Origin: Labia minor | Taxonomy: Eukaryota > Arthropoda > Insecta > Dermaptera > Spongiphoridae | DNA: 64,000 nt | Assembly: GCA_963082975.1 (NCBI GenBank) | Contig: OY720350.1 | Span: forward strand, 53,584,734 to 53,648,733 | Direction of reading: 5' to 3' | Shown here: positions 1-64,000 of the stretch, piece after piece | Layout: each line of letters begins with the position of its first letter | Position numbering within the stretch: position 1 is the stretch's first letter | Program-made: the position numbers and the translations under genes | The notes under the pieces: generated by a model | Seen by the model: the letters and a program-made list of their open reading frames with translations, nothing else | Told to the model about the DNA's origin: nothing | Database searches by the model: none

Positions 1-63
1 TATAATATATGTGTTAATTAATCCAATTCAAATTTACGAGATTGTCGAGTGGAGACACTCCAG
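1..63 (-). repeat. Family A Helentron-like element, 5' end (cut by window edge)
   Basis: Reading the minus strand, this starts ctggagtgtctccactcg, then a diverged copy of the actatctcgc motif and the aatttgaattggatta block shared by all family A copies. Only about 63 bases are inside the window; the rest lies upstream of base 1. Confidence 0.8.
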
Positions 64-1303
64 CTTATTTCTATTAAACAATTTCTATTACTATTTCTTT
101 AAATGACTTTTTTAGCAAAAAGTAAATTTTCTATATCAATAATGAGAATTTCATAAAATCTTTTATTTAATTTTCTATTGAATAATTAAATTGAATTAAG
201 AAAAATCATCATGGCTGGGCAGCTTCTAAGGCTATTCTAGTCATGATGATGGCCAAACTTCGAAGGGAGACGGCACCTTAAGAAGAAGAAGAAGAAGAAG
301 AAAAAGAAGAATTGAATATGTATTATCACTATTAAATGAGTAAATCGTATCTTTAATGGGTTTAAAATTCATTGTAAATTGAGGAGATAGTTTAGAAAAA
401 TGTAAATTCCTAAAAATTAAAATGCTTATATAAATTTCTTTTAATTCACTTTTTTATTCAAAAATTTTTTTTATTTTTTTAAATTTTAATAATAATCCTA
501 TTTCAATTGCCCTACACTTTCTCAATCATAAATTGGATTTAAAAGATTTCACAATTTCCTTTCTCACTCCCTTCTGTTATTGAGATTTTGAATCTCATTA
601 GAGAGAAATGCTTAATTTTAATACTCAAACTGAAATTCATAGTTTAAAGCTGATACCATTGAATGGATTTTGCTCCTATTCGAAACCCTTGAGAATCTAA
701 GTCTGTCGACCCCAAACTAACCAGACCTTTTGTTCAAATAATTTGAATTCAACCAACATATTATACAAAACCAGCCCTTTGCATCTTCCATCCTTTTATT
801 TGTATATCCAAATATATAGTTTCGTTATATTCTTTTCAATTAAATAGTAATATTTCTTTAAACTAACTTAGATCAATAAATATATTTTTTTAAAAAAATA
901 ATCATCTCTACTTCTCCCTTTTATTGCTACCAGAAAATGAGATTAGTAGAAAATTACTGTAGTAGACTTGAGAGTATTGATTTCTTTTTTACGTAAATGT
1001 TCTTATTCTCACAACATTCAATTAATATTCTACTTTTCAAAGAAAACATTTTTTTTTATAAAAATTTAACTATATTATTCTCATCTTCTTCACAATTGAT
1101 ACATTTATTTAAACAATTCTAAAATTTTTCTTTATATTTGAACGATTTAACTTGGTTCTTAAAATAAGCTTTGTTTTCTGCATTTGAACCGTATTTCTTT
1201 CATTGATTGGCATAGTAGTAAGTGGATCTATGTTTATTTGAAATATTGTACTCTACCGGTACAAGTTTAACAATACATCTCTCTGATTCGTTGATGAATT
1301 GAT
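64..1303. other. AT-rich intergenic DNA with a probable LINE 3' end at 211-309
   Basis: Very AT-rich sequence with no convincing gene. The one structured block is 211-309: a GC-richer stretch (atggctgggcagcttctaag, then ggccaaacttcgaagggaga) that runs into an (AAG)n array. Read on the plus strand it ends in a poly-lysine-like frame. A short coding-like tail fused to (AAG)n is typical of the 3' end of some arthropod non-LTR retrotransposons, but no reverse-transcriptase motif is present, so the assignment is tentative. Confidence 0.45.
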
Positions 1304-1484
1304 GTGATATTAGGAATTTTTTTTTTTTTTTTGGCTTTTTCGGAATATATCTCCATTTAGTCAGCTTTCTCAGATTTGTTTATTATTTTTATTTTTATAT
1401 TTATATATCGATGCATTCGGCGAGGTTTGAACCCTCGAACTCGAGTCGACGGACCGCGGCTAAGCTCCCGGTGATATTAGGAAT
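1304..1484 (-). mobile_element. tRNA-derived SINE with perfect 14-bp target-site duplications
   Basis: The element body is 1318-1470 on the minus strand. Both flanks carry gtgatattaggaat (1304-1317 and 1471-1484), a perfect 14-bp target-site duplication. On the minus strand the head contains a box-A-like stretch (cttagccgcggtcc) and a box-B/T-arm sequence, cgagggttcaaacctcg, as in a tRNA-like RNA polymerase III promoter. A short unrelated body follows and the element ends in a run of about 15-16 A (seen as T at 1318-1333). Head, body, A-tail and duplication together define a complete SINE insertion of about 153 bp. It would be moved by a partner LINE. The source tRNA is not clear. Confidence 0.82.
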
Positions 1485-1796
1485 AAATATCATTAAATTT
1501 TGATTTTATTGGTATATACATGTAGAAATCATCTGAGTATTTCAATGTCGTTTAATTCTTGTAAAGTGATATATATAAATAATATCTAAATAGAATAATA
1601 ATGAAAAAAAATAAAATTTAAAATATTGAAAAAACTGAACTTGAGTAGATGAAATCTGATTCCACCCACAATCTTCTTAGTCTAAATCACATGTTCAATT
1701 TTTTCTTTCTGCTTTCTTCAATTATTTGATATTTTATTATTACATTTATAATAAATTAATAAAATAAAAAACAAGTGTTGCTTTACTATTTTAATG

Positions 1797-1827
<31 letters not shown>

Positions 1828-2655
1828 TGGGAATAAAATAACCTGATGAAAAGCTTTTCGTTAAAACTTAATAAATAAATAAAAACATACACATAGACGA
1901 ACTTATTGAGTAAATTAATTGAAAGAGTTTGGAACATGAAGTAAAAAAGGACATATGTTGATAGAAACTTTTTTCTTTTCATTTATATACTTATATCGGA
2001 TGGAATTGCTTTAGGAAATATCAATCAATATACAAATACCATTAAACAAATATCATATTATAAATACTGAGATTAAAAAAAAAAGAAAAAAAAATAATAT
2101 TACAAATTAAATTTAAAAAAAAAATCTAGATATAAATTGTTTATTAATTTTTATAAAAAAAAAATATAATAAAGATGTATAATAGTTTATAAAATAGGTG
2201 ATGATTACTAGAGAGGGGATATATAAAAAATCAGGGATTAAAATAAGGAGGGATTAATTATTTTAGGAAATTGCTGAGGCAGCATAATTAATCGATGACA
2301 TTAAAATATTCACACTTAAATGAGCGGAAAATAAATTTACATAAATTTAACATTTATCAAAAAGAAATTTAATTATAAATGATTTCATTTCTAGTGATGA
2401 TAATAATAATAATAATAATGATGATGAAAGATAGATAAATGAAATGATGAAAATAGTAATGGATAATTTTCAGTATCAATTAATCAGAATTTTAACTAGA
2501 AAATTTGTAAATGGATATATATATGATATTTCATATTATCAGACACCTACAATACTTTAAATAAATTTGATTTAGATTTGTTTATTAATTAATTTAAAGT
2601 ATTTTAAATAAAGAAATTATTCTAATATGGTAAAATTGATTATTTATATATATAA
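1485..2655. other. AT-rich intergenic DNA, poly(T) tract
   Basis: No gene or recognisable element seen. It holds a 27-base poly(T) at 1802-1828, several A-rich runs near 2070-2165 and a small (AAT/GAT)n array near 2396-2430. Confidence 0.5.
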
Positions 2656-2735
2656 CTAGCTGCTCAGAGAGCCTTCGGCGCTCTTCACAGCTAGACGGGG
2701 GCTCCGCCCCCTGTACCCCTGAGCGGTACCAGTAT
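2656..2735 (-). mobile_element. Helitron 3' terminus (solo fragment)
   Basis: Starts with CTAG at 2656 and continues into ctgctcagagagccttcggc and then gggggctccgccccc, a perfect hairpin of GGGGGC and GCCCCC around TCC. On the minus strand the order is hairpins, about seven bases, CTAG, then T, which is the classical Helitron 3' end. It matches the 3' end of the larger copy at 6750. The first hairpin is imperfect here (gagagcc against ggcgctc). The sequence after about 2735 is unrelated to the other copies. Confidence 0.7.
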
Positions 2736-3004
2736 CTTGATATTATACTATAATTCATATTTTATTTTCCAATAGTTTCTTTTACAATTTTTATTTGTTT
2801 ATTTTTTTTCTAAATTCCATTAAAATTGATAATAGAAAATTGATATTAGAAAATTCAAATATATAAATTTATTTTAAAATTTTTGCATGTTTATTAAAAG
2901 TTTTTATGGAAATATTAGATGCAGAATTAATACGATTAATAATTAATAATAGAGTATACTATTTAAATATTTCAAGTTTAAATTGGGTGGCATGTATTGC
3001 TGGT

Positions 3005-3146
3005 TGCCTAAATGCCAGGGGCTCCTAGGCGAGTGAGCGCTCGCTCGCTCAGTCAGTCAGTCGATTTCGTTGTGTGAGTGCGCGTGCCAACTCAAACCAG
3101 GCGGGCGGCGATGACGCTCTTTCTCTCTCAATATATCAAAATCGTA
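3005..3146 (+). promoter_or_regulatory. GC-rich island, possible promoter / first exon
   Basis: About 140 bases of GC-rich, CpG-containing sequence in very AT-rich surroundings. It has a (CGCT)n-like run, three overlapping TCAGT motifs (resembling the arthropod initiator) around 3048-3060, and an ATG at 3111 opening an 11-codon frame that ends exactly at a strong splice-donor match, atc|gtaagt (GT at 3144-3145). Composition and the donor suggest a transcription start with a short first exon. A fragment of an old transposon is an alternative. No downstream partner exon is proven. Confidence 0.25.
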
Positions 3147-3324
3147 AGTGTATTTTCTATTGAAATTATCATAATTCACCAATATAAAACAATCAATTAA
3201 CATCATCTCTACCATCATTGTAATAAAGTCTCAAATGATTTACTGATTTGTTTTAATAATTATTTTAATAGAAAAATATCATATTTGTTTTTTATTTCAT
3301 ATTCATATTATGAATGATATTTTA

Positions 3325-3357
<33 letters not shown>

Positions 3358-4558
3358 TTAACGTGATATATCTGCACATTACTCAAAATTTAATTTAAAA
3401 TCATTTACACATTTTATTAGAATTTGAAAATGTATATATCTTCTTTTCTTTTAATTAATCTCTTTTCTATTTCATTTTTCTCATGTCATTTAATATAATA
3501 GGATATATTATATATCGTACCCTAAATATATATATATATTGGTATATATATTTCTATTTATTATTATTATTCTATTTTTTAATATTTTCTATTCAATATG
3601 AGTTGATTTTTTTAATATATATTTGGATATTATTATTCATTTAAGTAAATATAATTTTTTTATTTTCAATTTGAAGTGACATTTATTCTAGAGACGCCCA
3701 AACATCAGGGCTAATTTATTTCCTTTTTTCTTTTATCTTGTAATTTACTGTTTAATTTATCTAAAAAAATGATAAATTCTGATAAATATTTATTTTTTCA
3801 ATATCAATTATTTTCTGAGAATTCTACATGATTAATCAAAATCAAAAATCAATTGAAATTTAAATAGAAATCATTTTAACATTCTCTTTTAATTATAAAT
3901 AGATAATAGAAAAGGTCAGTTTTTAATACTTTCATTTATTAAACAAGAATTTTATTATGTGTCTTTGAAATATATCTAAATATTATTATTTCATTAAAAG
4001 TTATAATAACGAAAAATTAATATGTGATATATTGATTAACAACAGGTTTCAAAGTATTTTTAATCTGCATTAAAAAATATACAACCGATTATAAAGGCAG
4101 ATATTATATTAGAATGAATGAATTATAAATTTGGCTTCTATTAGCTAAACAGCGTAGGCGTTACGTTATATATATTATATATTACTCGAATTCTATATTC
4201 TATTGTATATATCTCGAGACAACTCCCAATATATTTACTTGTTTTTCTTATTTTAATTTCAAGCAAGAGCTATTGAACTAATATATATATTTTCATGTTA
4301 TCTTTTTTATAATTATACACAAAAAAACATCTGATCAGTTAATTTATAAAATATTTCAGTTAAATAGAATTTCTATGCTGAATTTAAATTTGAATATAAG
4401 AAATAGAAAAATTCGTAATTCTTAAATGTTTTTGCTAAATATACATTTATGTAATATTTTAAGTGTTTTATTTGTAATTTTTCAATTATCACTTGTAAGT
4501 ATATTGAATTTCTATTTATACACAGACAATTATATATTATTTTTTTATTTAAATAATA
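3147..4558. other. AT-rich intergenic DNA with (TA)n
   Basis: No gene seen. It contains a (TA)n microsatellite at about 3331-3357 and many short TA runs. Confidence 0.5.
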
Positions 4559-5871
4559 GCTCCGCCCCCTGTACCCCTGAATGGTACATAGTATTTGGTT
4601 GAAAGTAGTAAAAGGTTTTCATCCATTTTGTTTCAATCAGTATATTACATAAAACATTCATTTCTTTTTGTGTGCTTATTTAAAATATATTTTAATTTAA
4701 TCAGTAAATTAATTATATATATTATTATTATTGTATATGTTATATCTATCTATCTATGTGGCTCAAAGATACTCGAAAGTTCTTGGCCGCAACAACCACA
4801 TTTCTCCAAGTGTCCCTATCCTGAGCCCTTGTCCCATCTCTGTTACATCCCTTCCTACGCGAAATTCTACATTAAGTTAATGTTAATACTCTTCCTCTTT
4901 GTTACTAAATATTTTTTCTTATCACTATTAATTTCAAACCTCCTATTATATTTAAGTCGTCTGGGTAACCAAATATTTTACAATTGATTTCCGCATCTTA
5001 TTCTTTCTTTACTACCTTCAAGTAAAATTTGAAGATCAAAATTTGAAAAAGTTTATGCTGATCTATATTGAGTCATGGGTATGTTTTACTAAAGTCTACA
5101 AATAATTAATGAACAGAAATATTGAATTCGCGGTTTTTTTCCTAATATCTGTCATAATGAAAATATCTTAATTAATGTTGATCGATTTGGCCTGAACCCG
5201 CAATGATATCTCCTAATATTTCCTCCGCCTATGGTTCTTAAGTATTTTCTATGTTATAATAGTGAAATAGAGTATAATAATTTTGATATTTTATTTTCAT
5301 TTTTAGATTATTATTGAATATTTTTAATTATAATGAAATTTGAGAAAATGTAAAAATAGAGACTTGAGACAATTTATAAAAATTAACGTTATAAAACTAT
5401 AGATAAATTACCAATATATTCATTCATTAATAGAATTAATTTAAATTAATTGATTTATTTGTTTTTTTATTATTAAGTTCATTTATTAATTTTTTTAGAT
5501 CATAGTTAATTTCCTCCGTTAAAAGAAACTTATCTAATTCTGTGGTGCTAGGAGATTCGAAAATTATTAGTCGTAATATGAAGATTTCGCTTACAGTTTG
5601 TCATGTCCGACCTCCGTCCAAAAGTTATTTCCCTCAAGTTTCTTGATTCTCTTAATCAATGTGATCTATATATTTAATTTTTTTTTTGATTCATTATAAT
5701 AAAAATTTTCACTTAGTCTATAAAATAGTTATTTTCCGGACAGACAGACAGACATACATGAAAAATTCTAAATTCACTTTTGGATTCTAGAGGTCATGAA
5801 ACGCGAAGATATGCAAAAAATTTTAAATTCTGAGCAATGTGCAGACAAAAACCTTTTTTTATATATATAGA
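4559..5871 (-). mobile_element. Non-autonomous Helitron, internally deleted, 3' end truncated
   Basis: Collinear with the larger Helitron at 6750-10068. The left end begins inside the gctccgccccctgtacccc block, so the CTAG and main hairpin are missing. The right end is the Helitron 5' terminus: on the minus strand it reads TCTATATATATAAAAAAAGG from 5871, preceded by A, as expected for insertion between A and T. Inside, 4756-4870 is the C-terminal tail of a reverse-transcriptase fragment ending in a (GATA)n-like run. Much of the fragment is deleted relative to the 6750 copy: sequence jumps from about 4860 to the equivalent of about 7550. Segment 5700-5860 is the conserved 5' subterminal block with gacagacagaca. 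No Rep/helicase coding sequence is present. Confidence 0.75.
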
Positions 5872-6074
5872 TTATAATTTAAAAATTTAAGATAAAAGTT
5901 TTCAGCGAAAATATTAATGTTAAGATATAAACTATATAAAAACAAAAAGTGGAAATATTCGTTCAAAGCTTATGGGGAATACATTCTTTTAGACGTTTAT
6001 TTACTTATATATAAGTGAAAGGGTTAGTAAAATAAGTGATATGTACTTAAAGAGAATAAATTTGTTTCTACTAG

Positions 6075-6355
6075 TCTTAGAACAGGGTTGTCTAAAGTGC
6101 GGCCCAAACACAAATTATGAAAATTTCGACTTATTTCGTGTCTCTTGACATGCACTCAGACTTTCGCCTTTTTTTGAAAAAATTTCAATTTGTCTCTAAA
6201 AAAAAGCTTAAGTAGATGTTTTTCTCGATCAGACTTTCGACATTTTTTTAAAAAAATTTATAGAGTTGGCAACCCTATTTGCTGTTCAGCATATTTTTTT
6301 TTTTTTTGCAATGTGGCCCACGAATGGTCATAGTTTAGACATCCCTGTCTTGGAA
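6075..6355. mobile_element. Short hAT-type MITE with near-perfect 8-bp duplication
   Basis: The element is 6083-6347 (265 bp). The left end reads cagggttgtctaaagtgcgg; the right end on the opposite strand reads cagggatgtctaaac, giving imperfect terminal inverted repeats starting CAGGG. The flanks are tcttagaa (6075-6082) and tcttggaa (6348-6355), an 8-bp duplication with one mismatch, the hAT signature. It has no coding capacity, so it would depend on a hAT transposase elsewhere. Confidence 0.75.
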
Positions 6356-6984
6356 TATATAATTTAATTTTTTAATTATTTATTTAATTTAAATATTTAA
6401 TTATTTAAATAAAAATATTATAATTAATTATTATTACAACAGTGTAATTTTGAATTTAGATCAAATTATCTACAAAAACATTTTCATATAAAAATATATG
6501 ATTTTTACCAATAAGATTTGCGAAAGATATATAGTAAATAAGTAATTAAAATGAAAAAAGGAAATTAGTTAAAATAATTGAAATTATCAGTTTTAACGTT
6601 ATAACCGTACGAGAATATAGGATCTCTTTATGTGTTAAATAATTTCTAATCCAATTTTATATATTTTAGGTTTCTCTTAGAAATTTCAAAATAAAAATAT
6701 GCCACAATAGTAAAGAACAATCTTTTACTTTGTTTAAGTTTATATAAAACTAGCTGCTCAGAGCGCCTTCGGCGCTCTTCACACCTAGACGGGGGCTCCG
6801 CCCCCTGTACCCCCGAGTTGTACATAGTATTTGGTGGTTGAAAGTATTAAAAGGTTTTCATCCATTTTGTTTCAATCAGTATATTACATAAAACATTCAT
6901 TTCTTTTTGTGTTCTTATTTAAAAAATATATTTTAATTTAATCACTATATTAATTATATATATTATTATTGTATATGTTATATC

Positions 6985-7760
6985 TACCTACCTATGTGGC
7001 TCAAAGATACTCTAAAGTTCTTAGCCGCAACAACCACATTTCTCCAAGTGTCCCTATCCTGAGCCCTTATTCCATCTCTCTTACGTCCCTTCCTACGCGT
7101 CATTGGTTTTCCAAGCGGACGTTTTCCAATCGGTCTTCCCACCAATATCTTTTTCCTCTCCCATTCTTGCCACGTGCCCTGCCTATCGCAGCTTTTTCCC
7201 TTTTATAACCCTAACTATTTCTGAAGATGCAGAGAGGCCATGCAATTTCTTGTTATACAGTCTCCCTCATACCCGGTGACCTCATCTTTCTTTGGCCAAT
7301 AAATGCAGGGAAGAATCCTATTCTCAAATACTCTGAATCTACTCTCATCTCCAAGGGTCATAGACCATGCCTCCCACCCATATAATGCAACAGGCAAAAT
7401 AATCTTTTTATATATTCCCTTTGATAATAATTTTGAAGAGATAAGCCTCTTTATTGCAGATAACAGGCGTTTCCCGATTGCAACCCCGATTTAAATTCTT
7501 CTCAAATATTATTATCCTTCGTGATTACATTCAATTTTTCTACATATTCAAATTCTACATTTTGTATCTTAAGATTTTGTATGTTAATACTCTTCCTCTT
7601 TGTTACTAAATATTTTTTCTTATCACTATTAATTTCAAACCTCCATTAAATTTTCCTCGCTATCTGTAATTGCAATTGCCGAATCTCCTATTATATTTAA
7701 GTCGTCTGAGTAACCTAATATTTTACAATTGATTTCCGCATCTTATTCTTTCTTTACTAC
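6985..7760 (-). pseudogene. Non-LTR retrotransposon reverse-transcriptase fragment (captured, broken)
   Basis: Minus-strand frames give, in order, a palm-domain piece with SDDLNIIGDSAIA around 7735-7690 (the catalytic YADD-like site, here SDD), a middle piece, then the C-terminal signature ALYGWEAWSMT, RFRVFENRIL and KDEVTGYEGD between 7397 and 7215, followed after a frameshift by IVRVIKSERLRQAGHVARMG near 7190-7110. This is the 3' half of a LINE ORF2. Several frameshifts and stops exclude function. It ends near 6985 in tatctacctacctatgtggc, the (GATA)n-like 3' tail seen at all related copies. It lies within the Helitron and is collinear with fragments at 4756-4870, 21371-21660 and 31301-31785. 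Assignment to a LINE clade is not possible from these pieces. Confidence 0.75.
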
Positions 7761-9887
7761 CTTCAAGAGAAATTTGAAGATTGAAAATTTGAAAAAGTTT
7801 ATCCGGATCTATTGAGTTATGCGTATGTTTTACTAAAGTCTACAAATAATTAGTGAACAGAAATATTGAATTCGCGGTTTTGTTCCTAATATCTGTCATA
7901 ATGAAAATATTTTAATTAATGTTGGTCGATTTGGCCTGAACCCGCAATGATATCGTCTAATATTTCCTCCGCCTATAGTTTATAAGTATTGTATATGTTA
8001 TAATAGTGAAATAGAGTATAATATTTCTTGATCATTACATTTTGGTATTTTATTTTCATTGCTAGATTATTATTGAATATTTTTAATTATAATGAAACTT
8101 GAGAAAATGCAAAAATAGAGACTTGAGACAATTTATAAAAATTAACGGTATAAAACTATAGATAAATGACCAATATATACATTCATTAATAGTATTAATT
8201 TAAATTAATTGATTTATTTGTTTTTTTTATTATTAAGTTCATTTATTAATTTTTTTTAGATCATAGTTATTTTCCTTAAAAGAAACTTAAATTCTGTGGT
8301 GCTAGGGGATTTGAAAATTATTCGTCGCAATATGAAGATTTCGCTTACAGTTTCTGTCATGTCCGACCTCCATCCAACAGTTATTTTCTGTTAAGTTTTT
8401 TGCTTCTCTTAATCATGTGATCTATATATTTAATTTTTTTTGATTCATTATAATAAAATTTAAAAAAAAATAAAAATTTTTACTTTGTTAATTTATATAA
8501 ATTTCAATATAAACTGATTGTGAGTGATACGCTTAGCCAATACTCTGAATATTTTGTGTACAAAAATATTGAATGTTCTTAGCGAGATTTGATATAATGT
8601 TGTACGATTTGTCCTAAATCTGAATTAGAAGAAAATTATAAATTGCCTCCTCTTCCAGCCCAATTCATTTACCCACCCATGTTGCATATGGAATCTAAAT
8701 TTCTAAAAACTCCGTTTTTTTAATTTAAAATAGAAGTAGAGAAAGAGTTTTAAATTATATTCGAATAGTCTATATATTCTATATATCAGTATTTTTTTTC
8801 TGAATTTAATAGCAAGTTGATTTTAAAAATTTTCCATTCTTAATGCATATGATTGATTACATGTGTTAAAATTTAAAAAAATTCAAATATTCTAATTTTT
8901 ATATTTATATATACAATTTAATATTATTTTTTATTAATATCATATCAAAAAAAGAGAATTTATTAAAAATTAAAAATAAAAAAAGAAGCCTATTAATAAA
9001 AAATTGAATGGTGATTTAAATATTTTATGAGATTTATTAAATGAGACCTTTTAGAATAAATTATTTAATTGAAATGATATTTAAATATAAGAATTTAAAA
9101 AAATATTATATTCTTTGTTTGGCAATTGTTATTTAATTATGTGCAACATGATTCGACTTGCACAGAGCATCGTTATTTTTTATTAATATCACATAATAAA
9201 AATGAATCTTTTAAACATAATAAATAAAAAAGACATTTTAATAAATTTAAAAAATATACCCAATTTAAAAATGTCAAAAATTTAAAACAACTTTATATCA
9301 TCATATTTTAATTTTATATATAATATATATATATATATTTAGTAATTAATAATAGAGTAATTAAATTAAAATAAAAAACAAAGATAATATAATTCAGTCA
9401 TTTTAATTCAGGTTAAATAATATTTTTTTTTATTATTCAATGATAAAATTTATATATTATTATATATATATTATAGAAAAGAAGAAATATTCAATTAAAT
9501 AAAAAATAATTTAAGATAAAAATATGATCTAATAAATATTTTAATTAAATTGAGAACTTTTAGAATAAATTATTTAATTGAATTGATATTTGTATATTAG
9601 AATTTAAAATAAAAAGGGAAATATTATAATAATTCTTCGATTGGGAATCTCTATGATAATTCATTGTTTGAAATGATTCCGCTAGGCCGACAGTGAGCCG
9701 CGAGCTGCTCTTGAATGAACAACACGGAGAATTATATAAACTTTAAAAAATTAATTTCTGCGGTTATTGATAAGTTATTAATAAAATTTATAGCCTATGT
9801 TACTCTAGAGGTATATAAGAATATTGTGATGTAATTTCAAAGAAATCGGTTCAGCCAATTCTGAGTCTATAAAATAGTAATTTTCCG

Positions 9888-9954
<67 letters not shown>
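9888..9954. repeat. (GACA)n microsatellite in Helitron 5' region
   Basis: About 17 tandem copies of the tetranucleotide GACA. The equivalent place in the 4559-5871 copy has only three to four repeats, so the array length varies between copies of the same element. Confidence 0.9.
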
Positions 9955-10068
9955 GTGAAAAATTCTAAAGTCACTTTTGGATTCTAGAGGTCATGAAACG
10001 CGAAGATATGCAAAAATTTTTAAATTCTGAGCAATGTGCAGACAAAAACCTTTTTTTATATATATAGA

Positions 10069-10621
10069 TATATATGTACTCACTTACATTAATTTTTTTA
10101 TAAATTTAAAGAGAGGAGTTTTTATTATTCCATTTACATTTTAATTTATTTGTAAATTTTACTTTATAAAACTTTTACTCTCATAGAAATATATTTATTT
10201 ATACATATTAAATAAAAATATTCTCTTTCATATATAAATAAAAGTAAATTGGGAAAATCTTTATTGTTTTTACTTTTGAAAGTTTTTTTTTTCTCTCTTT
10301 CATATGATTATAATTTTTTTTTTCTTTTAACCATAGTTTTGATATACTTTTCCTTAATTGTTTCACAATTTTATCATTTTTTTTTTAATTTAAGAATTTT
10401 AAATACCTTTAAACAATTTTAGTATTATATTTTTTCTCTTCTGCTATTATAATGGTAGGAATAATTTCTTTGTATTTGTTTTTTTTTTCTTTTAAAATAT
10501 ATATATATATTCTATTGGAACAAAATAAAAACTAAAAAAGAAAATAGGCACAAATACTTTTTGAAACAAGTACAGGACTTAGCAACGAATAAAAGAATAA
10601 AAGAGAAATTGGTTTAAGAAC

Positions 10622-10654
<33 letters not shown>

Positions 10655-11199
10655 GGGTGGGTAGGTGGAGAAGAGAGAGAGAGAAAGAGAGAGAGAGATT
10701 TAACTAATGTAAGTGAGATAGAGAGAAAAAGTTTATCTTGTTTTAATCCTCTTCAAGCTTAGTTTGGTGGACATTTCACACAGTTTGACTGGAAAGTATA
10801 AATGCAACGATAAGGGTGTACAATTGTGAAGGGGTTAGGATGAGGGGATGGATTGTATCCAACCAATAGTAAGGGGTTGAAATAAAAAAAATAAAAATAA
10901 ATATAACAGAAAAATAAGAGAGAGAGAGAGAAAGGAGATAAAAAGAAAATATGAAAATAAAATAAAGAATGAAGAAAAGATAAGAAGCTTAAAATCTCTT
11001 ATAGTAAAACAAAAAGTTAATATCAACTCCGTTTTATTTGAAAAGTTTATAGAATTAGAGGATGAAAGGGGGGGGCGGGTTGAGAGGGGGAAGGGGAGGT
11101 AAGGGATTCAATATACAATTGTCAAAACAAACAATAGCTATTTCGTTTTTGTTTATATATATTAGCTGCTCAGTCGGCTTTCACACCTTCACATGAGAA
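10069..11199. other. AT-rich DNA with (GA)n array and short Helitron-end relic
   Basis: No gene seen. A purine-rich (GA)n region lies at 10622-10698. At 11163-11190, tagctgctcagtcggc resembles the left tip of the Helitron family (CTAA rather than CTAG on the minus strand), without a hairpin, so it is a short relic at best. Confidence 0.5.
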
Positions 11200-12411
11200 T
11201 GAGAGGTTTGGTTATTCCCGGGAAAACCCCTCAATTTTTATTTCCCGTTTACCGGAAAAAAAACGAAACATTTCCCGGGAAAACAAAACAAATTATTTTT
11301 CATGTTGATTATGATGCGGAAATCTTTATTTATTAACTGAATTAATCGTAATAAATATAAAATACAAGTGTACATACATCCATTTGTCTTTTGTTATAAT
11401 TTTTTTTTTTATTTTATTTTTTTCCCTCGCTTTAATTTTTCTTTATAATTTCTCTATTTTTTGAGATTTTTTACAGTGAACTCTGGCAGACGGCAGTTGC
11501 CATTGCCAAATTATTTTATTTTATAAAATTTAAATATTATTATTTATTTATTCAAGAAATATATATACACAATCATTCTGTATGTTATTTCAGTCCACCT
11601 TTTTGGGTGGTGACAAAAAAATAGCAAAAACATCCAAAAAGCAAACAAAAACAAAAATTAGCTGGAGTGTCTCCACTCGACTATCTCGCAATTTGAATTG
11701 GATTAAATAACATAATATATTATATTTAAATTAAATTTAATTAATTATAAATTATAAATAATAAATATTAAACCAGCGCATGTTTGGCTTTTTATTGATG
11801 GCACCATGGCACGTGTTGGCGCGTGAAATTTGCAGTGTTAGAAATTAATTCTGGTACTTTCAGCAATTCAATCAAGCTGAAATTCTATATATAGCAGTTT
11901 TATACAATTATTAATCATGTGAAAAATTATCAAACATATATTTTTATTTTTACGGTCACTTTAGAGGAAAAAAAATCAAAACGTTGTATGTAATGACCCT
12001 CTTCCGGTTGAGCTACATTTCTCAAAAGTTGATAGAAAACTATGAATTTTGAATAATGTCCATGTACCAAATTTCATCATTCTAGCTCAAACCGTTTTTG
12101 CGTAATCTTGTCTACATACATACACACACACATAAACACACACACACACACACACAGACATTTTTCTCAACCTTAGTGAAAATGATTCAGGAACCTTCAA
12201 AACGTATAAAAACATCAAAATCTCAACATCGAAAATTTTCATGATCGCAATACTATCTCTGGCGAGATAGTAAAAAAAACGATCATAAATGTCTTTAATT
12301 GAGGGCACACATAATCACAGACTCAGAGATTCAGTTTTCCCTCTTTTTAGATATATACAGGAAAGAAAAACCAAAATAAGTAAAACAAAAATACAAAAAT
12401 AATGCCAAATG
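11200..12411. mobile_element. hAT-like CCCGGG element, copy 1, interrupted
   Basis: The sequence from 11200 (gaggtttggttattcccggg) to 11661, and again 12272-12411, is collinear with the more complete element at 24933-26289: shared blocks include gaaacatttcccgggaaaa, cagtccacctttttgggtgg and gatcataaatgtctttaatt. It is split by a family A insertion (11662-12271), and its right part is replaced by family B starting at 12412. It therefore predates both insertions. No transposase coding sequence is visible. Confidence 0.7.
11662..12271 (+). mobile_element. Family A Helentron-like element, full length
   Basis: The 5' end is ctggagtgtctccactcg (hairpin GAGTG/CACTC) followed by actatctcgc. The 3' end is actatctctggcgagatagt, a perfect 8-bp stem hairpin (ACTATCTC, loop TGGC, GAGATAGT) whose 3' arm also complements the 5' actatctcgc motif. 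The interior has an AT-rich left half, a block with ccaaatttcatcattctagc (complement of the gatgaaatttgg motif) and a (CA)n microsatellite at 12122-12157. Length is about 610 bp, with no coding capacity. The architecture matches non-autonomous Helentron/Helitron2 elements, though the classification is inferred. Confidence 0.8.
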
Positions 12412-12913
12412 ACCGACGATAGAGTAAGGGAGGTATTGTTTTCAAACAAAATTTCACATGTGGAGATTTTTACATATTTCCACGAATCATGCATTTTCTT
12501 AAAGGTAAAAAGTATTTTTAGCATGATGTCTGTCCGTCCCTATAGATATGTACAGCTTGAACGGCACAACGGATTTTGATGAAATTTGGTATATTTACAT
12601 ATCAGCAATCGACGATAGGAAGGGAAGTCAACTTATTTACATATCACCACGAATCATGCACTTTGTATTGGTTTTCTCCTCGAGAAAAATCATCTTTATT
12701 AGTTTTGTCTTGATTTAAAATTATATGACGTCATCCAGCCAATCATGACGTCACAGCCAGCTCTTATATATTGTAAATAAAATAAAATTAAAAATATTTA
12801 TGTTCTATGCCATGAATAGATATATTAAAATTATTTGAAATTGTTTCTGAAGCTGGAAATTAATTTACTTCAAACCGTCGGTCGGTTCGGACCTGGCCAC
12901 AGGTCAACCTATT
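12412..12913 (+). mobile_element. Family B Helentron-like element
   Basis: Begins accgacgatagagtaaggga (a shortened form of the family start accgaccgacgatag) and ends cgtcggtcggttcggacctg followed by gccacaggtcaacctatt. The 5' accgac motif is inverted as gtcggt near the 3' end, followed by the hairpin GACCTG-GCCA-CAGGTC. It contains the gatgaaatttggtatattta block. It truncates a hAT-like element at its left. Confidence 0.8.
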
Positions 12914-13251
12914 TATGAAATTTATTTACATTAAATTAAAATTATATCACATTCGGCAAACAATTTTTAATTTAAATTGAACCATTTACATTAAACGCCA
13001 CCTCCTTGTTTTTTTTTTCAAAATATGATAATTTCATTAATGAACTTCTTACTGATATATTTATAATTTTTGTTTTTTAAATTTTCATTAAAATCTTTGA
13101 ATAAAATTAAGCTTATTGATTTAATAGAATTAATAGAATTAAACTTATTGATTCGATTTAAGATGTATTCTAAAACACCACTAATTTTAAAAATTAATAT
13201 TTGTTTATTTTATTTTATTTTAATATGTATTTTATTTGAAATAATTTGCAG
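12914..13251. other. AT-rich intergenic DNA
   Basis: Nothing recognisable apart from a long T-rich tract at 13200-13250, which would act as the polypyrimidine tract of the candidate splice acceptor at 13250-13251. Confidence 0.45.
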
Positions 13252-13364
13252 TCGAGCGCTCACCTCTGCACTCCCCGCTCGCCCCTCTCCATGCCCCTCC
13301 ATCGCCTGGCTTCAACTACTCCGGCCGGCAGGGCGACTCGAACGTATTTAGTTCCCCTTGCCTG
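13252..13364 (+). other. Candidate coding exon (GC-rich, splice-like borders)
   Basis: A 113-base GC-rich block in AT-rich DNA, preceded by a T-rich tract and tttgcag, and followed by ctg|gtgagt, both good splice-site matches. One frame (entering after two bases) is open for 37 codons and reads like Pro/Ser-rich protein, including APPSPGFNYSGRQGDSNVFS, and ends exactly on a codon boundary. The gene is not recognised. A chance GC-rich island or old repeat is possible. Confidence 0.25.
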
Positions 13365-14251
13365 GTGAGTGTGAGTCCCGGAGCGGCTCCTCCACTGAAA
13401 TCATCCTTTAATCAGTCGCTAATCAAGAATTAATTGTAATTTTATTATTTATTTTTATTAATTAAAAGGAAGATTAGTGAACTTTAAAAAAAAATATTTC
13501 AATAAAAACTAAATTTTATAAAGTGCATTTTTATAATTTTTTATTCATATACCCAAATAAATTTATACATTTTTCATTCAAATCTTTCAAAAGAATTAAT
13601 CTTAAATATTCTATCAGATCTCATTAATTAAATTTTATTAAAAGTTAAATTAAAATTATTTAAAAATTAAAAAATCATATACAAAATTTTATTTTTCTTT
13701 AAATATATTTATTGCAATATTTTTTAAATTTCAATACATATATTAATCCTATTAAAGCTTATTTATTTAAAAAATAAATATTTTCAAAATTCATATAATA
13801 TAATTATAAATCAAAAAAATATAAATTGCTTATATTCATATAATAATAAATATAATATTTAAATATTCAATATATTCTTTCTAATCTCATTATCGCTCAC
13901 ACCGTTCCTTTCAAATCTCATTGTCAATTTCATATTATTATAACACTTTTAAAAAATGAATAATATTTCTATTACCTACTTGTATGATGTCAATTAATCA
14001 GAATAAAATCTTCGTGGAATTAATAATAATAATCATAATTCGTTTTCTGATGTTTTCTAAGATATTTTTATTATATGTCTATTAAATGCGTATTATAACT
14101 AAATTATTATAACCATGGTTCTATATAGGATGTAAAATAATTTTAGTATTTTAATATTACAGAAATAAGATAATATTTTTAAAAATCTATATTTTTTTAT
14201 TTCCTGTATATAATATAAATATCTAATCTTAATTATTTTTTGTTTATCGAG
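13365..14251. other. AT-rich DNA, possible intron
   Basis: No gene or repeat family recognised. If the flanking candidate exons are real, this would be an intron of about 890 bases. Confidence 0.35.
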
Positions 14252-14337
14252 GCGAGAGTGATGGACATCAATCATGTCTACGAGCTGTTCTTCGAGTTTA
14301 ATCTGCGAGAAATATCAACCATTTTTTTAACTCCGAG
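14252..14337 (+). other. Candidate coding exon (phase-compatible with 13252-13364)
   Basis: An 86-base block after tttgtttatcgag and before ccgag|gtcagt. The frame that continues from the previous candidate exon is open and includes RVMDINHVYELFFEFNLREI. Composition is less AT-rich than the flanks. A further possible donor (aaat|gtaagt, GT at 14525-14526) lies downstream. The protein family is not recognised. Confidence 0.22.
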
Positions 14338-15838
14338 GTCAGTATTTTTTATTAATTTTATTTTTAATTCAATTTAAATTTATTGATTATAAACTAATAA
14401 GTTATTTTTCTTCCTCTATTTCATGTTTCCATCTTCGTTCCTGCTACTGAATGTTGATTTGAATTCTTGATTATCTTCTCCATCCTTCATGACGATGAAA
14501 TGATTGAAATACAGCTCTCCAAATGTAAGTAATAATCGTTATTTATTTAGCATGGCGCACTTTAAAATAGAAAATGTAAATATAATATTTAAAGTAAAGT
14601 TTAATATAATATAGAAAGTAGGATTCAATTACAATGTTTTTATGCTTTTGATAATATTCATTAGGAGATTATAGAGAATTATATTAAATTATATGATAGA
14701 ATTTAGTGAGATTAGGGAATTTCAGAGTACATCTTTCAAGAAGAAGCATTGATAAAGGAGGCAGAAGAGACAAAGGTATTTTTAGAATTAGTAGGTTTCG
14801 ATGCGTTATACTGGGAGGGTGGCTATTTTTTGATATATATAGTTGTTAGGAATTTTCAGGTGGTTGCCTCCTACATTCATGCATGTTCTCATCATACTAA
14901 TTCATAGATTAGATTAGAATTAATAAATAAATAAAATGTGGGAGGGTAAAAAAAGTGCCATGCCAATAGGAAGGGGTGGATTGCATGAATTGCATGTCAG
15001 GTCTGAGTTGTGCTTTTTTGTATTGCTAAGAGTGCAGTTGAGGTGGATTGGGTGAACGGGAATTCGGGAAGGGAATTCAGCACAGTTCCGAAATGGGATT
15101 AGCCTGAACAGGAACAAATTGTTGGTTACCTTTTGAGCGCAGGGCTTTTTCGATTAGCATGGGCCTTCCATCCAATTTGATGGAGGCTATGCACTCCCTT
15201 ACTAGGTAGGTTTTATTTCAGGTTGCCCCGAATTTCGCGATTTCATTTCCAAATCCAAAAAATCAAAGGCACTCTCAGCTGATTCAAAGAGGCTACAGAC
15301 CAAACGCCTTATTTTTTTTTTATTCTTTTTTTTTAAGGCAAACTTTCTTTATTATTACTTTTTCTAAATTTCGGAAGGCGAGGCTTGGAAGGGCTAATTT
15401 ATGGGGAAAGGAGGAGGCCCTATTAAATATTCAATTGTTTTTTTTTAATTTAATTAATAATAAAAAAATAATTGAATATCGCGATTATTTTCTTTAACTT
15501 TTTATTTTCATTTTGAAATATACAATTTCATAATTTAAACTTTGATATATTTTAAATATTTTACTATATAGGTAGAATTAATTATTATTATAATTTCTTA
15601 ATTTAAAATTAAAATGCAAACATCACAAAAAAAAATCATATATATTGTAAAAATATAACTCATTTTCATTATTATTTCTTTTTAACTTACCAAATATAAA
15701 AAAATTTGATTTTATTATTTCATATGAATATAAATATATTGTAATCGAATATATCTATACTCAATAATAATTTAATATTAATAAATTATCAAATTTTTTT
15801 CTTATCATTGTACTGATAAATCATATTTGGAAAGAAAT

Positions 15839-15874
<36 letters not shown>

Positions 15875-16146
15875 AGCTTATTTAAAAAATTAACTTAATG
15901 TATAATTTTTGTTAATTATAAACATGTGGTACAACTTATATTTTAAATAAATAAATAAAATTAGATCTCCTAAATTTTTTTTTAATTTTGATAGATCAAA
16001 TATTCTTATTCTTTAGCTGACTTACAAATCCCATACGATCATTTTGCTTATTCTTATATATATTCTGTCCCAGTGTCCCCGCAAAAATTCTCGGTTACAT
16101 AAATAATAATATCATCCGTGAATAAACCCAATATTATTCAATTTTT
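14338..16146. other. Unassigned DNA
   Basis: Includes a less AT-rich stretch at about 14750-15420 without a recognisable gene, a T/A-rich region, and a (TA)n array at about 15842-15870. No dispersed-repeat family of this window is represented. Confidence 0.45.
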
Positions 16147-16508
16147 ACCGACCGACGATGGTAAGGGATGTATTGTTTTCACACCAAATTTCACATGTGG
16201 AGATTTTTACATATCACCACGAATCATGTATTTTGTATTGGTTTCATTCTCGGGAAAAATCATCTTCATTAGTTTTTTCTTAATTTTAAATTATATGACG
16301 TCATCCAGCCATTCATGACGTCACAGTTAGCTACTACTTATATATTATAAATAAAATAAAATTGAAAATATTTCTGTTATATGCCTATTTGTTTTTTATT
16401 ACATTAATACTTAGATATATTAAAATTATGTGAAATTGTTTCTGAAGCTGGAAATTAATTTACTTCAAACCGTCGGTCGGTTCGGACCTAGCCATAGGTC
16501 AACTTATT
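16147..16508 (+). mobile_element. Family B Helentron-like element, internally deleted
   Basis: The 5' end is accgaccgacgatggtaagg and the 3' end is cgtcggtcggttcggaccta then gccataggtcaacttat. At about 360 bp it lacks the middle of longer copies, including the tccgtccgtctg run and the gatgaaatttggta block. It is preceded by a T run, as are the other copies. Confidence 0.8.
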
Positions 16509-16544
16509 TTTTTGTTAAAATCATTTTGTGAAATTTTTGGTTGA

Positions 16545-17230
16545 GGAAAAAGAAATCTATTATTTTTAAGCAAAATTCAAGACTTTATTTAACATTCTTT
16601 GGATTGTCCGATTTGAATCAAAGATGCATCGTTTTGTTGGATAATTTATTGCCATTTTAAAGGTAACTTCATAATCCCTCCCATAAAAGTTTTGGTCTTT
16701 AATATTCGATTTTCACAATCTTCTCTTGATTTCAATTTCTTATCACTCAGGAAGTTTTGCTATGTGAGGAAAAGGTAGTAATCGCTTGGTGCCAGGTCCG
16801 AAATATATAGAGGAAGCATTCCAATTTCCCAACCAAGATCTCAGAGTTTCTCATTAGTCACTACAGACGTGTGTCGTCTGGCGTTAACCTGATGGAACAC
16901 AATACCTCTTCTGTTGGCCTATTCTGGTCGTTTCTACTCAATCGCTATCTTCAAACGGTCCAGGTGTTGACAGTAAAAATCTGGATTCATAATAATTTAT
17001 TCCTTTCTAGTCCGACCAAATATTTGTATAGTTGAACCTTCGAGTCCGTTGGTCACCGTTTGAACTGCTTCACCGCACAAGTCATTTCTCATCCCAAGGC
17101 ACCATCCGTTTAAGAAATGGGTCGATTTTATTTCGTTTGGTCAAGGCTTTGCAGATGGAAATTCGATCCAACATGTTGTTGGATCTTGGTGTAGCACTCA
17201 AACAACGATTCATCCAAAATTGGTGGAGTT
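16545..17230 (-). pseudogene. Mariner transposase relic
   Basis: Minus-strand frames yield, in order from the right, LDESLFECYTKIQQHVGSNF, RPISKRMVPWDEK (the catalytic-Asp region, GDEKW-like but altered), then a WSD-KGINYYES-like piece, a Gln-Arg-rich piece and degraded C-terminal motifs. This is the order of a mariner-family transposase from about residue 130 to its end. Stops and frameshifts throughout show a pseudogene. The N-terminal DNA-binding part is missing and no terminal inverted repeat is clear. It adjoins the family B element on its left. Confidence 0.75.
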
Positions 17231-19269
17231 AATCATTAGAAATTTATTAATTCTCTAATCTCTAATCTACTGTATAATTTAAAAATATCTTTATTATTTT
17301 AAATCAATAAAAATATGATTTCAATTATATATTCTCCTATGATTAGAATTGAAAATCAAATCATTTAGTTATTTAATAAAAATATCAATATATGTTATAT
17401 TTCTTATAAATTTTTAACTTATGTTTGGGAAGACTTCCTGAATTAATTATGTTAAAATGTAAAAATATTTTTTTTTAATTTACAAATAAATATTCACTTT
17501 TTACAGCAATTTATTTATTTTCCATCTTGATTCGCAATTTTTTTTTTTTAATTTAAAATTATTATTTATAATCATTTATTTTTATCATCCGTTCAATAAA
17601 GTGAAAATGGATTTATTGTTATTACTTATTGTAATTGTAATTTTAATATGTCATTATAAATTGCTTTCAAATTCCCCCACCCTCTTTTATTTTATTAGTA
17701 TTTTATTTTTATTAGTAATAATAGTAGTAATTCTAAGTTCTGATTTCATTTGAGAGTCAAATTTGTTTCCAAAAAAAAAGAAATTCTCAAAATCTTATTA
17801 GTATTTTTTTAAGATCTCATTTGCAATGAAACTGATAGAATAAAAATATCAAAATCAAATTTCTCAAATATTCATTTCATATAATGTACAATGTATCTAA
17901 TCTAAATACTGTATCTATATTGAAAATGATTTATTTTATTTAAAATTCATTTTATATTTTTTGATGTATTCTTATAAGGTAAAGAGAAATACTTCTTTTC
18001 TTCTTTTGCTTTTCATGCGTTCCCTCTTTCCATCTTTTATCCACACAATCATTCTTTTCTGTCGCATCTTATTACTAAAATGCAAGCATGAAATAGAAAA
18101 AAGTAGAACAAAAAAAAAAAACAAAACAATTTCAATGCAATCCTTGACAAATAAAATAAAACTATATATATTGGTATATAAAAGGATATTCTTTAAAAAT
18201 TATATTAAATTATATTAATTTTAAACATTCGAGCAGTGACAGTGCTGTTACTAAGTCAACTAATCACAAAATTGTCATAACAGTACGAAATCTTATCTTT
18301 CGAATGCCATTTAGTCTAACCCGATCGCACTTATACCCCACGAGATACAGATAATTAAAGTCATTTATTGGAAAAATAATGGATTTCTTTTTACTACGCC
18401 TATTATTTATTCTCCAATTGTAAATAAAAAGATTTTATTTTTTTTTAAACAACTGATTTCAAATAAAATTTAAGTATTTTTATTTTAAGAATTTAAATAT
18501 ATAATAATATACCATAATTAATAAAACTTTATAATATAATTGCCAGTTTATAACAAACTATTTTTTATTTTTTTAAAATATTTTCAGAAATATAATCATT
18601 ATAAAACCAAATTGATTGATATTCAGAGTTTTTTTTTGTTAGTGTTGTAGCAATGCTAGTTGAATATTCTTCTGGTAATCTAATTGAAAATTCTATAATT
18701 AGGGTCAACCGGCGTAGATCCTCTTGCCCTTCCATAACCAGGAAGCAGGCATTAACTAATGCTGCCCCTAACAGGCCATTAGGCTTCCTCTCGCCCAACC
18801 AATCCTCCCCCTCACACCACAATTCGAAATCCCTGGTTCACGTTACATGCCTCCTGTTCAACTCTAATGTGAACATTAATATTTCCACAAATCAAAATTC
18901 ACCCCACCTCTTCACATTCGTAGTCGTCCTGCCTGCTGACTAGTAACCCTTTTCATCCACAAAACTCCTCTTACTAGCGGATTGCGGATAAAGGGGAGAA
19001 AGGAATGAGGATATCATAGAAGGCAGGGAGAAGGGGAGAATGTGGTGGAAATGAAGAAATCCATTTCAAAATGAAGGGAGGGTGTAAAAATCATAAAAAT
19101 ACCTCAAGGGCTTTTTAATTTCAGTCCTAAAGTTATTTTTTTTTTATTCTAATATTATGCTATGAAATATAATAAAAAGAATCAGTAAAATTTATTTAGA
19201 AACGTTCATATAAATATAAGTTTGTGTATGCAGATATGAGATGCTATATCTCATAAATAAAAATGAATC
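17231..19269. other. Unassigned DNA
   Basis: Mostly AT-rich with no recognisable gene. A less AT-rich stretch at about 18640-18960 is open on both strands but shows no family resemblance. The sequence at 18220-18360 is GC-richer without identifiable structure. Confidence 0.45.
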
Positions 19270-19500
19270 GCAAAATGTGTTGGTAACCGCATCACTCAAT
19301 AACGCCTGAACCAATTTTGACAATTCTTTTTTTAAAATGTTCGTTTAAGTCCAAGGATGGTTTTTACGGCGAGAAAAAATCGAATAATTGCCGGGAAAAC
19401 CCTAAAAACAGCCCTTTTTCCCCCCATACATATTTTTCAATATTATGCAATATGTACATAATTACTATTTTTCAATATTATGTAATATGTAATTACTAAT
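19270..19500. repeat. Probable dispersed-repeat block with a small tandem duplication
   Basis: Begins near cgcctgaaccaattttgaca, a phrase similar to the aaccgattttgacgaaattt block of families B and C. It ends with two near-identical copies of tttttcaatattatg-aatatgt at about 19433-19497. No full terminal structure is seen. Confidence 0.4.
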
Positions 19501-19680
19501 TGTTAAAAATAATACCTGATAATAATGACCTGGGATGAATCAGAATATTGTATCGTTATCGGAGTTACATATATATGCGAAATTTCAGCTCATTCAAACA
19601 TGGGGATGAGGGTCAAATTCACGTTGGAAGATTTGACGACAGGACACGAGTTAAAACTAAATAAAAGCGTCTAAAAAAGC

Positions 19681-20293
19681 GGGAGTGTCCTCCCCTAGAC
19701 TTTCCCGCATATAAATAGGATATTAGGTTATTATTATTATGTTTTAACAACAATAAAAATAAACAAACTAATTAATTTAAATTATAAAGTAAAATGGTTT
19801 AACACTCTATTATATATATTTATAATTTACACCTAACGCTACTTGTATAGGTAAAATGTCACTTCCTGTAGTCAGATCATGATGAAATTTGGTATCTGAA
19901 TTTTTTTCATATTTTTAAATCTATATACAAAATAGGAAGCAAATATCTCTAAGCAAACTGGTACTTTACTTGAAAGGTAAACGCAACCAGTGTAGGTAAA
20001 GTACCACTTCCGGTTAACCGATTTTGACGAAATTTTGATAGAAATCTACAAACTGTGAATAATATCGGTGTACCAAATTTTGGAGACCTAGCTTGATTAG
20101 TTTCTGAGTAAATTTGCTCACAGACAAACATTACATACATCCATACATCCATACATACACACACACAGACATAATTCGAAAAATGGTATTTTCCGACTCA
20201 GGGAGGTCTAAAACGTCAAGATCTATCAAAATCTCGAAGTCGAAATTTTTGACGATTCCAATACTTCCCTTATACGAAGTATGCGGGAAAGTA
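19681..20293 (+). mobile_element. Family C Helentron-like element (single copy here)
   Basis: Starts gggagtgtcctcccctagac then ctttcccgcata; ends in a hairpin-forming stretch whose last part is tatgcgggaaag, an exact 12-base complement of the 5' motif. The 5' start parallels family A (ggagtgtctccactcg then an inverted motif). The interior has gatgaaatttggtatctg, a second, related aaccgattttgacgaaattt block, then (CATA)n/(CA)n near 20136-20170. Length is about 613 bp, with no coding capacity. It abuts a Helitron fragment on the right. Confidence 0.72.
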
Positions 20294-20295
20294 AA

Positions 20296-21668
20296 AAGGT
20301 TTTTGTCTGCCCATTCTCAGAATTTAAAATTTTGTGCATATATTCGCGTTTAATGACCTTTATAATCCAAAAGTGATTTTATAATTTTTCATGTCTGTCT
20401 GTCTGTTCTGAAAATAAGGATGTTATAGACTCAAAATTGGCTGGACCGAATTCTATGAAATTACATCACAACATTCTTATATACCTCTATTTAAACATAG
20501 GCTATATATTTTATTAATATCTAATGAAATTTAGATCATATTTAACTTAAATTATTTTTTATTTATTCTTTCTATATTTGAATATTTCTTCTTTGCTATT
20601 TAAAAGTGAAGGGTATAAATTTTATCAATGTCTTAATATAAAAAAAAACATAAATTAATATTTTTAGAGTTTTATGAATACAAAAATATTTTTAAAACGT
20701 CAATTAAAATGACTAAATTATTTTAACTTTATTTTTGTTTCAATTATTTATTATAACTATATTTTAAGTGCAAAAATGATCTCTTGGTTATATAAAAATT
20801 GAAATATGATTTTTTATAAAATGATTTTTTTGTTTTAATTTTTTCTCTTTTTAGATTGAGTAAATTTTTTAAATTTTTTTTAAATCGAAATTATTATATT
20901 ATATTGTAATTTATTAATAGGTTTCTTTTTTTATTTTTAATTTTTAATAAATTCTCTTTTTTGATACGATATTAATAAAAAATAATAATAAATTGTATAT
21001 AAATTTAAAAATTAGAATATGTGAATTTGTTTAAATTATAACACATATAATAAATCATATGCAAAAAAAATAGAAAATTTTGAAAATCTACTTATTATTA
21101 AATTCAGAAATAATAGTGTAATTATAATACTTTAAAAGATGTATATTTAATTATAATATTAAAATAGGGGTATTATCTGAGAATATTTAAAATAAATGTA
21201 TGTTTATATTGATAATTTAAAAAAAATACTTATATTAATAATACATGGACTATTTGAATATATATATATAAAACCTCTATCTCTCCCTTTATTTAAAATT
21301 TAAAAAAACGGAGTGTTCTAGCCAAATTAAGAAATTTTGATGCCTTATGCAACATGGATAGGTAACTGAATTGGACTGGAAGAGAAGACATGTGATTAGA
21401 CAAATTGGGGAAAAATCGAACGAAATGCCATTAAACAAAAAAATTCAAGAATTAGGCTACGGAGACGACTTAAATATTATAGGAGATTCGGCAACTGCAA
21501 TCAAAGATAGCGTAGGAAAATTAATCGAAGCAGGAAATGTGGTGGAGCTAGAAAAGTTAATAGTGCTAAGATAAAGTATTTAGTAACAGAAAGGAATAGT
21601 ATTAACACACAAAGTCTTAACATACAAAATGTAGAATTTGATAAAGTATAAAAATATTTAAATACTTA
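20296..21668 (+). mobile_element. Helitron fragment, plus strand, 3' end missing
   Basis: This is the inverted equivalent of the 6750-10068 element. It begins aaaaggtttttgtctgccca (5' terminal block lacking the TCTATATATA tip), passes through acgtctgtctg-like repeats and the AT-rich segment matching 8820-8990, then a reverse-transcriptase fragment. No hairpin or CTAG end follows. The 5' tip was lost at the junction with family C. Confidence 0.7.
21371..21660 (+). pseudogene. Reverse-transcriptase fragment (captured LINE piece)
   Basis: The plus-strand frame opens with a short leader and reaches LGYGDDLNIIGDSATAIKDS, the catalytic (Y/G)xDD region of a non-LTR reverse transcriptase. After a frameshift, KYLVTERNSINTQSLNIQN follows, ending at a stop near 21660. 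It is the same fragment as in the Helitron at 6750 (SDDLNIIGDSAIA) but includes slightly more upstream sequence. It is non-functional. Confidence 0.7.
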
Positions 21669-22409
21669 AGATCTGTCTAGAAATCGTATATGCCTTCAAG
21701 TTACTTAATTTAACAAAAAATAATATAAAAATAGATGACATTTCACCATCGATTGAGAAAGAAGACATTAATATGTCTCAAAAATTCAATCAACTTTACA
21801 AATAATATTGAAAAATTGATTTTGAATAACTGATATGTTTATTTAATTTCATGCATTTTATTTTAAATAAATATTTTATGAAATTTTTTAACAATAACAA
21901 ATAAAAGAGATACACCTACGTATTTTTATATATCTTTTTATCTAAATTTATATTAAAATATATCAACTCTTTTTTTTTATAAAAAATTTAAAAATGTTTT
22001 TATTTTGAAATATTAATTTCATGTTAAAAATTAAAAACAAAACCGTTTCTATGACAACCAATCCGCCATTCATTCAAAAGTCATTTTAGTCTTCTTTTTT
22101 GTTATTTTTTTTTATTTTATATTATTTTTTCAGATACATGTGTAATTTATTTTAGTTTTTTTTCTTCTAAATTCTAAACTAAATTATTTTCTTCTAAATT
22201 CTAAACTAAATTAATTATAAAATTATAAAATATTCTATTTTTATGCCTGTAGACAATATACTGTACCGAAAATATTTATTTAAAAATTTATTTTGTATTA
22301 TTTTGTTTCATGTAAAACTAGTATTCATACCTTTAATTAAACTAATATATAATTTATTTGTTTTCGTTGAAATTATTATATTGTATCTTTGTTTTTTGCT
22401 ATGATTTTT
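21669..22409. other. AT-rich intergenic DNA
   Basis: No gene recognised. A short imperfect duplication of ttcttctaaattctaaacta occurs at about 22162-22205. Confidence 0.45.
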
Positions 22410-22844
22410 ACTAAGCCAGAGCTAGAATAATGAAATTTGGTACACCGGCATTATTCAAAATTCGTTGTTTTCTATCAACTTTTTTGAAATGTAGCTCATC
22501 CAGAAGAGGCTCATTACCTACCACGTTTTCATTCTTTTCCTCTAAACTGACCGTAAAATTAAAGATATATGTTTAATGTTTAATAGTTTTTCACATGATT
22601 AAAAATTGTATAAAACTGCTATATATAGAATTTCTGCTTGATTGAATCGCTGTAAGTACTGGAATTAATTTTTTAACACGACTGCAAATCACGCGCCAGC
22701 ACGTGACAAAGTCTGTTGGTCGCACTGGTTTAATAAATATTATTTATTAATTTTAATTTATAATTAATTAAATTTAATTTAAATACAATATATGTTATTT
22801 AATCCAATTCAAATTTGCGAGATAGTCTAGTGGAGACACTCCAG
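22410..22844 (-). mobile_element. Family A Helentron-like element, 3' part missing
   Basis: Minus strand: starts ctggagtgtctccactag, passes the caaatttgaattggatta and cgcgtgatttgcagt blocks, and stops just after the ccaaatttcattattctagc block. The microsatellite and 3' hairpin are absent. Confidence 0.78.
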
Positions 22845-24932
22845 ATTTTTTGATATAACACACATTATATTATATATGTATATGTATATTCTAAATCAGA
22901 ATTTATCACGTCACGACTCCCCAATGCTTCAAGTCTTTCATTCATATTGATAATAATTATAAAAATATTGTTTTTATTTCAATTATAACAAATAAGATAG
23001 CACTAAGTAGTTGGCCAATTTGCCACTAGGAATCTAAGTATTATATTACCAATACCACCCTCTTTTCTCTAGTTAAATCAGGTAAAGGCAGGTCCCAAGA
23101 TTGGAAATTTTCGTTAGCTGGGTCGGATTCCAGTCAACTTTTCTAAATATCTTTATCGTTTTTTTTTCAATCATGCATAATAATAAATTTACAAAGGCGA
23201 TGGTATTAATTGAGTATATTTTTTTTTATTAAGATCTAAGGAATTATTTCCGCCCATTTCTCTTTGACATAATTAAATTAAGCTTTCACATATTTATACT
23301 TAAACTATCCTTGATTAGTATGAAATTTCCTAACAAGATCAGAGTACGGTTGAAAGAGAAGGGTTCAACGAAAAGGATGTCTTCTCGTTTTCTCATCAAA
23401 AGAAATGAGAATTTTTTTTTGCCTTTTGCATCTACAAGGTTGAAAACATTCTAATTCGAACTAAGGGGGGGGGGGAATTACAGAAAGGGGTAGTGTGTGC
23501 ACGAATGATCTTCCTGAAACTGAAAGTCGATTAGTCGAGATTTGACTTGATTACACTTCCTTCTCTCTTACCCTCTCTTTTTAGGTTCCTTTTTTCTTTT
23601 TTTTGATTTTGACTTTTTAACTCCCTCCCTGAACCTCGCCCTTCTTCATATCACTGGATGTTGTTGTTGAAATGAGGGTGTGAGAGGGATTGAGAAGATG
23701 AAGAAGAAGGACCCATTGGGTAGGGAGGGCCAAAGGGCGTTAAATTAACTCCATTGCCTAAAAGGAGGAATGGAGGCAACCCTCTCTCGCTACATCCGAG
23801 TTATGTCTTATTGATCTTATAATTAGGATTTACATTCGTCCTATATTGGATTTTAGAGCTGTGCTTCCAAGTGTTATTTAGCAGCCCTAGAAGTGGAATT
23901 AAGCTTTAGAGCCCCGTTTACAATTATATCAGAAGGGCCTAGGGCAACCGGGTTCGGCAACAAAAAGGACAAATACCTCCTAACTCATCTTAAAAAGATT
24001 TATTAATTTATTTAAATTAAATGAGAGAACGAGTAGGTTCTACTATTGATTTTCTAAGAAGAGTGGCAACGACGACTATTTTTTTTTTATTGTCAATTGA
24101 GAAAAAGTCCTCTTTCAGTTTTTCAATTATGTAAATTACTTTAATCTTGGGTGGTTCTTTATATCTATAACAAAGATATCTCTAATCTGAAGTAGGTACT
24201 GGATATTTTAATAAAAGAAGTTTATTATAAACAAAAATGTGTAAACAGATAATTTTTTGTTTAATTATATTTTGTTTTCTTTCATTCACATAAAATAATC
24301 ATCATGGATAAAAATAATTATTAAAATAAAAAAATGATAAAATAAAGAATTAAATAAATTAATTTACTATAATTTTAATTAATATTATTATCGTAATTAA
24401 AAAAACATACTTTATTAGAATATTTAATCAGAAAATGAAAACAGATGAAAAATTTAATTAGTGTAAATTACTAACACTGATTAAATTTATTAAATTCCCT
24501 TATACACATCCTACTATATATAATATCAAATAAAAGATTAGATATTTTTCTAAAAACAAAAGTTGGATAAAGAAAAAAAAAAGTATTTCATTCAAAAATA
24601 TTTTATATGAATATTCTGAAATGAAAAACATAGTACATCTTTCAATTTGAAAAAAAGTTGACCATATAAATTATAATGCAAATTAAAAATAACATCTGCT
24701 TCAGATCTCTTCTTGACTTAAAATTTTTATTTGAAAAATTTATTTTAAAAAATTATACTTAATTACTAAGATATTTGATTAGGAACCCACAATCTATTTT
24801 TTTGTTTTATGTTAATTAGTGTATTTTAAAAATATTTCAAATTAAAAATTGTTACGGACGGCACTTACAGAATATTTTTGAACGCAGCCTTCTTAAAGCC
24901 ATTGATAATTCTGAACATGGACACTCAACCCC
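22845..24932. other. Unassigned DNA
   Basis: No dispersed family recognised. A poly(G) run of about ten bases sits near 23466-23475. A less AT-rich stretch at about 23500-23960 has no gene-like frame that I can support. The remainder is AT-rich. Confidence 0.45.
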
Positions 24933-26289
24933 TAGAGGGTTTTCCCGGGAATTCCCGGGAATAACCCCTCAATTTTATTTCCCGTTTCCCAAAAAACGAA
25001 ACATTTCCCGGGAAAAAAAAACAAATTATTTTTCATGCTGATTATGATGCTGATACCGAAATCTTTATTTATTAACTGAAATAATCGTAATAAATATAAA
25101 ATACAAGTGTACATACATACATTTGACTTTTGTTATAAATATTTTTTTCCTTTTCTTTTTTTCTCTCCCTTTAATTTTCTTTATAATTTCTCTATTTTTT
25201 GAGTTTTTTTATAGTGTACTCTGGCAGAAGGCAATTACCATTGCCAAATTATTTTGTATTTAACTTTTTTTTTTGTATATATATATATATATATATACTT
25301 AAAATTATATACTTAAAATTCGATTTCACAAGCTTGGGTCTGTTTTAATTGCAATACCTGACACCTTGATAATGGTTCTATATAAAATAGTTCTTGAATA
25401 GGTAACAATAATAAAATACACTATTGCACTTGACCATTTGGAAAGATAGTAATACACCCTTACACTCTTCAAATTAATCCCTCTCCATCACCTGCCCCTT
25501 AACTTAAATTAATATAAATAAGCTGTCGCGTTGAGAGCGAGTAAGGTAAAGACATAATTATATTTTTTGATAAATAAATAAATATTATTATTTATTTAAT
25601 CAAGAAATATATATACAATCATTTTGTATGTTATTTCAGTCCACCTTTTTGGGTGGTGACAAAAAAAAATAGCAAAAACATCCAAAAAGCAAACAAAAAC
25701 CAAAAAAAAGCAAAACATAATTACATATTTACATAATAACTAACACACTGTAATCAACGATCATAAATGTCTTTAATTGAGGGCATACATAATCACAGAC
25801 TCAGAGTTTCAGTTTTCCATCTTTTTAGATATATACAGGAAAGAAAAACCAAAATACAAAAAAAAAATGACCCAAAAAAAAAACAAATAAATCGAAAATA
25901 ATGCAAAAAAAAAACCAAAAAGAAAGAAAAAGAAACTAAAAAGGAATAACAAAACGTTAGTCCTCTTATATGAAGGATCTCAGTTTTAGGCGACATTTCC
26001 TTTGATTGCCTCTCGTTTCTAAAATGTTATTTTCTAAACAAGTAAAAGAAAATAATTATGTTTATGTTATATTTTAATGATTATATATTATATCTTACTA
26101 AATTATTTTTTTTATTTTTGAATTAAATTTATTTTATTTTTTGGCAAAAACAACATTTATTTAACTTTTCCGTAAAACTTTTATAATTTTCACCTCAAAT
26201 TTAGCATTTTTTTTTATAATTTCCCGGGAAATGCATTTTAAATTTCCCGATTCCCGGGAACGAAAATACTCCGGGAAAATAACCCTCTA
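24933..26289. mobile_element. hAT-like element with CCCGGG-rich terminal inverted repeats
   Basis: The left end is tagagggttttcccgggaat; the right end on the other strand is tagagggttattttcccgg, giving imperfect inverted repeats followed on both sides by more CCCGGG motifs. Length is about 1.36 kb. The interior is shared with the interrupted copy at 11200-12411. No transposase frame survives. The TAGAGGG/CCCGGG tip resembles ends of known hAT elements, but a convincing 8-bp duplication is not visible (tcaacccc against ttcatccc), so the superfamily is inferred. Confidence 0.65.
25249..25560. repeat. Insertion-like segment inside the hAT-like element
   Basis: Copy 1 runs directly from the cattgccaaattattttatt block to the tattattatttatttatt block, whereas this copy has about 300 extra bases between them, including (TA)n at about 25277-25298 and a less AT-rich stretch at 25320-25555. 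Either this copy gained a segment or copy 1 lost it. Confidence 0.45.
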
Positions 26290-26859
26290 TTCATCCCTCT
26301 CTTAATACCTTTGCAATAGTCATAATCTAACCCTAAAACACTCCTCGGTCCTCTTGTAGTTTAACTTCCTTTTTAGGCACCCTGTCTTCTCATCCTCCTA
26401 ACTAGCAATCATTTTCCCAAATACCAGAAGTATACACCATCTATTTTATCAGTCATTGATTTATTTGGAGATCTATTTGATTATATAATTAAGCTTATTT
26501 TGTAACATTATTCATATTGGTTATTCTATTTTTTCTATTATATGTATATAATTACAGTTCACATTCACGTGGAATTCTTATAAGAATCAACATTATTTAT
26601 AATATAAAATTAAACCACGCCTATTAAAGCAACTGTAAATTGTTGCATATGACGAATTCCTCCCGACCCAATTTATTTTGACCACACCGCAGATAACCCA
26701 GACCTTCTCCGATATCGTTCTTCAGAAACCTTGTTGGCGCCCAGTTTACAATAATTGTAAATAGTTGGATATTCTAAATCAGCGAGACTCTTCTAAGAGA
26801 CGAATTCATAATGTCCCAAGTTCCAGCATTTTGTAGAAACCCATGTCAAGCCAGCTTGG
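26290..26859. other. Unassigned DNA
   Basis: No gene seen. The stretch 26630-26860 is less AT-rich and may belong to the hAT-type element whose end is at 26860-26933. Confidence 0.4.
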
Positions 26860-26933
26860 ACGAGCGCCATCTGGTGTTGGAGAGTGAGGGGGTCGCACAT
26901 CAGGTTGAGAATCGTTGAGCTAGTATATCCCAT
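26860..26933 (-). mobile_element. hAT-type element terminus
   Basis: On the minus strand this reads caacgattctcaacctgatg then tgcgaccccctcactctcc, very like the CAGNGGTTCTCAACCT-GG-GTCGCGACCCC ends of hAT (Charlie-type) elements. The opposite end was not identified, so element length is unknown. Confidence 0.5.
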
Positions 26934-27794
26934 ATAATTGTATATTCATATAAAATATAATAGAATAATTCTTTAAATATTAACATATAAAAAATTTTAA
27001 TAAAACATTGGAATGTTTAATATTATTTATTGTATTAATATTTCTATTAATTATTGAAAAATTGTCTATTCTCTATACTCTCTATAGAGTGATAAAATAC
27101 CTATTTTAAATATAAACCATTTTAAATATGTCTGAATTAAACTCAATAACTCATTCAAAATTTTTAACTATGTGGTTGGATTGTAGTTAAAAAGAGTGAA
27201 ATTCCCATCACGAAAAGAAATTGATGAAAATATTTTAACCATTTCAAGTGAATTTAGATTTTATAATCATATATTAAATTATATTTATATATTTTCAATT
27301 AATAATACTTTTAAATGAAAATTAATATATAAGTATATAAATCATATATTTATAATATTAATGGTTATTTAAAAGACTTATCAACTAATTCAAATCAATG
27401 AATATTTTTTTTATACGCATGGTAATATAATTATAATTATAATATTGAAAAATATAAAGATTGCTTATTGTCAAATACTTCAACTATTTTAGATACAAAT
27501 AAATTGTATAATTTTAGAAGATGAGCTCAATTTTGAAAAAAAAAACTCATACTGGGAGAATAATATAAAATCAAATATCAGAGAGAATTGGGAGAGTAGG
27601 AAATAAAGAAAGTGATTTAAATTAGAGACGAAAGAAAAAAATGTTTCTTTCAGTAGGCAACTATCAGAGGACTCCTGTCGAATCTGAACCATCTGGGTTT
27701 TTACTTTTTGTTTGACATCTATTAAAAGCTGACTTCCTCGGGGTTTGAGAAGAAAATGAAAAAAAGTTGGTGAGCTCACTCATTAATGTTTAGC
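26934..27794. other. Unassigned DNA
   Basis: AT-rich to about 27480. From 27540 to 27790 composition is mixed, with a minus-strand frame that resembles no family I recognise. Confidence 0.4.
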
Positions 27795-28112
27795 GTTGTT
27801 TAACCGCAATATGGAAGAGTATGTCCGCCGTTTCGTAATCATAATCGTAATGGATAAAACGTGGATCGACCACAACAGACCAGAGAACAAACATCAGTAA
27901 AAACAGTGGGTTTTTCGGGGTGAATCGGAACCAATATCTATTTTGGTGTCCTCGACAAATCTTCTTTTTTGGAAGGGACAAAAAATTTTGGAGAAACGTT
28001 TGACGAAGTGTATAGAGCTCAAAGGAGACTACGTTGAAAAAAAAATATAATTTTTATTCAAAAACCTGTTTCATTCAAAAAATCACGAACTTATTGACCT
28101 GCCCTCTTATAT
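27795..28112 (+). pseudogene. Mariner transposase relic, internally deleted
   Basis: Plus-strand frames give VMDKTWIDHNRPENKHQ and QWVFRGESEP (the first catalytic-Asp region of mariner transposases: xDExWIHHxxPExKxQSKQW), then, after a large deletion, LEKRFDKCIELKGDYVEK across a frameshift, the typical mariner C-terminus. It is followed by a candidate 3' terminal region with aaaaatcacgaacttattga near 28079-28098. The second and third catalytic aspartates are deleted. It is non-functional. Confidence 0.7.
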
Positions 28113-28231
28113 TGTACATTGATTTAAAAAAAAATATAAACGAAAAGATATATTAAAATTAAGAAGAGATAGAAATTAAAATTTGTTTTGTTATTATCTT
28201 TTTGAAATAAATAAAAACAAATAAAAAAAAT

Positions 28232-28836
28232 CTGGAGTGTCTCCATTCGACTATTTCGCAAATTTGAATTGGATTAAATAACATATATTAATTTAAATTA
28301 AATTAAATTAATTAAATTATAAATTAAAATTAATAAATAATATTTATTAAACCAGCGCATGTTTGGCTCTTTGTTGATGGCACCACGTCACGTGTTGGCG
28401 CGTGAGAGTTGCAGTGTTAAAAAATTAATTCTGTTACTTTCAGCGATTCAATCAAGCTGAAATTTTATATATAGCAGTTTTATACAATTATTAATCTGTG
28501 AAAAATTATCAAACATATCTTTAATATTACGGTCACTCTTTAGAAGAAAAAAAAATCAAAACTTTGTAGGTAATGACCCTCTTCCGGTTGAGCTACATTT
28601 CTCAAAAGTTGATAGAAAACTATGAATTTTGAATAATGCCCATGCACCAAATTTCATCATTCTAGTTCAAACCGTTATTGGGTAATCTTGGTTACATACA
28701 TACATACACACACACACACAGACATTTTTCTCAACCTTAGTGAAAATGATTCAGGAACCTTCAAAACGTATAAAAACATCAAAATCTCAACATCGAAAAT
28801 TTTCGTGATCGCAATACTATCTCTGGCGAGATAGTA
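28232..28836 (+). mobile_element. Family A Helentron-like element, full length
   Basis: The 5' end is ctggagtgtctccattcg then actatttcgc; the 3' end is actatctctggcgagatagt. It keeps the caccaaatttcatcattcta block and a (CA)n run at about 28702-28720. Length is about 605 bp. Confidence 0.82.
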
Positions 28837-30030
28837 ATATACTTAATTGTTTCAAATTAAGATATCTTTGTTTGAACTATTTCAAGTAGAAATAATGAAT
28901 CAATTTTGTTGTTGTTTGAATTATGTTTGAAGTTGAATGGACTGGTGTACCAACTACCCCGATCAACCCCGATCAACCCCATCTACCTATTTTTTACATT
29001 CCACGAGCATTCTCTACCCCCTTGCCTTATCCTCTTTCTCTCTCTCTTGTCACACACACACATATACACACCATTTGGAAACGAAATGCAGATCTTGACC
29101 ACGCCCACCTTTGGCGTATTTCCATGACCAAGTCTCTCGCGAGCTACATATCTTATCCACGTTAGACATGGCCAAAATGGAACTTTCACCCACCCACCCA
29201 GTGTAACCGTTAAACGGACAACTTACAATTCCTTTTCAAAGTCCAGGGAGCGGTTTATTTTCTCTTCCACAAAAAAAAGAATAGAAAAAAAAACCCCCGC
29301 CCACACTAGAAGCAAACAACTACGCTACTGTTCATATCAGATTGAATTTCCAATTCTTCTCTTTTTCTATTACAATTTTTCAAACCAAAAAGGAAAAAAC
29401 ACCACCAACCATCAAAATCAATTTCAATCATATCCTTTTTTTTATTTTTATTTTTATTTTATATATTTAACAGAAAGAATATGTTATATGATATATCAGA
29501 GATAAGCGATTGAATAATCCGTCATTTATTAAAGTGAAAATAGAAACCTGAATGAAAATATGATGAGACGGCTCTATTACCATATTTCTTTTTCTATTCC
29601 TTTTTTTTATTCTTATTATTATTCTAAAGGATCTATTCAAATAAAAAAAACGAGTAAAACAATCAGAAAAAAGAGCAAACAGAAGAGAAAGATTAGAAAG
29701 GAAAAGAAACAAAAAATAAACTTAATACTTAGGTACTTACATATAAAAATATTATTATAAAGTAGAAAAAACATTAAAAGAATGAGATCAATTAATTTTT
29801 CAAAAATTATCCTTTAAAATATGTTAATTCAACAATCTGTTAATCGGATTTTCTCAAAAAAAGAATGATTTTTTTTTTAAAGAGAATATTATTTGTAATT
29901 TTAATTTTATGATAAATTAAGACACAATATAAAATAATATATTAGAGAATAGGAATTTTTAATTAATTTAGAATTATTATAATAGGAATTGGGTGTGCCT
30001 TAGGATAGAGATGTTTATAGAAATCTTAGT
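28837..30030. other. Unassigned DNA
   Basis: A less AT-rich part at 28920-29330 contains a short gatcaacccc tandem repeat at about 28960-28980 and (CA)n near 29050. The rest is AT- and A-rich, with a (TTTTA)n-like run near 29441-29462. No supported gene. Confidence 0.45.
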
Positions 30031-30169
30031 TGAGGTGGACTGAAAAGTTCGTAGGCTAGCATAGAAAAAAAAAATTTTTTGTTATAATTTGTTTTTATTA
30101 TTCAATATAGTTCCCTTCGAGGGTGATACAGCGATTATAGTGGTCATATAATTTTTTGATACCATTTTT
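30031..30169 (-). mobile_element. Mariner 3'-end fragment
   Basis: The right-hand terminal sequence is tgaggtggactgaaaagttc. Reading the minus strand from about 30169, the frame gives KNGIKKLYDHYNRCITLEGN then YIE and a stop, the C-terminus of a mariner transposase. The remainder is absent because family B begins at 30170. The family B insertion therefore sits in, or at the edge of, an older mariner. Confidence 0.72.
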
Positions 30170-30808
30170 ACCGACCGACCATAGTAAGGGAGGTATTGTT
30201 TTCACACCAAATTTCACATGTGGAGATTTTTACATATCTCCACGAATCATGCATTTTCTAAACAGAAAAAAGTATTTTTAGCATGATGTCTGTCCGTCCG
30301 TCTGTCCGTCCGTCTGTCCGTCCGTATAGATGTGTACAGCCTGAACGGCTCAACCGATTTTGATGAAATTTGGTATATTTACTTAATGCATTAGTGGGAT
30401 GAATTGATCAACTTTTGGTGCAATTCGGGAAACCGAAAGTGGTAGTATTAGCGATCGACGATAGGAAGGAAAGGGTTATTTTCACACCAAAGGAGATTTT
30501 TTTATATATCACCACGAATCATGCATTTTGTATTGGTTTTATCCTCGAAAAAAATCATATTTATTATTTTTTTATTGATTTAAAATTATATGACGTCATC
30601 CAGCCATGCATGACGTCACAGCCTGGTCTTGCATATATATTATAAATAAAATAAAATTAAAAATGTTTATATTTATTATTTATGTATCCATATCTGTTTT
30701 TTATTACATTAATAGATATATGAAAATTATTTGAAATTGTTTCTGTAGCTGGAAATTAATTTATTTCAAACCGTCGGTCGGTTCGGACCTGGCCACAGGT
30801 CAACTTAT
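30170..30808 (+). mobile_element. Family B Helentron-like element, full length
   Basis: The 5' end is accgaccgaccatagtaagg; it has an expanded tccgtccgtctg run at about 30294-30328, the gatgaaatttggtatattta block, and the 3' end cgtcggtcggttcggacctg then gccacaggtcaacttat. Length is about 640 bp. Confidence 0.85.
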
Positions 30809-31125
30809 TTTATATATCACCACGAACGTATTGGTTTTATCCTCGGGAAAAATCATCTTCATTATGTTTTTCTTAATTTAAAATTATGTGACGTCACCCA
30901 GTCCTTCATGACGTCACAGTCTCCTTATTATGATCACGGGCAACGCCGGCTACTTCAGCTATATATTAAAAATAAAATAAAATTAAAAATATTTATGTTA
31001 TATGCCTATCTGTTTTTTATTAGATTAATAGATATATTAAAATTATTTGAAATTGTTTCTGTAGCTGGAAATTAATTTATTTCAAGCCGTCGGTCGGTTC
31101 GGACCTGGCCACAGGTCAACTTATT
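30809..31125 (+). mobile_element. Family B, 5'-truncated copy in tandem
   Basis: Directly follows the previous copy and starts inside the element (tatatatcaccacgaacgta). It ends with the full 3' terminus ggtcggttcggacctggcca, caggtcaacttatt. It includes cacgggcaacgccggctact near 30938, which resembles the GC-rich hairpin of the GH repeat. The head-to-tail arrangement could come from insertion next to an existing end or from template slippage. Confidence 0.75.
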
Positions 31126-31790
31126 ATAATTTGGAGGCTCCGGAGTGGTACATAGTATTTGGTTGAAAGTAGTAAAAGGTTTTCATCCATTTTGTTTCAA
31201 TCAGTATATAACATAACAATAAAACATTCATTTCTTTTTGTGTTCTTATTTAAAATACATTTTAATTTAATCACTAAATTAATTATATATATTATTATTA
31301 TTGTATATGTTATATCTATCTATCTATGTGGCTCAACGGTACTCAAAAGTTCTTGGCCGCAACAACCACATTTCTCCAAGTGTCCCTATCCTGAGCCCAT
31401 GTCCCATCTCTCTTACGTCCTTTGTCTTCCAAGCGGAAGTTTTCCAATCGGTCTCCCCATCCCCATATCTTTTTCCTCTCCCATTCTAGCCACGTCCCCT
31501 GCCTATCGCAGCTTTTTCGCTTTTATAACCCTAACTATTTCTGAAGATGCATAGAGGTCATGCAATTCCTCGTTATGCAGTCTCCGCCATTCCCTTTGAT
31601 AATGATTTTGATGAGATAAGCCTCTTTATTGCATGATAACTGGCGTTTCCCGATGGCAACCTCGATTTAAATTCTTTTCAGAAATATTATTATTCTTCGT
31701 GATTACATTCAATTTTTCTACATATTCAAATTCTACATTTTGTAAATTAAGATTTTGTATGTTAATATTTTTCCTCTTACTAAGTAACTT
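31126..31790 (-). mobile_element. Helitron 3' half fragment with RT pseudogene
   Basis: Starts in a degraded ggaggctccggagtggtaca block and continues tagtatttggttgaaagtag, collinear with 4575-4700 and 6820-6960. From about 31301 (tatctatctatctatgtggc) to 31785 it carries the C-terminal reverse-transcriptase fragment on the minus strand, with the motif corresponding to IVRVIKS-GHVARM near 31480-31540. Both Helitron termini are missing. Confidence 0.65.
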
Positions 31791-34337
31791 TGCAATAACT
31801 GGTCCGCACTTACCCTACTTCACTTTATAATTTGCTCTTATTAACTATAATAATAAAACTAAAACTATTGAGAAATAGTTTATTTTATACAAAGAATTAA
31901 TATTTACACTTTAATATAGTTTGTTTAATATTTTAATGGATTAAATTATTTAAATATATGAAGATCAATAAAATATTTAAGAATATTATGAAAACCAGTC
32001 CTGCCTTCTGAAGAAACAAAAAGCTTCGCTTCTCCTTTTGGACGCCACGATCACGTCTTGAAGTAAAGGATGTTTCTTGTGGTTCTTCTTTCGGGGGAGA
32101 ATCTTGTCCAAAAAGGCTGTAAGCCTCCAGGCGACGAAACTCGGAAGAAAATTAAAGAGATTTTTGATTTGAGTTCAATTGTTTTGAGAGATCTGAACAC
32201 CTTGAAGCCAACGCCAAGAAGAATGATTCCAAAGCCACTTTTGCTTCTTTGTCCACTCAAAAGCATGTTCCCCTCGATCATATGACGCCTCATTAACCAA
32301 TCAAAGCTGTTCAATTCGTTATTTGATCGACACTTCAAGCCAAAGAACGTCTAATATGTTCATTCCTTGCGCCTGAGAAAATTAGTTCCTTACCAGTTAA
32401 ATTCTTTTATTCAGGATAAATGTACAAAAATAAGATTTTCCTGGTTATGCGAAAAATTCACTACAATACAGAATATAAATTTCCTACAAAAATAATAGTC
32501 CCTGAAAAATGATCATTGTCAATCTATTAAGCAAAATATTATTAAAATGGTATGTAAATCATCCTTGTTTTTCTTCTTTTACTTTTATCCAATTACTAAA
32601 ATTAATCTTTTACTAAAGTAAAAATAGTTCTAGGGAGGTAGGTCAAAATTTATATAACAAAATCACTCAAAATTTTATATCATCTATGTTTTTAAATGTT
32701 TCTTTGGCGATTTTTCACCAACTTTGAAAATATAGATTAAAAGAAATCGATTGCTATCAAAAAGCAAATCTAGAGGTCCATCTATTATTATTATATTTAA
32801 CATTAACATTAAACTAAAAAATACCTGAGAAATATATTCAAAAATTAATTTGAGATAATATTAACAAAATATTTATGTTAAAATTTGTTTGCTTTTAATT
32901 GTTCTAAAAAAGCAAGCGAAAAGCAGCGACATGATATGATAGGAGGGATGGTGGGGGGGGGGGGGGGGGAAGAGGTCGAGAGTGAGTTAGAGAGTAAAGA
33001 TTAAACGGCAAGTTGAACGATGAGATAAAGATGAAGAGCTGATGTATTTGAAGTTTCAAAAGTTATAAACTTGAATGCTACCATGGTGCGAGTCAAAGAT
33101 GAATTAAAACTTTACAAGAGAGAAACGATTATGAAATGATGAAGAAACAGAAAAGAAGAAAAAGAAGATAGATGAAGAAGAAAGAGAATAAAAAGAAAAT
33201 TTATGAACTTAAATCAAATAAGACAAATGCTCTTTTGAAACAGATTTAAACTATTTTTGTCAATTCCAGATTGGATAGTTGAATAATTCATTAATTGCAC
33301 TACTCAGAAGCCAAACCGATTAACTTCAATTTTTAGTAATGTAATGTAATGTAAGGTAATCTGCAACGTATGAAGTGAATAATGAACTTGATAATCTTAA
33401 TATTGCAATGCAATATACATTTTTCTGTAATCAATAAACCTGAATTTTCTACAAGCTGTGAACTTTGGGCTTCATTTTCTCAGTTTTTTTAAATGTGGAG
33501 TTAATCGCTTTGGCTTCTGAGTATTATAATTATAAAAGATTGTCAATATACAATTATATAGGCTCTAATTGAGATTGTTTATCTAGTTTTCAAATTCTAC
33601 ACACCTTAAAAAAAATGAGTTTCAAGAATAACTTTCATTATAGTATTGAGTCTTAAATATCTTGAAGTTCGGAAAATTGCATATTATTTTCAAAAACTAA
33701 TCAGATTTCACAATCATAAGTTACAAAATGGTAACCCTGCAGGTTTTCTTGACTATCAGTGACCTACTATGGAATGGCGAATTTATAATTTAAAATAAAA
33801 CAACAAAAAATTTTCAAATTAAAAGTAACTTTCAATTAATTTATTTATTTGTGTTCATTTGATTATTTTCTTAATCGTATTTTGGATTTGTTCTTGATAT
33901 ATCGTTTCCCATTACTTTAATAGGGCCAATTTTAGTTGAAGGAAATGGAATGATATTGAATTTCTGACTCGTACCTTATTATTCCATTAAATTGAAATGT
34001 TATATTTAATTAAAATTGTTAAGAATAATATAAATAGGAGGACAAAAATATATATCAATAAAATAGTTATTGAAGAAGGCATTTGAACTTGAAAAACAGA
34101 TTCAAACTTGAAAAATTCACAAAAATTTAAAATATAATATAGAATGACATGATATGGAAATAAAAAGATAATTAGTTCTTGAAAATTAAAGTTTATATAT
34201 TTTTAAATTGATTTTCTTAAATAATTTTTTGTTTCCCGTGCAATTTATAAAATTAAAATATTAAAACTATAAACTTTCTAAATTTAATTTATTCCTATTT
34301 CATGATTTATAGGCATTTTAATTACATATATATATAG
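31791..34337. other. Unassigned DNA with a GC-richer block, poly(G) and (GTAAT)n
   Basis: The segment 31985-32395 is less AT-rich and protein-like in places, but no frame is open throughout and no family is recognised. A 17-base poly(G) lies at 32953-32969. Purine-rich sequence follows to about 33200. A (GTAAT)n minisatellite lies at about 33336-33360. The rest is AT-rich. Confidence 0.45.
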
Positions 34338-34580
34338 TACCTGGTTCACTGAGTCGCCGCTCGGTCATTAAAAAAATTATTCCTTATGAACTATGAATAT
34401 TTAAGATTAAGATTATTATTTAAAATAAATAAACGACAAAATATATGAGATAATTTCAAATAATTTAAAAGAACATAAATTAAACAAAATAGTCATAAAA
34501 CATACAGTCATTAAACGGACGTATTAATGCCCTGAAAGACAGAAAACTATGGCCTATGGATATTAATTTTATTTTATTTA

Positions 34581-36131
34581 TATTTTGTATTTAAATAGCC
34601 TTTATTTTTATTGCAAATATTTATAATGCTATAATTAAATTAAATTACTTTCCAACATTATGGAAAGTAGCTCAAATTATAATGATACCAAAACCAGGTA
34701 AAAATCCAAATGAATTAACATCATATAGGCCTATTAGTCTTCTTCCAATTTTGGGAAAGATCTTGGAAAAAATTTTATTCCGAGAATTAAAGCCTTACTT
34801 AACAAATATAATTCCTGAATATCAATTCGGCTTTCGTCAAGAACACTCTACTATCGAACAGGTGCATAGGGTAGTTAAAAAAATTAAAGATGCATTTGAA
34901 AGTAAATCTTACTGTGGAATAGTATATCTTGATATAACACAGGCTTTTGATAAAATTTGGCACACAGGGTTAATTTATAAAATTAAAAACTATTTACCAG
35001 ACACATTTTATCAATTATTAAAGTCTTATCTATCGAATAGACACTTTTTTGTTAAATATGGGTGTTCTTCCTCCAACTTAATGCAAATTAGAGCAGGAGT
35101 CCCTCAGGGTAGTATTCTAGGGCCAGCCCTTTTCCTATTATATATGATAGACATGCCTCTCTCTCCTTATAATGACATAGCAACTTTCGCTGATGATACT
35201 GCAATCATTTCAACAAATGTAAATCATAATGTCGTATCTGAAAGACTTCAAACTCATCTCGATATGTTATATCTTTGGTTTAAAAGATGGCGGTTAAAGA
35301 TAAATGCAACCAAATCTATATTTGTCACCTACACCTTAAATAGGCAAACATGCCCACCAATATACATGAATAAATCTATCATTCCGCAAAAAGATGAGGC
35401 AAAATACCTAGGAATCCATCTAGATAGGCGCATGACATGGAAAAAACATATTTCAGCTAGAATTGTCCACTCAAGGGAAGAGTATAGAAAACTATATTGG
35501 CTTTTAGGGAGACATTCTAGCCTAGGATTAGAAAGCAAAGTTCTTCTATACAAATCCATAATCAAACCAAAACTGATGTATGGGATCCAACTCTGGGGAT
35601 CAGCCTCAAAAACTAACATAAAAAAAATTGAAAGTTTTCAAAACAAAACACTTAAAAATCTTGTAAGAGCCCCGTGGTATGTTCCAATTAGATTCATACA
35701 AAGGGACTTAGAAATTAAAAACTTAAATGATGAAATAAACATCCTAAGTGAAAAGTATATTAAAAAAATGGAAAACCATCCAAATGTGTTAGTTAAAAAA
35801 TTACTAGTTAGGGATGATACAATCAAGAGATTAAAAAGATATGATATATTGGATCTCGTTAATAGAAAATTTTGACATTCATGTGTGACAAAGTGAAGTG
35901 CGTGTTTATGAAATGTTCGGGATGAGTGTGTGTGTTTAGTGTATAATATTTAAAACTAATATGTGTGTGTCAAGTGCAAATATGTTGCTTGGCATGATAT
36001 TGTATTGCCAATGATATGTATGTATTGTTTGTATTTCATTTTTTATAAAAATTACTTATTGCCTATATTAAAATAGGCAGATTGTATATTTTCTGGAGTA
36101 ATATATAAAAAAAAAAATATTTTGTATTTAA
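34581..36131 (+). mobile_element. 5'-truncated jockey-like LINE with target-site duplications
   Basis: The element is 34595-36117. The same 14 bases, tattttgtatttaa, flank it at 34581-34594 and 36118-36131 (15 if the preceding A is counted). It contains a single open reverse-transcriptase frame, a 3' untranslated region of about 240 bases with a small hairpin (tgcctat...ataggca) and a short A-tail (about 36107-36117). The missing 5' part (the endonuclease and ORF1) is the usual result of incomplete reverse transcription. The uninterrupted frame and clean duplications suggest a comparatively young insertion. Confidence 0.9.
34595..35875 (+). CDS. Jockey-like non-LTR retrotransposon reverse transcriptase (5'-partial)
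   Basis: The open frame runs from the 5' junction at 34595 to a stop at 35873-35875 (426 codons). The first ATG is at 34682, but similarity to LINE ORF2 continues upstream (KLNYFPTLWKVAQI), so this ATG is not the true start. Counting from that ATG: SYRPISLLPILGK at 14-26, FGFRQEHST at 49-57, YLDITQAFDKIWH with catalytic Asp84 at 82-94, AGVPQGSILGP at 138-148, FADDTA with the catalytic Asp pair at 169-174, and KYLGIHLDRRMTWKKHI (thumb) at 241-257, then a C-terminal region to 397. In an intact element this enzyme copies LINE RNA at a nicked chromosomal site. Endonuclease and ORF1 are absent, so the copy cannot move alone. No internal stop or frameshift is present. Confidence 0.92.
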   Translation: MAFIFIANIYNAIIKLNYFPTLWKVAQIIMIPKPGKNPNELTSYRPISLLPILGKILEKILFRELKPYLTNIIPEYQFGFRQEHSTIEQVHRVVKKIKDAFESKSYCGIVYLDITQAFDKIWHTGLIYKIKNYLPDTFYQLLKSYLSNRHFFVKYGCSSSNLMQIRAGVPQGSILGPALFLLYMIDMPLSPYNDIATFADDTAIISTNVNHNVVSERLQTHLDMLYLWFKRWRLKINATKSIFVTYTLNRQTCPPIYMNKSIIPQKDEAKYLGIHLDRRMTWKKHISARIVHSREEYRKLYWLLGRHSSLGLESKVLLYKSIIKPKLMYGIQLWGSASKTNIKKIESFQNKTLKNLVRAPWYVPIRFIQRDLEIKNLNDEINILSEKYIKKMENHPNVLVKKLLVRDDTIKRLKRYDILDLVNRKF

Positions 36132-36167
36132 GGAAGCGCTGTCCGGCGTTGCCTGGTGCCAATTTTT

Positions 36168-36795
36168 ACCGACCGACGATAGTAAGGGAGGTATTGTTTT
36201 CACACCAAATTTCACATATGGAGATTTTTACATATCTCCACGAATCATGCATTTTCTAAACAGAAAAAAGTATTTTTAGCATGATGTCTGTCCGTCCGTC
36301 TGTCCGTCCGTATAGATGTGTACAGCCTGAACGGCTCAACCGATTTTGATGAAATTTGGTAAATTTACTTAATGCATCAGTGGGATGAATTGATCAACTT
36401 TTGGTGCAATTCCGGAAACCGGAAGTGGTAGTATTAGCGATCGACGATAGGAAGGGAAGGGTTATTTTCACCCCAAAGGAGATTTTTTTATATATCACCA
36501 CGAATCATGCACTTTGTATTGGTTTTATCCTCGAGAAAAATCATATTTATTAGTTTTTTCTTGATTTAAAATTATATGACGTCATCCAGCCATTCATGAC
36601 GTCACAGCCTGGTCTTGCATATATATTATAAATAAAATAAAATTAAAAATGTTTATATTTATTATTTATGTATCCATATCTGTTTTTTATTACATTAATA
36701 GATATATTAAAATTATTTGAAATTGTTTCTGTAGCTGGAAATTAATTTATTTCAAACCGTCGGTCGGTTCGGACCTGGCCACAGGTCAACTTATT
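36168..36795 (+). mobile_element. Family B Helentron-like element inserted in GH
   Basis: The 5' end is accgaccgacgatagtaagg and the 3' end is cgtcggtcggttcggacctg then gccacaggtcaacttatt. Flanks are ggtgccaattttt and attattaaaattcc; the second GH copy reads ggtgccatttcttttattat without the element, so the 628-bp insertion can be delimited by comparison. Insertion lies in a T-rich site with no clear duplication, consistent with Helentron-type insertion between T residues. Confidence 0.87.
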
Positions 36796-36895
36796 ATTAT
36801 TAAAATTCCTATTTTAAGTTAAAAAAAAATACTAACAAATATGATTTTTCCCGAGACTGAAACCTAAACAGATCGATTTTTTTTCTAGTATAATA

Positions 36896-37454
36896 AGATA
36901 AGATATATATATATATATATATATATAAAAGTGTATAATATTATAAATTTTATAAAGATTTAAATTTTAATATCAAAGTTCAGAAGTCATCCATATTTCT
37001 ACTGGACAATGATTCTAATATTAATTAAAAGTTTGGAAGTGAAGAAATTAATTTTCTATAAAAGGGATAAAATCCTAGTGATAAAGAATTTTATGCAGAA
37101 GAAAATCAACTGAATCATGTTCAAATTAATTTAAACACTTAAGATATTTTTAATTGAATCACAACAGGCACTTTAATTTTATCCATGTGAAAACTTGTCG
37201 ATCGCCACAAACAAACAACTAAACGGACGTTTCTGAAACTTTGCTAAACTCCTAATAAAAAAAAAAAAAACTTGAAAATCATTTGTTATCATTTTCAGGC
37301 CGAAAACTTTTTAAACTTCCATCGAATATAATCAAGTAATTTTTTGTGTTTCAAAATTGAAAAAAAAAACAATGAATTGACTGTGTTGTTTGTTACAAGT
37401 TAAATTTTAAAAGAAAATTATAATTATATAAAAATAAAATTATTTAACTTTATA
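36896..37454. other. AT-rich intergenic DNA with (TA)n
   Basis: (TA)n at about 36903-36928; otherwise nothing recognisable. Confidence 0.5.
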
Positions 37455-37733
37455 TTATTTATATTGTAAGACGCCATTGGGTGAGAGGCTAGCCTCGCTG
37501 TCTCACATACACATTGTCCCGGGTTCAAATCCCGGGCCTGGCAAGGGAATATCTCTAGCTGGGGTCTATAGGACGGAGATCAACATTGAGGAATAGCTAC
37601 TTGATAAAAAGTAGCGTCTCCAATCAAGAAAATCAAGGTAAAGGTTGAGAGGAGCAGTTCTACTGATCATAGGACACCTCATTGATATAACCGACTTGAA
37701 AGGCGTTTTCCTTTTTTTTTTTTTATTTATATT
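37455..37733 (+). mobile_element. tRNA-derived SINE with T-rich tail and 11-bp duplications
   Basis: The body is 37466-37722. Flanks both carry ttatttatatt (37455-37465 and 37723-37733). The head includes a box-A-like gaggctagcctcgctg and a T-arm/box B, cccgggttcaaatcccggg. The body contains ggtctataggacggagatca and a block (acttgataaaaagtagcgtc, caatcaagaaaatcaaggta) that recurs at 59920-60095. The 3' end is gcgttttcc followed by T residues rather than A. It cannot be a functional tRNA because the acceptor arms do not pair. Confidence 0.78.
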
Positions 37734-38993
37734 AATTTATTTTAAATCAAGATTTGAATTCCCTTGATTATATGAGTCTAAGCAGGTTTGATTGATCTCA
37801 ATAACTAAATGGATGTGCTTAGAAATAATACGAGTGTGAATGATTGAGAGATGTAGGGGTTGGGATAGAATGGACCAAGTAGTTGAGTAGAGGAGTAGCA
37901 GGGCTAATTTTGCAATACCTATCGTCACCAATATAGGCCAAAAGCCAGAATGGATTCATCGATCACGTCATTAGTTTGGCGACGATCATCATTTAAACAA
38001 CGCATTGCGTGTTGATGTATAGATGGCCAGTGGCCGCGAGTGGGGTGGGGATGGTTGATTCGAGCAATGCAATGGATGGACTTTACTTGAACCAATCCAT
38101 TACACATCAATATACGCACAAACACACATGAGAAGAGATGTATTTACTAGCTAGGCTTCCAACCCCGAAAGGGGAATAGGAGGGACGAAGTTGAGTAGGG
38201 GTGGGAGAAGAGGGTGAGAATGCTAAACCTCGCCACTTAATCATTCATGATGCGGTTAAAGCTCCAGACTCAAAATTTAATGAAAGCCTCGAATTTTTTT
38301 TCCTCAACCTCTGTGTTATAGTAGTAGTAGGTACGTTATTTAACCATCTCTTGTTTTTTTTTTGGATTCACCTTTTTTTATTTTTTTTCAATTGCAAACG
38401 ATTTTTTTGTTGTTTTATAATGAATGAATATTAAAAATTTCATTTTATAAGTAAAAAATATGTATAAAGATTTCTTTTATTATTTTTTATTTTTTCCTAA
38501 TAACATTTTAATTGTAAATAAAACTTTATACTTTATACTATACTATATATATATATATATATCATCAATTTTTATTAATCAAAGTTGAATTCTCAATCAA
38601 TTTCATATTTTTTAGAAATAAAAAAATTACTTTAAAAGAAATTCTAATCTATCTATCTAATGGTTAGCAAAATTCAATTCAATTAATAATTAATAAATAA
38701 AATACTAATAAAATCTACATATTTTTAAATAAAAATGTTAAAATCAGATGAATCATTAAAGTTATTTCACTGATTGCTAACTGATCAATCATTTAATTAC
38801 TAAAATATTATTTTGCAGTTGTTCAATTGATTTTCATTTCAATACAAAATATATCTCGAATAGAAAATAAAAAATTTGGTGAAAGTTTTTGAAAAGAGAT
38901 TTATTTTTAAAATGTCTCTTATGATTGTTAGTTATCAAAACAAAAAACAAAAAATAAGTATTTCATAAGTATTTTTTTATATATAATATAACA
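37734..38993. other. Unassigned DNA
   Basis: A less AT-rich stretch at 37740-38280 has no supported gene. AT-rich beyond, with (TA)n at about 38542-38560. Confidence 0.45.
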
Positions 38994-39183
38994 CCCTAAA
39001 TTAGTGTTTCCCAACCATTTTTGTACCTTGCTTAGGTGCCTAAGCCCTTCTAAAATTCTTATGCCTACCTATGTAACATATACAAATTTTTAATATTAAA
39101 AAGGGTTAAACTCTTCTTGAGTCCATTTTCAAATTGCCCCTCTGTGGGGCGTGGGCCCCACGTTGGGAAACACTGACCTACAT
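38994..39183. mobile_element. Short hAT-type MITE
   Basis: The element is 39002-39175 (174 bp). The left end is tagtgtttcccaacca; the right end on the other strand is cagtgtttcccaacgt, typical hAT tips (CAGTGTTTCCCAACC). The flanks ccctaaat and acctacat match at six of eight positions. It is non-coding. Confidence 0.65.
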
Positions 39184-39533
39184 CCTTCTTTGTATGTATG
39201 ACTAATGTATAATAAACGCTCAAAAATATTGATTTATCCTTGAAATAATATAAACAAAAAATATACAATCAAACATTTTATTTTATTTAAATGTGTATAT
39301 TTTTCAGACTAAAAATAAAAAACAAATAAAAATATTAATTTCAAATTGTACTGAATGTTTTAAATTATTTGCAAGTCTTTTTAAAACATCAGTGATTATA
39401 GTAAAAGTAAAGTCAATTTCAATTAAATTTAATTAAATATTACTCCTAATTGATTAATATTTCCTAAAAGAGAGTAAGTAATATTTTTTAAATTTAAATT
39501 TTTTACTAAAACTAAATTTTTATAGGTTAAATA

Positions 39534-39564
<31 letters not shown>

Positions 39565-39851
39565 TTTATTCTTTTTTAGTTCATGAGAAAAACGTTATTT
39601 TATAAAATTTTTTTATATTTATATTATTTTATTCTTATTAGTGCAATTTTAATTTGATAAATTTATTTAATATAACAAGAGAAATAGAAAAGATGAAGTT
39701 ATACGAAAATTTGCAATAAAACAAAAATTATATTAATCTTCTAAAATTGAATTTATGTATTTATGTTAAGTAAATGATATTATTGATTAGTATAATTATT
39801 ATATCAATTTAAAAATAAATAATTTTTATTAATATAAGATTTTGTAAATGT

Positions 39852-40623
39852 ATATAGGACACGGATGGCGAACGTTTTTCAATGTCCGTGCCACAAAATT
39901 ATAAAAAATCTTTTTGAAGTAACTAACCTGCCACAAAATTGTCATTTTTTTCTCTACCACCTGTACCCCTTTTAGCTTGAATATATAATCGAATATTTTT
40001 GTATAACTTTTAACTATCCTGTATAAAAGTGTTATAATTTTAAATATTAAACTTTATTTCAAAAAAATAAAATGATTATTAAAAAATTTGGAATTTATTT
40101 TTGGTAAAAATATATCTTTACTAAAAAATTATTTTTATTTTTATTGTATGGAAATTCTTTAATTGATTTTAGTTTGTAGTTTTTAGTTGTAGAAAATGAC
40201 AAAAAAAGCAAAATTTATATTGGATACCGTGAACCACTTACATTTTCTTGTTTTGATAATGATATGTTAAATTCTAGAAAAAGATTGCAATCCTGGCACT
40301 ATTCTCCAACCGTCCTATGCGTAAAGTAAAGCTTGATATAGATTTTATAAAATTAATTTTTCTTTTTTTTTAATAAATATTGATAAAATTTACAGCATAT
40401 ATTAAAATAAGAGCATATAAGAATATTCTGATAATATTTCATCGCCCCAATCAATTTTGAGTTTATAACTTCACAATTTCCCAGACAAATAGGCAAATAA
40501 AATGACAGACACGAAAAGTTATAATTATTAAAAAAATAATTTTGTCTTTATGCGTGTCATGAAATTTTTCAAACGTGCCAATTTTGGCACGCGTGCTATA
40601 GGTTCGCCATCCCTGATATAGGA
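39852..40623. mobile_element. Non-autonomous hAT element with perfect 8-bp duplication
   Basis: The element is 39860-40615 (756 bp). The left tip is cacggatggcgaacg; the right tip on the other strand is cagggatggcgaacctatag, followed inward by cacgcgtgcca. Both flanks are atatagga (39852-39859 and 40616-40623), a perfect 8-bp duplication. The interior has no transposase. The part at about 40370-40535 resembles the Helitron 5' subterminal block (tataagaatatt, ttttgagtttataa, acagacacgaaaag), so a piece of Helitron has been inserted or captured inside the hAT element. Confidence 0.85.
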
Positions 40624-40702
40624 TATTGTAGAAATATTGTTTTCATAAAAAAAATGTTATATTTTATTCCTTTTTTTAATTTTCTCTCCGGGACTTATAT
40701 AA

Positions 40703-41058
40703 AATAAGTTGACCTGTGGCCAGGTCCGAACCGACCGACTGTTTGAAATAAATAAATTTCCAGCTACAGAAACAATTTCAAATAATTTTAATATATCTAT
40801 TAATGTAATAAAAAACAGATATGGATAGAACATAAATATTGTTAATTTTATTTTATTTATAATATATATGTAAGACCATATCATATAACGTCATATAATT
40901 ACCAACGTCATATAATTTTAAATCAAGAAAAAACTAATAAATATGATTTTCCCGAGGATAAAACCAATGCAAAGTGAATGATTCGTGGAGATATGTAAAA
41001 ATCTCCACATGTGAAATTTGGTGTGAAAACAATACCTCCCTTACTATCGTCGGTCGGT
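40703..41058 (-). mobile_element. Family B Helentron-like element, internally deleted
   Basis: Minus strand: starts accgaccgacgatagtaagg and ends with cggttcggacctggccacag then gtcaactta. At about 356 bp it is the same shortened form as 16147-16508, lacking the middle of longer copies. Confidence 0.83.
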
Positions 41059-42142
41059 AAAAAAAGTTACTTGAGGGGAAGAAACCCTCTTCATTGGCGA
41101 TATAACTGATTAATAAGAATTCATCATTAATTTTAATGCTATAAAAATTTTTTAAATACGTTCAAAATGAAAATCTATCTTGAAATCAATATTTATGTTT
41201 CAAAATCCATTGAAAAAAAATTAATCAGAGCAATACAAAAGAAGTTAGTTACTAAGAGTAATTAATCGCTAATTAATTACAATTAATTAATTATAATTTA
41301 ATTATATTTCTTCTATATCTTCTAGAGATCGATTGAAATATCTATAAAAATTTTCAAAAGTCTATCTCAATAAAATAAAAGTCGATGAAAAATCGATTTC
41401 AATTTGTCAAAAGAGCGAACAGACAGACAAAGAGACAGAGAGACAGACGCCAAGTGAAGTTAAGTAAAACGTTATAAAAAAATAAATAAATACAAAAAGT
41501 TGTAGAAGATCTTTGACTATTTTAAGTCAATAAATGGAGTCAGCAATTTCTCATAATTACATAAATGCAATTTACCTCCATGATAGAATCAATTCAAATC
41601 ATTGATAATAATTGACAATGTTAAACATTCTGTCATTGATCAAGCTGAAAGAGAAACGGAAAGTCAAACAGTCTAATGTCGCTCTACTCTCTCTCAATAG
41701 CCGGCTACTGAGACTGAGTGGGTGGCAAATGGATAAACACATGCAGACATACCATGCCAATTGCACCTCATTCCAACTCTATGCTATTATATCGTCGCAT
41801 ACAAACATTGCGCGTACCCTCGAGAGGTTAATATGTGTAGAAACCATAATAAACAGACGCGAAACTCATGAAAATTTTCCTGTGTCTTTAAGCAAGATTA
41901 GAAATGAACGAGTAATACAAACTAGGCAAATTCAACTTAAACAATGAAATTTACATTTTAGATAATATGGATGAATTAGTCATAAGTATGGTAAAAGGAA
42001 ATAGGTCTCATTAATTTATATGCAGTAATGAAATATTTAAAATACGTATATTTCAAAAATATTATTAAAATAAATGAATAAAAGTTGAATATATATGTAT
42101 AAATTCATATATGGTTCATTTAAATTTTAAATTATACCTAAT
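41059..42142. other. Unassigned DNA
   Basis: Contains a GACA/GAGA-rich stretch at about 41417-41450. A 111-codon plus-strand frame at 41612-41947 lies in somewhat less AT-rich sequence; I do not recognise its product and see no family motif, so it is not called as a gene. Confidence 0.4.
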
Positions 42143-42635
42143 AAATATATCAACGGTGGCCAAACCGTGGCTTGCGAGCCACATGTGGCTCTTTTTGAGT
42201 TTATTGTGGCTCAATTAGAAAATTTAAAGTTATTATCACAATTTAGAATTTACATATATTAAACTGGAAAAAGGCTACGTCATGACACATATTTATTTAC
42301 ATACATTTTATAATTATTAAAAGGAAATTTAAAATTTAGTTATTTCTGCAAATTTTAAAAACTTGTGTTGTAAAATGTATCTGATCTATTCCACCTCTGT
42401 CTACTTTATTACAATAGCAACAGCAGAACTATTGCATGGGGGTGTACGACTTATTATTAATATAATTAGGTATTTTAAGTTTGCACGTATTCGTAATTTT
42501 TGCTTCTGTGACTACGATTCCCCCCCCCCCCCAAAAAAAAAAAAGTAACATTTTTTTAAATATGGCTCTTAAACATTTTCGATTTTTTCAATATGGTTCT
42601 AAGTGTCACCAAGTGTGGTCACCCCTGAAATATAT
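42143..42635. mobile_element. Short hAT element with perfect 8-bp duplication
   Basis: The element is 42151-42627 (477 bp). The left end is caacggtggccaaaccgtgg then gagccacatgtggctctttt; the right end on the other strand is caggggtgaccacacttggt. Both flanks are aaatatat (42143-42150 and 42628-42635). A poly(C)/poly(A) run lies at 42521-42544. It is related to the split element at 56573-57102. Confidence 0.85.
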
Positions 42636-42671
42636 TAAATTATTTTTATTAAATTATATAATTATTGTAGA

Positions 42672-43252
42672 CACGGCCGTATTAAGGAATTCGGCGCCCA
42701 TGGGCTACTAAAAATAATGCGCCCTTCTTCCTAAGAAAATACACAGAATGGCAAATTGGAGTAGGAAAAGTTATACAAAACAAAAGTGTCAGTACTAGAA
42801 AAAAACTATTTATTACTTTTATAATAAACTGTTATCTTTATTGTAACTTTTCTTTAAAGTCACTTATTTAAAAGATGGGTATAAATGTATGCCCAGATTT
42901 GAGGAGATTATCTCAATAATGACAGTTCCGATCAATTTTTAGTCTAATCCTTAGAACTTGATCGGAACTATTATATGATTGGTGGTCTTATATTAACTCC
43001 AGTACAGCTCTGACAGTTCAAATGCGACTGAAACAAAAGTACGATCGGTAGGGTGTTACTCCTATTTCGCGTTGCCCTTCTCTATCTATCGTTTTTCAGC
43101 ATATTTGAAAGAAATAAAAATCAGTTTAATATTTTAAGAAGTGTTTTAATTTAAAAATAAGTAAAAACTAATAAAATGAAAAATAAATTTTTACTATATC
43201 GCAAATAAAAAATTGCCGCCTCAAAAGGCTTGCGCCCTGGGGCTATAGCTAT
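42672..43252. mobile_element. hAT-type element, probable, one end truncated
   Basis: The left part is cacggccgtattaaggaatt then ggcgcccatgggct, and near the right end gcgccctggggctatagc. These resemble hAT elements with CAGGGCCGTCTTAAGG and GGGCGCCCTGGGCTATAGCC subterminal sequence. The right tip is replaced by the GH repeat and no duplication can be defined. Confidence 0.45.
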
Positions 43253-43700
43253 AAAAAAATTATCCCTTATGAACTATGAATATTTAAGATTAAGATTATT
43301 ATTTAAAATAAATAAACGACAAAATATATGAAACAATTATAAATAATTTCAAAGATCATAAATTAAAAACGTACGTATTAATGTACTGAAAGAGAGAAAA
43401 GTATGGTCTGTGAATATAACATAATGAATATAACATAATACCAGCTGGTCAGTCAATTTTTACTCTCATAAGAAGATAAGATATATATTTAGAAATTCGA
43501 TTACAAAATATTATTGAAATAAATATTTTTAATTTTATTTTATTTATAATATTTTGTTATTAAGGAAGCGCTGCCCGGCGTTGCCCGGTGCCATTTCTTT
43601 TATTATTAAAAATCCTATTTTAAATTAAGAAAAAACAAATAAAGATGATTTTTCCAGAGGCTGAAACCAATACCGATTGATTTTTCTTTATAAAAATTAT
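43253..43700. repeat. GH repeat, copy 2 (uninterrupted)
   Basis: Collinear with the split copy at 34368-36895. Compared with that copy it has about 100 extra bases in the middle (43425-43530, including a repeated aatataacataat) and lacks both the LINE and the family B insertion. It is the unoccupied reference for both. The GC-rich part is gcgctgcccggcgttgcccg at about 43568. Confidence 0.7.
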
Positions 43701-43739
43701 CTATGGGGTAAATTTCAAAAAATACAAATACAAATATAT

Positions 43740-44109
43740 TGCAACGAAACAATTACATCCAGTAATTTGGAGCAGAAATATCACAAACGCTGTAAAACGG
43801 AAAATATATAAAACAATAGTTGAAAGCATTGCAATATATAGAGCAGAGGTGTGGGAGATCCCAACATGGAATGAGGGATGACTGAAAGTGATGGAAATGG
43901 ACTTCTAGAGACGCAGTTGTTGTATATCTGGAATGGAGAAGGTTAGGAATGAAATTGTTCGAGAGAAGATTGGAGTTACCCTAAACATTTTAGATACAAT
44001 TGAAGATAAACGTCTAAAATGGTATGGTCATCTGAGAAAAATGCCAGTAGAGAGATGGACCGCTAGAGTGTGGCTCTGGAAACCTGCCCAAAAGAGACGA
44101 AGGGGAAGG
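43740..44109 (+). pseudogene. LINE reverse-transcriptase C-terminal fragment (second lineage)
   Basis: Plus-strand frames give VKRKIYKTIVESIAIYRAEV, LKVMEMDF, RRSCCISGMEKVRNEIVREK, ILDTIEDKRLKWYGHLRKMP and a basic KRRRGRE tail. This is the order of the C-terminal end of ORF2 in another group of arthropod non-LTR retrotransposons, different from the IVRVIKS-GHVARM lineage elsewhere in the window. Two in-frame stops and a missing catalytic domain show a relic. It is cut on the right by the family A element. Confidence 0.72.
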
Positions 44110-44672
44110 GAAAATTTTCGATGTTGAGATTTTGATGTTTTTATACGTTTTGAAGGTTCCTGAATCATTTTCACTAAGATTGAGAAAAATGTCTGTGTGT
44201 GTATATATGTAACCAATATTACCCAAAAACGGATTGAGCTAGAATGATGAAATTTGGTACATGGGCATTATTCAAAATTCATAGTTATCTTTCAACTTTT
44301 AAGAAATGTAGCTCAACCGGAAGAGGGTCATTACCTACCACGTTTTGATTTTTTTCTTCTAAAGTGACCGTAAAAATAAAGATATATGTTTGATAATTTT
44401 TCACATGATTAAAAATTGTATAAAACTGCTATATCTAGAATTTCAATTTGATTGAATCGCTGAAAGTATCAGAATTAATTTTTTAACACTGCAACTCTCA
44501 CGCGCCAACAAGTGACGTGGTGCCATCAACAAAGAGCTAAACATGCGCTGGTTTAATAAATATTATTTATTAATTTTAATTTATAATTTATAATTAATTA
44601 AATTGAATTTAAATTAATATATGTTATTTAATCCAATTCAAATTGCGAGATAGTCGAGTGGAGACACTCCAG
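44110..44672 (-). mobile_element. Family A Helentron-like element, 3' hairpin missing
   Basis: Minus strand: ctggagtgtctccactcg, actatctcgc, through to the catcgaaaattttc block, where it meets the reverse-transcriptase relic at 44109. The terminal hairpin (actatctctggcgagatagt) and the preceding gatcgcaata are absent. Confidence 0.8.
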
Positions 44673-45269
44673 ATTTTTTTAATATAGGTATGAAGGTATG
44701 TGAAAAATTAAACCTTTTAATAAATATAGAATTCTTATATTTAATTATTTAGTTATTTACTTTATTATTAAGAGTTTTTTTTATTCTTTATAATGTTATA
44801 TTACTTCACTTGGGAACTATTTGAAATTTTTCTAACTGTTAAAGTTATTCTCCATTGGGGGATATTTTTATTTTAATGTCTAACTTCTCTCTTTCTTGTA
44901 CTTTACTTTCAACTAAAATAAATTTTAAAATTTTAAATAAAAATTCCAAAGTTAATAAAATAAAATAAAAAAATAATTGGTCTTTTTAATGTTATAATTT
45001 AAATATAAAATAAGTTTAGATGGTATTTTTTATTTAACTACGTATTTATTATTATTAATTAATAATATATTCATCTCTAACTCAACTCGTTGTCCATCAA
45101 TTAAATTATATTAAAAAAAAAATAAATAATTTTTTTAAACACAAAAAATGAGATTTATATGACTCTTAATATACATCCCGTAATTAGAAAAATTTAGAAT
45201 AAGTTAACTAATCTAAATAACTGTAATGTATAAAATATATTACGTATATTTTCTTTTTATAAAATAAGC
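44673..45269. other. AT-rich intergenic DNA
   Basis: Nothing recognisable. Confidence 0.5.
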
Positions 45270-45854
45270 TTATCTCGCAATTTGAATTGGATTAAATAAC
45301 ATAATATATTATATTTAAATTAAATTTAATTAATTATAAATTATAAATAATAAATATTAAACCAGCGCATGTTTGGTTTTTTATTGATGGCACCATGGCA
45401 CGTGTTGGCGCGTGAGATTTGCAGTGTTAAAAAATTAATTCTGGTACTTTCAGCGATTCAATCAAGCTGAAATTCTATATATAGCAGTTTTATACAATTA
45501 TTAATCATGTGAAAAATTATCAAACATATATCTTTATTTTTACGGTCGCTTTAGAGGAAAAAAAATCAAAACGTTGTAGGTAATGACCCTCTTCCGGTTG
45601 AGCTACATTTCTCAAAAGTTGATAGAAAACTATGAATTTTGAATAATGCTCATGTACCAAATTGCATCATTCTAGCTCAAACCATTTTTGCGTAATCTTC
45701 CCTACATACATACCCACACACATACACACACACACACAGACATTTTTCTCAACCTTAGTGAAAATGATTCAGGAACCTTCAAAACGTATAAAAACATCAA
45801 AATCTCAACATCGAAAATTTTCGTGATCGCAATACTATCTCTGGCGAGATAGTA
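45270..45854 (+). mobile_element. Family A Helentron-like element, 5' tip missing
   Basis: Starts at tatctcgcaatttgaattgg, lacking the ctggagtgtctccactcgac tip. It continues to the complete 3' hairpin actatctctggcgagatagt. (CA)n at about 45723-45738. Confidence 0.82.
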
Positions 45855-47065
45855 AAAATAAATTAAATTATTAAATTATAATATTAATAAAATAGATTTT
45901 TTTTCAAATTATTATTTTTGAAATTTAAAATTAATTTTAAATTAAATTAAATACGAAAAGATGAAATTTTAATAATTTTTTAAAAATATTAGATATATTT
46001 TAATATTATGACATTTATGACTATTATTGAGAATAATTCTATTTTGTTTGACAATTCATTCATTCATTACCTTTGAAAAAGAATGCGAAATAATTAAAAA
46101 AAAAAAAATTAATTTGAAAAAAGGGAAAAATGCTTATTGCTTTTATTTTGAACTCTCGAGTCAGCCTTCATAATATTTGTCTAAAGTAATAAATATTTTT
46201 TTTTTATATATTTCAATAATTAAATAATAATTAAATTGAATATTTCTTCAGGAACATTGAGCCAATCCTCAGTACTTTAAAAATTGATTAAAAAAAAATA
46301 TTTGTGGAAAATCTAATCGTTTTTATAAATTAATAAATAAATAATGTTTGATTTACGATTTCTATTTATAATAAATCCACTTGAAAACCAAATCAAGTTA
46401 TAACGGGGTGGGATATCATGTCAACAAAATTTATTTATTTGATTGATAGATTGATTGAGAAATGATATATGATTTGATTAATTGATCAATCATTTATGAG
46501 GATAATATATATATATATATAAATATTTATAAATATACATAAAATGGGATTATAATGTAATATGAAATGGTTTCACAAGTGTAAGTAGATAATTTTTAAG
46601 AAAACCTGCAAATGTTAACAAGCGAATTGGGAATAAATACATTTTCTTTATTATGTTCGTATCAGAATTAATCAAACATCATATTTTGTCAATTTTTATC
46701 GTGATATGTTTTATTCCCGTGACTCACATAGCGACAAGTTGATTCGAGGAGATGAAATTCAAATATATATTTGTCTCAAGTTTACTTCCAATATTTAAAG
46801 CATAAATTGAATGAATTTAAATGATTAATTAAGAAGAGAATGTAATGAGGATCGTGAGGAAGTTGGGAAGGAATAGAAGTTTGGATGGAAGTATCTCATG
46901 ACAAGGACATTTGCAGGAATGTGATTGCTGTAGTTGAGAACTTTCAAGTTCCACAGAGATTTATATAAATTATATAATTAATTAATATTTCAAACTTTCA
47001 TTACATTACATTTGACCTAACAAAATCACTCCCAAAGCACATTTTGATAAACCTTCCCATATTAT
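45855..47065. other. AT-rich intergenic DNA
   Basis: No gene or repeat family recognised; (TA)n near 46506-46520. Confidence 0.5.
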
Positions 47066-47420
47066 TACTATTTTGCCAGAGATAGTATTGCGATCACGAA
47101 AAGTTTGAGCTAGAATGATGAAATGTGGTACATGGGCATTATTCAAAGTAGTTTTCTACCAACTTTTGAGAAATGTAGCTTATCCGGAAGTGGATCATTA
47201 GCTATCACGTTTTCATTTTTTTCCTCTAAAGTGACCGTAAAAATAAAGATATATGTTTGATAGTTTTTCACATGATTAATAATTGTATAAAACTGCTATA
47301 TATAAAATTTCAGCTTGATTGAATCGCTGAAAGTACGTTAACACGTTGACTGCAAATCACGCGCCAGCACGTGACCTGGTGCCATCAACAAAGAGCCAAA
47401 GTCGCGCTGGTTTAATAAAT
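47066..47420 (-). mobile_element. Family A Helentron-like element, internally deleted
   Basis: The left side has a degraded 3' hairpin (tactattttgccagagatag) and tattgcgatcacgaaa, then jumps directly to gtttgagctagaatgatgaa, deleting the microsatellite and neighbouring block. On the right it stops at gcgctggtttaataaa, so the 5' third is missing. Confidence 0.78.
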
Positions 47421-47781
47421 TTAATAGTTTAATAGATTTTTTTTATAATTCTAACAATATATTTGTGCAAAGAAGTAATTTATTCATCATTGTCATTTCT
47501 TAGAATTTTGTTAGAATTCTTATTCGTAAATGTTCTGAAAAAATTATTTTTTTAAAAAACCTGAATCTCTAACTGCTATCAAGAGTTAAAATCATAACAT
47601 ACACTTCACACCTATATAATACATTGAATAAAATAAAACAATAAAATTAAATTTTGTTAAATAAATTTAAGAATTAACTTTGAAAATCATTTTATAAAAA
47701 TAAATTGAACATTAAATTTTAAAAATATTTTTTATGGTAATTATTAAATAAAAAACGAGATCAAAAATAATTTATATTTTT
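47421..47781. other. AT-rich intergenic DNA
   Basis: Nothing recognisable. Confidence 0.5.
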
Positions 47782-48037
47782 TTATAACGGAATTTTGTAT
47801 ATATGTACCACATATTGATTTTTGTTATTGTAAATTTATTCAAAAAATACAAAAATATACACAAGGTTTCGATTGCTACTTCTGCAACGGATCGTCACTG
47901 GACACTCGGACAGTGCAGTCGCTTGATAACGATTGCCGAAGTAGCAATCGAAACGTTGTGTATATTTTTGTATTTTTTGAATAAATTTACAATAACAAAT
48001 ATCAATATGTGGTTTTATATACAAAATTCCGTTATAA
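47782..48037. repeat. 256-bp near-perfect palindrome (foldback element candidate)
   Basis: Arms of about 105 bases (47782-47887 and 47933-48037) are inverted copies, beginning ttataacggaattttgtata on one strand and on the other. They surround a GC-richer spacer of about 45 bases that itself contains cactggacactcggacagtg. The arms differ by only a few bases. No coding capacity. It could be a foldback transposon, a MITE with very long inverted repeats, or a palindrome formed by template switching. Confidence 0.9.
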
Positions 48038-48440
48038 ATAAAAACAACCACCAAAGCTTTAATAATTTAATTTATATTTTTGTCCTAAATTTTTCTTCTC
48101 CCTGATTCTAGTTAAAATAGAAATAAACTCTACATTAGATACTATATCATATAATATATACTTACGGTATATTCAATGGACATTTCATTATCTTTAAAAA
48201 TAATATCTTAAAAAATTATCATTATTAAAGAATTTAATTAATTTAATTAATTTTCAGATCTTTCTAAATTTTTATATGAATAACTTGAAATGAAAATAAT
48301 TAATTAGTGTGTTTTATGTTATTATATTCTTCAATGATTTCTTTAATTTTTTCTCTTACATAGCGAGAGCAGATATATATATATGCTTGATAACAGACAT
48401 TATTATTATATTTATATTATTATATTTATATTATTATATT
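48038..48440. other. AT-rich DNA with (TTATATTTA)n-like repeat
   Basis: No gene. A short array of attattatatttatattatt units lies at about 48400-48440, directly left of the LINE tail. Confidence 0.45.
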
Positions 48441-48604
48441 GCTACCTCCCCTTTTACCTCTAATACCTTATGCTTCTCCTTCCCCTGTTATATTCCCTAA
48501 TTCCCTAATCAGCGCAAATGTATATATGTTAATTTTGTTTTTTGTAAATACTGTAGACATTTTATTATTGCCCAAAGAATGGGCAGATGTAAAAATTATT
48601 TGGA

Positions 48605-48633
<29 letters not shown>
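48441..48633 (+). mobile_element. Jockey-like LINE 3' end with long poly(A)
   Basis: The 3' part matches the layout of the LINE at 34595: a hairpin (ttgccc...gggcaga), then tgtaaaaattatttggaaaa and a poly(A) of about 25 bases ending at 48633. The flanking sequence ttatatttatat occurs after the tail and in the array before 48441, so a target-site duplication is possible but ambiguous. It is a heavily 5'-truncated copy without coding sequence. Confidence 0.55.
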
Positions 48634-48637
<4 letters not shown>

Positions 48638-49343
48638 ATTTATATGAAAAAAATATTTATGAGTTAAACTTTTTTACTAACTTTCCACCGATATTATTTG
48701 AATAATATGAATGATGAAAATATATAGATATATATAATTTTATCTCTAGTAAAGTTATACATCATATTTTAAATAATATGATCTAATTATATATATACTT
48801 TGATAACTTTATTCAAAACAAATTTTAAAATAGAAAGAATTTAAATGACAATTTGATTGTAGCCAATTGTTTTTGATGGTTACAATACTTTTCTATTGTT
48901 TTTTTTTCTCTGATGTTAAGTAAAATTTTATTTATTTATTTTTTTTTCAATCCGTTTTTTTATCACAGTTGCTTTTTAACCCCTCCATCAACACACAAAT
49001 TGCTTTTTGAAGACGACTTTATTATTATCCCCGTTATACATTATCTCTAGTTTGAATTTTATTTTTCAATCTTTTGTTTTGTCTGTGTAAGTGTGAATTT
49101 GTATATATTGTATAAAATAATCTGAAAATAAAAGGTGAAATACAAGCAAAACAGAAAAGTGGTTATATAAAAGGATAGGAATGATATAAATATAAATAGA
49201 TTCTTGTATTCTAGGGCGGTCATCCCTTTAAGTTGAACATCCTCTTGATTTCTTTCAATTAATATAATATATGACTAGGAGGATAAACGTCATCATTTTC
49301 ATTAATTTTATTTTTAATTTATATTTTTATATTTAAAAATAAG
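48634..49343. other. AT-rich intergenic DNA
   Basis: Nothing recognisable. Confidence 0.5.
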
Positions 49344-49937
49344 CTGGAGTGTCTCCACTCGACTATCTCGCAATTTGAATTGGATTAAATAACATAATAT
49401 ATTATATTTAAATTAAATTTAATTAATTATAAATTATAAATAATAAATATTAAACCGGCGCATGTTTGGCTTTTTATTGATGGCACCATGGCACGTGTTG
49501 GCGCGTGAGATTTGCAGTGCTAAAAAATTAATTCTGGTACTTTCAGCGATTCAATCAAACTGAAATTCTATATATAGCAGTTTTATACAATTATTAATCA
49601 TGTGAAAAATTATCAAACATATATCTTTATTTTTACGGTCACTTTAGAGGAAAAAAAATCAAATCGTTGTAGGTAATGACCCTCTTCCGGTTGAGCTACA
49701 TTTCTCAAAAATTGATAGAAAACTATGAATTTTGAATAATGTCCATGTACCAAATTTCATCATTCTAGCTCAAACCGTTTTTGCGCAATCTTGTCTACAT
49801 ACACACACACACACAGACACAGACATTTTTCTCAACCTTAGTGAAAATTATTCAGGAACCTTCAAAAGGTATAAAAACATCAAAATCTCAACATCGAAAA
49901 TTTTCGTGATCGCAATACTATCTCTTACGAGATAGTA
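49344..49937 (+). mobile_element. Family A Helentron-like element, full length
   Basis: The 5' end is ctggagtgtctccactcg, actatctcgc. The 3' end is actatctcttacgagatagt, an 8-bp stem with a changed loop (TTAC for TGGC). The stem is therefore kept while the loop varies. (CA)n at about 49801-49816. Confidence 0.85.
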
Positions 49938-50382
49938 AAAATAATTGACATTTCAAATGTAAAATTACAATAAATCATTATATTAATAAAATTACATTTA
50001 TAATTTTGTACATTTCAACTTACCTTATAATCCTATTAGAGAAAATATAAAATATTTCCTAATAATAAGTGAGAAAAAAATTCCACCAAAATTATTATTT
50101 CTTTCTTTAAAAATCTATTAAATTTTTATACAGTTAGACAGTTATGGACTATTTAAAAATAAGAAATAAATTATTTATTTAGTGCTTGCTTCTCTATACT
50201 AAAATTATCATAAAGTTAAAAATAAAAATATCTCATTCTGAGAATCTTTACTAAAAGGGAATCGAAATTATATATGAACATTTATGCAAAATTAAGTAGA
50301 TCGTTTTTAAAATAGAAATTTCGAAACATATATGAAACTAGGTGTAGAAAATGTTATATTTAAACTATCGACTTTTGTTAGA
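49938..50382. other. AT-rich intergenic DNA
   Basis: Nothing recognisable. Confidence 0.5.
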
Positions 50383-50455
50383 TTACCCATTAGGCAAGGT
50401 AAACACTTGTCTATGGGCCCCTCACATTTTAGGGGCCCCTCACATTAAATTATAC
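50383..50455. mobile_element. hAT-type terminus fragment
   Basis: attaggcaaggtaaacactt then tctatgggcccctcacattt with aggggcccctcacatt resembles the subterminal part of hAT elements with CATTAGGCAA...GGGGCCCC. It is interrupted on the right by the mariner at 50460. A short inverted motif (gggcccc/ggggcccc) is present. Confidence 0.4.
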
Positions 50456-50459
50456 TGTA

Positions 50460-51675
50460 CCAGGTGTAGACGTATGAAACCGGAATTTCCCTATAATCAT
50501 CAGTTTTAAGACAGAAAGCCCGCTTATGTAGCGCCATTTTCTTCCTCTATCAGCTGACGAAGTTTGTCATCACACATTAACCAAAGTTTCATACACCGGT
50601 ATATTTTTCTATTACCTCAAACATGTTGAGTTTTCTCTACAAACTATGATTTGCGTATAGCAAGGATTTTCTGCTATCATTAGAAGAAAACTGTTGCAGA
50701 ATCGCTTGTCGAAGAATACGGTGAACATCCTCTTGGCAAAACTCAATGCTTTGAGTGGTTTAAAAAATTTAAAAGTGGTTATTTTGACTTGAGAAACGCG
50801 GAGCGTGGAAAACAACCGAAAAAGTTTGAAGACAAGGACTTGCAAGCCTTTTTGGATGAAGACGATACTCAGAATCAACAAGAACTCGCGGAACAATTAA
50901 TTGTGACGCAAGAAGCAGTATCTCTTCGTCTGAAAGCTATGAGAATGATTCAGAAAGTGGGAAAATGGATACCACATAAACTAAATGGAAGACAGCAAGA
51001 AAATCGAAAAACCACTTGTCAAGTGCTGCTCGTCAGATGTAAAAGAAAATCATTTCTTCATCGAATAGTGACAGATGATGAAAAGTGGATAAATTTTTAG
51101 AATTCTAATCGTCGTAAATCATGGGTGAATCCAGGCGAACCATCAACATCCACTGCAAGACCAAATCGTTTTGGAAAGAAAAAAATGCTGTGCGTTTGAT
51201 GGAATCAAAAGGGTATACTATATTATGAGCTGCTAAAACCTGGCGAAACCGTTAAGACTGTCGCTACCAACAACAACAATGATCGATTAGAATCGAGCAA
51301 TACTTGAAAAAAGTCCGGAATATGCAACATAAAGTCATTTTGCTTCTTGATAATACCGGATACGATGTAGGCGTTCAATTGGGAAGGCTTATTCTCCAAA
51401 CTTGGCTCCATCTGATTACCATCTATTCGCATCATTGGGCATTGCACTCGCCGAACAACACTTCAATTCATATGAAAATGTACGAAATTGACTCGAAATC
51501 TGTTTGCTTCAAAGGAAGATTTGTTTTTTGGCGTGGCATTCTTAAACTGCCGAAGAGATGGGATAACTTTATAAATTCCAATGGAGATAATTTTGAATAA
51601 GATATTTTTTATATTTTTCAAATAAAAGACGTGCAATTTTTACAAAAAATTCCGGTATCATACTTCTACAACTGT
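50460..51675 (+). mobile_element. Mariner element with both terminal inverted repeats
   Basis: The left end is ccaggtgtagacgtatgaaa then ccggaattt; the right end on the other strand is acagttgtagaagtatgata then ccggaattt, giving imperfect inverted repeats of about 28 bases. TA dinucleotides flank both sides (50458-50459 and 51676-51677). The length of about 1.2 kb is close to the 1.3 kb usual for mariner, the difference matching small deletions in the transposase. Confidence 0.82.
50687..51600 (+). pseudogene. Mariner transposase pseudogene
   Basis: The first frame is open to a stop at 51098-51100 and covers the N-terminal DNA-binding half: VAESLVEEYGEHPLGKTQCF, FKSGYFDLRNAERGKQPKKF, AEQLIVTQEAVSLRLKAM and the first catalytic region, RIVTDDEKWINF. 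After the stop, SWVNPGEPSTSTARPNRFGK, MLCVWWNQKGILYYELLKPG and, in another frame, HKVILLLDN (second Asp) and SDYHLFASLGIALAEQHF (third-Asp region) follow. The end is FWRGILKLPKRWDNF to a stop at 51600. At least one premature stop, several frameshifts and a small deletion before the third catalytic region make it inactive. All three catalytic regions remain recognisable, so it is not very old. Confidence 0.82.
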
Positions 51676-53870
51676 TACAACTTCTATTATTATATATAGA
51701 ACCTAGAATTCCAAAATGCATTAAAAGAATTCACGACCAAAAAATTGAAAAAAAAAACGAAATTTTTAATTATTTTATTGTATATGATATTTAATTATTT
51801 TTTTATATTAATTTGTTAGTATTTTTTTTGAAGCAAGAAAATTATATGATAAATATATTAGGTAGTAGACCCCAAGATTTCCTAAAAGCATCAATATTGT
51901 TAAATCCAGCACTGCAATGAATATATTTCAAATTTCAAATAATAATTTCCTTTTTTTATTTTTATTAATCTTTTCATATATATATATATATATATTCTTC
52001 AATTAATGAATATTTTCACAAAAAAAAAAATGAAAAATACAATTAATATAGAGGTAAATTAAGGGAAGAATATAAAAGATGAAAGGTGTATTGAGTTTGT
52101 TTAACGTACTGGAATGGGGAAGAATTCATTTATCAACATTGGAAACCGATATTCATAAAGCTAATGAAAATGAATAAAAAAAATGAGCAATTGAGGGTGT
52201 AGGAGGAAAAAGGGGGAAGGGGGAAAGAAGAAAGAAATCAGCGGTATAAAAAAAAAATGAATAAAGAAATTAATAATAATAATAGAAAATCAATTTTGAT
52301 GTTATTTCATAATCATTCTTCCAATATATATTACTATTTATTCTCTTTTACTTTATACTTTTATTTGAGAATTTTTGTTTGAATAAAGGTTACTTTTTGA
52401 TATAATTCACCAACGTATATAAATTATTTTGGTTTTATTGTATGATTAAAATGAATTTCGACATTAATATTCTTCCTTCTTTCGTCTCCTATTTCCCTTT
52501 CTTTACCCTTCCTTAACTCACCCACTCATCCACCTTCTTTGAAGTGACTAAGAAAAGCTTGAAGGAGGGGGCGCATTGGTTGGGATTTGTGAATAGGATG
52601 ACAAAGGTCTCTGGTGTGAGAAGGAGGAGAAAATGGTGATGTTTTTGAATGTCTTACTTTTTTATTCGATAGGATAGGAGATAAAATGGAAATTTCAATT
52701 AAAGGATCTTTCTTTATAGAAGTGTGTCCTATCAACATACATATTGATTTTGAGGAGGATTAAAATGTAATATATCTTTTCAAAATTATTTTATGAAAGT
52801 AAGTTATTTAATTATTCAATAATACAAAATGTAATGTTAATTACAAATATTCAAAATTTAAAGTAACATATAATTAAATAAAATGGTGAAGGGTAACATG
52901 GTTCAAATCAAAATGTCCAGCAAATACTGGTGGATAACAGAATTCCTGGACAGGTGTCTCACTTAAGGACAATGAGATATAAAATAAATTGGGTATTAAT
53001 AATGACAGGGAAAATTGGTAGTAAATACATAATAGTTATTGTTTATTAATACTAAGTAGTTTTTTGTACCATATTGTAAATTTTCTAGATTAAACAATAA
53101 AATTGCAGCAGTACTACATTTGGCCATCCTCCCCGAAGTTCCGGATGAGATGCCCCACTCATATAGGAGAGATGCCCTACCTGTAAAAATCAGTTATTTT
53201 TTTAAACATAAATGGTTTTAACAATTTAAATAGTTATACAAAATGTAGCACTTGTTTTGTTGTTATTCTAATTTTTATTACTGAATAATAGTGTTTTCTT
53301 AGGAAAATTTCTTTTAAGACGGTCCACCACTGGCACGTTTACATTATATTTTTCTGATTTTTTTACAAAAAAAAAAAAAATAAAAAATAAAAAATAAAAA
53401 ATAACCGAAAGAAATGAATTTTGAACTGCATGTCAATTGAACCGATATAAAATGAAATCATTTACGAATAATTAGTTGAGAGTTAAGACAAAACTAAATT
53501 CCATCAAATTTATTTTCCAAAAAGATTATCTTATAAACAATCCGTTTGTCTTTTTATCTTCAGTCCCTAAAATCAACTAATTCCACCCATTATAACTTCT
53601 TTGATTTTATGTGATAGGGTTTAATATAATATACCTATGTATAGTCTCATAAATAAATGCAATAATTTATAGAGTTATCTTTCATAAATCTCTCCTCTAT
53701 ATTTGATTAAAATGTATTTGTGTATATTCAATAAAAAGTGTGGGGTATCAAAAATTGTTTAGATTTGTTGTTAATCGTTGCTGTCACAGACAACTTTCCA
53801 CTTAATTTTATCTAAGTAATCTAATAAAGATCAATTAAGGGATTACGAGGGCTCAATGGAATTAACGATA

Positions 53871-53888
53871 TATTAAAACATTCTATCG

Positions 53889-53923
<35 letters not shown>
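53871..53923 (+). repeat. Direct repeat, unit 1 (partner at 54510-54552)
   Basis: atattaaaacattctatcgt followed by (TA)n and (GA)n occurs here and again about 640 bases downstream. Two copies so close, each ending in the same TA-GA transition, suggest either a local duplication or a small dispersed element. Confidence 0.6.
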
Positions 53924-53924
<1 letters not shown>

Positions 53925-54509
53925 TATTTTTAGAGACGGTTCAACTTTTCTTAAGATTAAATTAGGAAAGAAGAAGATAAAAAAAAAGAAATCGAGCCCT
54001 TAAAATGAATTTTTATTAATATGAAATTTTCTTTTCGCCACTTTGAACATTTCATTCGATTATAAATGAGTTGGAAGGTAGAAAAGAGAAGAAAAAGAAA
54101 TGCTAAGAGAAGCAATTTTTTTTTATCTTCTGATTGCATACATCATCGTTAGGATAAGAAAGTATTAAAGAATTAAAAAAAAATCATTGATTTTATTATT
54201 AATTTTGTAGAATATTATTGCATTTGTCGTTCAAACCCACTCGTCTCATTCCAATGTTTATCAGATGAACTAAAATTAATAATAAAATATAATATTTGAG
54301 AATAAGAATTTTTTATATCTTAAAGACACGCGATTAATATTTGCTTTATGCTCATCAACTAAGTGTAGAAGGACATGGTGTAACAACTGAAATGCGCAAA
54401 TATATTAAAAAAACTTGAACATTTAGTCCGATAACAAATTATTCTTATTAAGGTTTATATATTTTTAATTCTTTCTTTGGAAAGAAAGTTTATATAATCT
54501 ATATATATA

Positions 54510-54552
54510 TATTAAAACATTCTATCGTATATACATATATATATAGAGAGAG
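54510..54552 (+). repeat. Direct repeat, unit 2
   Basis: tattaaaacattctatcgta followed by a shorter TA run and gagagag. It is the downstream partner of 53871-53923. Confidence 0.6.
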
Positions 54553-56572
54553 TAATTTAATTTTTAATTTTGTCACCATTTTTAATTGAAATGCAAGCGT
54601 TTATTTGAGAGATCCCTTAAAAAAATAATTAACTAATTCATTTTAATTAGAGTCTTTAATCAAAGAATCTAGATCATTGTTGTTGAAGTGGTAAGTAGGC
54701 GTAAGTAAAACCCCATCATGAAGAAGAATATACTTATTGAGGCTAATAGAAAAATTATTTTCTAGTTTTTAGTGCATTTATAAATAAAACACTAACTTAA
54801 TTTTTTTTTAATTACATATTTATTTTATTTTTAATTTTTTAGTAAATAAATTTTTAAAATGAAAACTTTATTTCATATTCATGTATTGTCATCGAAATCT
54901 GAAAAGTGTGCAAAGTTTTAGTTCGAATGGTCAACTGCAACTGTGTTAAGAATGAGTTACTAGATTTGAACCATACAGACAACCAATCATCAAGTTAAAT
55001 AAAACCCTGTAATAATCGAAAATAGTATAACTTTCATAATTTATCAATATTATAATTAATATTTTAATTCAATTAATATTATATTTTCCATTTTTAAATT
55101 CAACATGAAAAGTCTTAATTAAATAAATAAAATTAAAGACGAAAGTCGTTAGAGTAGAAATTCTCTAGTCTCCTAGTCCCATGTATGTAATACATACTGA
55201 GGAGAGCATACTGTCCCAAAGGCTTCCTTTTAAATTAAATTTGTATAAGTTTATACATATAGAATAATTATATTTTCATTTAAATTTTAATTTTTTTGAA
55301 AAAAAAAAATAGATATATATAAAAAGTAATTTATAATTAGATCTTCAGGGTTATTTTTATTTTTATTTCCCGTACAAATTTTATGTTTTTAAATAAATTA
55401 ATACTTCTACTATAAATGTATATCCATGGAAAAAAGTAAACCTGTTTTTTTGAATAAAAAATAATCATCTGTAAATATATTTAGTAAAATTAGATCAAAT
55501 CATATATTTATTATTAAAGGAGAGAAAAGTATGATGTATCATTTGATGAAGATAGCAAGGAAGAAAAGAACACGCGAATTGACAATTTGACACAAATTTC
55601 ATCGTCAGGCGTTTAAAATAATTGACTTAAATATTTTATTTTTATTATTTTTTTTTTCACATTCCATATCCATTAATATATTTTAAGGTCTCTCTTACAA
55701 CTCACGTGAGATTGTAAAGAAGAGGTAGGGGGGGGGAGACAAATAAAATTTTCAAAGAATAATCCCCCCGAATAAGAAAGAGTGCGTGACTTTAGGAAAT
55801 ATTCTATTTAAATTCAAACATAAGATCGGAACTGGCTCACTTACACACGGAAATAGACATTTTATTTATGATTACAGCCTATTAGATATAATAAATATAA
55901 TCCTCTCCCTTTTATTAGACTTTGAAAGTGAAAGAATCAACGTAAATGGCTAATTTATATAATTTTGTTGTGCTTTTTTTTTCTTTCTTCTTTTTATTTG
56001 AATTCTTTTATACTAAATTGTCTTGCTTCCAAGGCGCCGAAATGTTATCTATTATTTAACTTTTCTCATGTAAAATTTAAATTAAAGTTATAATAACTGT
56101 TATTATGTGGTTTAATCAAAATTATTGCCGAAGAAGAAAAAAATTAAAATATAAAAAAAAAACTATTATGTGAGGCATGGTTTATGACTTTAGTGGATGA
56201 GAATTATTTCAGGGAATTTGAAAATATGATTCTTTGTCAATAGACCGAATAAAATATGGAATCACAGGGGAATTTCGAAGTTTACAAGTTCTCTAAGGAT
56301 CTACAATTTAGTAATAAAATAGAGAAAGTGAGATGTCTTTTTATAATGAAAGGAATTGGATAACGGTAAGAAAATAGAAGAACGGCCTATTCAAATCTTG
56401 AATTTGAACACCTCCATTAATTTTTATAGATATAGAGATAGAGATTATTGAGACATATTTCTGTACTCTTTAAAATATAGAATCTATATAATATATAATA
56501 TGTATATGTTGCCGACCCATGATCTAAAATATACGTTTTTCAATAACCAGGCACATTTCTGAAATAATATAA

Positions 56573-57102
56573 CAGGCGTGGCCACACTTGGTGATACTTA
56601 GAGCCATATTGAAAAATCGAAAATGTTTAAGAGCCTGATCGCAAAAACATTTTTCCCTTTTTTACCGTCCGACGATAGTAGGGGAGGTATTGTTTTCACA
56701 CCAAATTTCACATGTGGAGATTTTTACATATCTCCACGAATCATGCATTTGCTTAACAGAAAAAAGTATTATTAGCATCATGTCTGTCCGTCCGTCCGTA
56801 TAGATGTGTACAGCTTGAAAGGCTCAACGGATTTTGATGAAATTTCGTGTATTTACTTAATGCATCAGTATGATGAATGGATCAACTTTTAGTGCAAATC
56901 TGGAAACCGGAAATGGTAGTATTAGCGATCGACGAAGGGAAGGGTTATTTTCACACCAAATTTTACATGAGGAGATTTTTTTACATATCACCAAGAATCA
57001 TGCACTTTGTATTGGTTGTAGCTGGAAATTACTTCAAACCGTCGGTCGGTTCGGACCTGGCCACAGGTCAACTTATTTAGAGCCATATTGAAACGACCCC
57101 TG
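56573..57102. mobile_element. hAT-type element split by family B
   Basis: The left part is caggcgtggccacacttggt then gatacttagagccatattga (56573-56663); the right part is gagccatattgaaacgaccc then ctg (57078-57102). The left end matches the right tip of the hAT element at 42151-42627 in inverted orientation. Family B (56664-57076) sits between the parts. Flanks (taatataa, atatagat) do not form a clear duplication, so one end may be rearranged. Confidence 0.6.
56664..57076 (+). mobile_element. Family B Helentron-like element, shortened near 3' end
   Basis: The 5' end is accgtccgacgatagtaggg and the 3' end is cgtcggtcggttcggacctg then gccacaggtcaacttat. It keeps the gatgaaatttcgtgtattta block and a short tccgtccgtccg run, but lacks the gacgtcatccagcc segment of longer copies. 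Confidence 0.82.
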
Positions 57103-57107
57103 ATATA

Positions 57108-57432
57108 GATGATGAGGTCACCGGAGAGACTGCATAACGAGGAATTGCATGATCTCTATGAATCTCCAGACATAGGGTTATAAAATCGAAAAGGCTCTGA
57201 TTGGCAGGGCATGTGGCTAGAATGGGAGAGGAAAATTAATAAGACCGATTGGGAGACGTCCACGTGGAAGACCAAGTACGCGATGGGTGGACAATGTAGG
57301 AAGGGATGTAAGAGAGATGGGAGAAAGTAGGAGTTGGATGGTTCTGGATTCAGGATAGGAGTACTTAAAGAAATTAGGTTGCTGTGGCCAAGAATTTTCG
57401 AATTCCGTAGAGCCACAGAGATAGATAGATAG
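57108..57432 (+). pseudogene. LINE reverse-transcriptase C-terminal fragment
   Basis: Plus-strand frames give DDEVTGE, VIKSKRL, LAGHVARMGEEN and, further on, RDGWTM/RDVREMG-like pieces, ending agccacagagatagatagat. This is the same C-terminal domain and (GATA)n tail as the fragment within the Helitron at 6750, but here no Helitron sequence surrounds it, so it represents a free LINE 3' end. Stops occur in all frames. Confidence 0.7.
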
Positions 57433-58046
57433 TGTTTATATATTTATATTTATGTTTGAATCTTGATTAAACAGTATATTTGTAGAAAATATTTGGAATG
57501 TGAATATATATGGGATTCCCTTCATTTCGATTTGTCTAAGTTATTGTTAATGAGAGTTTTTTTTATTATCTATTATCTAAATAGAAAAAATAGGCCAAAT
57601 AATAAATAAGAGTACTCTAGATATAATCAATCATATATGACAGAAGTATAATAAATCCAAGTACTGATGAGGAAAATGATATGATTGAAAATTATATTCA
57701 TTAAAAAAAATTAATCATTTATAAATACAAACAATTTTATATATAATATATCTATATTCTATATATATATGTATAGAATTTCTTCGCGACTCTTGAATCT
57801 CTTGAAACCCCATAAATATCACTCTAACTAATTATTTGAGGAAACATTATATATCTGTCTTTCTGATTATAAAAATAAACTAAAAAAATTAATTTTTATG
57901 CGGAGTGCAAAGACGATCTTTCGAATTTTCATTTTAATTATTTTTTTTTCTTAATTAGAACAATTAATCAAGCAACAGGTGTCAATAAATATGAGAGAAT
58001 CAAAATCGGAGGAAAATCCATCAATGGTTATGATTATTTGAACATA

Positions 58047-58078
<32 letters not shown>

Positions 58079-58282
58079 TTACATCATTGTATAATTATCA
58101 AAAATGGATATTTGAATCTTAAAATCTAATAAATATTATTTATTTTTATTATGATCGCAATCATTTTTGGAAAATAAAATAAAAATTTTATCCATCATTT
58201 ACTTTACAACCTATTTAAATACGAATTATAAATTAAAAATCAAAGGCCCTATTTACACAGTTTAATAATGTTATATAAATTC

Positions 58283-58327
<45 letters not shown>

Positions 58328-58665
58328 ATTTTAAATTCATCCATCAATGAATAAATAATAAATATATATGCATACACGTATGTTGGTTGGTTTAACTAAA
58401 ATTGTGAAATATGTTTTGAGTAGAAAAACAAACCCAACCAACCACTAACACGTTTTATAATAAATCACTTGATTTGTATTCAGTATTTCGATTTTAGAAT
58501 TAATATTATTATAATATATATACATATATAAATGTTGGATCAATCATTCAACATTCAATGAATTTACAATATAATGTAGACTTGTAGACAAACAAAAAAT
58601 GTACCATTCATATATACAATAGTAGAATAGTATTACTATTTAACTTTGACAATCATAGAAATATA
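57433..58665. other. AT-rich intergenic DNA with (CA)n and (TA)n
   Basis: (CA)n at about 58048-58067 and (TA)n at about 58291-58324. An inverted pair of short motifs (ggttggttt near 58385 and aacccaaccaacca near 58431) flanks about 50 bases. No gene. Confidence 0.5.
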
Positions 58666-58667
58666 TA

Positions 58668-59553
58668 CAATGTATTTCAAAAAAACGAAAGATTGCGTTT
58701 TGATAATAATATTTATTTATTTATCAATATTTATGTGTTGTCCCCTTCAAAGTAATCCCCCTCAGATACAATACACTTATGCCAACGGTGGTTCCAATCC
58801 TCAAAGCACTTCTCATAAGCACTTTTCGGTTTAGCCTTGAGCTCTTCCAGCCATGCAGTCTTTATCTCCTCAATTATTGCAAATCTTCGTCCTTTCATAG
58901 GTCTCTTTAGTTTTGGGAACAAGAAAAAGTCACATGGGCCAAATCCGGTGAATATGGTGGCTGAGACATGATTGTGGTGTTGTTTTTGGTCAAAAAATCT
59001 CTCACAAGCAAAGATGAGTGAGCAGTTTTTCCACAATTCTGGACGTTTTCTTCGTATTGTTTCTCGCAAACGACGCATAACTTCAAGATAATACTGTTTA
59101 TGGACCGTACGACCATCTAGTAAGAACTCCTGATGCACCACGCCATTGTAATCGAAGAAAACAGTGAGCTTGGGCGTCCAGAGCGAGGCTCGTCATTGGC
59201 ATCTTCCCGGCCATCTTGGAAGAGTTTGTACCACTTGTAAACATTTTTTTTACTCAGAACAGTTTCACCGCATGCCAGTGTGAACATTTCAAGTGTTTCG
59301 GAGCACTTTATTTTATTTTTTACACAAAATTTGATGCAAATCCTTTGATCCATATTTTCCGATAGTAAAAAAATCGCCGAGCCCGCAAAACACTTATAAT
59401 CTTTACGCCTCTCACAACCAAACAAAAAATGCTATACACTTGAAACTTGGTACAGATGTTCGAGAAGAGTGTATCAACATAACAAAACAAAAAAATCGAA
59501 AGTAAGTTGCCCGCGAAATTTGAAAAGTCACTTTACTTTTCGAACATACCTCG
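58668..59553 (-). mobile_element. Deleted mariner element retaining both ends
   Basis: On the minus strand the 5' end is cgaggtatgttcgaaaagta, a typical mariner tip, with TA at 59554-59555. The other end (from 58668, caatgtatttcaaaaaaacg) is a diverged inverted copy with TA at 58666-58667. At about 886 bp it is some 400 bp shorter than a usual mariner, owing to an internal deletion in the transposase. Confidence 0.78.
58731..59353 (-). pseudogene. Mariner transposase pseudogene, internally deleted
   Basis: The minus-strand start ATG is at 59353 (MDQRICIKFCVKNKIKCSE), followed by the helix-turn-helix region ending YKWYKLFQDGREDANDEPRS. A deletion then removes roughly residues 70-190, including the first catalytic Asp. 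The frame resumes, shifted, at LTVFFDYNGVVHQEFLLDGR, YYLEVMRRLRETIRRKRPEL, loses the second Asp region through a small deletion, and continues through GPCDFFLFPKLKRPMKGRRF (third Asp) to the normal C-terminus KCIVSEGDYFEGDN and a stop at 58731. It is not functional. The lineage differs from the mariners at 16545 and 50460. Confidence 0.82.
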
Positions 59554-59555
59554 TA

Positions 59556-59919
59556 AATATAAATTAAATAATTATTTTTAGTATTTTAAAATAATATTTA
59601 ATACTACCTATTGTTAAATTCAAATGAAAAAATACTGCATGTACGAATACTAGGGTGACATACTGATGTCCATTTCGTACTTTTTTTCAAAATTTTTTCA
59701 ATTTGGTTCTAAAAAAACAAAAGGTAAACCGTTTTGGTGTTTTCGAAATGCTAAAACAAGGTGAATAGGGAATCAAATTTAAAATTGATTGCTTTATTAT
59801 TATTGATTCGAGTTCATCAAATCCGACACATCCAGTCATCATATAGAAATTAAATTTTTGAAATCTTAAAATATAAAGAAACATCAAAACTTATTGATTT
59901 GTTATTTATATATAATTTA
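59556..59919. other. AT-rich intergenic DNA
   Basis: Nothing recognisable. Confidence 0.5.
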
Positions 59920-60095
59920 TTCGAGAAGCCACGCAGTGTGGGAGGAAACATACTTGACTCTCAACCTCGACTAAGGGGTGGAGACCACTCAGCCTCCGAG
60001 ATAAAAATTGGGAAGATACTTGAAATAAAAAGTTGCGCCTCCGATCAAGAAAACCAAGATGAAGGTTAAGAGGATCCTTTCGTAGGATATACAAA
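59920..60095 (+). mobile_element. SINE fragment related to 37466-37722
   Basis: Shares the body block of the SINE at 37466: aagatacttgaaataaaaag, ttgcgcctccgatcaagaaa and aagatgaaggttaagaggat. The head (agaagccacgcagtgtggga) differs and has no clear box B, so it is a truncated or recombinant copy. No duplication seen. Confidence 0.6.
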
Positions 60096-60778
60096 AATCA
60101 AAATTTTTATATCATTTATTTGAAAAATATACATAATAATTATATTATTTATTTATTTATCTTATTTAAATTAAATAATACAATCATAAAATTATTATTA
60201 TTATATTTTGTAAATAAAAATTTGGTTTATTTTGAGAAAGAGCACATGAATTATATTAAGTTGAAAAGTTTTATTTGAAAGGGTAGGCAAGAGATTGCAT
60301 GTTAATGAAGACACCTCGATGACTCTTCCACTGGAAAATATAGGCCAATCCACACATGCACTCATTCCTTGTAACTTCCCTCAGAAACCAGATTAACCAA
60401 CACGATGTAAATTAACTCTCTGTGAAGATATATAGGTGTACACACCCACACTCCCTACCATATCTCACTCACCCTTGCACCTTTTGTTCCTTTATAGCCT
60501 AATTAATTCATCCTGTCAGGGTGGCTAAATTCAATCCATAGAAAATGATTCTCTACTTTTGAAATTCTATCTAATACATGAAGAACTATGAATATATTAA
60601 TGTAAATATAACGTTTCAGATATTAACATTTGTTTATTTATTAAAATTATTTTTTATTCATTAATATAGATAATATACTTATAATATACCATCTAGCAGG
60701 AAAGTTCCACCCCATCCCTTGTCATATTTTTGAACAATAGGTAGTACGTATAATCTACTACAATATTCAGTATGTTTT
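60096..60778. other. Unassigned DNA
   Basis: AT-rich with a less AT-rich stretch at about 60290-60520. No gene or repeat family recognised. Confidence 0.45.
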
Positions 60779-61264
60779 TACTATCTCGCCTGAGATAGTA
60801 TTGCGATCACGACAATTTTCGATGTTGAGATTTTGATGTTTTTATACGTTTTGAAGGTTCGTGAATCATTTTCACTAAGGTTGAGAAAAATATCTGTGTG
60901 TGTATGTATGTAACCAAGATTACGCAAAAACGGTTTGAGCTAGAATGATGAAATTTGGTACATGGACATTATTCAAAATTCATAGTTTTCTATCAACTTT
61001 TGAGAAATGTAGCTCAACCGGAAGAGGGTCATTACCTACAACGTTTTGATTTTTTTTTCTTCTAAAGTGACCGTAAAAATAAGGATATATGTTTGATAAT
61101 TTTTCACATGATTAAAAATTGTATAAAACTGCTATATATAAAATTTCAGCTTGATTGAATCGTTGAAAGTACCAGAATTAATTTTTTAACACTGCAAATC
61201 TCACGTTATCTATGTTATTTAATCCAATTCAAATTTGCGAGATAGTCGAGTGGTGACACTCCAG
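60779..61264 (-). mobile_element. Family A Helentron-like element, internally deleted
   Basis: Both ends are present on the minus strand: ctggagtgtcaccactcg, actatctcgc at the right and the 3' hairpin actatctc-aggc-gagatagt at the left, with an altered loop. About 130 bases of the AT-rich 5' half, including the gcgcgtgag block, are missing. Confidence 0.83.
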
Positions 61265-62289
61265 ATTTTTACTTTTTAAATATATATAATTGAAATAAAC
61301 AATTGGTTAAGGGTTAAGGTATAATATTTTTCAACTTTTACATGTTTAAATAAAAATAGAAATTCATTTTTGCTAACAGTCCTCTATTATAATACCATTA
61401 TTTCTTTAAGCCCATTTGGTATAACATTTAAATAAAAGATAAGAATCTATCTATTTAAATATTGTTTTTATACACATGTAGCAAAAGAAATTGCAATTTT
61501 TGAAATGGTGCTAGTGCATGTTATTTCCTATCATTAAACTATATCTATATCAAATTTTATTGCAATCCATTACCAATATATGTATATTTGTATACGAAAT
61601 ATATATACACCCACATATATACGTATATTATCAATATTATCATATATGAACCTATCGATATAAACATTTACATTTTTATAGATATAATGGAAAAAAATTA
61701 ATTTTATTCTTATTCATTGGAAGAGAAATATTTATTTTTCTAAATGAAATTTATATCCAAAAAGAAATAGAAAGGAAATTTTTTTTTTTTATTAATAGAT
61801 GGAATTTCCTAAATCGTGAAAGAGATTTCCTTTGTCCTTTTAGTGTGCCCACTGACCTTCCCCTTTTCTTTCATTCCCACCACTACTCTCCTTCCTATAC
61901 ACAAACACAGACACACAAATATACTATATATTCATTTTAAGAAGGGAACTGCCTGGGTTGCTTAGAGCACTTTTGGGGATCTTTCGCACCAGTCACGACA
62001 TTCCGAATTGAATTTATACACGCAATCCCCTTCACATTGATCTTTGACTATCTTTCTAGAGGGCCTCCACTTTTACTTACTATCAACCCCATCATTTATG
62101 ATCATTTACATTCATCAGACACACACACACACATTGAAATTACAAAACACTTTGATTTTAAAATTTGTATAATAAATTATTCAGTTGTGACGATTCACTG
62201 TACAAAAAAAAAAAATCAAAACTTAATAGAATTTGTACATATATAATGTTATTTTATTAAAACACACCAATTTTTATTTCGTTATAATT
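61265..62289. other. Unassigned DNA
   Basis: AT-rich to 61840, then mixed composition with (CA)n at about 62120-62133. No gene. Confidence 0.45.
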
Positions 62290-62485
62290 GATAGCTTGTA
62301 GTAAGAAAAGTCGAATCAGCTATAATTACAGGATGAACTGAATGTATAGGCAGCTTGGTCAGGCGGTTATATTTTGGGCAGTTTCGACCGTAAGCAATTA
62401 TTCACTTTTCGATTGAATTGTTGTAACCAAATTAGAACCTTTTATTCTCCATTAATGGTGACCCCAACGTGATCTTGTAAAGATA
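62290..62485 (+). mobile_element. Possible Gypsy-type LTR end with primer-binding site
   Basis: Sequence near 62450-62477 reads ccattaatggtgaccccaac then gtgatcttg. In arthropod Gypsy retrotransposons a very similar phrase follows the 5' LTR (LTR end, then TGGTGACCCC-ACGTGATC, the tRNA primer-binding site). The preceding 160 bases would be the LTR (containing ggcagcttggtcaggcggtt). No gag or pol follows and no second LTR is seen, so this is a relic at most. Confidence 0.45.
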
Positions 62486-62550
62486 AATAGTATTTAAAAT
62501 ATCCGGATCTATTATTTTCTAAACATTTATTAGTTGTACAAAATTAATAG

Positions 62551-62775
62551 GAATTGTCTGACCTCTATGCATTCATTTCCAGACATAGTTAGGGTTATAA
62601 AATCGAAAAGACATGGGAGAGGAAATAAAAAGCGAAAAATATATTGGTCGGGAAACCGATTTGGGGGACGTCCACTTGGAAGGGAGATGGGAGAGGATAG
62701 GGGTTGGATGGTTGTGGCTCAGAATAGAGATTGCTGCAGCCAAGAACTTTCCACAGAGATAGATAGAAAGAAAAA
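62551..62775 (+). pseudogene. LINE reverse-transcriptase C-terminal fragment
   Basis: The plus-strand frame includes SFPDIVRVIKSKRHGRGNKK, GRPLGREMGEDRGWM and a C-terminal CCSQELSTEIDRK equivalent, ending agatagatagaaag. It is the same lineage as 57108-57432 and the Helitron-borne copies, with an internal deletion of the GHVARMGEE segment. Confidence 0.65.
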
Positions 62776-63262
62776 AATCAGTTTTAATAGTTTTAACAGA
62801 ATAAAAAAATAATAATATAATAATTATTTGAGATATATTTATGAAATTGAGATTTGTATAGATTTAGGTAGAGATTAAGAGAGATTCATACTTTATTGGA
62901 CAGTTTCTAGATTAATGAGAAAATGAAATTGACTGATAGGTCAGGGGAAGTTCAATAGAGGAGGAATACAGGAAATGGTAATATCGAATCCTTACCCAAC
63001 CAATCAACTCAACTTCCTTCCGTATTATACAGTGGAATTAGAAATGTTAGTTCAGTTACATATTTTATCATACATTTTGATTTGCTTTTCATTAAGATTT
63101 AAATCTCGTAAACAAGATTATAGTTCTTGATTTAAAGGTTTAGATCTTTTGGTCTTATTGCATCTAATAAATTTACCTAAAGAGTAATTAGGAGCCGTTG
63201 TTTCAAATGACGTTTTCAATTTTTTTTTTTTTTTTATTTTTGTCAGTTTATTTGATAACCCA
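62776..63262. other. AT-rich intergenic DNA
   Basis: Nothing recognisable. Confidence 0.5.
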
Positions 63263-63400
63263 GTGGCGCAACCAGAATTTGCTCCTGGGGGGGGTTTTGA
63301 CTAGCCGCTCCACCTTCCTATGCCCCCCCCCCCCCGGGCTCACTCAAAAACAAATTTTCATTAAGATTTTTTTTTTTATATTAAATATTTAAAAAAGTTT
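63263..63400 (+). mobile_element. Transposon terminus, probably hAT-like
   Basis: cagtggcgcaaccagaattt then gctcctgggggggg resembles the ends of hAT-like elements beginning CAGTGGCG(T/C)A(G/A)CCAG. A poly(C) run at about 63325-63336 follows soon after. The other end was not found. Confidence 0.4.
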
Positions 63401-64000
63401 TGTAAATGAAACACTGATTTTACAAAATCTGGCAAATTTTGTATTTTATTTACTCGTATTCACAGTTTTAGAAAGAAAATATTTTTTTCCAGCTATAAGT
63501 AAACCATTTTAGCTTTCCTCATGAAATAAGGATAGCTTTTACGATGATCGGAAAATTTTTGCTCCGAGATTCTTCGAGATTTCCACTTTTCAGACGGTTC
63601 TGAATCCAAACTTGCAAAAAAAAATTTTGATCCGGCCGGCCGTTCGTTACCAAAATTAAGTCTAAACGAAATGAGATATTATCTTGGGATTTGATATTTA
63701 GATGTTTTTTTTTGGAATGATGGGCGGGGATTGGATTGTTTTTGGACAAGATGGGACCATAAGTAATGCTAGTTTAAAGAGGTGTCAAAACACATTTTAT
63801 TGAATTTCTTTATAAATTCCGATTTTTATGAGAATTATCATATCATATTAAATTTATAGGAAATCGCATTTACTAAAAGTTTCATTATATTCATTTTTAC
63901 CTAAACTTAATAATAAAGGAGTTATTTATAATAAACTACTTTAAGATGTCGAAAGCTTTTCGTCCGCCCGTAGTGGTAGGATAATTTGAAAAAATTAAAC
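63401..64000. other. Unassigned DNA to window end
   Basis: AT-rich, with a short GC-rich patch near 63630-63645 (gatccggccggccgttcg). No gene seen. Confidence 0.4.

Follow-up and report, generated by a model that had tools for sequence, protein, structure and literature searches.

The three short repeat families A, B and C in a 64,000-nucleotide stretch of the Labia minor genome (contig OY720350.1, positions 53,584,734 to 53,648,733, hereafter the window) are very probably HINEs, that is, short non-autonomous elements predicted from their sequences to rely on the rolling-circle enzymes of Helentrons acting in trans. They are genuine repeats, and they belong to a known kind. In a preliminary description, made from the letters of the window, the mobilising Helentron/Helitron2 enzymes had been placed outside it, and this is supported for A by a full parent, for B through its 5′ end only and for C only by its homology with A. 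This ties tens of thousands of anonymous short repeat ends within a single genome to the enzymes most likely to be spreading them; ends and target are in hand, and for A the parent as well. During such mobilisation, Rep would make its nick within the T-run found at the element's 5′ end, the helicase would unwind one strand, the 3′ stem-loop would end the transfer, and the single strand would be joined into a T-rich target, with the donor staying in place.

Copies and end architecture

Copies were located by BLAST with one copy per family, which reproduced the numbers previously given: nine loci of A (the window edge cuts the first), six copies of B plus one partial, and one copy of C (Table 1). 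The inverted repeats described for A, B and C were likewise found at their places by a motif search of the window. At ≤1 mismatch, the A motif ACTATCTCGC gave 12 window matches (shuffled mean 1.05), the B motif ACCGACCGACG 12 (shuffled mean 0.06) and the C motif CTTTCCCGCATA 2 (shuffled mean 0.16; 1 of 100 shuffles reached 2). A both-ended pattern recovered 4 of the 9 A copies, so not every copy is complete.

Table 1 Copies of families A, B and C with their terminal features (window positions), and the locus of the long A-bounded element helX (contig C1)
Feature	Position	Strand	Evidence
A copy, 3′ end only, cut by window edge	1..68	+	BLAST
A reference copy, both ends present	11657..12275	-	BLAST, two-ended pattern
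A true 5′ subterminal repeat within hairpin, ACTATCTCGCCAGAGATAGT	12252..12271	-	sequence, folding; Helentron helX starts with same sequence
A true 3′ subterminal inverted repeat, GCGAGATAGT	11680..11689	-	motif search; helX
A 3′ stem-loop GGAG-ACA-CTCC ('start' in the preliminary description)	11664..11674	-	sequence, second helX copy; folding weak
A copy, truncated at 5′ end	22419..22844	+	BLAST
A copy, both ends present	28232..28837	-	BLAST, two-ended pattern
A copy without first 35 bp	44110..44672	+	BLAST
A copy without 3′ stem-loop	45271..45857	-	BLAST
A partial copy, internal deletion, without 3′ end	47065..47433	+	BLAST
A copy, both ends present	49339..49940	-	BLAST, two-ended pattern
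A copy, both ends, internal deletion	60776..61264	+	BLAST, two-ended pattern
B copy, internal deletion	12411..12913	+	BLAST
B copy, internal deletion	16142..16508	+	BLAST
B full-length copy	30165..30809	+	BLAST, two-ended pattern
B partial, abuts copy 30165..30809	30805..31127	+	BLAST
B full-length reference copy	36163..36797	+	BLAST, two-ended pattern
B 5′ subterminal repeat, ACCGACCGACG	36168..36178	+	motif search
B 3′ subterminal inverted repeat, CGTCGGTCGGT	36758..36768	+	motif search
B 3′ stem-loop GACCTG-GCCA-CAGGTC	36772..36787	+	sequence, folding
B copy, internal deletion	40703..41063	-	BLAST
B copy, internal deletion	56659..57077	+	BLAST
C copy, both ends present	19678..20297	-	motif search, BLAST, two-ended pattern
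C 5′ subterminal repeat	20280-20291	-	within family C copy
C 3′ subterminal repeat	19700-19711	-	within family C copy
C 3′ stem-loop	19681-19694	-	within family C copy
Locus with helX, 12.2 kb element	C1:47862493-47876492	minus	A reference copy matches both ends

Family B had been written in the right orientation, whereas A and C had been written backwards, their 'start' being the true 3′ end according to the coding copy. Once A and C were reverse-complemented, the common plan was borne out: T-run, 5′ subterminal repeat, body, inverted copy, stem-loop and T-run, which is the plan published for HINEs (PMC4067079). Subterminal inverted repeats were present in all three families, and the reference copies carry by sequence a 3′ stem-loop with a perfect stem (A 4 bp, B 6 bp, C 5 bp). 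DNA folding of the isolated termini gave a mixed picture: support was obtained for the hairpin at the 5′ end of A (z -3.65) and for the 3′ end of B (z -3.91), and the A 3′ (z -1.50), C 5′ (z -1.82) and B 5′ (z -0.26) ends were weak. A good fold was also obtained for the 3′ end of C (z -3.46), but in its best structure the subterminal repeat is paired with the stem-loop's 3′ arm and the local stem does not form.

Subterminal inverted repeats, a 3′ stem-loop and a T-rich target are described in PMC4067079 for HINEs and Helentrons of mite, Culex and Drosophila. As in those HINEs, the short copies, as seen for A, derive by deletion from elements that carry Rep, helicase and endonuclease, no target duplication was found, and the subterminal repeats of A are palindromic. 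The end sequences themselves differ, and the 3′ subterminal repeat ends about 20–26 nt from the 3′ terminus here, compared with 38–60 in the mite elements. DINE-1/INE-1 of Drosophila, as treated in the same paper, shares with A, B and C the subterminal inverted repeats, the 3′ stem-loop, TT insertion and high abundance; features of DINE-1 are, in addition, a further inverted repeat inside the element and a core sequence. The Helentron end rules become testable in this material: a single stem-loop, one pair of inverted repeats and a perhaps element-owned T-run.

The coding parent of family A

A long coding copy with the ends of A, sought genome-wide as had been proposed, was found as a 12.2 kb element on contig C1, named helX. 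Its 5′ part matches positions 1–506 of the A reference copy at 93.8% and its 3′ end the last 42 bp (578–619) at 100%, with a single 2181-aa ORF between these A-like ends, so that A shares its ends with an autonomous-type Helentron. The preliminary description had named a TIR transposase in the long relatives as evidence against its reading; the long relative of A encodes instead a Rep (Helitron_like_N, 2.2e-23) and a PIF1 helicase (1.4e-31) in the same ORF, as determined by Pfam scan. By sequence comparison, family A is an internally deleted form of helX.

The helX Rep is of the HUH type and carries the motif GSPHEH; S at that place of G-S-P-H is a Helentron sign according to PMC4067079, as is F/Y, then W/L/Y/K, then R near motif 2, for which helX has Y-E-R (2 of 3 places fit). 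The C-terminal AP endonuclease was recovered at low score: PF14529 matched at 5.8e-5 on a 200-aa piece and at 3.3e-4 on 533 aa, with 23.4 bits lying below the Pfam cut-off of 27.4, and was absent at E 0.001 from a scan of 1533 aa of the ORF. The endonuclease-like stretch matches many other loci at 35–41% and contains GDFN, which we take to be an AP-endonuclease motif. Of the OTU/endonuclease region expected in the preliminary description, OTU gave no match in Pfam scans of the ORF, and neither did RPA; such accessory proteins do not occur in every Helentron.

Unlike the elements of PMC4067079, helX shows a weak Ulp1-like match. Behind the endonuclease, the ORF presents His, Asp, Gln and Cys motifs in order. 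Against a protease there, both scores for the C48-like match are marginal, and a genome search with PF02902 (C48 family) returned 8 matches, none at the helX locus. The chance that the ORF ends in an Ulp1/SENP8-like (C48) cysteine protease is put at about even from these motifs and scores. Helentrons with VTD or OTU deubiquitinase domains (PMC9741609) resemble helX in having a cysteine protease of the ubiquitin pathway in the ORF, and differ from it in the protease class. Should the C48-like domain prove genuine, Helentrons would have recruited a third class of protease for ubiquitin-like modifiers, in addition to the OTU and herpesvirus-tegument types, which would support repeated recruitment of ubiquitin-pathway proteases by these elements.

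That helX is a chimera, in which an unrelated Helitron was inserted by chance into an A copy, is highly improbable. The element does hold nested insertions, and the evidence from its second copy (C1:44.69 Mb, with a stop in the coding part) covers the 3′ side only; in that copy, however, the 3′ UTR of helX and the 3′ end of A form one block (249 bp at 99.2% identity, reaching through the end of A), with homology stopping at the terminus of A, one base past AGCTAATTTT, and the helX 3′ UTR also has a 91% match at a third locus (C1:7.258 Mb). For the 194 bp immediately upstream of the A 3′ end there are 3 genomic matches, compared with 15,977 exact A ends. Within A itself, 53 bp resemble the helX 3′ UTR (83%), which is weak evidence in an AT-rich stretch.

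Insertion sites and other Rep loci

Empty and filled sites were aligned for seven copies, of which 2 were not clean and 2 matched with changes; many of the other junction-spanning matches were AT-rich. The clean sites revealed insertion into T-runs with no fixed-length duplication beyond 1–2 T's, as is typical of the T-rich sites of HINEs. TTTTT precedes 17 of 26 A 5′ ends and 16 of 21 B 5′ ends (background 1.5%). A B copy in locus L006 reads 5T + B + 3T (empty sites 8T and 7T), a B copy within another B copy in L001 reads 5T + B + 2T (empty site 6T, thus 1 T more), and the C copy in A exceeds its empty site by 2 T's. Some T's of the run may be element-owned, and in T-runs a duplication of 1–2 T's is indistinguishable from such T's. 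No clean empty site was obtained for the A copy 11657-12275, compared with window 25640-25815, or for an A copy in L047. Nested copies supply empty sites that are usable for dating.

Cut-and-paste movement as MITEs by a TIR transposase, with the inverted repeats as TIRs, is barely credible: paired inverted repeats of 10–13 bp do stand near both ends, but at the 3′ end, the only one to bear an extra stem-loop, they are subterminal, the clean empty sites show no fixed duplication beyond T's, and the Rep and PIF1 of helX already contradict this reading for A. Replitrons were set aside as well, the Rep–PIF1 parent being decisive.

Canonical Helitrons, or Helitron2-type enzymes without endonuclease, are very unlikely as the movers. 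Several intact-looking Helitron families are present: among 104 Rep matches genome-wide, 30 were made into loci (GLPH, the Helitron type, 22; GSPH 4; no search-motif match 4), one family has seven copies that are about 99.9% identical, and the weak endonuclease match of helX would suit a Helitron2. The insertions nevertheless lie in T-runs and not between A and T, and the ORF bounded by A ends carries both GSPHEH and a domain resembling an endonuclease. Around L069/70 and L071/72 (Helitron type) and L073/74 (Helentron type), no parental A, B or C ends were recognised in 6 kb upstream and 8 kb downstream; the only ends there belonged to an A copy behind L069/70 and B copies before L073/74, and the own ends of L069/70 and L071/72 were not fixed. 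Of the 30 Rep loci taken with 1.5 kb flanks, L033 was the only one to contain ends of these families, namely the 3′ end of a B together with a C-like stem-loop, and no such end was seen in L082 or in the sequence examined downstream of C63 and of C1:55.80 Mb. Also rejected were the L034-L037 family, which has its own 5′ end (TTTTACCACGTTTTT) in place of that of A, B or C, and L081, which by eye looks like an LTR retrotransposon and has no A, B or C end.

Families B and C

The exact B 5′ terminus begins a Helentron-like locus at C1:55,785,332, followed by a contiguous 90% match downstream, a Rep match 4.1 kb on and, at 55797500, a stretch 44% identical to the helicase/endonuclease part of helX. 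No B end occurred in the 1.3 kb read downstream of the endonuclease, and the Rep and endonuclease parts are separated by 8.1 kb, which exceeds their spacing in helX by 5 kb; because of this spacing and the unseen 3′ end, the locus is only putatively one element. Of the two ends of B, only the 5′ one is tied to a Helentron-like locus. For C, no long bounded copy was found, and no C end stood at the Rep loci searched for a parent.

BLAST aligned A and C at 67% over 279 bp and at 78% over the last 45 bp, so the three families described as differing in sequence reduce to two lineages, with C, by this alignment, a diverged relative of A. A 14-bp internal motif, GATGAAATTTGGTA, is common to A, B and helX at position 181-206; a literature search for it returned nothing. 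Exact genome-wide searches gave 15,977 matches for the 28 bp A end, 18,582 for the B hairpin and 3,184 for T5 plus the C 5′ end, with 0 in each backwards control. A high-copy repeat was observed nested in helX (helX2 2656-3484), as was a piece of the B-type locus.

Ends, copies and target sites of families A, B and C

The short repeat families A, B and C, taken as non-autonomous Helentrons (HINEs), were analyzed in the window (C9:53584734-53648733, 64 kb; GC 21-32% per 2 kb) and in the searched genome (604 Mb, 71 contigs). The common end plan attributed to them in the preliminary description was recovered after reorientation, A and C having been given backwards. B reads TTTTT-ACCGACCGACG ... 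CGTCGGTCGGT-TCG-GACCTG-GCCA-CAGGTC-AACTTAT-T, and the reverse complements of A and C read TTTTT-ACTATCTCGC-CAGAGATAGT ... GCGAGATAGT-CGAGT-GGAG-ACA-CTCC-AGCTAA-TTTT and TTTTT-ACTTTCCCGCATA ... TATGCGGGAAAG-TCTAG-GGGAG-GACA-CTCCC-GC-TT, respectively. BLAST showed homology between A and C, at 67% across 279 bp and 78% in the last 45 bp, and B has only short stretches in common with A and C. The motif GATGAAATTTGGTA is common to A and B; it lies about equally far from the 5' end of each and has the same orientation with respect to that end (see table). Folding of the isolated ends, proposed earlier as a check, gave a good A 5' hairpin and B 3' end and a weak A 3' end; the C 3' end folded well, yet paired bases other than those of the local stem.

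Window BLAST with one copy per family bore out the reported copy numbers (A, nine; B, six plus one partial; C, one). End motifs of A and B stood at the positions first given for them, far over shuffled expectation; that of C was also correctly placed, but with only two matches, equalled by 1 of 100 shuffles. Genome-wide exact matches amounted to 9322+9260 for the B hairpin, 8075+7902 for a 28-bp stretch at the 3' end of A and 1578+1606 for T5 plus the C 5' end, and backwards controls of the three families' end patterns gave 0. The 19 full short A copies compared had a mean identity of 95.1% (range 89.0 to 99.7%), so that some of the spread of A was fairly recent.

The 5' flanks, collected from every pattern match including doubtful ones and with some T's possibly owned by the element, ended in TT in 22/26 distinct A and 21/21 B flanks and in TTTTT in 17/26 and 16/21, against backgrounds of 15% and 1.5%. 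Two-ended copies numbered 41 (20 A, 19 B, 2 C; three B rows begin at an internal repeat, and an A row measures 1.36 kb), seven of which, and later one more, were aligned with empty sites, i.e. related sequences lacking the insertion. Clean alignments were obtained for B in locus L006 (filled 5+3 T's; empty 8 and 7 T's, window 8194 and 5435), for B within a B copy in L001 (filled 5+2; empty 6, in L007, L073 and window 36206-36336) and for C within an A copy in L043 (filled 5+3 plus TTA; empty 6, in three A sequences). Empty sites matched with changes for B in L005 and at window 36168 (vs 43538) and for A in L054 (vs 19254); two A copies aligned with candidate empty sites were not clean, and no clean empty site for A was found among the copies aligned. 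Across the eight copies, this comparison, likewise proposed earlier, revealed no fixed-length duplication except one or two T's.

A further repeat family, parts of which are the empty sites for B in L006, occurs in three places (window 4596-8227 and 31160-31600), is up to 95-97% alike in parts and has two open frames with no Pfam match over cut-off.

The long element helX

A genome search yielded 104 matches to the Helitron Rep domain, 30 of which were made into loci with 1.5 kb flanks; the match at C1:47868109, outside these loci, showed a 2181-aa open frame. A coding long copy bounded by the same ends, the search for which had been suggested, was found in helX, an element on contig C1 with the ends of A, Rep and PIF1, contained in the 14,000-nt stretch helX2, which joins this open frame to its flanks. 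Its 5' start, ACTATCTCGCCAGAGATAGT at helX2 1716, is preceded by a T-run. The A reference copy aligns at 1-506 with helX2 1712-2230 (93.8%), a second time at 298-536 with 2225-2465 (92.6%) and at 578-619 with 13844-13885 (100%), and the ORF lies between these ends (6057-12599, measured between stops; the first Met is residue 17). The 3' end of A is missing after helX2 2465, whereas its last 42 bp stand at the far end; A therefore has the appearance of a helX with an internal deletion. helX was identified as the parent of A.

The main control was a second copy at C1:44.69 Mb, compared in coding pieces and 3' UTR. Three pieces of its coding part match at 93-97%, and one of them contains a stop; its 3' UTR (L085) is 99.2% identical to helX2 13641-13889, the similarity ending one base past AGCTAATTTT, the terminus of A; missing from it is roughly 1 kb that precedes this block in helX. 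The helX 3' UTR has three matches genome-wide (100, 99 and 91%).

A high-copy repeat nested in helX (L076, helX2 2656-3484) was found in at least 40 other places at 84-96% (best 40 of 4992 candidates); three of the places listed sit 2-3.2 kb from L009, L012 and L027, Rep loci of one Helitron family.

Pfam domains of the helX ORF were Helitron_like_N (2.2e-23), PIF1 (1.4e-31) and DUF6570 (3.3e-12); the endonuclease PF14529 reached 5.8e-5 on a 200-aa piece, under the curated cut-off, and was unlisted in a 1533-aa scan. The Rep motif reads VEFQMRGSPHEH, at a place where PMC4067079, the paper defining HINEs, gives S for Helentrons and L for Helitrons; of the second Helentron sign in that paper, 2/3 places fit (Y-E-R). 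Among the 30 loci, 22 carry GLPH and four GSPH (L034-L037), and four had no match to the search motif. The last 233 aa of the ORF weakly matched Peptidase_C48 (9.6e-4; 19.5 bits vs a cut-off of 20.7) and the solved SENP8 (0.0046), with which HW, D, Q and DCG, presumably the catalytic residues, line up. A C48 family search of the genome gave eight matches, none at helX, and the literature search found no paper with both 'Helentron' and 'Ulp1'. PMC2836005 names OTU in connection with Helitrons, and Ulp1 in connection with Ginger and Mutator. The Helentrons described in PMC9741609 carry a protease of another class than the weak C48 match of helX, so recruitment of protease domains is already known in kind. 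Only one feature, the possible C48 domain, could be new.

A B-type locus on C1

The 5' 566 bp of B, without its 3' end, are present at helX2 3595-4160. With helX2 4100-6000 as query, the best 40 of 2241 candidates included C1:55785790-55787129 (contiguous, 90%) and C5:80763782 (94%). The former is followed, 3.6 kb on, by a Rep match (55789425) and, also downstream, by C1:55797500-55798477, which is 44% identical to the helicase/endonuclease region of helX. The 150 bp read at the expected 5' end on C1 consisted of unrelated sequence followed by TTTTTACCGACCGACGATAGTAAGG from 55785332, identical from there to B and to helX over 48 bp. From this B 5' terminus we infer that a second Helentron-like locus begins with the 5' end of B, and helX would contain a truncated piece of this locus. 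Known from its Rep and endonuclease parts, 8.1 kb apart, and its 5' end, the locus showed no B 3' end within 1.3 kb beyond the endonuclease.

In helX, the leader belonging to the B-type piece (L076, helX2 4440-5600) is about 90% alike in stretches to that of the L034-L037 family (L073, L080), and these leaders share AT-rich tandem repeats (about 85%) also present at many other places.

Probable mobilization and further mobile elements

Helentron-type mobilization, the interpretation originally put forward, is supported by the ends, the parent of A and the target. By analogy with the family, Helentron enzymes would move A, B and C in trans by rolling-circle transfer, for which the same three lines of evidence speak. 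The possible C48 domain aside, A, B and C are a further example of a known element type.

A separate Helentron-type family with the motif GSPHIH (L034-L037, L073/L074, L079/L080) comprises four copies that share 99.7-99.9% identity across the compared 3.4 kb, one interrupted by an apparent LTR retrotransposon; the family's 5' end, read in two copies, is TTTTACCACGTTTTT, and its 3' end is proposed to lie at AAAAACGTGG-TTTTTT. A canonical Helitron family with the motif GLPH (L015-L021) has seven copies with about 99.9% identity across 3.6 kb, five with a 1652-aa open frame, and is therefore apparently very recent. Transposase and reverse transcriptase fragments of the window are tabulated.

Table. 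Shared motif and fragments of other mobile elements in the window
Feature	Position in window	Basis
Shared motif GATGAAATTTGGTA	36348-36361 (B) and 12065-12078 (A)	A/B comparison
Reverse transcriptase fragment	34595-35875	RVT_1 8e-40, 426 aa open
Mariner-type transposase fragments	50684-51100 and 58731-59192	HTH_48 under cut-off, Transposase_1 2e-8
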